Shown: in pieces, positions 1 to 64,000 of the stretch | Layout: each line of letters starts with the position of its first letter | Position numbering within the stretch: the stretch's first letter is position 1 | Assembly (NCBI RefSeq): GCF_041260155.1 | Contig: NC_091931.1 | Location: 29,725,041-29,789,040 of the forward strand | From: Ptychodera flava | Taxonomy: Eukaryota > Hemichordata > Enteropneusta > Ptychoderidae | Direction of reading: 5' to 3' | DNA: 64,000 nucleotides | Position numbers and translations under genes: made by a program | The notes under the pieces: generated by a model | Told to the model about the DNA's origin: nothing | Databases searched by the model: none | Seen by the model: the letters and a program-made list of their open reading frames with translations, nothing else

Positions 1-600
1 ACATTTGATACTTGACAAAAATTATTTTACCCAATGGTGGATGTGCATCAAAGCAAGATCTATTCAGAATAATAGTTAGTACACTATATTCAATTGAAGT
101 TTGAATATCAACAGCTTTCTAATAAAACTTTGGAAAGTATTTATCCATGAGACACGGTTTAGCCACATTGGGGCCAATATTTATGTAACAGAAAACATAT
201 GATATAAGACAATTATTTTTCACTCCAGGTGGATCTTAATCAAAGTCAGATCTTTCTCAGGTAATACAGGAAGTGCACTATGTTCGCTTTCTAATAAACA
301 CATTAGGAATTCTTACATGTGGGACACAACTTAGCCTACATCCTGTACAAGGGCCAATATTGCATAGAACATACTTGACTCGCAACATTTTTACTTAATG
401 GGGGACGTGTCTCAGAGTAAGACCTATTTCATATACACATGTTATTTGTATTTTAATGTGAACAATCTTATGATAAGTGTTGATCATCATATAAGCTACG
501 TGGCATTGGCTTACTGATAAATTGACCCATGCCATGCAAAACATATGATGTATAGATCGCGGCATTTATATTGATAGCCATTGAATTTAAATCCACTGAA
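1..600. repeat. Degenerate tandem repeat, period about 172-194 bp
   Basis: A block like ACATATGAT...TTATTTTTCAC...GGTGGAT...AATCAAAG...AGATCTTTCTCAG recurs starting at about 1, 195, 369 and 541, with TTAGCC...GGGCCAATATT between blocks. Units are well diverged. The repeat may start left of the window. Confidence 0.55.
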
Positions 601-683
601 AAAAAAGATCGTCAATAAATATGTGTATGTACACAAAGACTGATTCCATACCAAATAATACTCATTGCTACATAAGTGTAATT

Positions 684-930
684 AAAGGCCCAGTAACTGC
701 GACTTTTGACAATTTTTTTCAGGTTTTTATTGCATGTGTCAGCAACATAGGTGTACCTCTCGCAGCGTATTGAAATACCTAGTACTCAACTTGTTGACAT
801 TGGATGTATTTTTGTGTCCTACATCGTTAGTGCTGATAATCAAATTCCCATCAAGAAACGAATATAGTTTTCAGCAATAATAATGCACATGACACACTGA
901 CAAGATGCATTGTAAACAGTTAGAGTTACT
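684..930. mobile_element. Diverged copy of the foldback MITE seen at 2894-3250
   Basis: Begins TTAAAGGCCCAGTAACTG like the full copy, shares the CAATTTTTTTCAGG segment and ends in a TTTTCAGCAATAATAATG block equivalent to TTTTCAACAATAACAATG. The CCGG centre is lost. Confidence 0.5.
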
Positions 931-2216
931 GTTCAGATGACTTTATACACAAATAGAAAAAATTGCAATATCAAAATGTCAAAATATCCTCAAGCAACGG
1001 CATGCGCTGGGGTTGGGGTTCCAAAATTTTTGAATGGACGAGGAGGGTTCTATATTTTTTTCGACGTGGGTGCGAGAAGAATTTGCTTGCCCCTCCCACC
1101 CTCGGCTATAATAAATGAACGCGCCCTAAAGTTCAATTACACCCATTCTTTCTGAAAATCTTGCTTCCGTTTCAGACTTTAGATGAGAGTGATTAAACAT
1201 GGAATTATGATTCCAGGCGCATTTTTACGTTTCCATCAGCTAAACGAAGGAATTTTAAAAGATGCATAGCTACAAGTAAGAGTAAAAATACACGCAGTCG
1301 CCATCGCAAAGAGTAATTAAACCTACATTAATTGTTGTACAAATAGACTTAATGAACGGATTTAAGTACTGCCCACTCTCTGCTATTCTAAACGACATAA
1401 ATCAGTCTAACCCAATCAGAAAAAATAACCAGGCGCCAAATCAGGTTCGTGCACTTTTTTTCAATTTTAACAAAATAAATCATATTCCTTTTCGACAGCA
1501 TACGTCATGCCAACTGAAATACCTGGTAAACCAAACTGTTCTTCAATTTTTAATCTCTAGGGGCAATACCCGTAAAGAATGGAAAAAATTGTTGCCGTCA
1601 CGAGGAATCGCCGTTCTCATCCTTACGTACTACTTCCAAGTCAACTGAAGTGTAGACGACTCCAAACACAGCGCACGTAATTACTCTAATGTGCGTCTTG
1701 TGATATCTTGAGGCAAACCTTGACTCTTTAGACACATTTTGTGCTACATAACAAGCTTCGTCCTCATTTCCATCGATAGATGTCGTGTCTGTTGTTGTTT
1801 AATTCCCCACTCGTGTTCAGATGACACTATTACCGTAATTAGTTTTACAGATCAGACTGGAGAAGTAATGGTTCATGCATATTTTTGGGGGCCTTGGAGT
1901 TCCTGATATGCGCCTATTGACCGTCTGTTTAAATAATGTTGTTTGCCGTCCCTAAACACAATTAATTGCAAGATCATTCTATAAAACAGCTAATGTGCGA
2001 AATTAAGGTCGTCCGTACGGAAAGAGAAATGTATAATTTCTCCGAGATCTATAGAAGCAGTCGTCTGAGGTGTTATACAGCTGTAAAACCACCATTGACA
2101 AACTGGACCGTATTTCAACATTCCAATATCATGTAGTGGAATAGATCAATCTTCATTACTATACTGATCAAAACGTTTTTGTCTGTGTGTCTGTGTTCCT
2201 GTCTGTGTCTGTCTGT

Positions 2217-2219
<3 letters not shown>

Positions 2220-2298
<79 letters not shown>
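2220..2298. repeat. (GA)n microsatellite
   Basis: About 79 bp of uninterrupted GA dinucleotide. Confidence 0.95.
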
Positions 2299-2299
<1 letters not shown>

Positions 2300-2893
2300 A
2301 CCTTCACTGTCTCTTTGTGCGAGCAATATTATTACAGTCCTGGAGCAGAAATGAAAGATAACTATCGATACTTTAAATTTGCAACATAAGAAATTGTGCG
2401 AATCGGATATCTGACGCAAATGTTGATAAAGTGCAAGACATGTACATAATACAGACATCAAATGTCTGAACGAGGATTTTGCTATAGCTGCTGATGTATG
2501 CACAGTTAGCATTTGAAATGACGCCAGCTTCTGGGAATGACCGAGGCCTTCTTAAAAAACATTAGGTCGATGACCCCGTATAGACGCAATGATGAGCTGA
2601 AGCTGAAAAAAAAACAAAATTTCCAATAGCAGATATGAAATGTGAAATATTTTAATCAAGCATAGACTCTCTATTTCTTAATCTCACTTAGTCCATTTTA
2701 CCAATTGAATTAAGCGACAGTGCCCGAAAACGATAGGCGAAGGCTACTTATTTCCTGGAGATTAAAATTTCTACTAGTCGAAGCTTGATTAAAATATTTT
2801 ACATTTGAGAATGAATGTACACATACCGAGGACTTTGTACTTGGCATGTAGACTTTCAGAATCTAATTTTGTGCATTATGTCAGTCCAGGGGC

Positions 2894-3250
2894 ATTAAAG
2901 GGACATAAGTTGTAACTTGTGGCAAGTTTTTCAGTATTCTGCTTCTGTATGTCAACTACCGTGTCTGACCCTAATCTGTTTGTCATGCTGAAATTTCGAG
3001 TATTCTTTTTGTCAACACAGCTTGTATGTGTGTAGTGATCATTGTTTATTGTTTACAAATGAATTCTAGTCCGGACTTGAATACAATTTTCAACAATAAC
3101 AATGTAGATTATACTCATATAGGTTGTGTTGATATGCTAAATACTTGGCATTAAATTACTGTTTAGGGATTCAATGCACAAAGTGTAGGGAAACCTAAAA
3201 ACAAAAGTTCTGAAAAAATAGCCAAAAAATACAGCTTAAGGAGCTTTAAA
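2894..3250. mobile_element. Foldback MITE with TTAA ends, about 357 bp
   Basis: Starts TTAAAGGGACATAAG and ends with the inverse AGCTTAAGGAGCTTTAA. The left arm (for example TTTTTGTCAACACAGC, TTGTTTATTGTT) is matched in inverse by the right arm (AACAATAACAATG, GGTTGTGTTGATATG) around a central AGTCCGGACT near 3073. The arms cover nearly the whole element, so it can fold into a long hairpin. Related pieces occur at about 684-930, 3688-3740, 6090-6290, 13290-13430 and 63855-64000. Confidence 0.7.
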
Positions 3251-3431
3251 GATACACACAATTTTTTTGAAGTCATAACTTTATGAGGCAATAGCTGCAA
3301 CTTTACATTTTTAACTATTGTTTTTTTTTCTATTATTAAACAAGTAAATTTATTTTCGGTATCTTATTCAGCTTCTTCCTCAAGGACGTAGAAACACGAA
3401 GCAATTAGCGTTGTATAGACAAAGCAACACG

Positions 3432-3663
3432 TTAACCCTTTGAGCGCCAAAGTTAATTTTTGTCGCCTTCACAAAATATACTCCAGTCAAATTGTTTCAC
3501 ATTTTTTGCTAAAATTTTGATAAAAAAATTGTAGCCATAGAAATGTGGTGTCTATTTGCTTCAAAATCATAAAGAAATACAGAAAAATTCTTAAAAATTG
3601 GTAAACTATTGCACTACAAATTTTTGCGGGAAAATTTGGAGCACTCAAAGCCGCTAGCGTTAA
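3432..3663. mobile_element. TTAA-ended MITE, 232 bp
   Basis: Starts TTAACCCTTTGAGCGCC and ends GCACTCAAAGCCGCTAGCGTTAA-like; the inverse of the end (TTAACGCTAGCGGCTTTGAG) pairs with the start apart from a short insertion. AT-rich centre, no ORF. The TTAA at both ends suggests a piggyBac-type target duplication. Confidence 0.6.
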
Positions 3664-4451
3664 ATGTGTAATGTAATCATTGAAAAATGAATTCTTGTCC
3701 GGACTAAAATTTCAGTTTCCGACAGAAACGTTGGACAGGCTAGCTTTGCTAACAAGTTGAAAATCTGGGTTTCGACATGATTTTGGAAATGGTGGTTTTT
3801 TTTACAAATAGAATGAAAGCAATGGACAATGCATCAAAATTACAGGGAATGGAGCCACAACTTACATTCGTTATGATCTGCCAGACACTAGGTACACGTG
3901 TCTCGAACAAATGCTTGGAATATAAATGAGAAATTCGGAGCACAACTAGACGTTCCGGTCTCTGCATCGAGTCTCGGCATCCGTCAACTTTGATGCATTG
4001 ACTGCCGGGAGGTTAAACAAAACGACTCCTTAACGAGGCCTTCAGGCGTATGTCTGATGTTTATAGAACCATGATTTTACGACGTCAGGGCACAGGATGA
4101 CTAAAACTACATGTATTAAGAAAGCTATAAGTAGGCAGCTGAGACCAATTTTAGACCTTATCACTCCCTTTCTGAAAACTTTTGCACCGTTTTAGGAAAA
4201 TAAATTGCTCATTCTCGATTACATGAAACGATGTAAAACCAAAAGTAGACACGGCATTGTAGGTGCATGATTGTCAACTGCATGCGATGGGGCAGATCAC
4301 AAACGTACGAAAAATCGCAAAAAATGACTACACGCCATATACTCTGTCGTGACACTGCGCCTTATACACGGTCTCTGATTGATTGACTGTACTTCGACTT
4401 ACGATTGTACACTTATTTCTCGCCTGGAAGAGAAACGCCAAAAATACTCAC

Positions 4452-4784
4452 CTCTCCGTGAACGAATTTTTCATTCACGACATTGTCGGCGATAAATGGC
4501 ATTGTTATCGCACCGACCAGGAAATCACTGATTGATAAATTGATGAGGAACAGAGAAGCTATGGTGTGAAGTTTCTTAGTGAGGGCCACCACTAGAATCA
4601 CAGTCAAATTTCCAAGTATTGCCGTCACGGAGAAGAGTACCATAGTAACGACGAGGAATGCCCGAGCCGCAGCGGTCAAATGGTAGCTTGACTCCACAGA
4701 TTGGCTGCTTGGAGTCGTATTCACGTATATACCATCTTGGTCTTTTTCAGCGGAGCCATCCATCATGAGACCCTCGAAATTCAA
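4452..4784 (-). CDS. Rhodopsin-family (class A) GPCR, first coding exon
   Basis: A 111-codon exon from ATG at 4784 to a consensus donor (GAGAG then GTGAGT) at 4452. The N-terminus is about 40 residues, extracellular, with an NTT sequon. TM1 contains GNLTVILV (the class A GN pair). The first intracellular loop is KKLHTI, and TM2 contains LINLSISDFLVGAITMP with the conserved Asp. The exon stops just after TM2, before the usual TM3 Cys and DRY, so only the start of the receptor is seen. No TM3-7 exon was found on the minus strand down to position 1; the rest should lie left of the window. The TM2 style resembles aminergic or orphan amine-like receptors, but the ligand cannot be named. Other Met codons at 4764-4766 could also serve as the start. 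Confidence 0.8.
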
Positions 4785-6089
4785 CGCAATAGTTTACTTT
4801 AGTCGAAGTGCACGGAAAGCACAGTCATAATCACAACTGTAGTTGCAGCAAACTTGGCTATTATGGGTATTCAACGCTGTGCTGGCCGCGAGATCGAATT
4901 GCATAAAGTCAGTCAAATACATTCTCGGAGTCAGCAACACAACAGAGGAAAACCCTTGGATAGAATGCAGAAATGACTGCAGCCAGCTTCTTGTCGCTGT
5001 TTTCTGTCTCCTGCCTCGTGTTGATTCACGTGCATCTTACCGTGTAGAAATAACGATAACCTTGTTAGCTATCACGTGGACAAATGCTGAACAACGGGTG
5101 ATTTATTAACGCAAAACCTTTAATGAGGGCTAATACTGTTTCGGTTTAAAGTTTTATGTACAACGCTTATTAATACTGATTTGTTTAATATTTCTCACTC
5201 CACACATATTTGTGTAGCTATTAATCAAAATGTACTTAAATACCATGGCAACATGACAGATACCTGTTCCTACTGAATTGAATATTTTCGCGCCACATAA
5301 ATTTTAAACATTAGAAACAACACCTATCGCATTCTCTATTTTCGCTTGTGTTGCACACAACATTGAAAAAACAAAACAAAACACCATTAAGGCAGGTTTG
5401 GCTTGTATAAAATTAGCATTCGTCAAAATTTATGGTAGATATGATATGGCACAAATGTACTTTGCAAATTATTACTTTTTAACTAGACTGATGCTTCATC
5501 GACCTTGTCCCTCGATTTATTTATTATTTTTTTTTGCGAACAGACATGCAACACAATTAATGCCTGAATGATTATTGGATACATCGAAGTTGAGTGTAAA
5601 ATATGTATTCCGCAAAATAATTGGATCAACGGAGTTGAATGTTTTTGGCAACCTTGCAATTTACTAAGAAGCGAGTATCTGTCTCTTCAGTCCACTGCGA
5701 ATTCATGAAAGATTAATGGGAAAAATTCGAGATGCTCTTTGGCGATTTAAAGAAGACAAATGGTTTACAGTGTGTCATATTAGGGGGTAGGTACAAGCCG
5801 TTTCCGTTACGTAATTCTCAAGTGAGATATAATTGCAAATCCTGCCAAATGTTTAACGATAGTATTATTCACAAAAAAAATTCCCGCCCTTTTCTTTGAT
5901 TTACTGCATAAATACAAAACCTGACAGAGTATCTTGCTCTTTTAAACTACGTTGAATGAGTCAAGTAAATATCATTAAATTGTCGACGTCATATAGTTTA
6001 TTGAACATCAACTCCTGTCAAAATGAACAGGAAGACAGCGCGCGGTGGCCATGGGCGCGTGCATTAGCGTGAATTAGTATAGCTCCATT

Positions 6090-6290
6090 CAACACCGTTT
6101 TCCACAGCCTATACTCTCTGTCTCATATAGACACACTTCTTCATGCGTACGATATTAATCATGACTGTCGATAAATGAATTGATTCCAAGTCCGGACTGA
6201 AATTCACTCGTCAACAATAACATCGCTGGTCGCTTCATGGGCAGGCTATCTTCTTGATATGCTGTATATTTGCTACATAAACACAATTCA
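6090..6290. mobile_element. Partial copy of the foldback MITE
   Basis: Shares AAGTCCGGACTGAAATTCAC and the CAACAATAACAT block with the full copy. The outer ends are not recognisable. Confidence 0.45.
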
Positions 6291-6862
6291 GAGTGTTGTG
6301 AGAGTGTCTGTTAAACACAGATCAAAATAAAAACAGAGACACTTATACCGGTGCTACAACTTTTCGTTATATTTGCATTATCTTTTAAATATTCAGATAC
6401 CATAAGGCTGCGATGATAAATTGAGCATTTGCTTTCTCCACAAATGATTTTTGGAAGTTGAACAACGAGCTGTGATTCACGAGCAGCGCGTCTGGACACG
6501 AGAACAACTGTTTTAGTCAACACCTATAGCGTGGTCACGAGGGCTATAACGCCTGTTTTTATTACCCAGGGCGCCATCAGTCTGTAAAAAGTCGTTATTG
6601 CCCAAGGCCGAATAAAGACTAGCCAATAGGTGTTATAAAACATGCTCTGCTGTCTTTGTGATCGTTTTTAATGTGCTTTGATGTGCTTTGCAACAAGTTC
6701 CCTGCCAGCCAACAGAGGTATCAGTGATGCCAGTTTCAATACAAAACGAAGCAGAATGTGCTTAGCATACCGAATGGAGGTCGGAGTTTTTTTTTCGCCA
6801 GAATCTTTTTCGTCACTAATATCTTCTTTCTGCGCTGTTGTAATACAAAATCTTGTTCCTAT

Positions 6863-7216
6863 AAAGGTAGAATGCGCCTCAGGGACCGATATTTGTATCT
6901 TCAAACTTTTGCAATATTATTGTGGCCTACCACTTGTCGGGCCGCGGGCTCCTTTTGAAGCTTATCGAGTAAAGAATGTTTTCACCGCCTTAGTTTTCCG
7001 AAAATCGGGAACTATATTTACCCAATACAGATAACACGGGGATGGCAGCCATTTTGAATTTCAAATATCGGTAAATATTGGGGAATTTATTGCTCTAGTA
7101 CCAAACTTTGCAGGTGAACCCTATTTTATTCTGACTTGAAAGAGAACGGTTAAAACTTTGCTGGAGGAAAGTTTCAGCGAAACTTGTAATGTTTCATTTT
7201 CGAGGAGCGAACTAGT
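6863..7216 (+). mobile_element. AAGGTAG-family MITE, copy 1
   Basis: A recurring element of about 350 bp with termini AAGGTAGAATGYGCCTCG and the inverse CGAGGCGCATACTACCTT, and an internal marker GGCAGCCATTTTGAATTTCA. This copy has a good left end and a worn right end. Ten copies are listed for this window. Confidence 0.65.
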
Positions 7217-8506
7217 TTCAAAGTTGCAGACGCCGATCAGTTGATAGTCACGTGATCGGGTACTTTTTCTACACTCTGTTTCCGTAGCGAAATCATTGAA
7301 ACCATTACCCTCTGACGTCACTTTTTCGAGTCCGCGGGCACTAGACTAAGTTGTCACATGACTTCAATCTTCTAGCGAATCGACACACAGGGTGAGCATG
7401 TCAAGCGTGACAACCAATAGGAGTTTTAAATACCCTCAAAAAGTTGCAGATGATGTCCAAAAAATTTCCATGTCCCTTTTTTGCCCCCTGTGAAAAGTTA
7501 CAATAACATACGTTCGTACAGTGAGCGTAACACGGCATGTCAGATTTTTTAAAAATGACACCAGATACTCTTTTTTCTAAGAACTTCGCAAAAATCTTTC
7601 ACGTATAATCGTTTCCAACGACAAGACCCGCTTTTTGTTTCGCTGGCGTTTCGCGGGAAAATTACTTGCGGCTGAGCGAGCCCCACTCGACGACCGTTTT
7701 AATGATGTTTGATCGGACTTACGAAGTGTAACGCACTGTTCCAATTAGAGTCAATTTATTATTAATGTGACCGCATGGAGGAAGGAAGTTCAAAATTTGC
7801 TAGAAACACACAATGGGGCGGGAATCCTTAAACGAGAAAGAAATGTGTAACGCGTACACACAAAGAAGTACACAACGCCTACGGTAGTGGTTAACACTAT
7901 CATCGCAGACATATCTTGCCACTGCTTGTCATCGTGAATGATATACAAATACGCATGCGTTATTTTCGGAGTAAATTTCACTATTTGAACGCTACAGTGG
8001 CTTGCAGTTTTGTGCGAATAATTCTAATTGTTCTTTTCTGTTAAACTTAACTTCTATTTCGTAATTGTAACCACTTGGTGTTTGTTGTTTCACCTTTGCA
8101 CAATTGCGACGAAACGCCCCGGAAAAGACTTATCCCCGTGCGTATTGATGTCCAAACAAATCCATCTCCTTTGGAACAAGCTTACATGAGGCCATCCCTA
8201 GATCATGCGTACGAACTCTTTCATAGCCATCGAACAATCAGTTTTAGAGGCGATTTTCACGAAACAAATTTTGACTTTCTCAAAATCGACATTTATCTAC
8301 ATAAATAAATGCACAGATATAGCTTGTTTTGTATTAAAAAAATGTCGGTCCATAGTTTGCGGCGTAGTCAATCGTGTATAGTTAAATGACATTTTGAGGT
8401 GACATTCCCAAATCAAATTTCTTCATGTACGCAAATGCCCTTCTAATCACCATATAGACCTAACAGTGGAGTACATTGATATCAATTGTCAAACATATAT
8501 AAATAT

Positions 8507-8710
8507 ATCAGGGCAACATTTTATCAATTTTCTATGAATTTTTCTGTAATTTTTCATGATTTGGACCAAATACACATAATTTTTTATGGGCTGCACTTTT
8601 GACCAAAATTTTGGGAAAAATCTGAAAAAAAATTATCCAGATCTGTAAGAAATTGTTGGCGTTGTATGGTATAAATGCAAAAAAATCGACTTTTGCACTC
8701 ACAGGGTTAA
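8507..8710. mobile_element. Probable relative of the TTAACCC... MITE
   Basis: Read on the minus strand it begins TTAACCCTGTGAGTGC and continues AT-rich as in the 3432-3663 element. The other end is not clear, so limits are approximate. Confidence 0.4.
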
Positions 8711-11700
8711 GCAATTGCATATGGCGTCTGTTGTGTCTGTTCTGACGGGGTTGAATGTTTTGCACTGTGTGTTCTGCCCGGGCATCTTACGCGTGTAAAT
8801 ATATCAACAGCACCCTTGACCTTTGGTATTCTCACCGTGCAAACTCAGTTTATTGAAGAGCGACAGCTTCTCTATGCCAACCGATGACCTTCTGTATTAG
8901 AGCTAACCGTAAGTATTCATGTAAGAGAAATGTTTGGTCTTCTGTTGGATTATTGAAAAAAGGCGACCTCTTGTGGCCAAAAGTCAAATTGAAAAAGTTG
9001 GATCTGCTAGCAAATTGTGGGTGAAGGTCTTCGAAAGCTTGACTTCAGAAAAGACTGTTTTAGCATTACGAAACCTTCATATGGTAATTGTATCTTTGAA
9101 CACTAGGAAATTCAGTGTAGGCAGTCTTTACTTGAGGAGAAATAAGTTTATGCCCATTTGTTAATTAAACACCATTCTGGAAATATTCTGTATTTATATA
9201 GCAAGTCATTCATTGTGTTGGGCAATCTTTGACGACGTGAGCCCAATTTGGTTGTTTGAAAGGTGCCTGGGTATACACACCAGTTGAACTTTCGGCATGA
9301 GTAAAACTACACGAGTTCAACGTACCTCTAAAGTTCAGTTGCCTTGCCTTCACTGAACACAGTATTGCTATATTACATCATTACACATGTTATTAAATAT
9401 GTAACTGAGCTAATATTCAGAATGTCATGGCAACCAAACATTCAGCATATGTACGATGAAGGTATCGCAAAAGTTAGATCAAATTCAGTGCATTCAGCTT
9501 AAGGTGGCCTAATTATGGAAATTCATTGAGCGTATGAATTGCAACATAGTACTCATAACAAAGCAGGTCAAAAGTGAGCTCTGAGACAACGCATTCCGAT
9601 TACATGCACTCATTGAATATACACATGAACTAATAATCGGTATGTCAATCTCATCGAACTTTCAATATAACTAAACCCGCGCAGTTGAGGACGACTAACT
9701 AAACCATTTCTGCAACACACGTAGATACACTCAGACACACGTATGAAGAAAGTCGTGACATAGCCCAACTTATTTGTATAAAAGGAACTTTTATTGGTTA
9801 CAGCAGTGGAAGTTTGCAGTGAGTGGTTGTCAGAAATGAGTGTCAGTAGAGTTCTCATTTATCAGTTATCAATAGTATTTATCCGCTTGAAACAACATAG
9901 ACTAACTTGCACAGGTGATACAGCTGCCGATAAGTTTGATGGAATGGCCTTGTTTCATGGTTTCCTCCAGTAACCCTGTAACCAATGAACCAAATATACT
10001 TTGAATACAGCTCGATCGTTTTCTATGTGGAGAAAGACTTGTACAGAGGAAAATTCAATTGAAGCTTGAACATTTGGGAATCACCATGCAGTATTCAGTT
10101 TGTTAACTCCGTGTATAGAAGGCCATGTTCACATCATTGATGCTGGTGAAAACACTTACCTCCGAAGAAAATGTTTATAAATGTACTTGTGATCAGTTAA
10201 GCCAACTAACTAGATGCTGGTGTACCGTGTAAACGGGAGTTAGAGGGGCCATAAACCAATATGACAAGTTAATCATGTCGATCATAATTTACGATCTTCA
10301 AGAGTCAACGTTGCATGGTTACTGTTCATGTACAGTGTACAGTGCCAAGGTCGCAGTGTCAAATTGACTCAGATTTACAGTGCGTGTACTCGGTGCGTGA
10401 ATATCATCACACCTGTGCGGGAATTGTTTGTAAGCAAGCAATACCGTCACTCTATAATATTAGTTAAATATGTATGATTTATGACACACTATCTTAACAT
10501 TATAGATATGACTAGTATGGTGTCAAGCAAGCAACTTCTTTCCGCCCGATTTGCATTTGTTTTGGAGGACCGACAGTCAAGCTCCCTCACGCTTTCTCAT
10601 AAATCAACACTATCTCGGCAGACATGCGCGCCCTACTTCAGAGAAAAGTTCGTGACACTTCAATTGAAACTTCATTAAATCCGTCATTTTTTCTGAAGGT
10701 TGTTGGTAGGCATTTACGAAAAAATAGCAAAGCTCGCCCAGTCATAAAATGCGCTCCACACTGGATATCAATAATAACTGTACAGCACACACTGTACACC
10801 GTGACTGTTACTTTACGAAATTTCAGTTATGTAAAACTTTTCAAACCACTGGAGAGCGGTGATCAGTGACGACATAATATGCAGGCTCGAATAGCATTGT
10901 TCGAATTCAGGTGCCCTCTATCGCGTGTCCATGCTAGACGTACAACAATCTGCGATACAAAGATTCGTAGGGAAGTCAGAGCAAAATTACAATTGAGCGT
11001 CCTCCGATTAACCCCACTTACGAAGGAGGAGGGACTCACGCGAAAGACAAGTTAAGAAGGATTCTATTGTCTTTCGCAAAGTGACTGATTGGTCACGACT
11101 CTAGCAAATACAACATACATTTGCATATTATCATGCCATATCTATTTATTTGTCTTTAGTTTGTCTTTAGTTAAAACATAGACCCTCGAGGGTCTATGGT
11201 TAAAAACAAGCCTGATGTTATCGTTCAAGGGCTTGCATGTACAAATCACATGCGCAACCATCGAACATTCAACTTGACGTTGCTTTTTCAGTTTTCAGTA
11301 AAATTGTGACGCCAGGTAGTCAACAGGTCAACTGCCCGATACATCACGTTTGTGTACATTCCCAAGTTGCTGAATGGCTTATAGCTTGCGCAAAAATGGA
11401 TCCATGTTTCAAAAGATCTGCGAAGGAGAAGCCGTCGTTTTACAACTTAACTGACTTGTCCGAGATTGAACTATCTCCAGGATGCCGAAAAGAGAGAAAC
11501 AATGTCTTTAGTTGTCTTGTCTGATTTCATTCCATTGGCGTGAAGTATCAATTTCATTTCAATAGATTTAAGCAGACATAAGCAGAGCTGAACAGATGGA
11601 ATTTGAAGGGAACAGCGTAGCTATTTTAGGTGCTTTAAATAAAATTATTTGTTTGCCGTCCACGTGCTGGCCATGGAAGGTTTCTAGAGAAAATTAAGAA

Positions 11701-11867
11701 AACAAACACAATACTAGTACTGTTACGAATAAAAATATTTTTGTTCAAGAAAACCAAATAAAAATGAGCTTATGTTAGTTCACTTGTGTTTTTGTCTGTG
11801 TTTGTTTTTCCCCTGGCTGGCTGGTAGGTTTTTTAAAAATCCAAGGACGGCAAAGAAAGAATTTTCT

Positions 11868-11960
11868 TTAACCCTTTCACCCCCAGTTCCCTGTATACAG
11901 GTCCAACTTTACCATAGAAAACAATGGATTTGGGACAAACCATGGTGGTGAAAGGGTTAA
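11868..11960. mobile_element. Very short TTAA-ended MITE, 93 bp
   Basis: Starts TTAACCCTTTCACCCCC and ends GGTGGTGAAAGGGTTAA, a 14-base near-perfect terminal inverted repeat (TTAACCCTTTCACC) around about 60 bp. No coding capacity. Confidence 0.75.
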
Positions 11961-14900
11961 ATGGCCCTACTATGTTTGTCAAAGTAAGCTATAGGCTGGG
12001 AAACAATTACGCAGTGCCTTGCCTAACCAAAATGAATAACTTTATGAACTTTTCTTGGCCTACATAGGCAACATCAAACTCATTTTTCTTCATCAATGTC
12101 ATCTTGTTTCTTTATAAGGATGTATATCAGATAAAAGACAAATAAAATGGTTATTTTGTCCTTTATCTTGAGGTGTGTATTGCTCATGCGTGGATAAGCA
12201 ATGACGTTAATTATCGCTTCGGCCTTTCTTCCTAAATAGCCACCGTATGATTTAGGAATGTAAATTTGAAAGGTTTATATTGTTTACGGGTGATCAGGTC
12301 ACAAGCTACGTCATCGATCAGGAAAACAATGGAAGGCGCTCTACAACACACGAGTTCTCCTTAAGTTGATTGTGCTTGCCGTTAGAAATAAATCTTGGAT
12401 TTCAGTGGAATACAAAAGGAAAAAAGAAAAAAAGAAAAACTCGGTCACGTTCCAAATATGTCCTTGGAAATTGAAATTGAAACTTTTAGATATTGACGTA
12501 GTTCACAAGGCGTTTGATGCAAAGAACACACGTTTTTCCAAAAATAAAATTATAGAGATTTAAGTAGAGGGATATCGGTCTGCTCATAGGCTGGTTGCCC
12601 TCAGTATTCCTTCATGATATACGAAGTTCAACACTACGGGCATTAAAGAAATCCGTCGGATGTATAATATATTTGACAAAATATTTTCATTGAAAGTTTT
12701 GGAGATTACAATTAACGCAAATGCTAATTGTCAGCGGAGAGGACATCGATGGTTCCACTACGGAATAAAAAGGGCACAATGTGTTCTTCAGACTTATCAC
12801 ATCCAAGAGATCACGTGATGGTGGTACAAACAAACCCATGTATAAAAAAGCGTACGCGAAATTAACGAACTTTTATGAGCGTTTTGTTCATAACGTGATC
12901 CATTCGAATTCCGGGTTTAATCTTTTTCAAATTTTGATGAAAATATCTAAATGAAACTTTTCAAAAACATTTGACATATATAATTGAACATGACCCAAAC
13001 GCAAGTAAAATATTTACTGCAATCACCAGAGAATTATTTTAAATAGACACATGTCTAAGGTTGCATTTCACAGAACATCTAGAATTTATGTTTTTCTTGA
13101 AGTGAAAAGTGAATATACTTCATCTTCTATGTTGAGCGACAAAATTGATCTTGTGACATACGGATATTTTCCATTTTTTTTTCAATTCAGAGAAAAAAAT
13201 AGGAAAGTCGACGTCGTTTGTGGCTTGATTGCCCTTTTAAGGGACGATGGCTGTAACTGTTGTCAGAATGTCAACATATTTTTTCCACAAAGCTTCTCAA
13301 TAAAGAATGTTGGAATACTGAGTATTTAGCCATGCAAACACAACACCTCCTGTAGAATGTACAATTTCTGTTGCTGACAAATGAATTCGAGTACAGCGGT
13401 AAGCTAAGTTTACAACAAGAAAATCGGGCAAACGCACAGGCAGCCTTGCGAAGTTGAACTCTGTTCTTTGTTGCTAGGGCAACAAGCAGAACAAAGGCAT
13501 TAAAAGACACTGTGTGGTACAGCTATTAGATCTTTAATAAGTGCACATTCTAAGTGACAATTAAAGTCATTATTTCATTAAACTTAGAGGTAAGACTCAA
13601 GAAGTATGGAACCGTTCAGGACAGTTTTAGATATTAATAGAATCCTAGGGATCCAATCACTTCAAAAAATTGTGCCTCCCCACCCCTGCTAAGAAAACTC
13701 CCATTGTTTACATGTTAGTTTCTCTGGGGTCTATGACTTTATACAATGTTCCGAGGTGCGCCAACTGCCCTTCAAGAATACACAATAAATTTTCCGCTCC
13801 ACTGTCTATGCTTCGAGTCGATGTAGCACATCGGAAATGTATAATAGCAATGTCTATAAAACAATTGAATGTCTGTATATATAAAGTATATTTTCTCTCC
13901 AAAGAGCGACTTCATGTAAATAGAACATGTAAATAGAAATCTATTTTCGTCTTTTCACTCCAAGTCGGGAAATCTCAAAGAAGTTAAGTTGTGACGTGAC
14001 AGTGACAATGTCCTCTTGGGTTAAGTCGTTAACTCGTACGGTCTATATAGTCATGATGATCGCACTTCATACAATGAAGGCGATACCATATGTTGCGTTT
14101 GCATCGATTGGTCACTGACTTTCTTAAAGAAATGAATGTAATCACAGGGCATAATTTTGAAATAATTGAAACTGCAGACTTGAACTAAGTCTAACTCAAA
14201 ATTAAGGTGGCGTTGCATAAAACACAGCGTTATCTGCTCAAAATCACAAGATTCATTCAATTTTCATCACTTTGTTGACTCAAGATCAAAATATTGGTTA
14301 GGGCACAGAGTATTGCAGGCAGTATTCGTCATTTATGATCAATCAATCAATGTCATGTATTATTTTTTTCATAATCCAAGCCTTACCTGTGTCGTGTACC
14401 AATTACTTTACCCTCGCTGTCTCTGTATAGTATTTCAAAGAAAACAGTCCATACCTGTTAATTGCCCTACCCTAATCCCCTTCATTAATTTGGTCTACCG
14501 ATCACCAACGAGGGGGCTTATCGCCCTGACCAAATAACTCGTTAGCAGCTCATCCGCGACAAGTGTAAGGCTAGCCTTGTAGAATAAAAAAAGAATATAT
14601 GACATTTATTGATCATAATTCCCAGACGGATAGTGCCTTCAATACCCTGTGGTTAGGGTTACCTTTTAGCATGACAATCAGTCGTAAGTTGGATTAGAAG
14701 TTTTTACATCATGTACTTCAAATACTATGCAACAAAAGAAACAATTTTGTTTGGCAATAAATTTTTTAAATTTTGAATAAGAATGACTTCAATTTTGATT
14801 ATCATGATTTTAATCACTTTTTGAATGTCAGTCTTTCAAACCCTGCATTTAAGAATGAGAATAGATAATGCAAAAGATAATTGCCCATTTTGCTACATAT

Positions 14901-15114
14901 ACCTTAGTTTGAAATTTAATAAAGTGGTATCAAGTTTTTGACCTAAATTTATTTCTATCATTAATACTAAGATTGAGGTTTTCTACCCCAAATATATACC
15001 CATTCATCCTTCGAGTACACTGCTGCTATCATATCATCTTTGATAAGAAACGTTGCTTTAAAAACAGTATGTTTGTTAGTTCAACGCCACTTTAGACGTT
15101 AAAAACAGGATCAA

Positions 15115-18100
15115 TCATCCCGCCGATGTTCCATTCGCGGCGAGCGCCCAGTCTGGTACTTCGTCCAGCCCCAAAAGCCACCATCCGTAAGTGTTCATTG
15201 AAATGTTTACCACGGTGAGACAAATAACATTCATCATAACGCCAGTCTTTATCTATAAAAAAAAATCGTTGAATTTTTTCTGTAAGATCGTTTTAACCAC
15301 GCAGATAAAAGCTAAATGCAATTTTACGTTTCTAATGACAAAAACTGTTACAGCCAGAACATTTTTGTTCAGAAATGAAAAAATACAACAAGCAGAATTC
15401 TTTAGCGTATATTTCTCAATGCAACATTACTCTGAAAACGTTTACTTTGCGAAGTTGGCGGGTATAGTAATTTTCAAACCTCTGAGTCCAAACGTATAGT
15501 AGGCTGTATTTGAAAATTAAAATTATGCGCGGTCTAATACAGGGAAAACGTCGACATAGTCGTTCATATCGACGGAGATTCGATGATGCACTCCAAAACT
15601 TCCCTACGTTTCACGAGATAACTGAATCTTACCATTTGGAAGGTTGTAACGCTCTCGAAAGATATTACGAGAGCATTGACGAGTGAGCCGGCAGGTAAAC
15701 AGAATGCAAAGTTGATAGATAACGTCATGGACATTACTAAGTAGTAGGGGTGTATGCCTTGGGCGAGAGCCTGTAAACCGGAAGAAGGACACGTGAAATT
15801 ATGAACAAACTGAGATAAGGCTGCGATGAAGTTCAAACTTCCGGTATTATGGAACTTGCGTTTGTAAAAGTGTCACCGGAAATTTTTGTATTTATTTTTG
15901 TGACCAATTAGTTAGATGGTCACAGATTCTATGTATACTGGTAAAATACTTTAAAAAGTATTATCAAATATTGAGGATTGGATTGTGTTCATTGTTGATA
16001 AGCGATTAATTCGAGTACACAAAATAATGCACGTTATTTTATCCTAAAGGATACAGTAATCGGAACTGCCCTCAACGGTCGTAAGGGACCCATATCACCA
16101 ATGTAAACACTGTATCCAAGGTACGATGGTGATTGATGAAAGTTAAAACATGTCTGTCATAATCTACATCGTATGATTTAAATGTATCAGCTATGATGAT
16201 GAGGTGCATCTAGATATCGTGCACGAAATACATTGATTGTAAACAAAAAGCTCGCACAGGCGCAGTTCCGACGACTGTTTCCCTTTAAATAAACAAACTT
16301 CTTTCTCCTTCCAAATTCTGCTTTTTTGTTTACAAATCCAGTATCCTTCTCAGACACTGGATGATATCCTTCCGCATTTTGAAGACAAAATCTGTTCATT
16401 ACCAACATTCGCTGCACGCTATTGGAGGCTGTTTTTGAATATAGGTTTAGAAATTTACTGACTCAGAAAAATGCTACGTGAATTAGCTCAAAAAGTACAC
16501 ACTTCGTATACTCACAGTTTGAGTTAGTACTGGTATGACGATGGCAATTATAACAGAAGAGGTCATAAACTCCGTGAGGATTGAACAGACGACGGTCACG
16601 ATCAGCATCACCAGCCAGGGTGAAAGTTCTTTTAAAGGAGCAAACTGATCTTCTATTGAACTTGTTAGTCCCGTGACCTTGAAATGGGATTCAGAGATTA
16701 GAAGAGCTGGCGAGATTGAAGAAATGGTTTTGGAGAAGCAAAGGAGAGAGTTTTAGGGTGTTTTGGATTACTGTTGCATGGACAAAAGCTGGTAGAGTTG
16801 ATCACATTAAGCGTTCTGTCTCCCCACTTACCCATGGCCAATGCGCCTCGGGGACAAATAGTTGGACTCTTAAATTTTTACAATTCTTTTCTGATCTACC
16901 ACTTGTGCATGGGGGCTCATTTTAATGCTCTTGGAGAAAGAAAAAACTTTCATCGGTCTGGTTTTTCGAAAATCCGAAATTTAATTTTTTCCGGATTGAG
17001 TTAACACAGAAATGGCGGCCATTTTGAATTTCAAATATCGCAAAATGTCGGGTAATTTGTTTCGCTAGTTCCGAACTTTGCGCGGTGACCCCTGATTTTT
17101 ATTTTTGATTTCGTAAGAGAATGATTGAAAGTTTCATTTAGGAAAGTTTGAGCAGAAGTTTAAGTCTTTCACTTTTGAGGCGCATACTACCTTAAGTAAC
17201 CCGCCCCGCAAACATCAATTAAGGCCCTTTTACAAATTGGTGGCAGCGATGAAAGGAAGTTATAGAGAAAGCGAAAAGTGGCAAGGGAAGAGAGATTTTA
17301 TGACAGTGATGTTAAGGAGAGTGCTAAAGAGACGAGACGCACGAAACTGGAAGCATTAAAACATCAGGAATCTTTTCGTTTCATTTAGAATCGAACGAAA
17401 TAGCTGGTTAGTTGCTTTTCCTGCAAATACTTTGAAATTATTTGATACTTTTAATTCGGTGAAATTACAGACTGTTGACTCTGCACGCCTGAGACCCACT
17501 CGACATCACAATTGTGCAGAATGGCGGTGCTCCTTACTACCTTCATTGCTTGCACTGTCGATAGAAGTCCGCCAAGGTACAACACTATCCCCCAGGGTAC
17601 CGAACTCTCGCTGCTTTTCCATTCCAGCAACCCGACGTACGGTTTACGATCATCTGTGGAGAAGAGCGTTGGTATATCGCAAGAACTTGATCACAGTAAC
17701 AACATGATGTCACTGTCAAAACCAGACAAAATTTCACATGATTTATTTTTTCGATACAATATCGTAAACAGCAGTACAGATTCCATCGACTGGTACCCGG
17801 CTTTTGTGTGAGGGAGTACGTACATTCAAAGACATGGTTGTCGATTTCTGGAAAAAAAGTGTCCCTTCGCCTGAAATGTTTATGCCCGTGATTCATGAAA
17901 GGATGATAGTGCTGGTAACTGCCGCTTTGAGAAAACATATTACTGCTAACCTCGAATGTTGATGGACGGTTTTTCACCAGGTAAGGCATAGCAGATTAGA
18001 GCAACACCGGCAGTGACGGTACTGACTTGCACGTACCTACAATGTATACATAACATGAATAATTTATCGTGACTGTCATTAATGTTAGACACAGTAAATG

Positions 18101-21100
18101 CTATCGATGGTGTTTTTGCAAAAGTATTTTGTGAAATATTTTTGAAAAGTTCACAACTCTCAAAGTATGACATATTCTGGTATATTCAAACAAACCGATT
18201 GTGCAAATTCCTTCCAATGCAACTACAGAAACTCGCGTTACACTTTAAAACCTCGATGAAAATTAGTACGACACTTCACCATCAGTTTTAAAGCATTAAT
18301 TAAATGAAAATTTTAACTGCGTTTGGTGTTCATTAAAAAATATGATTTGAATCGGATTTTTTGACTTTCAATGTTGGGATTTCATGGTTATAATGAAATT
18401 AATATATAGGTTTGTTCGTATTGACGAAAGAGGGCATTTGTTTTTACTAGCCGAGATGCAACTAGAGCTCAGTTTTGAACTCTATTTCTACTCACCCAGG
18501 CATAAACCACGAACTCCATCCGGGCATGAAATTTGGGTCTTCGAAAAACCAGATCACAATTAACACAAGGAATACGACGATAATCATTTTCTCTGCCCAT
18601 CTTGTGAAAAAATGAAACACAGAAATCGAGCTATTGTTCTGTACCATTAGAAAATAAAGCCTTACTATCACCAAATATTCATATAACTGAAAATGCGTCG
18701 CAGTAACGGGAAGGCTTTTAGACACAAAAGTGCAACATGTCTTATTTGCACCAAAACAAGTGAGTGATTCTTGGTGATATTTTGTCAGCAGAGGTAAACC
18801 AACCAGAAATCAAATATATGCATTGACTCTTACTTAATTGGTCCCAACTTTTCGTATTCTCTTCGGAGAATGCGGACAATACCCGTCTTCTTTGTTGCCT
18901 TTGCTTTCCTTCTACAACATCTGACGACGCTTGTCCTAATTCAAACGTGTGTAATAAGGTAGGAGCAATGATATAATAATATAGGGTTATATCATTTCTC
19001 AATGATTCACTCAATCAATTTTGTAATCGGGTTTACCGATATTGTATGCAGAGAGTATACCCGAGTACTTAGTACACACAAAATTAATATATATATTCAC
19101 TTATTCTATTTTCTTATTGATCTTTGATTCAGTTATTTTTTTCCTCACAAGCAAATTTTGTTCACCTGTAAATAATCGAACTGACTATATAAGGCAGACT
19201 TATTTCACACTTGATTTGTTGATAGATGTAAAATAATTCAATACTTTTGCGTTTTGTAGACGCGCATTTTCGGATCATTGACATCAAATTCTTGCAGTAA
19301 CTTGCTATCCCTGTGTTGACGATGCAAATTTGACATATACCTCTGAATACAGTGGAAAACCCAAAACAAAGTGGGGCCGGATATTTTTTTGCGTGTGGTC
19401 CTCTAGAATCAGGCACAATCGCTGCACATGATACAAATCATCGGCAAATGATGAAAAATGAAAAACAGATCGTGTAGTACAAGAAGGCGTAATATAAATT
19501 CTCTTTGATAAGGCATAGTAGAAATTCCCTTTGACGTTTATTAATAACAGTATATTTCTGTGATAGAAAGATTTCAGTCTTGTTTCTATGGGATTTTTAT
19601 TGGGATATCTCTTACTTACTTCAAATCTAGATAAAACAACGACAGCCACGCCCATCCCAGTATCAGCGATACCAGCTGATTCGGCGCAGAAAACAGTACC
19701 CAGTCACCAAAATTCACTTTCGCTTCGGGACCATAATATCTGATAACACACAAAAATGAAATCAGCAGCAGTTCCAAAAATCATGAAGGGAGGCCCATTG
19801 TAAAGCTGGTGCAAATTCCAAAAAGCCAATCCCATAGTCTTTCTTTTCAACATTTTTCATCTTTCAGATATTCAAACAAGCACAAGCATCGATAAATGCA
19901 TGTGAATACTATCTCAGCATTGACTGAAGTGTGTCACAGCACTATAGTTCATACAAATGATTGACTGATGTGTGTTAAGGAGCCTCGTGTAAGTAGCCCG
20001 GCCGTTAGCAATCTTTCAAAACATAAACCCGTTACTTACATTTCTAAATAAGTGTTCATTAGAATCTGTGTTACAGTTCCCACCATGGAGCCAGCTCCTC
20101 CTATTGTGGTCGAGTAGATTAACCCAAGGTTGAAACATGTTTTCAAGTCTTCATTGGAATATGTTGGCTCCTTTGGAATGCATGTTTCAGTGAGATTGGC
20201 TGTACTCTTGACAATGTGACCTTCTCTTGGAAATGTGATGTTTTCCCTGTGACGCAACATCAAACATTTCCCCTATGTAATTAAGGTAGCATGTGCCTCG
20301 AAAATGAAAGAATCAAACACTTTTGCTCGAACGTGGCTAATGGAAACTATCATCCATTCTCTTTCAAAATCAAAAATAAATATTGTGAAATTTTGGTGCT
20401 CAAGAAACAAGTTACCTTAAACTGACAGATAATTTGAAATTAATGAAAATGACCGCTATCTCTGAGTCAAATCTATGGGGAAAAATTACATTTTCTATTT
20501 TCATAACCTAGTTTTATTTACTCGAAGATCTTCAGAATGAGCTGACACAAATGGTAGATTAGAAATAAAGTATTGTAAAACTTTGAGGGTCCAAATACAT
20601 GTCCCCGAAGTGTATTCTAGGTATACCTTTGTAGTGTACAACAACTCCAAGAAATGTGCTACACGGGACTGGTATGAGCAAACAACCCTAAAGTAACTCG
20701 GTGCACGGATGTGTAGATATTTTGTAGGCGGGATGGGACAGTTGGATGTACAGATTCGATTTGACGAAACTTGAATACTTGAAAGGGAGACTAGAAAACT
20801 GAACTAAAGAGTAGGGACGATTAAGTAACATTGTTGATAAACATCACTAGAATGCGTTGGAAAACCCAAGATTACCGCTTCATCCCGTCACCAGCGTCAT
20901 CAGCTTTCAGAGAGAGATCTTCAATAGGAATGTCCTGACAACTTCGGTTCTCGTCATCGGGGCTAGCCTGTACGAATGAAGAAATCGCGGTAGGTTATTC
21001 CGTATGTGGTGTTGCCTTTCGTTAAAAAGGGGCGTTTCATCATATATCTTTTATTTTTACAGAAAAAAGGTCAGTAAGTCAAATTACAATTTCGGTTGTT

Positions 21101-23338
21101 AAATTCAGACAAAAGAAGCAAAATTTATGATCACAGAGACTGTATGACTTATTATTACAATGTGCATATTTCATTAGTATAAGTACTTTCTGTTGCGGAC
21201 GCTTGAAAAGGTCAATAGGGATTAGTGTGGTCCGTGGCCAAACACTCAGAAACAAATCGCAGAACAAGATTCAGACATACACAGGTAAAATGCTCCCGGG
21301 GGGAAATATTCAAATCCTAAATATTGTACAACGCTGTTTCGGTCTATCACTTGATGGGGCTCATTTTTAAGCCTCAGAGTGAAAAAAACCTTTCCACCTG
21401 CTTGTTTTTGTGCAAATATGAAATTTAATTTTTCTCCATGGAGTTAACTCAGAGTTGACGGACATTATAAATCTCAAGTGTCAGTAATAAGAGCAATTTG
21501 TTTCCCTAGTACTAACTTTTGCACTGTGCCCCCTGCTTTTTATGCGTGATCTCGAGAAGCTAGGAATAATTTAAAGTTTCCTAACAGAAAGTTGTGCAAA
21601 ACTTTTAAGCCTTTCAATTTGTGTACTACCTAAACCGATGTGATCAATTTGCGGGTTTTTAAGGAGTTTCGTAATACCGATACAAAGGTTATGAAAAATA
21701 GTGATTTATGTATCACACGTATCGTTCATCTAACGCTGTAGGATTTTGAAATATGTCACTGTCATTTGGATGGCGGTATCAACAATGAATTCACAATCAT
21801 AATACCTACGTCTTTGTCTGAAGCTGCCAGCTGATCGACCAACGCCGAGACAATGGGTAACATCATAGAAACCAAGGCAAGGTTTAATATCCACATTGAG
21901 AAAAAACCGACCACGGCCATCAAGGCCAGCAATAACCTGAATCAAAGATGTTAACAATGAGTTGTTGTATTTTAACTTGGTAACGGTGATAATAAGCGAG
22001 GGTGTAACCAATTATCGTCATATGCACAATCCCATGGGCAGGCAACTAAAAGTGATCATTCCCTCGCTATAATATCCAATTTACATATAAAAACTACCAT
22101 AATGTTACAACGGAGGCAACTTTGTCCGTTTTATAACGCGAAATTAACCAATAACATGCACTTTTGAAAACTTTGTGAGTTTGTGCGTCTTATTTTCGTT
22201 GTTGTTGTTTTTTCTCGCGCAGAGATGTGTTGATTTGAAATGCTGCGCTTATCGTATACAATCTGGATAACGTGCAGCAATGTGCGCACATAATTTTGAC
22301 ATGCAGCTTTCAGTTCAGTGGACCTGGTTAGATAATGTCGACACATTTATACACGATTCATGAAAATTTATAGTATCAATGCTAAAGTACGAAGTACAAA
22401 ATACCAAGTTCAAGCCCATTGGCTCTCAATGGCTGTTTGCTACATGTTAAATCCAGAAAACACGGCCTTATCACTTCAGATCAGATAAGATGAAAAGTTC
22501 ATCATATGACTGTCTCTATTAGCTTTGTTAAGTTTTAGTGAGAAAAGGTGCACCATATCTTGAAATATAGCATTACATGTCAAAGTTTTCAGCTCTATCG
22601 ATAAGAACCAAATTTATTGAACACTTGATCTTTACTTACCATTTGGGATCTGACCCAGCTAAAAGCAACGCCCTGAGAGCTATTCTGCGGTGAAGCCCAT
22701 AATTTTTCACCGCTGACGCCATCAGAAGTACGCTGATGAAAAGAATGCCGTACTCAACCATGTAATACTCACAGACTTCCGCCATCGTCATGATTTCCAA
22801 TAAAGGGAGCAGCAATAGGGGTATCAATCCTACCACGGGCAGAGGTACGGCTTGCGTGATTAGCAGCACAAGCAGAATGCCCACAACATAGCCACATCTT
22901 GCTTCCTGCAGATTTATGTAGATACTAATTAATTATGTTCCTCTAAAACGTTTTAAACCCGTGGTGTCATCATCCCTCATCTGAATACCTGAAGTTCACA
23001 TATGCCGACATCTGTTGAATAAGGATTTATCCAACGTCCGAAGACATAGCTATCAACAAGGCTTTATATAGGTGAACACAGATAAAGAAACAGTTGTATC
23101 AAAATATATTTGAACTTCAACTACACAGTTTCTGAAAAAGTAACGATCTGACCATCGCTTAAATTGCGTGCACACCTTTCTATGCCGACTTAGAAAAGCT
23201 CACGATACTACATATATTGCTTACCTTTGATTCATAGTTCACCGCCAACAGTGGGCACATCAACAATGGCGTCAGTAAAAATATCAAAATATTCCTCTTA
23301 TAGTACACGTACTTCCAAAAGTCCTTGCACGAGGACAT
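15115..23338 (-). CDS. SLC13-like transporter, copy A (13 exons, complete, 581 aa)
   Basis: Multi-pass membrane protein of the SLC13/DASS (INDY) family, whose known members co-transport sodium with di/tricarboxylates or sulfate. Exons (minus): 23225-23338, 22640-22905, 21810-21936, 20876-20967, 20040-20246, 19620-19739, 18834-18911, 18496-18600, 17951-18036, 17541-17653, 16516-16677, 15633-15770, 15115-15252 (stop TGA). All junctions are GT/AG and the total is 1746 nt, close to human SLC13A2/A5 length. Boundary phases are 0,2,0,2,2,2,2,2,1,0,0,0. Family landmarks: start MSSCKDFWKYVYYKRN, HRRIALRALLLAGSDP after TM3, IGG at residues 248-250, EYEKLGPI, GLLEWK, LTEF, and NTYGWW near the C-terminus, which ends with an NGT glycosylation sequon. 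Odd: the first SNT motif reads LNL (144-146), the second TSS (475-477), GTxPN reads GTVTQ (256-260), and PPNA reads LVNA. A minus-strand AATAAA lies at 14948-14953. Family assignment is firm; substrate unknown. Confidence 0.93.
16831..17195 (+). mobile_element. AAGGTAG-family MITE, copy 2
   Basis: Internal marker GGCGGCCATTTTGAATTTC and right end GAGGCGCATACTACCTTAA are clear; the left end is worn (AATGCGCCTCGGGG). It lies in intron 10 of SLC13 copy A. Confidence 0.7.
20281..20629 (-). mobile_element. AAGGTAG-family MITE, copy 3
   Basis: Starts TTAAGGTAGCATGTGCCTCG and runs in the opposite orientation to copies 1 and 2, ending GTATTCTAGGTATACCTT. It lies in intron 4 of SLC13 copy A. Confidence 0.65.
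21282..21633 (+). mobile_element. AAGGTAG-family MITE, copy 4 (worn)
   Basis: AGGTAAAATGCTCCCGGGG at the left, GTGTACTACCTAA at the right, with family markers such as GAGTTAACTCAGAG inside. It lies in intron 3 of SLC13 copy A. Confidence 0.55.
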
Positions 23339-24812
23339 GGTGGATGTGGACGGCGATAGTAAAGGATATAAAATTAGGAGTCTGGCGTCGAAATTGCCGT
23401 CAGCTAGAAAATACTTTATCCTAGCTAACTGTTGACAATGACCTACTGCATGCCGTCTGGGAGTCTTCGTGACTGTGTTTGCTTAGGTTACGAAGCAAGA
23501 CGGAGCGACAACATATCATATGCAAAGTCTTTGCTAGATGCTAGGTGTGACTACTCGGCGTGGCTCGACGACCTTAACCTTTAATGCGCAGTAACAATAT
23601 AAATTTTCTAATATCTTTTGTTTCACACTATCAATATGAGTCATCGCTATATAAAAGTTTACAGAGGGGTGTTTGTAGGGTTGGTATAACTTTTCTCCTA
23701 TCGAAGTGTGTCGAATTTTCCTGAATTCCAAATCCTTCCAGCCTTAGTAAACATCTCTCTTGGTACTTTTTGCGCACAAACGACTCGATCTGTTAAACAC
23801 AGACATGATGGAAAACAGTTTTTTCTCCTTGTCTGTGGTTAAAATGCTAACATTCCGGCGTACATGTAGCTATAGGTTATACTTGGCAAACTGCACGGCT
23901 CACGGATATGCCAGTGTAAAAACTCAGCGGAACTCCGTTAAACATAGGTAAATGCGTCTCTTGGCGATATTCGGGCGTGCAAATTTTTGCTGCAATACCT
24001 CACCGCTCTGACGCTTTCTGATGTGATGTGGTTTGGTGTGGTGTGGTGTGGCGTGACGTTTTGTCGCCTGGCGTGATGTCACACAGCACTAGCATGACAT
24101 GGCATGGCACGGTATGTTTTAATGTGGTGTAATGTGGCCCGGGTGTGCCAAGGCATGGTATGGTATGGACATGGCAACATTGCGGCTGTACGTGGTGTGG
24201 TGTACATGTGGTGTGGTAATATATCGTATAACTCAAAAATTGCTGGAGAAAATATGTAAAATATTTGGGCATCAATTAAGCAAATGACAGCTTGCCCCCT
24301 CACCCCAAGTAGGAAGGGACATTGCGATAGCTGTACTTTACAGTGTTTTGATACATATTGCAGGGTGATTTGAACGATACCCATTTCAACACAGTCCACG
24401 ACTGAATACAACAAAGCTTACGATTTACACAGCATACCATGGCAACATACAGAAACGTGTCACGACATATGAAGTTGTCCCTTCTTCTCATGTAGAGTTC
24501 GCAAGACCAGGCCCTCCCATACATCAAAAGTATTATCAACCGATTTTCCTTATCTTTCAATTGTTTTGTTGACAGGTTTTCAGCAACATGCATCAACATC
24601 GAACCAACAAATCTGACACATAATCAAAACAATAAAATGTAAATAAAAAGTACATGATTTTGTTTACATTTCTTACACTCGGCGTGTTTGTTTTCTCCCG
24701 GTTCTAAAAATATACAAGTTATGATGAATAGCATATTTATGCGAATACTCCCTAAGTAAGCTTATTTAGTTAATGGAACATTTAGCATTTTACTCCATAT
24801 GAAGGCTATCAA
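23339..24812. other. 5' flank of SLC13 copy A, nothing else recognised
   Basis: Should contain the promoter and any 5' UTR exon of copy A. No TATA box at a convincing distance was identified. The G/T-rich tract at 24015-24215 is the only marked feature. Confidence 0.5.
24015..24215. repeat. Imperfect TGGTG / GGCATGG low-complexity tract
   Basis: Clusters of TGGTGTGG and GGCATGG-like words over about 200 bp. It is strand-biased (G/T-rich) and not a clean tandem array. Confidence 0.6.
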
Positions 24813-25364
24813 CTACGGCAATCTAAATTTTACTCCGGGTTTCGTTGTCTCATTGCCGTTACAATCTATCGCAACCTCAGAAGATTTAATTTTATTGGCG
24901 ATAAGACGTCTAACTAAGACATAAACAAGAACCGGGCCTATCATAAGCAACCTTTCATGGTCGATGCAAATTAGTTCCGAAATGAAACACAGTATCCTCA
25001 TGGTTTCCTCTGACCTTGACAGGCCGTCGCCAACGCATGAACTACAAAACGAAAAGTGATAGTTTAAACTTGTAAATGCTGGCTCATGCTTGCGAATGTG
25101 ATACAGTAATATATACCCTTTTGAATAACAGCAACGATGGGATTTTTCTGTCACACTTTGCGACTTACAAAAGAGCCCTCGACGTTCAATGCCCCGCACA
25201 ATTATTTCAGGGTCGCAAAACACATTGGAATTTTGATTTCGAACCTGTCGATTCTGTAAGTTCTTGTCACAACAAATAACTACAATTTCGTAAATCCATT
25301 GATTTAATGCCACTGGTGTTTGTTGGCTTAACATCTTCAAAGCGATCTGACTCATTCCCGCCAT
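24813..25364 (-). CDS. Unrecognised 183-codon ORF between SLC13 copies A and B
   Basis: The longest uninterrupted frame in the window. The ATG at 25364 has an excellent context (ACCATGGCG on the minus strand) and the frame ends TAG. The product starts MAGMSQIALKMLSQQ, is Cys-rich in the middle, and has a hydrophobic stretch late (LLMIGPVLVYVLVRRLI) followed by a polar tail. I do not recognise a family. Alternatively it holds two exons: a donor-like CAG/GTTCGA near 25243 and an acceptor-like TTTTGTAG near 25036 would join the first 40 codons to the last 70 or so. It could be a chance ORF, and nothing else supports expression. Confidence 0.35.
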   Translation of the reverse strand: MAGMSQIALKMLSQQTPVALNQWIYEIVVICCDKNLQNRQVRNQNSNVFCDPEIIVRGIERRGLFCKSQSVTEKSHRCCYSKGYILLYHIRKHEPAFTSLNYHFSFCSSCVGDGLSRSEETMRILCFISELICIDHERLLMIGPVLVYVLVRRLIANKIKSSEVAIDCNGNETTKPGVKFRLP

Positions 25365-26439
25365 GGTATTTGGTGCGATGTTTCTTGTTTTGTCCGTAAC
25401 TGAAGTAAATAATGTTGAAAGGTTATATCACTATTCCCTGTTCGAGTTAAAGATGGATATGTGCCGGTAGAATCTAAATGTACCTTCGCTGTCTTGCTAG
25501 CTGTCAATGTAATCGATCAAGCTGATAGAGAATTAGACTTGAACAATGAAACAACTATTCAATTCTATTTTGTATTCTTTCCATACTCTATCGTACAGAG
25601 GAGCTCATGTCGGAGTTTCATAACATATCAGAGACCAAAGAACGTTATAGAACTTATGTTGAGATGTACAAGACTACTTAGATGACTTTATGATTGTAGA
25701 ATTGGTATGTAACAAGGGCCTAAACCGATCTGTACTAAAATAGTTCAATACTATTGTTTTTAACATGTAACAGGTTTCGTTTCTACGTGGAAGCGAGTGC
25801 AGCGTAGGTTATCGACAAGCCTTATATTTATATGAGATAATAGGTACCGGTATGTAAGGTATTTTGTGCTTTCCAATGGTCAACGTTGCCTCAAAATAGA
25901 CTCTGATAATTGATAATTATTATACAGTACTGTAGCCTAGATTTTTAGTTAGTAAGTTCGTTTGGTTCCATATCATTCCTAGAGACGGTTCTTCCAAAAG
26001 GTGAAATATATCGTTGAAATGAGTTTGTAGGTCGTTACAACTGATGGCCATATTTAGCGGAAGGTAACGACGTAGTGCATAGAATGGATGATGGGTGTAC
26101 GTCATAAGAGAAACGAAGAATTAAATAATCATTACTATTGGTGGCGCACCTGATTTCGATATTTATTATATTGCATGACCCGGGCTTATTTCAAAATAGC
26201 GTCGTCCTCGAATACTGAGGTTTATCTGCTTCATGTGACCTGAAACGAGCATTTTGAAACAAATTTTTCAGCTGTCTTTATCAGAATGAGATCATGTTGT
26301 CATCGAAGTCCATTTTCGACTGGGATTTCCAATGATGATATTTTTCATTGCCGTGAAACACTATCCAAAGTGGCACAGTTAATAGTTACAATGGGTTATG
26401 TACTCTTTCCAAATGCTTAGGTATATACAAATTACATTG

Positions 26440-26516
<77 letters not shown>

Positions 26517-26705
26517 TTATATATATTGAAATGACTATCAAGCAATCTGTAAATGTGTAAATGAAATGTTAAAACATTGGACACGGTGTAAATCGGTTTT
26601 AGTTTTATTGGTTTAAACGACTTCAATGTTTCGCTTAAAATTCCTACGACCAATTGTCTCGATACGATAGTCGTTTATTTCAGTTTGTCTCGCTCTTCAG
26701 TGAGC
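25365..26705. other. 3' flank of SLC13 copy B, no gene recognised
   Basis: Holds the TA microsatellite and a minus-strand AATAAA at 26674-26679, only about 30 bp after the copy B stop codon, which may be too close to serve. No supported exon. Confidence 0.5.
26441..26527. repeat. (TA)n microsatellite
   Basis: About 60 bp of TA followed by interrupted TTATAT units, just 3' of SLC13 copy B. Confidence 0.95.
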
Positions 26706-29700
26706 CTAGCCCAGTGACGTCACCGTTATGTTCGACGATAATGCCCAAGCAGGTACATCATCAAAGTTCAGAAACCACCATCCGTATGTGTTCACGCCAA
26801 TGTTTAACACCACGAGGCATATTATGTTCATTACCAATCCAGTTTTTATCTGAAGCGAAAAGAAAGAAAGAAAAATGTCAAATAAGATTTCTCATCTCCT
26901 TGCCACTTTATCGTACATCTTCATTGTTCGTCGCCTGGTTGGCTTCTAAATCAGATTCGAGGATAATCTATTCGATTTCAAGAGGAAGATTTCTTTTTTT
27001 GTTCACAGATCCGAATTCTTGACACTGACAAGAAATGAACTGAAACGGAAACTTATACTGTAGATGTATCGATACGTCTCGGGTAGTGAATTAAAAAAGT
27101 GAATTAAAAAGTACCCTAGCTTTTATGTTCTTCTTTACACCGCTGGATGGTGGCACAACTGCGAATTCCCTGAATGTACTCACTGGCAACAGTTTCGCCA
27201 CATTGTGCTATAAACTTGTCAGAACACTTAAGAACACTTTTTTAAGTTTCCCTTTTCTTGAACAAGACTTGGAAATACACGTTTTAGAATGTTATGGTAC
27301 CATACATATATACCAAACGGCGCGAATATCTCTGTATACCTTTTAATGTTGAAAAGTTAAGTTTACAGGAGCTTCATTATGAAACAATCATTAGGAGCCC
27401 AGTTATGAAAGATAGGTTAAGATCATAATTTATTCTTACAAACACCTCTGTAATTCTTTTACATATATACAAGGCCGATTAACAGAAGTGGACGAATAGT
27501 TAAATTGCAATGCAGGAGAAAAAACAGCTTCACATCTCTTTTTCAAGTTGAAAACGTGGAATTCATATTTTGGTCTTCAGGAATTTGAACACCTCTGGGT
27601 ATCGATACAGTAACAGTATAAGTTGTTCGTTGCCGATTTTAGTAGTGCTTAGGACCGCCACCCAGTGGTGAAATTAAACTTTAAAAGACATGGTGTTCAT
27701 TGAAATGCTGGCGCTGTTGTGAGGGGTTAAACTTACCATTTGAAAAGTGGTAACAGATCCGTATGAAATAATGAGTGCATTTACAACTGAACCAGCGGGC
27801 AAACAGAAAGCCAGGTTGGTGGCCAATGTCAACGACAGTATGAAGTAATGTGGATGAATGTCTTGTTCCAAAGCCTAAAAAATAATGTAGTACAATGACT
27901 TTGTGAATGAATTAAGATAGAAAAAAAAACTGAAGAAAGAGCGGAATTTAGATTTCAGATTTATATTTTTTGTTTTCTAATGTTTTACCTTTGCCTTTTT
28001 CTAATTGGAAAGACAACTCGTTTTACTATGGCACTCGTACCAAATGTGAAGGAAGACACAAATTTGAAAATAGCTTTGAGACTTCACCGCGTTTAAGAAA
28101 TCCATCAGCATTCCAGAGCAGATTGACTTCTATAAGTGAACAGCAACAAACTGATCACTAACAGGAAACATCGAATATTTCTTGAATGTTTTGCCAGACA
28201 GTGTCTAAATTTGAATCTAAAATAATCCCGGAATTGAAAATTGGTATCTTTCAAAAGGTGTACTTAAATATTCATCAGATCTTTGTACTGTTAGAATCGT
28301 CAGATATAACCCTCTACCATCGGAAAATCATCGTCTTAATTAAAGGATGACAAGAACAAGCAACTCGCAAACGACAAAAAGCATATAACTGGTCATAAAA
28401 CAAATAGTACTTTAACGTCAGGTTAAGAAACTTTACATATACCCCGTGGAAAATTTATCGAACTTACTGTCCGTGCGAGCACCGGTATAGTTACTGCCAT
28501 GACCATTGAAGAACTTATGAATTCCGTTAGCGCTGCACAAGTTACAGTTACAACGAGCATTACCAGCCAGTATGGGAGAGATGCTATGAACTCAAACTGG
28601 TCGCCAATAAGGTCTGCTAGTCCAGATTCCTAGAAGTCAATTTAATGACAAAACAAATTGACAGAAGCTCTATATTTGAGATCTCCGCGTAGCCTTCTCT
28701 ATTAAACCTAACATAAGATGAATCGCTTTTAAATATTCGAGAGACCCGTAACTTTGGACGAAGTCAAGAGTCACTCTTTAGGGATCATTTATATGTGCAT
28801 AAGAATTTTAGGACTGCATATTTTGACGAATGCTACAATAATGTGCAATTTTTCATGAATGTCCTGAAGACAAAAATAACTATATCGGCTTTTGGGGACT
28901 GTCACACTCCATAAATATTTTGTAGGTGTGGAGTAAATCATGTAATACCTCCGCTTGGAAATCCCTGTGAACGAAAAGTCTCTTTATCTCACCTTAGTGG
29001 CTTCAGCTGTGGATAGAAGTCCGCCGGCATAGATGAGTATGCCCCAAGGAACCATTGCGTCGGCGGATTTCCATTCTAACAAGCCCACATACGGCTTATC
29101 GTCTGCGTGGTAAAAATTACATATTGTCAAACAATGACAGTATATTTCTTGGGCATATTTTATGACAGTACCAATGAAGCAATGTCAAAGGCGAGGTGTC
29201 GTTCACAGTTCATTTCAATCTAGTCTGATTTGACGTTGCTCTGTCTCTTTTTTATGTTACAAGTACAAGCTTGAGTGCTAGGCAACCAAAGTGTAACTTC
29301 TCTCTGAAACGTCACGTCGACCTTTCTAAAACTTATTATAACTTTTTTTAGTAAAATAAGGTTCCAACTATGCATGCGACGACGGTTCAATTATACTACA
29401 AATAAAACTATACTACCAATGAAAACCAATTGCTATAGTATATACTGGAGGTTCAGTTCATTCTGTTGTATTCAAAACAAGACTTTTCACTGTACCAAAA
29501 AGAGATCACGATTTTCATCAATAAAATTTGATTTTAAAGACAGAAAGAAGTGTAACGTACAAGTCTATTTGGTATGCATTTACTCGGCTTTTGGTCATTT
29601 TTTTATTTCATTGCTTGCGATCTATACCACCGACAGAAAAGTCTCTCACCATGAATGTTAAACTTCGGTTTCTTTCTCGGTAGAATAAAACATATTAATG

Positions 29701-32700
29701 CAACACCAGCGGTGATTGTACTAGATTCGACGTACCTACAAGAGAAATCAAACACAGCGATATCAAATATTTAACATCATAGATTACGCCCTTCTACAAG
29801 TGCCCAATGTGCGATGTGTGATAACGAATATACGAGTGTGAGTGCTTCTGAACTCCACAACGCGTAGAGAGGTCGCAGTCAGTGTAACAGTATTTACCTC
29901 GATTATTTAACCACTCTTTTTGACAGTGGGGATTTGGCCTAGTGGTTCTGTCTGTAACTTCTCCGCTAGATGACTAGATGCCGTAGGTTGTGAGTTCGTA
30001 CCCGATTAAAAACAATTATTATCATATGTGAAAACAGCTGAATACCGATTGTCTTTGAACCAATTTAACACTGTAGGACTTGAGGGTAAACAGGAGAATG
30101 ACATATATGATATGATATATATATCTTCAATGATATATGTCTTCAAGTCGCATGTACTTTATTGAAAAATTATGCCGACCCCTCGACATGGACGACATGG
30201 AGTTTAATATTACACTCTCGGAAAACTATTTACGCATGCTATGGTTGGACAATAGATGACCTTTGACTGCACTCACCCTGGTGAAAACCAGTCACTCCAG
30301 CCGGGCATGAAGTTTGGGTCTTCAAAAAACCAAACAAGAACTAAGAATAGAAACACTACGATGATTGTCTTTTCTGCAAATCTAAATACATGACAATAAT
30401 AATAACAGTTACTATTATCATCATCACATCATTACTACCACCACAATCAACACCACCAGCACCAACACTTTATCAACACTAACACCACCAGCAGCACTAC
30501 CACCACCACCACCAGCAGCACTACCACCACCATCAGCAGCACTACCATCACCATCAACACCACCACTACCAACACCACTACCACCACTACTACCAACACC
30601 ACTACTAAAACCACCACCACTACCACCACCAACTACCACTTCTTAAGTTTTCATTTCTTCTCCTTGACAAATAAGAATATCTTGCAAACAAAAAACAGCA
30701 AAATAGCATTCGTGTTCTGATTTTATAATATCTGATTATGCCATATAACTCTCTCATTAGAGGATAAAGAAGAACTCTAGTAGAAACACACTTACGTAAT
30801 GGGTCCCATACTCTCGTATTCTTCACGTAGGACCCGAATAATATCATCGCCCTTATTCTCATTCACTTCTTTTCTATGGCAACAACGGCGAGGAAAATTG
30901 GTCTGATTGCGAAAGCATTTTACCACAGACGATCTCGTTCAAATACAGATAAAGGCGAGAAAGTTAGTACAAGTTGCTCGGAAGGTTAGGAGAACATCAA
31001 AAATGAAAATTTTAAGGTTGCTTTTTCACTTTTATCATTATTCAGATTACTGAATTGAAATAGACCTTATTCAACAGTAATTACTCTGATTAATAGAAAG
31101 AAAAAAAATCGAAGAAGGATAAGGAAAAGGTTACGTAAGGTTAGAGTATTATCGTATGTGTGTACGTTGGTTCATAGCAAAACCATAGGTATTATGTAAT
31201 GCCAACGATCAGACACGATATTTTCGCAATGAATATAGGCTGAGTTACTAACAGCAAAGCAGTTGTTCCTGGTCGATTTATTTTTATCAAAAGAAGGTTG
31301 TGATGATAATAAATTTGCTACTTTGAAATAAATACGGCAAGTGGAAAGACGAGTGTTGTCCATTAAATGAACCAAACAGAAACGTAGGGCTAACGATGCA
31401 ATGGAAAACATTAAACATGTTTATGCCATTAACATGCCATTAAACATGGCATTCGTATTTGCCATAACCAAAAAATTGACGTAAAACATTCCTGGGGTGA
31501 ATAATTAATGTACCTACTTAAGATCAAGATAGAATAGTGCCAGCCATACCCATCCAAGTATCAAAGACACCAGCTGTATAGGTGCTGAAAACAACATCCA
31601 ATTTCCAAAACTTATCTTTGCCTCCGAGTTATAGTAGCTGTAGAAGACATGCTCGATTTAGTGTTAATTTAATAAACGACCTTGCAAGACATTTACGGAT
31701 GGTTCATGACAAAATGATATCGTTAGCTTGCATCCACGTACGTTATTATCTTGAATAGAAACTTTATTGTCCGTTCTCGTCCAGAACATGGTTTTCAATG
31801 ATATTGTCTGTTATGAGAGTTAGGATTTCCTTTGCTCAATATCTGATTAAATCAGGTGTTAAGACGGCGACGCTTCAACTTTGCTGGTTCTTTGATGTTG
31901 TCGGTATCTGATTGTCGCTGCGACTATATTCAGATTCGTCTCCCTTATGAATCCGGTATGTAGCGGAGTAAAACACTCAGTCAATTTCTTGCTGAATTTG
32001 ATAAGCAAAGTTGAAACCGGACACTGCACCTTATTTGCAATTTTATATTAATTCGGTCCTTAATATCTGAGCAAGGCTTACGGTTCGTTGTGGTTCATGT
32101 GATAACTTACATTTCTAGGTTAGCGTTCATTATAACTTGATTTATCGTCCCTATCAGAGACCCAGCTCCCCCTATCGTGGTGGAATAGACTAGCCAAAGG
32201 TTGAAACACGTAACGAGATTTTTGTTGTAATTATTTCGGTTGCCTTCCTCCGACTGACTCTTCTCACTGAGAACCTCAGTGCTTTTGTTGACTGTGTCGT
32301 CCATCTCAACTCTGTGTGTTTTAACAAGAAAATGTGTAAATATGTTGTCACATGTCAAATCTTCGCTGAAGTCAACCCCAAAAATGTTAATATTCCCCTA
32401 CTAAGTATTTGAAATAACGTAAATGAAAGTTCCTGCGCTTACAGGTAGATGATGTGAATAGGAGATTCTACCTTCTCAGTTCTCTTCCTTCCAGTTGTAT
32501 TTCTTCTCCGTTCGGTGCCTCGTCTTCATCATAATGCTTTTCGGGCAAATGAACAATATCACACTTTTTAAATCTTTGAGTGATGGCGGCAGCCAACGTA
32601 ATTACACATGTAAGGGACACCTTCGCCATATAACATTCTATATTTTGAAATCTGTCTGTACATGTGCATTGGGGTTACCGTAAAATGATCGCTCTTCAAT

Positions 32701-35700
32701 CATGGATTGCTTGAAAATGATAAACTAAACGAAGAAAATATTCCCATTCGTCATATAACACAATTACGGCTAGGTGGGGATATATATCATGTAAATGCCA
32801 AAGCTCACGTAAATGCTAAAGAACAAGCACACTTCACATTTCGATAATTTTCTCAACCTCGGGAAACCTTAACAATAATACTAATTATTTCCAGTAGCAT
32901 TGATACAGCATTCATTTTGTTTCACCTGACATGATATATCTGACCCGTACCTTTACGCCCACCGACACCCTAGTTTCGTGAGTTGACAGCTGGTCCACCA
33001 GAGCCACGACGATGGGCAACATCATCGATACCAGGGCAAGATTCAATATCCACAACGATAGGAATCCAGTCACGATCATCATGGAAAGCAGCAACCTAAA
33101 TGATATGTTGGTTGCTTAAAAACATGACTAGAATGGTACTTATTGCTCGATTAACTAATTGGCTAATGTGAGAATTTCTTTGTGTGCTGTTCCAGTTTAC
33201 AGACCTATGAAGGGCAAAACAGAGATTGTAATAAAAGGATATAGTAAGTGGATAAATGGGTGACAATACGAATTAATTGTAACGTTCCTTCCCTTAAACT
33301 AGAGTAAAAGGTGCCTAAGTTCGGCCAGTAAGTATGCCGCTTCGAGTGCACCGCCAATAAATCATAAAATGTACGACCTGTGGGGCATGAGCGTTCATAA
33401 TCTTTCTGTCGTCGTCGATTCAAATGAATATTATAACTTGAAAATAACAGACTATCAATATTCCCGCCATCTTGATCTAAATGTTTTGACAACATTATGG
33501 CGTTGGGTAAGTCAATGAGTACTAATTAACAATGTGATTTATTGTATGGTGTTCCGCATGGACAATGTTTCAATGCACGATATCGATGAAGTGGTACGTG
33601 TTTATTGAAGATAACGAGTGATATTTTTATTATGGCCTAGTCAAACAATTCATTGTATATCGATATGCATTGGCATGAGGACAAAATGTTTTCTAACTGT
33701 CATTTTGTCAGGGACAACAAACAAATTACATTAGGCTGTTTTGCGTTTTAAAACCGGGTTATGACAAAAATGGTTGGCCTAAGCCTTGATTCTCGTGCAA
33801 CCAGATATGAACTGAAAATGCTCACGTGTTTCATTATGTATTGTAGTTGTGTGTAAATTTAAACTTTTGCAACATGTTTGCAACTTTATTGAAAGTGTTA
33901 TGATCAACATTATGAATAATATTCACCACAGATTAATTCTAAAGGTCATTCAGTATACAAATATGTAACTGGCTGAAATCACTTTGACTGCTGTAATTGT
34001 ATCACCACTTTATATAGGAATAAAACACTAAATCCCTTTGACTGCTGTATATATAGCCTTTGGTCAAGTCCTTCAAGCTATATATGCCAAACTGTGAAAG
34101 CTCATTAGATATGCAAATTATGAATTAGCTGACATGAAAATGCGAAGTGACCTTAAATATTATTTTAACCTGGTATCATCAATGCACATAGCATGTTTTG
34201 CCGACTTTGATTGAGTAAATCCCAGTATATATCCCTCATTAGGAAAATTAATTTCCGATTACTATATGTGTGTGTACTGCGTGTCTGTGTGTCGTCTGCT
34301 CCACGCACACCGTGTTGTTCGGTCGCGCACAGAATTGCAACATCCAAGTCGGTTACTGTGACCAACTCTTTTTGGGTTGGAAGCAGTGGCCGACTGGTTT
34401 TGTGTGAGGCCTATCAGCTAGGCGATGTTGCCGTGAGTGTGGGGGGTTCGAATCCCTTAGGGTTATAGTAAAATTTATATATGCATAGCATGTTTCACCA
34501 ACTTTGATCAAGTAAGTCCCGGTACATACATCCCTCATTAGGAAAGTTCATTAAATATTCAAATTAGGAATTGGCTAAAATAAAATGCTTAATGACTTTG
34601 AATAATATCGTATCGAAGTATCGTAAATGTACATAACAAGTTTCGTCAACTTCGGTCCCGTCAATCAAGATATATATCCTTAATAAGGAAAGTTCATTAA
34701 ATATTAAAATTAGGAATTGGCTGAAGTAAAAATGCTTAATGACTTTAATTTTGATCTAGTTAATTCAGATATATATCCCTAATTCAGAAATTTCATTAAA
34801 TATGCAAATTAGCAATTATGTTTCATGTCACGTGAATACCTTTCACGGCTGATATATCTTGATGTAATCAACATTTGTAGCAAATCTCATCACACACGTG
34901 AACACGTGAGCTAAAAATGTAGCATTGTCCTTTAGGCAAGCATTAAACATCACCCAGCCCAAATTATCCCTAAGAGTGTAATATTTGTACCGATGTATTT
35001 CTCTTTTTCTGCAGCAATGCCATCAAAATTGGATATGATGAAAACACTGTGAATAGTTTTGAATCAATAATGAAAATCCTTGATGTATATACTTTACTGT
35101 TTTTAAAGAAAATGATAAAATGTGTTTGTAGGAAATATTTTACACAAAGGCATTTGGAAGAGTGTTTAAAAGATACATTTCATCATGCAACATGTAGTCT
35201 TTTATAATTTATGGCTAATAATACGACTATTCAACCTATTTTCATTAAAGCGATAACACTATTTCCCATGTCCACAAATCTATGACTTGATCAAGCACGG
35301 AATGTTGCATATAACTAAATTAACTTTTCCTGTCTCCTGGCCACGATCGCTTGGTTTAAAAATGTCAACGAAATACCAAATGAAATGCTGCGTTTCGCAG
35401 ATATCTTGCTTCCATCGGTCCTTGTACCGATAAAGTTGGTAAGGTGACAAAATGGTGTATCCTAACTGGAGCCTGCTTACCTTTTTGGATCAGATCCAGC
35501 CAAAAGCAATGCACGTAGTGCAATTCTTCGGTGGAGTCCGTAACGCTGTACAGCTGAAGCTATAAGCATTATGGCAATGAAGAGAACAAGGAACTCGACC
35601 ATGTAAAACACACACACGTCGGCCATGGTTAAAACTTCGAACAAAGGGTGGAGAAACAAAGGCAGTAGACCTGTAACTGGCAGAGGAACGGCTTGTGTGG

Positions 35701-36294
35701 TCCATAGGACAGCCAGAATCATAAGGACGAAGCCACATCTTGCTGTCTATTATTTGTGTATGGAATAACATGAATTATACGCGATAAATTAAACAGGTCG
35801 AGAGCCACACATCGAATATAAATATGCGATTAAAATTGGAGCTCTTTTCATTTAATTTTCGAAGCTATTGCTTCAAATTCTTATTCGTAGCTAGTTTTCT
35901 TCGTCAAGATCTGTAAAATATGAGTACTTCAGTTTAAGTCTAATTCTTCCATGTCCATAGGATAACGAAGAACCGTAAACTCATTAGGGAAAGGTGAAAG
36001 AGATGGCCTAGGTACCAGGACTGATACATTAAAAACTCACAAATACTCAATAAATGAGTAAAGTTTTCACTTATTCAGAGTCGCCTTGTCTTCTCACTTC
36101 AAGATTCAACGGCTGTACATCGATGCCGCATAGTAACATGACACTACACTTAAAGGTGCAAATTCAAATTGTGCCCATACCTTTGATTCGTAGTGAACAA
36201 TTAGCAAAGGAGACAATAACAGCGGTGTCAACAGAAGAATCAAGATATTTCGCTTGCAGTACAAATATCTCAGGACATCCTTGCAGCTCGTCAT
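26706..36294 (-). CDS. SLC13-like transporter, copy B (13 exons, complete, 577 aa)
   Basis: Second intact member of the array. Exons (minus): 36181-36294, 35481-35746, 32951-33095, 32472-32536, 32111-32311, 31518-31637, 30796-30873, 30277-30381, 29650-29735, 28993-29102, 28468-28629, 27737-27874, 26706-26849 (stop TAG). The total is 1734 nt with the same phases as copy A and no break. Start MTSCKDVLRYLYCKRN; exon 2 holds QAVPLP and HRRIALRALLLAGSDP. The first SNT-equivalent is LNL (144-146, inside LWILNLALVSMM) and the second is SSS (469-471, inside LTEFISSSMVMAV). The hairpin motif is IGGAGSLIGTINQ, without the family's Pro-Asn. The cytosolic linker of exons 4-5 is acidic and differs in length from the other copies. 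The C-terminus ends with an NIT sequon. It is closer to copies C and D than to A. The exon 4 acceptor has a weak pyrimidine tract, so that small exon is the least certain part. Confidence 0.92.
29928..30012 (+). mobile_element. tRNA-derived SINE-like sequence
   Basis: An A box TGGCCTAGTGG (29935-29945) and a diverged B box (GAGTTCGTACCC, 29992-30003) at tRNA-like spacing are followed by an A-rich tail. No full cloverleaf was found. It lies in intron 8 of SLC13 copy B. Confidence 0.55.
30405..30645. repeat. ACC/CAC-rich trinucleotide repeat
   Basis: Compound ACC, CAC, CAG and CAT triplets over about 240 bp in intron 7 of SLC13 copy B. The open frames here are low-complexity artefacts. Confidence 0.9.
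33860..34930 (-). repeat. AT-rich repeat block with a unit of about 140 bp
   Basis: Blocks such as AGTTCATTAAATATTCAAATT followed by AGGAATTGGCTRAA recur at about 34092, 34549, 34691 and 34792, with ATATATCCYTMATTAGGAAA between them. The right end (CACACGTGAACACGTGAGC) matches the inverse of sequence near 43930. It fills much of intron 2 of SLC13 copy B and hosts the SINE at 34366-34470. Confidence 0.6.
34366..34470 (+). mobile_element. tRNA-derived SINE-like sequence
   Basis: A good RNA polymerase III A box (TGGCCGACTGG, 34387-34397) and a perfect B box (GGTTCGAATCC, 34445-34455) sit at tRNA-like spacing. The flanks do not form a clear acceptor stem, so a SINE head is more likely than a working tRNA. 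It lies within the AT-rich repeat block of SLC13 copy B intron 2. Confidence 0.6.
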
Positions 36295-38491
36295 TGTGTA
36301 CTACAACTCTTAGACGTAAATTTAGTCAACTGAAAAAGTACCAGGCTTAACGAACCGCAGTTTGTCATACCTGCACTCTCTTTATCGGTACCACCGTCCC
36401 AATCGGTCGACTCCACTCAACGCAAGAGATAAGCTCTGCAAACGCGACGTTCAGAGGATCAATACAGGATTACACTATGGAACTCCTAGAGGGCGGAGAT
36501 GAATTTCTGTAGGCAAGTATCTTGAACATTGCGATGCACATGGTGCACGCGATGGCAAGCAAGCTTTCAATCATATTTATCTCATCTGTTTCTTGAACAA
36601 AGATGTTTTTCCTTTTGCTACTGAATTATTCATTACCCTTCTGATCAACTCCATAATCTACATGAATAGAGCAAATTCTTTCCTTTACACGATTTCATTT
36701 CACATCGCTGTTCTATCAAGATGACACTGTGTGTCGTATAAGACATGCATAATTGCAGTTACCTGTGTCACAACGAGGTCGAGCAAACAATGAGCCACTG
36801 ACCCTAAAAGTGAGGATCTATGATTCAACCAAACGAACTAAACAACAAACTTTATAAGCGAGCAAGTTTTGACCGTTTCTGAGCCTCATCAAAGTGCATG
36901 CTTGTCGTGTCATCTTTGTGGTTGCATTCCATGCATAGTACTTTAACTGTTCCATAGTCACTATATACTGTACATTGACTAGTCGGTTGTTTGTAGATGT
37001 CATAGTAATGAAAAAGCTATCTGCAAGGACCTTTGGCAATTTGGCACTTATCATGGATTGACATTTGCTCGTTCCTAAAGGATGAATCACATAGAATACC
37101 ATATTTGGTGAAAGTTTCTACAACATTTAAATGTGTTACAGTTGTAACTTTTCTATCACAGAGAGTCGTTTAGATACCATCTTCATATTACAAACCTGAT
37201 TATTGCGTTTACTGTTGGTGCTGACTCGTGTACTCATTTATTTGTATCCTCCAAAATTTAAATAAAGACCTGAAAGTGATTGCAGACAATGCTTGAGAAA
37301 CGTTCGCCGTAATCTGATACCAAAGATAACTTGTTGCAAATGTTGACTTTTCTATTGATAAGCAACATGTAGACTAGTCGAGTTCTGCAAAGCAAACCGG
37401 ACACTCAATCAAACTCCACTGTAGTAACAGTAGCTCCTTGTCATGACAAATGTGCTTTAATATCCACCATGTAAATGCTTTCTCTTATCCTACAGGGCAT
37501 ACTGTTGAGTATGGTATTCTTAATTGAAGTTTACACCATCGACGCATTTTCTTATCTTGCTCCGTGTCTCATTTCACGTATCTATAAGTCTCTTTCACGT
37601 CGGAGCAAACTCACTTGTCCACCATTGGTACAGTATGTTCACTACTATAATTGTATTTCGGTTTTTTTCGGCTTTAAGATTGCTTTTAAAGCTACCTTAC
37701 AGTGAACTTAACGAATATGACCCCATACGGCATGGAGCAGTTGAAATGTCTAGCCCCTCAAGCTTCAGTGAGAGCACCGCGACGTGCTATCGATACAGAA
37801 CTACTACTATGTTTAATATCAGCCAATTAAGATAACGCTCTTTTATACCCGCCAACGCCTTATCGTACTTTAGGACACCTTATTACTTTTTATTACAGTC
37901 TGTCGTAAAGTGAATTGGTTCGCCAGACCTGCAGCCTATGATCTTTTCTCAAGGTCGGTTTTTAAGGTCGGTTTGTTTCTCTGAGCATGGTTATCAAAAC
38001 GTACTTAACACACAGGTTTGAACATGTTCAATTGTTTAAAATCATGAGGATTGATTTATTTAAAAATACTTGTGGTATACCATTTTCGAAAACATACACG
38101 GGACTGAACTGTGTAAAGATAGCATCGAAGGTAAGTGTAAATAGTGTCAGCTATAAAGAAAACGATGCATATTATCATTGAAATTATCACACTGACATAT
38201 ATCTGGGTAAGAAGCTAATGTAACAGTGTACATGAAAAAACGCCAAGACACACACCCTGTCTGCCATATAAAGAGAGGGGCGTATCCAAAAGGTTATCAG
38301 GGTTCATTTCTTCCTGAGACAAAATGAGTTTATCGACCTCTTAAGGTCGTTATTGCAAATTAACGGCTTAAAACTTGTCTGTAACACGAGCATTGCTGAC
38401 AATTTTGTTTATCGTCCCATCTCTGTGAAAATAGTATTTCGCACTTTCTATTGTTTCCCCGCGGCTCTCGGCTTTGGTAACACGAGGAAAC
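36295..38491. other. Intergenic region between SLC13 copies C and B
   Basis: Should hold the copy B promoter and the copy C 3' UTR. The whole stretch is shared with 57542-60399. Parallel short plus-strand ORFs in the two copies are not conserved in frame. Confidence 0.6.
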
Positions 38492-38830
38492 CTAGCCCAC
38501 TGACGTCACATTTGCAGAGAAGGCCCAGGCTGGTACATCATCAAAGTTCAGAAGCCACCATCCATATGTGTTCACACCAATGTTTAACACCACGAAGCAT
38601 ATAAAGTTCATCACGACTCCTGTTTTTATCTAAAGCAATAGGAGATACAAACGTTTTGTGGAAAAATTCATTTGCAATCTCTCATATTCAGGAATGATCG
38701 ATTTATTATACAGCGTCAATTCTGCTGTACGCAAAGATACTTTTTTTCATCGCCGGGTATATTTACAGCTTTTGATTGTATGACACAGCCTATTGTTACT
38801 TTGTAGGAGAGTGATTAACGTAAGACAAAC

Positions 38831-39132
38831 GGTTAGGCAGTATGTGCGTCAAAGGCGAAAGACTTAGCTCCAACTCTCCTTGACTAAACTTTCAACCACG
38901 ATTCTCTTTCAAAATCAAGAATAAAACTCAGGGTCACCGCGCAACCTTTGGCACCAGAGCATTACATTAACGTAAAATTACCAACGTTTGAAATTCAAAA
39001 TTGTCGCAATCCTTGTCTTAACTCTAGGGAACGAGCGAGAGCTTAAAATGAACCTACATTATGGCAGATCAGAAAACAATCATAAAAATTTGAGAGTCCG
39101 AATATCTTTCTCCGAGGCGCATTCTAACTTAA
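38831..39132 (-). mobile_element. AAGGTAG-family MITE, copy 5
   Basis: Reverse orientation, ending CTCCGAGGCGCATTCTAACTTAA. It lies in intron 12 of SLC13 copy C, and an equivalent insertion exists in copy D at 60743-61088. Confidence 0.6.
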
Positions 39133-39723
39133 AGTGATTCCTTGGGTTAAAGGTGTCAACTCGGTTAGTACTACGGTCGATCGCTTCATTCATTTGATTT
39201 TCGTTTAAGGAGAAGGAGATAACATTTGGACATTTATTTGAACATTTACGCCATGCATTTATATGCACCACAAAGAGGCGACAGAGGTGAATGCTGTGCT
39301 CACAGGCATTTGTGCTTAAATGTTGCATTATATACCTACCATTTGAAAGGTTGTGACAGATCCATTTGATATTACAAGAGCATTAACAAGTGAACCAGCC
39401 GGCAGGCAGAAAGCTAGGTTGAGCGACAGTGTTAATGATAATACGAAGTAATGCGGATGAATATCTTGTTCCAATGCCTGTGTTGGTAGAAGTTGATAAT
39501 TTGTCACACTACTGTTTGGTATACAGTACTAACATGAAAGGTAACTCCATGGGTTATGTTAAATGTCGGTATAAATATTTCCAGTTCCTTATATTTTGAA
39601 TGACTAAGCAACATAATGTCGCTGATTTCAGCCGCAAATGTTAATATGAAGTAAAGAGACATCTTATATAGTTTTCACTAAACACCGTTTTTCTGAAGGT
39701 AAATATATTTATCTTCAAAACAT

Positions 39724-39986
39724 TTAAGGTAGAATGTGCCACAGGGATATTCGGACTGTAGAATGTTTGCAATGCTTTCTGGTCTACCGTTTTGTTTTGT
39801 AACAAAGTTTTTACTATCTCAGTTTTCGATCTTCCCACGATAGGATGGCGGCAATTTTGAGATTTAAGTGTTCATAAACAATACGTAATGTGTTTTTCTG
39901 GTACCAAAGTTCGCAACATGACTCATGATTTGGTAAGAAATGGTTAAAGTTTAAGTCTTCCAGTTCCAAGGTGCGCAGTACCTTAA
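39724..39986 (+). mobile_element. AAGGTAG-family MITE, copy 6
   Basis: TTAAGGTAGAATGTGCC at the left and GGTGCGCAGTACCTTAA at the right, internally shortened. It abuts copy 7 in inverse orientation, in intron 11 of SLC13 copy C. Confidence 0.6.
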
Positions 39987-40338
39987 CGTAGTATGCGCCG
40001 AAAGAGTGAAAGACTTAAACCTTTGCTCTAACCCTCCTAAATGAAACCTTCATCTTTTCTCTTACAACACCAAGAATAAAACTTAGGGCTCACTTTTCAA
40101 GGTTTCGTACTAGAGAAATAAATTACAGACATGTGTCGATATTTGAAAGTCAAAATGGCCGCTCTCTCTGTGTTAACTCTGTGGTAAAAAATACAATTTC
40201 AGTTCTGAGAAAAACTTAGACGGTGATAATTGTTCTTTCTCGAAGAGCTTTAAAACGAGTTCACGATAAGGGTAGATCAGAAAGGATTGAAAAAGTTGGA
40301 GTTCGAATATCTGGTCCCGAGGCGAATCATTCTAATGA
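39987..40338 (-). mobile_element. AAGGTAG-family MITE, copy 7
   Basis: Begins CGTAGTATGCGCCGAAAGAG directly after copy 6 and ends CCGAGGCGAATCATTCTAA. It contains AAAATGGCCGCTCTCTCTG. It lies in intron 11 of SLC13 copy C. Confidence 0.6.
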
Positions 40339-42249
40339 TACGATGAACAATGCATCTCGTCGGAGAAAAAAAGTTGTGTATATTTTGTCTTACTATCCTC
40401 GCAAGCACTGGTATGGTTACAGCCATGATGATGGAGGCGCTCATGAATTCCGTCAGCGCTATACCAAAGACAGTCACAACAAGCAAAACCAGCCAGTAGG
40501 GAAGAGAAGCCAGGAACTCAAACTGATCTCCAATGATGTCTGCAAGTCCAGTTACCTTAATTAAGATAAATTTAACAGACACGTTCCTGAAAATTTGAAT
40601 GTGAGAGCCCACCCCTACCATTATCGCTCCCGCCCGTGTACAGCAAAAGTTACTGCGACATAAATACTACTGTCAAGAACGGGAACAATGCCTCATTTTC
40701 TATGTTTGCAAACTTTAACTTTTCAACACACATTCTCAATATGGATAGAAAGAGGTCTCGGTATAGCTTGAATTTTGTAGATAGACTTTAACTAATTCAT
40801 AACTCTTAGACAGATTAAACCTTCATACAAGATGATTTAATCCATCATATCACATCCCAACATAAAAACTTTATAAACAATAATGCGAGTTATTCCAATC
40901 TCACCTTAGTGGCTTCAACTGAAGATAGAAGTCCGCCAGCAAAGATGAGTAAACCCCAGGGAACCATTGCCTCAGCGGATTTCCATTCCAACAAACCCGC
41001 ATATGGCTTTTCGTCTATGAAGCAAATATTACATGGACGGTTATTGGAAGCATACATAGGAAGAATGAAAACCTTATGGCACAGTTCAGGCTCAAGAGCA
41101 TATGTTATCTGATTTTACGTTGTATCGATCAATTCATTTAAAAATAAACAAAATTAATCAAAATTTAAATTTTATCGCTGTAAATCTACTTAGCCTCCGT
41201 AAATAGATTTCCAAGCAGTGAATAAGTATTTTCATAAGCAACAAAATACTTGCTTCAACAAAGCGGAAAGTGTGCATGCGCATGTGTACTTATTGGTTGC
41301 CAGTTTTGCGTGAGCTGATCTACTGTTAGCAAAAATAATTATTATAAGCCCAGAATGATTGTCATTTCTACTCGGTCAGTTTGGCTGTATTGGGACAAGT
41401 TTTGACCTAAACCGATGGTGGAGTTTCCCAACTTATCGTTCATGACGATGTTGTACGACAGACAACACATATTAAGTGGGTTTGTGTCCGGAGAACAGTG
41501 CAAGAAATATGTCCATTATCCTTTCACTCTGACTCGGTCTGTTATTTTCGCCAAAAATGGAGCTATTTGTAAGAGTCTGCCGGATCAAACATAGTGACGT
41601 AAGTCAATTGAGATGCGAACATGAATCTTCCGGTGCAATGTAGCTAACATCACATGATGACAACAGTTGTCATTTTCATTTTTATGAACTATGCCAACGG
41701 TTTAGATGGACAAATATAAAGAGAGAGCCTCTCACCTAGAATATCGATCTTCGGCCTCTTGCTTGGCAGGATAAAACATATCAAAGCGACTCCCGCAGTG
41801 ATTGTGCTTGATTCCACGTACCTTAACATACCAAATCAAAAGTAGTATCATGTACTAGCAAGGTTACTCTACTGTACGGGGGATGTTAGAGTATCCTATA
41901 TTTTAGGTTCCAAATACCTACCAGGTTCCAATGTCACTCAAAAATAAAATATATTCGTGCCGGCCATCAGCGACCTATAAGTATCACTTTAATGAGGACG
42001 AATTTATGCAAAATAACATTCTTGGCCCCCTGTGAATCACCATAATTCTGTTTATCTGTAACTTGACGAGATTTCTCCTTATTTCATGATCAATCTCTGA
42101 AAGAGAAGGCGTTCAGCTTTAAAATTTGTACTCACCCTGGTTGGAACAAATCATTCCAGCCTGGCATGAAGTTCGGCTCTTCCAAAAACCAGACAAGCAT
42201 TAAGAAAACGAACACGACGGTAATTGTGTTTTCTGCCCACCTAGAATAC

Positions 42250-42288
42250 AGAAACAACCACCACCACCACAACCACCACCACCACGGC

Positions 42289-42319
<31 letters not shown>

Positions 42320-42575
42320 GTCATCATTATCGTCGTCGTCGTCGTCTTAATCGTTGATTTTGTCGTCGTATATAAATATATGTGTCCTCCTCCTCCTCCT
42401 CTTCCTCCTCGTTGTTGTTACCGTCGTATATAAATATCGTCGTCGTCATTATTATCATCATCATTATCATCGTCATCATCGTTGTCATTGTTGAATATAG
42501 AAATTATCATCATCACTGTCGTCTTCGTCGTCGTCGTCGTCATCATCGTCGTCATTATCACTATTATGTCATCAT
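42250..42575. repeat. CAT/CGT/CCT trinucleotide repeat
   Basis: Compound triplets (CAC, CAT, CGT, CCT, ATT) over about 325 bp in intron 7 of SLC13 copy C, the same intron that holds the ACC repeat in copy B. Confidence 0.9.
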
Positions 42576-43287
42576 ATGCACCGACTGTCGGTCTGAGCAG
42601 AAACAATGCAATCCATACTTACGTCATTGGTCCCATATCTGAATATCTTTCCTTAGGAGTCTAACAATATTGTCCTCCTCAAGGTTTTCGTTTTCTTGGC
42701 AACAGCGCCGGGTTTAGATTTGCGTTTTCGAAAGCAGTTCACTATACACATCCTGCCATTCAAATTAAAACCAATCATTTTATGGATTGGAAAACCGAAC
42801 TGAATTGTTTACGTTTCGAAGTTTGTCAAAAACAACTGTGAAATGTGATGTCTTAAAGCTGCAGATACGTACTGTACCACACCACGCGAGTGTGAATGAA
42901 TGGAATGGTTATTCATGTCAAAACACTACTTTTCGGCATTCATTATTTTCTAGATGCTGGAGAAATAAATGTGATGAAGTATCTATCAGAATTGTGTCAC
43001 AGTCAAAATACTGTTGGCTCTTTTACAAAAATTATACTGCACGCTATTTCAAGCTCTAGCAAACTTATTAAAAAACCCGATGAGAAATATGATTCTTACG
43101 CTATTTTTTGCAATCTAACAGCATCATTCGAGAACACTGGCAAAAAATACTACTGCAACTTTATAGGAAGTTCGACCAAAGGCGTGGTGTACATGAGTAT
43201 TTGGTCAATGTTAACTGATAAATATGAAACGAAAGACAGGAAACGCTACGGCAACCCAATTGGTTTTACTGATTGTTATTGATGTTA

Positions 43288-43290
43288 TTA

Positions 43291-43327
<37 letters not shown>

Positions 43328-43346
43328 GTTGTTGTTATTACCGTTA
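43288..43346. repeat. (ATT)n microsatellite
   Basis: About 40 bp of ATT passing into GTT, then a GGT-rich tail to about 43410. Confidence 0.9.
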
Positions 43347-43919
43347 TCGTTGTTCTTTGTTGTTTTTGTGGTGGTGGTGGTGATGCTGCTGGTTGTGGTT
43401 GTTGGTTATTGTGTTGATTGTATAAGAGGGTAATCTACTTTTACATACAATTTCCCAAGACGATGATTTGTTAGTTGTATTGAATAAAAATACTTACTTC
43501 AGATCAAGATAAAAAAGTGCAAGCCACATCCATCCCAGTAACAACGATACTAGCTGTACAGGTGTGGAAATAACATCCAGTTTCCAAAACTTATCTTTGC
43601 TTCCGAGTTGTAGTAACTGAAGAGGAAATGCGAAAGACACGTTCTTATAAGGCTCGTAATGCGTATTTCTAACAATTGTACAAAGTGAGTCCCTTATCAA
43701 CTTTCAGATGTACTGGTAAATATATTTATCAAAAATGTTCTTATCTTTACAAAAGTGATACATTAATTTAAGTCTCATTTGAAATTCGGTCAAAAACTTG
43801 TTCCAGCATGAGACTAGCTGTCCATTTTGTCAATATGTGCAAAATGGTTCAAGCTGCTGAAGCTGATCGCAGAAGGTGTAATTAAATTGGAAAGTGCAGT
43901 TCTTTATGTTTCCACAGAG

Positions 43920-44449
43920 TAAACTTCAATTTTGGCTCACGTGTTCACACACGTAAGCTAATATCACAGCAATGTCTGTCTACAGTCAGTCTATCTGTCT
44001 GTCTGTCTGTCTGTCTGTCTGACTGTTGGCGCAATATCTCAAGAACGGCTAAGGGATCAGAATGGAATTCGGTACATAGATTTAAATTTAGAATGGCAAG
44101 AACTGATTAGTTTTTGGTCGGTGTGGCTGGCATACTTCCTGCTCATTTACATAATTTATGATTTTAGGAAAAAAACGTGCATACAATGAGAACGGCTGCA
44201 AAGAATTGGATGAGATTTGCCACAAATGTTGATCCGCCATGAAAGACATAGGCTGTGACATTAAAGTTCATTCCTAATTTGCATATTCGATGAACTTTCT
44301 TAATTAGGGATATACTTCTAAATTTACTCAATCAAAATTAATGAAAACTTGGTTTGTACATTGAATTTACTATGATTTAACATTTCTGAAGCGTTTTTAC
44401 AATAGCCAATTCCTAATTTGCATATTTAATAAACCCAGGTGGATATGTC
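43920..44449 (+). repeat. AT-rich repeat block, inverse of the 33860-34930 family
   Basis: Contains GCTCACGTGTTCACACACGT, a CTGT microsatellite (about 43991-44020), and CCTAATTTGCATATTYRATRAAC units at about 44276 and 44411. It directly precedes the Penelope-like element. Confidence 0.55.
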
Positions 44450-47400
44450 TGCTGGTGGATTTCAGTCCCCGAGCATATCAGCAGCCTGGTATTCAATAAT
44501 CTATAGACAACATGAATAGTACTAGAAATTTGAATACCGGTTTTAATATATTTGGTCTAGACCGTATCGACAAAACTACCCCTGATGGGCCATTGAGGAC
44601 GAATGGTTCGTCAGCCACATATTATATTAAAAGATGTCCTCAAAGGAAATGTTGAATGTGACTGTGACTGCTCTGTGTCGCCATGCATGTCACACAAGGA
44701 ATTGTAAAACATATGCAATTTTAATAACTGACACTATCATGCAGAGCAACTTATCCAAAAAGACGTACCACACTAAGGCTTTTGAAGACCTTTCCTGCCA
44801 AACCAAAAATGTCATCTATGGCATTGACTGTACTTTGTGTGGGTTGATATATGTCGAAGAGACTGGAGAAAACTATCAAGAGGATGTATGGCCATAGGTC
44901 AGGTGTAATTAATAACTTGCCGATGTGCCTATACACTCATTTTAACGGTCCTCGACATTCCATACTAAACATGAAAGTCCGAATATTGGAAAAAATCTAT
45001 CATCTTTCCAATAGTTCTAAACTTAGCAGGAGCTACCGCAAGCAACGTGAACACTATTGGATCACTGAACTTGGCACAGCTATGCCGTATTAATGTAACG
45101 ATAATTCTTGGGATGGTACTTTATCCAGCCCTAGGGGAGTCGTGTAAATGTGATGGGTTTATTTAACTATCACAGGAGAAGACGACGAAGCCATGGGCAT
45201 AGACATGGTAATACCAGCAGTCCTCCCAAGTTCAGTGATCTATTTTCTATACTTAATCAGCCATTAGGAGTTCACAAAACAAGAACTACTTTGTTTGCTT
45301 GCTCTTTGCAAAAATTGAGATCTTTCCTGTCAAGAGTTCAAATGATGAATATCGACAATATAGCCCTGATTATCGTTTAGTTCAAATTATAATCGATATT
45401 AGCAATTACCGGCTGTTTAAGCCAGTAAGGACAGAACTGTTTAACAGTGACAAGCGTTTATTTTTTCATGTACAATTTGCAAACAAAGGAATTGACCAAA
45501 TAAACATCAGCAATATATTGCATGATAAGAAAGTTGTGGAAAAAATACCTCCATATTTTAAATTTTAAGGTCCACCTATAGTGTCCTACTCATACACAAA
45601 AACCATTGCTAGGAAACTTTTTAACTATAACAATGTCTTGAAAAATTTCATTTTTCCTTAAAACAGAACAGCAGAACTTGCAATTGCTTGTCATCTCCCT
45701 TTTGCTATAAACCACTTGATCACATAATAACTCGTGACCTCATTACCAACAGCAAACTCCGGTAACTCTTTCAATATGGCCCAAAATATCGGGAACCACA
45801 AAATATTAATTGGAAATTTAATTTCAAAATTATCATGGATGCCGCCAAAAAATATGCAAGACAGTGGGCTGCAGTTGAGGAAGTTGATGTGGAATGCCTC
45901 TCTGACTGGCTGAGCAAAGTCAGAGATAAATTAAAATCACGTATTTCACATCTCCGTTCTCACACTAAAGTGTAAATAAATACTTCCTCAGTATTAGATG
46001 ACCCGTCTGTCAAAGCATGCCTCGATGCTTTACACAACGAATATGTAGTAGTTCCTGCAGACAAAGCTTCAAACAACATTAACTTTCTCTGTAGGCATTA
46101 TTATATCCAGTGTATAATAGATGAATTAAATCTTCATTGAGATAAGAGTAATACAACCTATACTCTTTCCTTCCTTTCTGATGAAGACATTTTTTCAAAC
46201 CATTCATCTGTGCTCAATGAATTTGGCATTACCTTGAAAGAGAAGGACTAAACACTGCCTATGTTGTATTGGATACCTAAACTGCACAAGCGTTATTGCA
46301 GGATCAAGCAAATGCACTACTAAACATCTGTCACAATTATTGACTATAACTTTAACAACCATCAAAAATGGTCTTTCTCGATATTGTCACAAAATGTGTG
46401 AAACGAGTGGGTTGAATCAAATGTGGATACTAAAAAATTCAAAGGAATTGTTGCGTGATTTAAGAGTCAAGAAAAACAAGTACAGGTCAATCCGAACATT
46501 TGACTTTTCCACACTATACACCACAATTCCCCACGATAAACTTAAAACAAGTCTGTCATCTCTTTTTAAACAAGCTTTTCTGCGTAAAAATGGCAATAGA
46601 AGGTACCAATACGTTACCATCAAACATAGGTCAGGTTATTTTAGTAACAACATGGATGCCCAGCACAAATACACAGATGAAGAAATTATTAATATGCTTA
46701 ATTTCTAAATCGACAACATATTTGTTAACTTTGGTGGTATGACCTTTCAACAATCTATCGGCATACCAATGGGTACAAATTGTGCACTGTCCACTTCTTG
46801 CCGACTTATTTCTCTATTCATATGAAGCAGAATTCCTACAATCTCTATACAAAGCAGGGTCTAAAAAACTTGCAAGGCGTTTTAACAACATACACAGATA
46901 TATTGATGATCTGATTAGTCTAGACAATCCAGACATATCAAATTACTTATATCATATCTACCCTGATGAGTTGGAAATCAAAGAAACAACTGAGAGTAAG
47001 AACTCAGCTTCATATCTTGATCTGTTCCTACAAGTGGGTACTAATGCGTTACACACTAAACAGTATGACAAAAGGGATGATTTCGATTTTGAAATCATAA
47101 ATTATCCCCACTTATCAAGTAATATTCCGTCTGCACCTGCTTATGGTGTGTATGTGTCAACTTCTCAGATATTGTAGGGCTTGTGATTCAAACGCTGATT
47201 TTCAAATGAGACACAGCTCATTGGTATCAAAACTAGTGAGACGAGGATATACATCCAAAAGACTCGTGAGGACTTTCAAAAAGTTTTGGCCAAATGTGAC
47301 ACCTCGGTCACTCAAATGATTAGCGACAGCATTCCCGGCTTTGACTTATTACATTGATTCATATACTGTATCACTTCATACAATACTTAGACAATTTTGG

Positions 47401-47555
47401 GACCAATCTTGACGGGTGTAGCATTCTAGCAGGGTACGCTTACCCATTCCGGACACCTGGTGCCACCACTAACTGTCAGTGGTTCAGGATGGTCCTACTT
47501 AAATTTGTAAATCTCAAATGTCCCATGGACCTGGTAATGTATTACCTTGAATGAA
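44450..47555 (+). mobile_element. Penelope-like retroelement, permuted (GIY-YIG before RT), degenerate
   Basis: Lies in intron 5 of SLC13 copy C, on the opposite strand to the gene. A GIY-YIG endonuclease region comes first (about 44634-45093): a Cys-rich start (CRHACHTRNC), then NVIYGI, CGLIYVEETG, a MYGHRSG-type segment and YWITELGTA. Reverse transcriptase follows (about 45830-47290): VVPADKAS, YWIPKLHK, FDFSTLYTTIPH, QSIGIPMGTNCA, YIDDLISL and YDKRDDFDFEIINYPHL. Canonical Penelope elements carry GIY-YIG after the RT. The order here is that of the Naiad/Chlamys-type elements described as a permuted clade common in invertebrates. The copy is spread over several frames, so it is an old, inactive fossil. 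Sequence around 47400-47480 resembles an element tail. Outer limits are approximate. Confidence 0.85.
44582..44612 (+). ncRNA. Possible degenerate hammerhead ribozyme core
   Basis: About 20 bases before the GIY-YIG ORF there is CTGATGG, a short GCC...GGAC stem with an ATTGA loop, then CGAA and a GTC ending at 44612. This matches the order CUGAUGA / stem II / GAAA / stem III / cleavage UH of a type I hammerhead, with several bases off consensus. Hammerhead motifs are known in Penelope-like elements at this kind of position. Stem I pairing could not be shown by eye, so this is a candidate only. Confidence 0.35.
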
Positions 47556-48790
47556 AATGATTATTGGACCAGTTTAATGTCATATTCCTTATTAGGTTTA
47601 TATATTTTGATTGACTTGACCAAAGTTGACGACACTTTTGCTATGTACATTGTAGATAATACGATATAACATCATTATATTCATTTAGCATTTTTATATG
47701 TGTCAATTACTAATTTGCGTATTTAATAAACTTTCCTAAATAGCGATGTATAATATCTGGATTGAATGGACCAACGTTGACGAAACTTGCTATGTATATT
47801 GTACATACTATGGTATAATATTACCAATTGAAAATAATCGCAATCAGACCAGTCCATATTCCGAAAACCCTAGGTCAAAATTCATAGTACAATAGCTAAA
47901 GACATAAACACAGAACAGAACAGAACAGAACAGAACAGAACTGACAGTAACGCACCAGTACACACTACAAAGTCAAAATCATGAAAGAATCATGATATGT
48001 GGACCTCTGGCCAAAAGACCAAGAAGTGATGTCAGGTGTTTCAAAAATGGTAAGCGCATCCTGCCCCACATGTGGCACCGCGCCATATATCAATCTGTAA
48101 GTCAGGTTGTGGTCACCAACTAAGGGCCAATGTCACAGACGCCATCGGCGATCATTTTTTGAAGAGAGATATCGTATTTATTTACCAGCTTGTGATACCT
48201 GCCAAAATAGCTTTGATGTCGTGACAAGTCTTTCTCTGGTGTAACCTTGATTTAATAGTTTGTAATAGAGATGGCTATGTCTCTCTACAAAATCATCATA
48301 TGGCATGCTTCTGCACATCGAATAAGCTGGGAAATGTATACATCATAAGCTGGTAAGAGTGGAATATTACTGATGAGGTGTGGGAAATTGATGATACTTA
48401 AGTTGAAATCATCTCTCTTGTCATAGTCAGTTTTGATTTTGCAAAACATCTTTTCACTAACTTGCATGTTTAATTGACTGCATCGAAGTCAATTAAACCT
48501 GCTATGTACATCGAAGAAAGTTAATAAAATATTAATTAATTAATTGTTTAGCATTTTACTAGCTACATATTTCATTAACCTTCCCAATTAGGGATGTAAG
48601 ACTGGAAGGACTCTAAAAAGGTTTATGAAATTTGCTATGTATATTGATGAGACTATTTTGTTCTATAAGTTAAAAATATTTTGCATTTTTATGTCAACGA
48701 ATTTATTATTTGTATATCTAATGAGCTTTCACAGTTTAGCATATGTAACTTGAAGGACTTGACTCAAGGCAATTACGCTCGCTATATAAA
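47556..48790. repeat. AT-rich repeat units flanking the Penelope-like fragments
   Basis: Units with AATTTGCGTATTTAATAAAC and TTGACGAAACTTGCTATGTA at about 47700-47830, and again at about 48470-48780 beyond the minus-strand fragment (47990-48470). They are the same family as 43920-44449 and 33860-34930, so the retroelements sit within or between units of this repeat. A short AGAAC pentamer run lies at 47911-47941. Confidence 0.5.
47990..48470 (-). mobile_element. Second Penelope-like fragment, opposite orientation
   Basis: The minus-strand translation shows YDKRDDFNLSIINFPHL, SNIPLLPAYDVYISQLIR and, further on, LSRHQSYFGRYHKLVNKY and MIADGV. These are the segments that follow the RT core in the neighbouring plus-strand element. 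Only the 3' part of the coding region is present, with several breaks. It faces the 44450-47555 element tail to tail inside the same intron. Confidence 0.7.
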
Positions 48791-51700
48791 GTGGTGATAC
48801 AATTACAGCAGTCAAAGAAAGTTAGTATTTTTTAGGTAATTCCACATTTTACATACTTATCCGCCTTTGGTCTGTGGTGAATATCAGTCGTGATGTTGAT
48901 CCCAACAATTTCAATGAAGTTGCAAATATGTGGCAAAAGTTTAAATTCATAGACAACTGCAATATATACTGAAACATGTGAGCATTTTCAGTTCATATCT
49001 GGTATTCAATCTTGTTCGAATGAAATGCTATGTTTTATCGAGTGGAAGGTTATGTGTGTTAAAAACTATCTGAAGCAGCACCATTTTTCAAGTAGTGATA
49101 CTCACATCTCTAGATTGGCGTTCATTATAACCTGTATGATAGTGCCTACCAGCGACGCAGCTCCACCAATAGTGGCGGAATAGACTAGCCCAAGGCTGAA
49201 ACATGTAGTGAGGTCTCGACGGAGATGTTTTTGTTTTTCTTCGTCTGCGTTTTCAATGTCGTCTGCCTTTTCCGTGTTATTGAGAATCTCGGTGCTCTTG
49301 TTGAGTATGTCGTAAACCTCTGCGATGCCTCTAAAATGCACATATTCCTTTAGTGAGGCCAAATGGAAATTTGACGGCTGTCTGATAAAATGCTAGAACA
49401 TTTAAAATTAAAATGCCGTGGCCTAAAAGGATAGAGTATGCATATTAAGAAATATCTACCCTTGTACTTCGATTTCTTCTTCTCGGAGCATTGATTCCAC
49501 AGTCACAGTTTCCAGTGGGATTGCTATCCCGTTGTGCGCCTTCTCTTCATCGGACACCTTGTGTATTAGAAAAACCAACATCACACTTTTGTGAGCCATG
49601 GTATGCACAGACTCTGCACAGTTTATCAGTCTTTCTCTTTCATTCTTCTTTACATATTCATGTGATGAAGCACACTAGCGTATATCACAAACCATTTTTA
49701 TGAATATATATTGAAACAAATCAACTTTATGCTTTCAATGGAAATGTTCCACTTTGTGAAAAAATTTGATCTTTAATTGTTCCGAAAGTGTGCAAATCTC
49801 ATCTGGAAATGGAGCCGCTATGTTGTGCTAAACCTTCACTTTCAAGCAATGTCACGTGCACACAATAGCCATTATCTAGAGGAACACAATTAAGAGTAAA
49901 GATATTTGAAATACATAATACTCTTCCTTTTACAATGTTTAACTAGTACCTTTTCGTCCCCTGACATATCAGTACATGAGGTTGACAGCTGGTTCACCAG
50001 AGCCACGACGATGGGCACCATCATCGATACCAGGGCAAGGTTTAAAATCCACATCGACAGGAATCCAGTCACGATCATCAGAGCAAGCAATAACCTAAAT
50101 CAAAGTTTGATAGACTATAAACGCAAAAGCCATTATTTAATAAAAGTGAGATGAATATTTACGTATGCGCTGTTTTCACAGTTCTTTTCTGAATCATTCC
50201 CGTCGAAGTTTGTCCGATCAACGTCGACGAAACGAACAAACACACACGACACGCAACAGAACAGTTGCAATAAGTGGATTAATGGGTTGAGTTATTTATT
50301 CTTTAAAAGGTTTATTGAACTGGGTCGATAACTGTTGGAAGACATCGAGAAAGGTAGAATTCCAGGCTCAATAGCCGGAAGAAAGGGAGACTCGCAAATA
50401 GGTGACTCGATTCGACTTGACAAACTCTGAACGATATGTGTATTCATCAATGTTTTTTTGAATTAATCTCGCCATGCAAGATCTTGCAAGTTCTCAGGGG
50501 TCCATCCTGAATTCATCGACCTAAAATGGAAACTATCACATAATAACCCACAAAGTCAATGAAAACCTTTCATTTAATTTTTCTTCTCAAGATGTCACTC
50601 TCTATAGTATGCTTGTTTCATAATCGCATTTTTCATTAAACATACATCTATAAGAAGGTCGTTCATCTTCTGTTTTAAGCACAACACACAACATTACTGT
50701 TCAGATGAGTTTGTGGTTCAAGAGATTTGCTTATCTTGACGGCTTTTCGCTCGCCTTTAAAAAGGACAATATATCAACAAGCAATGAGTAGTACGTGTTT
50801 TTTCGATAACAAATAACATGCCCAGAGTAACCTATCTCCAAAATCAACAGTGAACGCATGTTTGCTGATACTCGCAAGGATAGGATAAAAGATTAATTAT
50901 ACAACATATCAGTAAACTCTAGAAACTAGATCAATGTGTAACACGATGCAGTTTTAGATAAATATACAAATTAAGCCGCATCTTAATGGGATTACAATTT
51001 GTACATTGTCATTTTGAGAGACTTAACGTCATTTACAGAAGGGATAGAGTCACTGAGTTTTAAGAAGCAGGGATAGTCTTAAGACATACTGACCATCATC
51101 ACTCGCTGATTGGACAATGGGTTAGCCATTCCTCGAAATTCTCATGTACGTAGTCTTTGTCTATCACAAAAATTACACATAATTAATGCTGACTAATCTT
51201 TAAACAATATATTTTTGATCGAATTTCAGCACCACGTAAACTAAACTATAGTGGTACGTCTCAAATGACATGAGCAAAGGCAATCTAGCCTGAAGATTGC
51301 TAGATGCACGCAACTTAAGTAACAGATATACTTACTCTATACTTGTAATATATATTTGGGAAAGTGGAAGGGTAAGGTTTGTATTCCTAAAAGCAATTGT
51401 TACGAAGTTTACCTCTTTGGATCAGATCCAGCCAGAAGCAATGCCCGCAGTGCAATCCTTCGGTGGAGTCCGTAACGCTGTACAGCCGAAGCTATAAGCA
51501 TTATGGCAATGAAGAGAACAATGAACTCGATCATGTAAAATACACACACGTCCGCCATGGTTAAAACTCCAAACAAGGGATACGTGAGCAGCGGTATCAG
51601 TCCTGTTACAGGCAACGGAACAGCTTGTGTGGTCCATAGGACAGCCAATATTGCCAGGACGAAGGCACATCTTGCAGCCTTTTATTTGTAGAAAGAAATT

Positions 51701-52122
51701 TCATGAATAATAAACGTGACATAGAACCTCTATGGAATTCAAGTATATATTCAATTGATAATCTTTCGCATACATAGCATCCAAATCTGTGTGATATTGA
51801 CATTAAAATATAACCAATGCCCATATATTATTATAATGACCCTGGAGTGGTCCTCGCCCTGTCTAGTGATAGTAACCCGTAACCATTGTCTTTCTTAAAA
51901 TTAAAGGTAAGTATGGACCAACTTTAACAGGAAACGTATGGCTAATGCGCTGTACTCAAACTTCGTAATGACTTCAATTAAAGATCAATGTTTAAATCTT
52001 GTCAATACCTGTGATTCGTAGTGAATAATCAGCAACGGAGACAACAGCAAAGGCGTCAAGAGAAGAATTAAAATATTTCGCTTGAAGTACAAATATCGCA
52101 AGGCGTCCTTGCAGCTCGTCAT

Positions 52123-54030
52123 GTTGACCCACGCCGTACGGTGTACTGAACTGTGGTGAAAGCACTTCGGGAATGTTCTTGAACCCGCTTTATCACGACA
52201 GATCGCCTGGTATGGCTAACCTTACTGTAAATAAGAGATAAGCTTTATAAACAGCATGATCAATGACGTTAATAGAATCAAAGTAGAGTGCATTGGAACT
52301 TTGCATGCTAACCCCTGTCAAAACGTTTCTTGTGAATTGCTTGAAACAGAATGGCAAGGTAAGTGCTTTGTCAACCATGTGTTAACCAAAGACGTGGTAA
52401 AAGTGTGGGTGCGACTAATATGACAGTATGTCATTAAACAATGTAAACGATACAAACCAGTCCCTGCGACAGCTTCTCGGATGAAGACACATTTTGGTCG
52501 AACTATCAAAATACATGTACGCAATATTTTTACCAAGCATTTTCAGTATTTGGCAACATTTTGTATGCATTGCATGTCAAGCGTGGCCAGCAGACTTTGA
52601 CCGCACTGATACATATTTGTTTGAGTGAAAATTTCATAAACCTCCATCATGTAGATCTTTTAACATCCCGATAACTGTCTTCTCTAACCAGCTGCATTGC
52701 CTTCTCAGATAATTCCTTCCCAGCAAATACCTGGTATTGTGATGTCAATTTCGTTAACCTCCAGCATAGACCGCTTCAAAATATATGGGCAGTGTTTCTC
52801 ATGGACGTATTGAATGAATTGCATTCATGTATTTTTAATCGATGCACCAGGTAATACTCGTTCTATGCATTGACACATACGTGCTAAATATTAGAAACTT
52901 TGAAGTAGTCATCATGATTAAACAGATAAATTGTACCTTAATGCTAAAACATGCCATAGTCAATTTCTAAAATATAAAAAAAAACTTTGATAGATTTTCA
53001 TAGTAAATTAAAACTTCCTTTTCAGTTGAATGATTGAAGACTTTTTAAAAACACTGACATTATTTTGTTTGTCTTTTTATTAAAATATACATATATAATA
53101 AAAAAAGGAAACTCAGTCAATTCTTATTTTGACTCCAATTATCTCACGCAAAGAAAAAGTTGGTATGACACAGTCCAAGGAATATACGTCTGAAACACAA
53201 TAATATCATTTTATTTAGGCAAGATATATCTGAATAAGATGACTACCTCATATAAACAGGGGCAGACGGATGTCAATCTAAGAGAAATGAAGACTTTGGG
53301 GAACTAATATAATTATTCTTCCTTTCATATTTAATATTGCCAATAAAAAACGGTCTCCTCTCCCGTTACTCAACACGTCCATTGCAACCCTGGATCTACT
53401 TTATCTCAATCTAACGGTCAACATCATGGTGTACACTTACGGTTAAGCATTTACCTACAGTAAGTTACTGCAAGCTGTCCTCGGTGATATTTACCACCCC
53501 CGGATAACATGGGGGAGTTTTGTGGACGAAATTCCGTTTTGGAAAATGAAAATGGTTTGGAATAACCTGAGAGGGGTGGAGTGGATGATGGTATCAAAAC
53601 ACATTGTTTCGCGACAGAAATCCACATGTGAATCTTTCATAAACAATATACAAGGTTTTTACGTGAAATTGAGACGACACGTAACAATTTACATTGAAAT
53701 ATTACCCAAGAGCGATTAATAATTGAGAGTGTCTTTTACGCTCTGTCTAGTCTTTCAATATGCAACATATACTTGGTTTCGTTTTACTTACTTAATCATG
53801 AACAAGTTTATTCAATAAATGTAGTAGACGACTTCTTTGAATTATAATTGTATCGAATTTTTTTAAACATTTTGCGTTTGGAATTGCCCTGAATTTGTCA
53901 TGTCTCCATGTTTGGGTACATGCAACATTATTTCATGTTTGTTTCCTCGCGTGGCTTGACCTTCTGTTAGACAAATCAACCTAGTCAACTGACCAAATAT
54001 TTGCAGAATAGGTCCAAGTTGTAACATCTC
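52123..54030. other. Intergenic region upstream of SLC13 copy C
   Basis: Should hold the copy C promoter. AT-rich, no supported exon or clear repeat seen. Confidence 0.5.
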
Positions 54031-54889
54031 TTAGTACAAAACCCACATTCCACACGTGTTCAAAACCACGTTTAATACCACGAGGCATACTATGTTCATC
54101 ACAACCCAAGTCTGTACCCAAAGTGAACAATGAAACAAGTGGTATTAATTTTCAAATCTTATGACACTGGATCTTATATCTGAAATTCGGAATTCATTGA
54201 TGTTGCGATGCAACTCTCGTTGTACAGAACTGCATCATTTGTACCGTTACTTTTTCATTTCCTGTTGATTTTTTTTCACCCGAATGCCCTAGTGGAATTC
54301 ACGGATGTCAGATTATAAAGTGCCATTTACGGTCAGACAAGTTTTATGCACTTCGTACTTATTCCAGTTTTAAGGACAGGAAAATAACACTTAAACCTCT
54401 GCCTGATGCCTTTACGTGCGCCCTCTTGTGACGTAGAAATGAGAAATCGCCATTCGTTTGGTCATATATTCTTTAAATTGAATTTTTAACCATCAAGTTG
54501 AAATACCACGACAGTTTCATTAAATTATAATAGAGCGCTTATGAATGAGCTAGACGGCAACCAGAAAGTCAGGTTGAGCGACAGGGTTAATGATAACAGA
54601 CAGAAGTACGGATGAATTTCTTCTTCCACTACCTACAATATTAAAATGTGTTTAGATATATACGTAAACATATGAATTTGTCGCACTGACGTTCTCCTTT
54701 ATGGATGTTGATTTTTCGATAATGACCAAGTCAACAAATACCCATCAGAAACATGTTTCACTTTAACATTTTTAGAAAGTGGCGTATTGCATGATAAAGT
54801 TCAGTCATTGAACATCTTATGCGACATCTGTGTAGTTCTACAATAAATATCAGTAATTTACATCCACATTAAATATCCAACTTTTTACA

Positions 54890-55500
54890 TTAAGGCGATA
54901 CCGAATAATTCAAAGCGCGCGTTGGTTGCCATCGCTGGCAACGTTCCAAACGCGCACTTTTGCACGTGCAAAATCTTACCGTTCCGTTTTTTTCATGGAT
55001 TTTCGACTCCTGGTACTTTGAAAATGCTCAAAATCTTTCAACTCTCTCAATTGTAAACCAACTTAGCTGACGTTTGGTAGGATTTGGTAAGCATGCGTTT
55101 CTAAAAATTCCGGACCGTTTGTGAAATATCGCCATTAGACCCTTCAAAATTTCACAAAATGACAGAGTAGATATTTTGCTGTTCAAAAATCGTTTGTACT
55201 TGAACAGATAATTTAATCCATGCTAGGGGCTCTAAACAGGTATCTCATGTGTTACATTCTGAAATTTTGGAAAATTTGGTGCAAATTTGTAGAAGCTGAA
55301 ACGTTTTAAAGTAGAGCTATGAAAATTTGTATATGTGTGACGTCACTGACCAATCGCGCGACAATCTGCATCTTTGGAATCGCAGGGTTCTGTAAACCTT
55401 TGTTATGCTAAAACCATGAAAACTTTGTATTTTGATTGATTTTGGAAATTACCCGTATCATCCGTTGCTTAGCAATTTGAATCCTTAGGTAACGCCTTAA
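54890..55500. mobile_element. TTAA-ended MITE, 611 bp
   Basis: Starts TTAAGGCGATACC and ends GGTAACGCCTTAA, an inverse match of the start with one or two differences. Near the left end a hairpin is built from GCGCGTTGG, TTGCCA/TGGCAA and CCAAACGCGC. No ORF. It sits between the exon 12-like and exon 11-like remnants of SLC13 copy E. Confidence 0.65.
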
Positions 55501-56596
55501 ACCTTACATGTTATAGGGATAGATTTTTTAACCATTTTCTGAAGACACCTTTTCACACTTACCGTTCTTGTAAGCCTTGGTATAGTAACGGCCATGATCA
55601 GATTGACACTCATGAATTCTGTGAGCGATGAAGCAGCTAAAAGACCTCAAGCAGTATTAAACAGTATTGAAGAGATGACACGAACTCAAACTGGTTCCCA
55701 ATCAAATCTGCCAGTCTCCAGATACCTTGGAAAGAATTTCAACGTCATTTACATGCACAGTTGAGTGATTTGTTTGTACAGAACATGTTGGTCCCTTGTC
55801 CCCAGAATAACCAAATTCATGAGAAACCCTAGCACTTAAATGCTTATTTAAATCTATTACTCCACAGTCAGTAATTTCATTGCAGTTCCAGTTAGCAAGA
55901 TTGCCGACTTTTCCGTACGGTCATAGATTCTTCATAGAACATGGAAATTTTGAGGTATTCAACAGATCGAATAGAATTCCATAGGACCTTCTTGCTTCAC
56001 GATTGTTCGCTCGAAAAAAGGGTAAACCTTGTGTCATAATTCGAGAAGTACAGAATAAACGATTGCCTTCACTGGCCTAAATATGACCTTCTTCCGTTCT
56101 GCACTCATACGATACAGTGCCGATCACTGTATGAGTTGTCTTTTTATCACCTTGGTGGCTTCAAGTGTCGACAGAAGTCCTCCGGCGTGGATAAGCATAC
56201 CCCAGGGAACCATCGCCGCTGCCGATTTCAACTCCAGCAATCCTGCGTATTGTTTCCTTTCTCTGAAGGTTAAAGTAATATGAGCACGATTTGAACTTAT
56301 TTAGGAGAATATGATATTGTTGTAATGTCAGTTCAATCCGCAAATTTAAGGTCATCTACTTTCGTTTTTTCGCAATTCACTTGTTTTATAGGTAATTTTT
56401 AATTTTGCAACTTACAGCTATACGGAACCTAACATAAACACTTTATAGATTTGAATAATTAAAAGATCCTATGCTCCCAAATTAGTTCCTATCGTGTTTT
56501 TTGTATAATAATTGCCTGTGTTGTCAATATAAGTAGACAATAATACCCTGTTTCAATTTGCAGCGGTTCTTACCTATGGTCACTTATTATTCATAA

Positions 56597-56742
56597 GACA
56601 TCTCTAGTTATCGCTCCATTTCACTGCTCCCAACTTTATCGAAGGTTCTTGAACTCCTTGTTTGCAAACAGCTTATCACCTTTCTCGAAACAAATGATGT
56701 CCTTTTTACCCATCGTTCTCAGCTGCAGGTTTTCGTATGAAG
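56597..56742 (+). mobile_element. LINE (non-LTR) reverse transcriptase fragment
   Basis: An open stretch reads DISSYRSISLLPTLSKVLEL, then LVCKQLITFLETNDVLF. This is the highly conserved N-terminal RT block (YRPISLLP...SKVLE) of jockey/CR1-like non-LTR retrotransposons. Only about 48 codons are recognisable before a stop. No other LINE domain was found nearby. It lies between the exon 1 and exon 10 remnants of SLC13 copy E. Confidence 0.75.
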
Positions 56743-57495
56743 CACTCAACAGCATCTCAAGTACACAGCATGGCAACATTTTACAAGTGGTATAGTCAAA
56801 GTGAAGACATTTAAGGTGCTTGTGTACATATTGAAATGAGGTCAAAGGTTACGCGGTCAAAGGTTACGTTCTAAAAGGGTTGGTTAGAGTGAGGAGTGGG
56901 GGCTTGGAAACTTAGGGGAAATGCATGAAGAAAGGTCCTGATTTTCACGATATTCACTTCATTCTCTCTTCTTATGCCATCCTTTCTCGATCCACGTCTT
57001 CTTCATCAATCTAGATGACTGTATAGTAAGAACAGGTAGTATCAAAAGAGAAGAGTTATTCATTACTTAATTTAATAAGGTTTTTAAATAATAAACAGTA
57101 CGGCTATTTAATTCGTCATTTTATGTATATTTATCATCAGTCTGATTTTGGATTATTTGGAATAGTCCAAGTTTGATGTTTTCAATTTTTAAAAGTTCTG
57201 TATTGTATTGTGTTCAATCCATGAAAATCAGAGGTTTGCATTGTAACAGGTTTCATTTTCGTCGTATCTCTGGAAAATGCAGACAAATACTTATTTTTGC
57301 AGATAAATGAAAGATAAATGACGTAATTTACGATCAGCGCTATTGTTATGTCGAGAGTTGGTCAACCGGCAAAAAATAGAAGGTCCTTTTCAAATATAGA
57401 AGTCAAAACTCTCTGTGTACAAATTATAACAATTACCGTTGAATTGTAGTCAGAATCAAGATCCGCGCGCCGGTCGGCCGGGCCGCTTGCTTGCT
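56743..57495. other. Non-coding stretch inside SLC13 copy E remnant
   Basis: Exons 2-9 would be expected here, but none is detectable. A GCTT run at about 57485-57502 marks the edge of the exon 1 remnant and of the segmental duplication. Confidence 0.5.
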
Positions 57496-57541
57496 TGCTT
57501 GCAGTACAAGTATCTCAGGACACCCTTGCAGCTCGTAATAT

Positions 57542-60399
57542 TTGACCTACAACCTTCCACGTAAATTTAGCCAACTGAAAGAGTATCAGGCTTAACAAGC
57601 CGCAGTTCGTCGTACCTGCACTTGCTTTATCGGTACGAACAGTCCTGTAGGCCAAAGGGTCAAGTCAAGTCAACGTAAGAGACAAGCTTTGCAAACGAGA
57701 CGTTCATAGGGATCAATAAAGGATCACACTGTGGAACTCCAAGAGAACGGATATGAAATTTTGTGAGCAAGTACAAAATTAATGTATCTTGAACATAGCG
57801 ACACACATAGTGCACGCGATGGCAAGCAAGCTGGAGGGAAATTATATGGTGTGATAAAAGTTCACTTTCACAATAATTCAGTAGCATAGGAGCAAGATAC
57901 ACTATAAAGTGAAACTAACGCACAGAGCTTTCAATCTCATCTGTTTCTTGAACAAAGAGGTTTTTCTTTTGCTACTCAGTTATTCATTACCCTTCTCATC
58001 AGTTTCATAATCTATATGAATAGCGAAAATTCTTTTCTTTAAATGATTTCATTGCACGTCGATGTTCCATTAAGATGACATTGTGTGTCGTATAAGACAT
58101 GCTTATTTGTAGTCATCTGTGTCACAGCAAAGTCGAGCAAAGAGTAAAATGCACTTCTTTGAGCCACGGACCCCAAAAGCGACGGTCTATTATTTAACAA
58201 AACGAACTAAACAACAAGCTCTATACCTGATAAACTTTGAGATAAAATTATCTTATCTAGGGAAATGAATTTACCGAATTTGATCGAGCCACTAAAAATC
58301 ACTATTGCTTTTCTAATAGGGTGAAGATCCGCACCTACATGAAAACAAGGGGTATTAACTGAAGCTAACATGAGCACTGGAGGCTTCAGTCTTGTTTAAG
58401 GTCTATGGTAAAGGTAAACATAATACATGTCTTAAGTTGCCGCCCTATGGGAAGTTAAGGTATACCGGCACAAAAATGTATTATAATTTGCAGCTAAAAG
58501 TGATCTGATATACGCTGCATGTATTCGGCCAAATTGTGCTTTAAATCTCAATACTTAGGCAGCACTGTGATACGTTAGGTTAGTTCATAGACCCTCGAGA
58601 ACCTATAATTAATTTTAATTACAGGAATTGGCACTATTGCTGATTTACTGTATTAGATTCGCCATACGTCGGCATCGATTCTGTATCTCCTTTGCAAGTT
58701 TAGACCACTGCTGAGCCTCATCAAAGTGCACGCTTGTTGTGTCACATTTGTGGTTGTATTCGATGCATAGCACTTTAACTGTTCAACATTTACTATATAC
58801 CGTACTTTGACTTGGCGATGGTTTGTAGTTGTAATTGTAATGAAAAACCTGTCTTCGAGGAACTGTGACAATTTTGGCATGCCTGTTTTACCTGTACAAC
58901 GTGCACGTGATGTGATGTGATGTGATGTGATGTGATATAATGTGATGTGATGTGATGTGATGGGATGTGATGTGATGTGATGTGATGTGAAGATATTTTA
59001 TTCAGTACTACAGGCCAGTGGCCTTAATGTACAGTATATCTTCACAGTTTACAGAAAGAACATGTGGTAATTTGAACCATTTATCTGAGAGGCTGTTACA
59101 CTATTCAGTATTCACACACTATTAAGGTATTTGTAAGCACTTCAAGCTATCATGGCTTTGCTCGTTCCTTAAGGATGAATCATATAGAATACAATATTCG
59201 GTGAAGGTTTCTACAACATTTTAATATGTTACATTTCTAACTTTTTATCACAGACAGTCGTTTTGATATCATCTTCATATTACAAGCCTGGTTTTTGCCA
59301 ATACTGTCGGCGCACACTCGCGTATACTCATGAAAAAAACTCAAAAGAAGAACAAAAAAATGTGCAGATTCGTACTTTCATTGCGTTAGTAATAGTAGCT
59401 CCTTGTCAGGACAAATATGCTTTAATACCTGTCAGGTAAATGCTTTCTCTTATTCTAAAGGACATACTGTTGAGTATGGTAATCTTAGTTGAAGTTTACA
59501 CCATCGGCGCACTTTCTTGTCTTGCTTCGTGTCTCACTTCACGCATCTATAAGTTTATTTCGCGTCGGAGCAAACTCACTTGTCTACCATTGGTGCAGTA
59601 TGTGCACTATTGTACTTCAGTGTTTCCGGCTTTAAGATTGCTTTTAAAGCTACCTCACAGAGAACTTAACCAATATGACCCAATACGGTATGGAACGGTT
59701 GGAATGTCTAGCCCCCTCAAGCTTCAGTGAGAGCACCCCGACGTGCCATCGATACAGAACGTATATTATGTTTAAGATAACGCTGTTAAATACCTGTCAA
59801 CGCCCTATCGTACTTTAGGACACCTTATCACTTTTTTGACCGTCTGTCGTAAAGTCATTGGTTAACCGGACCTATAGCCCATTTTGATGTTTTCTTATGG
59901 TCGGTTTGTTTCTCTGAGCCTGTTGTCAAAACGGACGTAACAAACAAGTTTGAACATGTTAAATCTTTTAAAATCATTAGGGTTGTTTTATTTAAAAAAA
60001 CTTGATTACCATTTTCGAACTGTATAAAGATAACATTAAAGGTGAGTGTAAATAATATCAACTTTTGAGAAAGCGATGCACATTGTCATTTAAATTATCA
60101 TACTGACATATATCTTGGTAAGAAGCTGATGTAACAGGGTACACGGGTAAAGGCCAAGACACTAACCCTGTCTGCGATACAGAGGGGCGTACCCAAAAGG
60201 TTATCAGGGTTCATTTCTTCCTGAGATAAAATGAGTTTATCGATCTCTCAAGGTCGATCTTGCAAATTATCGACTTCAAAAATCGTCTGTAACACGAGCA
60301 TTGCTGATAATTTTGTTTATCGTCACATCTCTGTGAAAATAGTATTTCGCACTTTCTATTGTTCCCCCGTGGCTGTCGGCTTTGGTAACACGAGGCAAC
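57542..60399. other. Intergenic region between SLC13 copies D and E
   Basis: Duplicate of 36295-38491, with an extra segment at about 58200-58640 containing a worn copy of the CATAGACCCTCGAG palindrome (58586-58607), and the TGATG minisatellite. Confidence 0.55.
58907..58990. repeat. (TGATG)n minisatellite
   Basis: About 16 units of the pentamer TGATG with two variants, in the copy E/D intergenic region and absent from the duplicated partner region. Confidence 0.9.
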
Positions 60400-62971
60400 C
60401 TAGCCCACTGACGTGAAATTTGCAGAGAAGGCCCAGGCAGGTACATCATCAAAGTTCAGAAGCCACCATCCATATGTGTTCACACCAATGTTTAACACCA
60501 CTAAGCATAGTAAGTTCATCACAACTCCTGTTTTTATCTAAATTAATAGGAGAAACAAATTTCATTTGCAATATTCATATTCGGGAATAATCGGTCAATT
60601 ACATAGTGCCACGTCTGCTGTGTGCAATGAATTATTTTTAATCGCCAGGTTTATTTACAGCTGTAAATAATGGTTCACCAGACCTGTTTACTTTGTAGTA
60701 AAGTAGTTGTCCACTAATTCGCCGGTAGAATAAGGCAAACAGTAAGGTAGTCTGCGTGTCAAGGGCGAAAGACTTATCTCGAACTCTCCTCGACTAAACT
60801 TTCAACCATTTTCTTTCGAAAGCGAGGATAAAAATCAGAGTCATCGCGCAAACTTTGCTACCAAAGAATCAAACTACCTAAAAAATAATGATATTTGAAA
60901 TTCAAAATTGTCGCCATCCCTGTCTTAATTTAAGCGGAAAGTAAATTTTCGATATTCACAGAAACAAGTAGGTGAATACTTTATTTACTCAAGAGCTAAA
61001 AATGAACCTACGCAAATGGTAGATCAGAAAACTATCGTAAAAAATTTGAGAGTCCGAGTATCTTTCCCCGAGGCTCATTCTACCTTAAAGTGATTCCTGG
61101 GGTAAAGGTGACACCTGGGTTTGCACTACGATTGATCGCTTCATGGACTTTTTTGAGGAGACGGAAATAACATTTGAAATGAGAGGCGAAAGGGGTATAT
61201 GTATGTGCTGTTCTCAGTGCACAGGGATTCGTGCTTAAATATTGAATGAAATACCTACCATTTGAAAGGTTGTGACAGATCCATTTGATATTACCACAGC
61301 ATTGACAATTGAACCAGCCGGCAAGCAGAAAGCTAGGTTGAGCGACAGTGTTAATGATAACATGAAGTAATGCGGATTAATATCTTGTTCCAATGCCTAT
61401 GTTGGTAGAAGATTATCATTTGTTACACTATTGTTTAATATACAGAACTAACAGGAAAGCAATTAACTCTAAGTTTCACGTTGAATGCCAGTGTAAATAT
61501 TTAAAATTCCTCATGCTTGAATGACTAAGCAACATAATATCGCTAATTTAAGTTTCAAATCTTATAATGAAGCAAGGAGATATCTGATATGGTTTTCACT
61601 AAACAGATATTTTCTAAGGATAAAATAGTTGTCTCAAAACACTTAAGGTAAAATGTGCCACAGATACAAATATTCCGACAGTTTTTGCAATACTTTTCTG
61701 GTCTACCATTTTGTTTTTAATTGAAACAAAGTTCTTACTGTCTTATTTTTTCAATCTGTCGCACACTTTGATGGCGGAAATTTTTAGTAAAAAAAGTAGG
61801 TAAACAGGAGGTGATGTGTTTTTTTGTGTTACCAAGGTTTGCAAGATGTCTCATGAATTTTATTTTTGATTTAGTACGGAATGGACCAGTTTTCTTGAGG
61901 AAATTAAAGTTTGAGTAAAAAATGAAGTCCTTCTGTTTCGAGGCTTGCAGTGCTCTAATGTAGTAAGCACCAAGACAGTGAAAGACTTACCTTTTGCTCA
62001 ATTCTTCCTAAATGAAACTTTCAATTATTCTTTTACCAAATCAAGAAAAAAATCAGGGCTAACTGTTCAAAGTGTGGTACAAGAGAAACAAATTACTGAC
62101 ATGTATTGATATTTGAAAATCGAAATGGCCGCCATCTCTGTGTTAACTCTTTTGGAAAATACTATTTTAGATTTTTGAAAAAATAAGTCGTTGGAGATTT
62201 TCTTTCTCAAAGAGCTTTAAAATGAGCCTCCGAAAGGGGTAGATCAGAACGGATTGAAAAGGTTTGAGAGTTCGAATATCTGTTCCAAAGGTTCATCAGT
62301 CGAATGATGCATCTTCTGGAAGAAAAAAGGTTATTGTATATATTTTGTCTTACTATCCTCGCAAGCACTGGTATGGTTACAGCCATGATGATCGAGGCGC
62401 TCATGAATTCCGTCAACACTATACCCAAGGCAGTCACAACAAGCAAAACCAGCCAGTAGGGAAGAGAAGCCATGAACTCAAACTGATCTCCAATGATGTC
62501 TGCAAGTCCAGTTACCTTAAGATAAATTTAACAGACACGTTCCTGAAAATTTGAATGTAAGAGCCCACCTCTACCTCCACCACTCTCGCTCTTGTACAGC
62601 AAAAGTCACTGCGACATAAAACTCTGCAAATAGCTTGATCACTATCTTATTTTCTATGTTGGCAAACTTTACGGCAGCTTTAACTTTTCAGCACACACTA
62701 TACCGTTGATAGAAAGAGGTCTCTGTGTAGCTTGAATGGTTTAAATAGACTAAAAACTAATTCATAACTGATGAAATCTTGATACATGATGATTTGGTCC
62801 ATCATCATACCAATTCCGACATAAAAAATTGTAAACCATGACTTGATTATCCGAATCGCACCTTAGTGGCTTCAAGTGAAGATAGAAGTCCGCCAGCAAA
62901 GACGAATAGACCCCAGGGAACCGTTGCTTCAGCGGATTTCCATTCCAACAAGCCCGTGTATGGCTTTTCGT
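60400..62971 (-). CDS. SLC13-like transporter, copy D, 3' part only (exons 10-13)
   Basis: Four exons at the right edge (minus): 62862-62971, 62354-62515, 61259-61396, 60400-60537 (stop TAG). They match copy C exons 10-13 in length and phase and are open. They encode GLLEWKSAEATVPWG, LTEFMSASIIMAVTIP, LPAGSIVNAVVIS and a C-terminus with an NFT sequon. The exon 10 donor is GTGCGA, weaker than in copy C but usable. Upstream exons 1-9 are expected right of 64000. The homology to copy C fades near 63780, and exon 9, expected there, was not found. Whether the whole gene is functional cannot be judged from this window. By eye it differs from copy C at about 30 of 548 coding positions, mostly amino-acid-changing. 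Confidence 0.85.
60743..61088 (-). mobile_element. AAGGTAG-family MITE, copy 8
   Basis: AAGGTAGTCTGCGTG at the left and GAGGCTCATTCTACCTTAA at the right. It corresponds to copy 5 across the segmental duplication, in intron 12 of SLC13 copy D. Confidence 0.6.
61643..61960 (+). mobile_element. AAGGTAG-family MITE, copy 9
   Basis: TTAAGGTAAAATGTGCCAC at the left, worn right end. It corresponds to copy 6 in the duplicated segment, in intron 11 of SLC13 copy D. Confidence 0.55.
61961..62305 (-). mobile_element. AAGGTAG-family MITE, copy 10
   Basis: GTAGTAAGCACCAAGACAG at the left, AAATGGCCGCCATCTCTGTG inside. It corresponds to copy 7, with the same head-to-head arrangement. Confidence 0.55.
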
Positions 62972-64000
62972 CTATAAAGCAAATATTACATGGACGGTAA
63001 TCGGAAGCATACATAGTAAGAATCTTAATCTCATTCGGCAGTTCGGCTTCAAGAGGATATCATACTTGGTTTTACGTTGTATCAAGTACATGTTTTTCAA
63101 TTCATTAAAAAATTAACACAATTGGTTGAAAATTTGAATTTTGCCGCAGTGAATAAGTTTTTTCATGAGCCACAAAGTACTTGCTTCAACAGTTATTTAA
63201 GAGTACCAAGCTGAGAGAGTGTGTGTGTTTGCATTTATTGGTTGCCAGTTGTGGGCGAGCTGACTAACTGTTAACGAAAACAATTGTTGTAAGCCCAAGG
63301 ACTTGTCGTTTCTACTCGGTGACGGTATTTTGGCACGTTTTTACCTATGCGATAGTGAAGATATCCTTCTTATTGTTCATGAGAATGTTGTACGAGCGAC
63401 AATACATGTTAAGTGAGTTTGTAACCGAAAAAAGTGCAGGATATAAGTCCATTTGTATTGTCTCTTCACTGTGACTTTGCCGTTTATTTTCGTCGAAAAT
63501 GAAGCTATTTCTAATAATCTATCGGGTCATACATAGTGAGCTACGAACATGCATCTTTGTTCAATTTAACCAGCATCGCATTGGGTAATATGAACTTTTG
63601 CGATCAACACTGCAGGATGGGCAAGGAAACTCTATACTCAGACATGCCCAAGTGACGATCCCTACTGTCTTTGAAAGGCCAAAATAAATGTCCACAGGGT
63701 GAGTTCAACACATTTATGAAACATCGTGCTTTGATGACAACAGTTGTTCAGTTATTTTCATGTTTATCTACTTAAAACCTCAGTAATGCTAACTTTCGAT
63801 GATTTTTTTTCATTATTTTTATTTTATACATCAACTGCAACTTCTTATTCTACTCCCCAAAGAATGTTGAAACACTCACTATTTAGCTTGTCAACTTAAC
63901 AGTCAAATGTGTTTAATGCATTTTTATTGTTAACATTTGAATTGTAGTCCGGACCAGAAGTCACTTTTCAACAATAACAATGCAGTTTACAAGCTGGATA
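62972..64000. other. SLC13 copy D intron 9 and right edge
   Basis: Matches copy C intron 9 up to about 63780, then diverges into a foldback MITE copy. Exon 9 of copy D was not found and is expected beyond the window. Confidence 0.55.
63855..64000. mobile_element. Foldback MITE copy cut by the window end
   Basis: AAAGAATGTTGAAACACTC, TTGTAGTCCGGACCAGAAG and TTTTCAACAATAACAATGC match the left arm, centre and start of the right arm of the element at 2894-3250. The right arm runs past 64000. Confidence 0.55.

Follow-up and report, generated by a model that had tools for sequence, protein, structure and literature searches.

Altered Ser-Asn-Thr motifs and a putatively rebuilt pocket in a tandem clade of SLC13-like genes of the hemichordate Ptychodera flava

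A stretch of 64,000 nucleotides from Ptychodera flava (contig NC_091931.1, positions 29,725,041 to 29,789,040; hereafter the window) carries a tandem array of SLC13 genes in which neither of the two Ser-Asn-Thr motifs, situated in the hairpins HPin and HPout, retains the form found in sodium-coupled SLC13 proteins. Judged from their sequence, the two intact members, copies A and B, may be SLC13-derived elevator-type carriers with a rebuilt central pocket, in which Na2-coupled transport of di- and tricarboxylates or sulfate has been lost and a less polar solute is handled instead; we give this interpretation an even chance of being correct. A different job is probable because pocket residues were replaced and then preserved. 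SLC13 proteins are usually taken, on grounds of homology, to be sodium-coupled transporters of citrate, dicarboxylates or sulfate, and for this retained tandem clade such an assignment is probably wrong, since the defining residues are gone while the genes remain under selection.

The array lies on the minus strand and comprises copies A, B and C, a decayed fifth copy and the 3' part of copy D. Copy A (15115..23338; 589 amino acids) and copy B (26706..36294; 571 amino acids) each extend over 13 exons with open frames and AG/GT at every junction, so that the first-pass annotation was right to call them unbroken; the border between exons 3 and 4 of copy B is uncertain, within the cytosolic loop. 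All 13 exon positions of copy C (38492..52122; tblastn) can be recognised, but it is broken in exons 6 and 7: exon 6 (43616-43498) has 119 bases, compared with 120 in A and B, and runs into a stop, and exon 7 (42694-42623) has no open frame through it with the borders as chosen. The fifth copy (54024..57539; blastn, sequence inspection and tblastn) was absent from the earlier account, which named copies A to D. It consists of pieces of exons 1, 10, 11, 12 and 13 only and has no ATG; a stop lies inside the exon 12 piece, exon 11 is divided between two frames, and the motif 2 region reads SVN. In copy D (60400..62971; tblastn) exons 10-13 are open, and earlier exons, sought as far as position 64000, were not found. 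ARAGORN returned no tRNA and Rfam no family above its gathering score, while Pfam recognised no family in nine of ten further open reading frames, including suspected retroelement stretches in intron 5 of copy C.

Profile scores and tree grouping together indicate that A and B belong to the SLC13/DASS family by descent. The Na_sulph_symp profile (PF00939; curated cut-off 27) matches A with 173.8 bits (profile positions 5-470 of 472) and B with 192.3 bits (6-468), and the best PDB match of copy B is human NaDC3 (E 6.5e-105). With TIGR00785, the profile of DASS sodium-coupled symporters, A (134.9) and B (164.1) remain below the NCBI cut-off of 198.6, whereas the controls, human NaDC3 (229.3) and the bacterial locus L001 (305.4), pass it. 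In a tree whose animal sequences were window copies A, B and C (the last minus its two broken exons) and the four human proteins, these are set against 18 prokaryote rows with a branch support of 100/100, and the window clade groups with human SLC13, on a long stem (1.88). Searched with its own seeds, copy B yielded no relatives among prokaryote genome contigs. Homology to human SLC13A3 (NaDC3), SLC13A5 (NaCT), SLC13A2 (NaDC1) and SLC13A1 (NaS1) is nearly full-length; copies A, B and C share 29-35% identity with these four proteins, compared with 42-56% among the human four.

The first motif reads LNL at residues 144-146 in copies A (21879..21887), B (33038..33046) and C (50037..50045), all on the minus strand, exactly as had been noted before; in the alignment with human NaCT it falls, with no gap, on S140-N141-T142. 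The second motif, aligned to S464-N465-V466 of NaCT, reads TSS in A (16555..16563; residues 483-485), SSS in B (28507..28515; residues 463-465) and SAS in both C (40433..40441) and D (62393..62401), likewise on the minus strand. These letters agree with the first-pass annotation, but its residue numbers for A (475-477) and B (469-471) do not, probably because the exons of the cytosolic loop were drawn differently. Hence A, B and C lack the Ser-Asn-Thr of HPin, and A to D lack the Ser-Asn-Thr, Ser-Asn-Val or Ser-Asn-Pro of HPout, that characterise sodium-coupled members. The ungapped alignment of both hairpins also speaks against intact motifs elsewhere in the proteins. Both motifs are changed, as claimed earlier, yet neither is entirely replaced, since motif 1 retains its middle Asn and motif 2 still begins with Ser or Thr. 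Leu at position 140 or 142 occurs in none of the 141 prokaryote relatives examined; as 80 of these were seeded partly by the SNT pattern, the less biased count is 0 of 61, drawn from relatives that are themselves high-scoring Pfam matches. By these counts, LNL is not a product of chance.

In order to describe the pocket beyond the motifs, we compared the window copies with four human and four prokaryote relatives, using ligand lists as they appear in PMC10980263 (NaDC1), PMC5413979, PMC13394699 and PMC9098524. Residues aligned with the Na1 ligands (NaCT S136, I139, N141, G226) are S, I, N and G in A, B and C, while the sole Na2 side-chain ligand (NaCT N465) is gone, being Ser, Ser, Ala and Ala in A, B, C and D. 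The earlier picture of lost sodium sites therefore holds for the Na2 Asn and is overstated for Na1, all of whose ligands in the NaDC1 list (PMC10980263) are kept. Further losses comprise two substrate-binding hydroxyls of HPin and the proline loops. These two opposing loops had gone unmentioned beside the motifs: GTxPN has become GTxxQ and ATPPN has become GSxVN in the alignment, so that SNT1, SNT2, GTxPN and ATPPN of human SLC13 are all altered. The small L5 residue is replaced by Ile or Val, and the Pro-Pro of L10 by Leu, Val or Ile followed by Val; both L5 and the HPout tip differ between copies. Equivalents of N141, T227, S464 and N511 are present in A, B and C, with Thr at 464 of A as the one deviation. 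At the positions of the VcINDY structural-water pair (N203/S412, published numbering), A, B and C have Gln and Asn, a pattern that looks more like repacking than decay. By sequence position, the vacated sites are not filled by any new charged residue of the hairpin tips or loops, and thus no alternative coupling ion is visible.

With Leu in place of both HPin hydroxyls, and with the HPout Asn changed to Ser in A and B and to Ala in C and D, there is, in the light of published structures, little prospect that the altered site clamps a divalent carboxylate or sulfate as a pair of Ser-Asn-Thr tips does, or that it binds Na2 through a side chain; formation of Na1 would still be feasible. Most likely, the proteins would still move a solute as elevators, without Na2 coupling and with no more than one sodium, and this solute would carry less charge, or be less polar, than citrate, succinate or sulfate.

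Divergence of the clade is general and goes beyond its motifs, as seen from the long stem and from changes in conserved columns: of 72 columns with a conservation of at least 90% in relatives, 23 show the consensus residue in none of the window copies compared. The pocket is not significantly enriched in such changes (9/18 versus 14/54 elsewhere, p=0.08), and the same holds for a further comparison of conserved columns (6/13 versus 11/44, p=0.18) and for human-invariant columns (7/17 versus 43/132, p=0.59). At p=0.08 we do not claim a change restricted to the pocket, and for the same reason the description of the surrounding sequence as otherwise conserved is only partly right.

That the change is old and retained is, in contrast, a well-supported part of the first-pass annotation, being common to copies with saturated synonymous sites, overall constraint by purifying selection and an unreplaced motif 1 tip. 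Between A and B, pS reaches 0.76 at a dN of 0.28, and over the 11 codons of the motif 1 tip the two copies show five silent and no replacement differences; no replacement occurs there among A, B and C, which makes it the best kept of four stretches compared. Omega values of 0.12 (A-C) and 0.20 (B-C) denote clear constraint, which is weak for C-D (0.47; 0.25-1.03). Hairpins and loops have a lower omega than the rest of the protein in A-C (0.10 versus 0.13), B-C (0.14 versus 0.23) and B-D (0.11 versus 0.25), and for A-B a lower dN (0.22 versus 0.30), but they are no more constrained in A-D (dN 0.31 versus 0.30) or C-D (omega 0.46 versus 0.47).

The fork drawn by the first-pass annotation, between altered coupling or substrate and a non-transporting member, stays the right one. 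Several simultaneous changes could mean that transport has ceased, because single alanines at these sites reduce or abolish it: in human NaDC1, alanine at S140, N141, T142 or N476 each strongly lowers currents (PMC10980263), and in VcINDY, NaCT and NaDC3 alanine at the Na1 or Na2 sites is reported to abolish transport. The fold might then survive as a receptor, regulator or partner subunit with a dead transport site, which the sub-threshold DASS symporter scores of A and B would also fit. We regard this as possible but unlikely, given the motif 1 tip without replacement, the more constrained hairpins and loops in three of the pairs (A-C, B-C and B-D, not A-D or C-D) and the full set of Na1 ligands. 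Gene decay or wrong gene models, which would render the changes meaningless, are very improbable: copy C and the fifth copy are indeed broken, but A and B keep an open frame through 13 exons and every splice site, at a saturated synonymous distance and with low omega.

Transport of divalent anions could also persist through backbone amides, helix dipoles, Na1 and the remaining Asn, Ser and Thr residues (the equivalents of N141, T227, S464 and N511), possibly independently of sodium as in Drosophila INDY. The latter is likewise an animal SLC13 protein, one whose first motif is altered to Ser-Asn-Ala and whose transport is not coupled to sodium; it carries citrate by proton symport according to one paper and by electroneutral exchange without a cation according to another, and its activity is reported to be retained in S169A and raised in S479A. 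By the published residues, however, it keeps Asn in both motifs, the second being Ser-Asn-Val, whereas the window copies lack the HPout Asn. Exchangers of the LaINDY type also dispense with this Asn, which is Ala or Thr in all six sampled loci with an HPout pattern (L085, L094, L095, L096, L124, L125), inferred to be exchangers from their Arg and His after PMC7553777. These loci have Arg after the HPin motif (all but L085) and His in HPout, and where HPin was found it reads S-N-T or S-A-S. Neither Arg nor His could substitute for sodium in the window copies, as Leu follows LNLA in A-C and the HPout tip of A-D contains no His or Arg. With both flanks of the HPin motif changed to Leu, beyond anything in fly INDY or these exchangers, continued divalent-anion transport seems quite unlikely.

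By analogy, precedents in the superfamily would favour a carrier with changed substrate or coupling over lost transport, since motif changes in Pho90, ArsB, fly INDY and the exchangers appear to accompany the former. Pho90 and ArsB, as described, differ at the SNT positions and also in substrate or coupling ion, Pho90 having a His in HPout and ArsB handling neutral arsenite and protons. Going by the residue numbers of the paper, the Ser-Leu of ArsB L2 resembles the Ser-Leu/Val of L10 in the window; ArsB, unlike the window copies, has aspartates in its pocket and keeps an Asn in each half. Among the matches listed from the open PubMed Central literature, titles and abstract openings mention no motif-less SLC13 clade, which is weak evidence of absence.

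The window clade offers natural variants that may indicate which parts of the site carry substrate and which carry sodium, and it allows one to ask whether Na1 works without Na2. We speculate, as an idea that will rather probably not hold in full, that in one animal SLC13 subfamily a sodium-driven pump for divalent anions was converted into a carrier whose solute is partly hydrophobic and either neutral or singly charged. Such a carrier would have a one-sided pocket, with a hydrophobic HPin and a hydroxyl-rich HPout, would use at most one sodium and would be convergent in kind with ArsB, and its tandem copies, differing at the HPout tip, may differ in substrate.

The window contains at least five SLC13-like copies, arranged head to tail on the minus strand. 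Copy A spans 23338-15115 and copy B 36294-26706, both open over 13 exons with AG/GT borders, in agreement with the first-pass annotation, which had described them as unbroken. This exon structure marks the window as eukaryotic. Copy C (52122-38492) still has 13 recognisable exons, two of which are defective: exon 6 (43616-43498) measures 119 bases, one fewer than the 120 of A and B, and runs into a stop, and no reading frame passes through exon 7 (42694-42623) with the borders chosen. These breaks may reflect a pseudogene or an assembly error. Between C and D lies a decayed fifth copy (57539-54024), an addition to those listed earlier, which comprises parts of exons 1, 10, 11, 12 and 13, lacks a start codon, carries a frame break and a stop, and reads SVN in the second-motif region. 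Exons 10-13 of copy D are seen (62971-60400). The 3' halves of C and D (38300-41200 and 60200-63200) are a recent duplication, matching at about 80-82% in three aligned stretches, with blocks at 82-96%. Open pieces on the plus strand of C intron 5 (44631-47319) look like a retroelement, and Pfam matched no family to three of them. B intron 2 (33800-34252) and C intron 5 (48574-49003) contain two pairs of inverted repeats, 133 nt long at 87% and 200 nt long at 73%, perhaps a dispersed repeat. Part of a rhodopsin-family GPCR gene is located at 4413-4793 on the minus strand (Pfam 7tm_1, 42.7 bits).

Judged by their sequences, the window copies belong to SLC13 by descent. The Pfam Na_sulph_symp model scores A at 173.8 and B at 192.3 bits (cut-off 27), and human NaDC3 is the top match of B among solved structures (E 6.5e-105). 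In a tree of 25 rows, a 100/100 branch has the copies on one side together with the structurally solved human SLC13 proteins NaDC3, NaCT, NaDC1 and NaS1, without fixing the order among them. The window clade itself has 100/100 support, with tips of just 0.13-0.33 changes per site on a stem of 1.88, which gives no date for the motif change because the tree contains no invertebrate SLC13 to split it. A, B and C share 29-35% identity with the human four, which share 42-56% among themselves. The NCBI model of sodium-coupled DASS symporters rejects A (134.9) and B (164.1) at its cut-off of 198.6, and the controls pass it, NaDC3 from human at 229.3 and one member from bacteria at 305.4.

The divergence includes both Ser-Asn-Thr-type motifs. 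In the hairpin HPin, A, B and C carry L-N-L at NaCT S140-N141-T142 in an ungapped alignment, which bears out the earlier reading of this motif. In HPout, at NaCT S464-N465-V466, A has TSS, B has SSS, and C and D have SAS; the residues reported previously stand and their numbering differs here, probably due to a differing drawing of the cytosolic loop exons. The facing loops L5 and L10, which line the same cavity as both motifs, are also altered: GTGPN of L5 (NaCT 226-230) is GTVTQ in A, GTINQ in B and GTIIQ in C, and ATPPN of L10 (507-511) is GSLVN in A and C, GSVVN in B and GSIVN in D. All four copies have Asn where TM10 of NaCT has Ser499.

As described for human NaDC1, the sodium at Na1 has as ligands three backbone carbonyls plus the side chain of the HPin Asn, and Na2 likewise with the HPout Asn; citrate is bound through the Ser and Thr of HPin and one L5 Thr, and Ala at the HPin Ser, Asn or Thr or the HPout Asn markedly lowers currents (PMC10980263). 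By alignment, the window copies keep all Na1 ligands and have lost the Na2 side-chain ligand, and both HPin hydroxyls have become Leu. VcINDY is reported to hold one succinate carboxylate by S377 and N378 of HPout (PMC5413979) and a structural water by N203 and S412 (PMC13394699). VcINDY stood outside the alignment; its residues were placed through PMC10980263, which pairs P201 to position 228 of NaCT (printed 288) and T421 to T508, and on that basis N203 and S412 should correspond to NaCT 230 and 499. A, B and C have Gln and Asn there (B residues 249 and 498), a joint alteration of the predicted water pair from Asn/Ser. None of the window copies has Arg or His at the vacated site positions, unlike LaINDY, in which these residues are reported at sodium-site positions (PMC7553777).

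Our preferred reading, at about even odds, is that these proteins are elevator carriers with a rebuilt pocket rather than sodium-coupled divalent-anion symporters. Such a pocket would be one-sided, with one hydrophobic and one opposite, hydroxyl-rich face; Na1 is perhaps retained and Na2 lost, and with Na2 lost and the pocket rebuilt, sodium-coupled divalent-anion symport would therefore not be expected. The substrate would be of a less charged or less polar class. The superfamily offers precedents: Pho90 and ArsB are described as combining a changed motif with a changed substrate or ion, as are the DASS exchangers, and fly INDY as combining it with changed ion coupling, although the papers disagree on proton co-transport.

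The main rival, that these are SLC13 homologues that do not transport, appears rather unlikely to us. What counts against a rebuilt pocket is that changed conserved columns are not significantly concentrated there: 9/18 in the pocket vs 14/54 elsewhere (p=0.08), 6/13 vs 11/44 at a stricter conservation threshold (p=0.18), and 7/17 vs 43/132 among human-invariant columns (p=0.59). The divergence of the window clade is general and takes in the pocket. As for selection, omega is 0.12 (0.07-0.19) for A-C and 0.20 (0.15-0.26) for B-C; between A and B the synonymous sites are saturated, 76% of them differing by the Nei-Gojobori method, and dN is 0.28. Hairpins and loops are under stronger constraint than the remainder in A-C, B-C and B-D, and in A-B by lower dN; this is not seen in A-D or C-D, the latter a recent pair under weak constraint (omega 0.47, 0.25-1.03). 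Between A and B, the 11 codons of the HPin tip show five silent changes and no replacement, and replaced codons number 3/18 in L10, 6/17 in L5 and 7/16 in the HPout stretch.

Prokaryote relatives were sampled at 67 loci with the Pfam family, mostly each genome's best match and thus biased to strong matches. Among the 61 readable by profile, none has Leu at position 140 or 142, and Asn occupies 141 in 52 and 465 in 58. Further loci have SNT in HPin in 80 of 80 cases, but were seeded partly by that pattern and are biased. Both motifs had been called nearly invariant, which holds for the members closest to human; the wider sample varies in HPin, with Pro-Glu-His or Gly-Glu-His at 7 of the 61 loci and other non-SNT forms at 10 more. 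Among the members closest to human, taken as the 48 loci with profile scores >250 plus eight references, N141, N230, N465 and P510 make up 1.00 of the letters present. Exchanger-type members carry S-A-M, S-T-T or S-A-T in HPout. Five prokaryote loci (L106, L107, L109, L111 and L122) combine Pro-Glu-His in HPin with GGARG in L5, and their HPout reads SNA or SNS; for four of them the surrounding open frame is 878-909 aa long.
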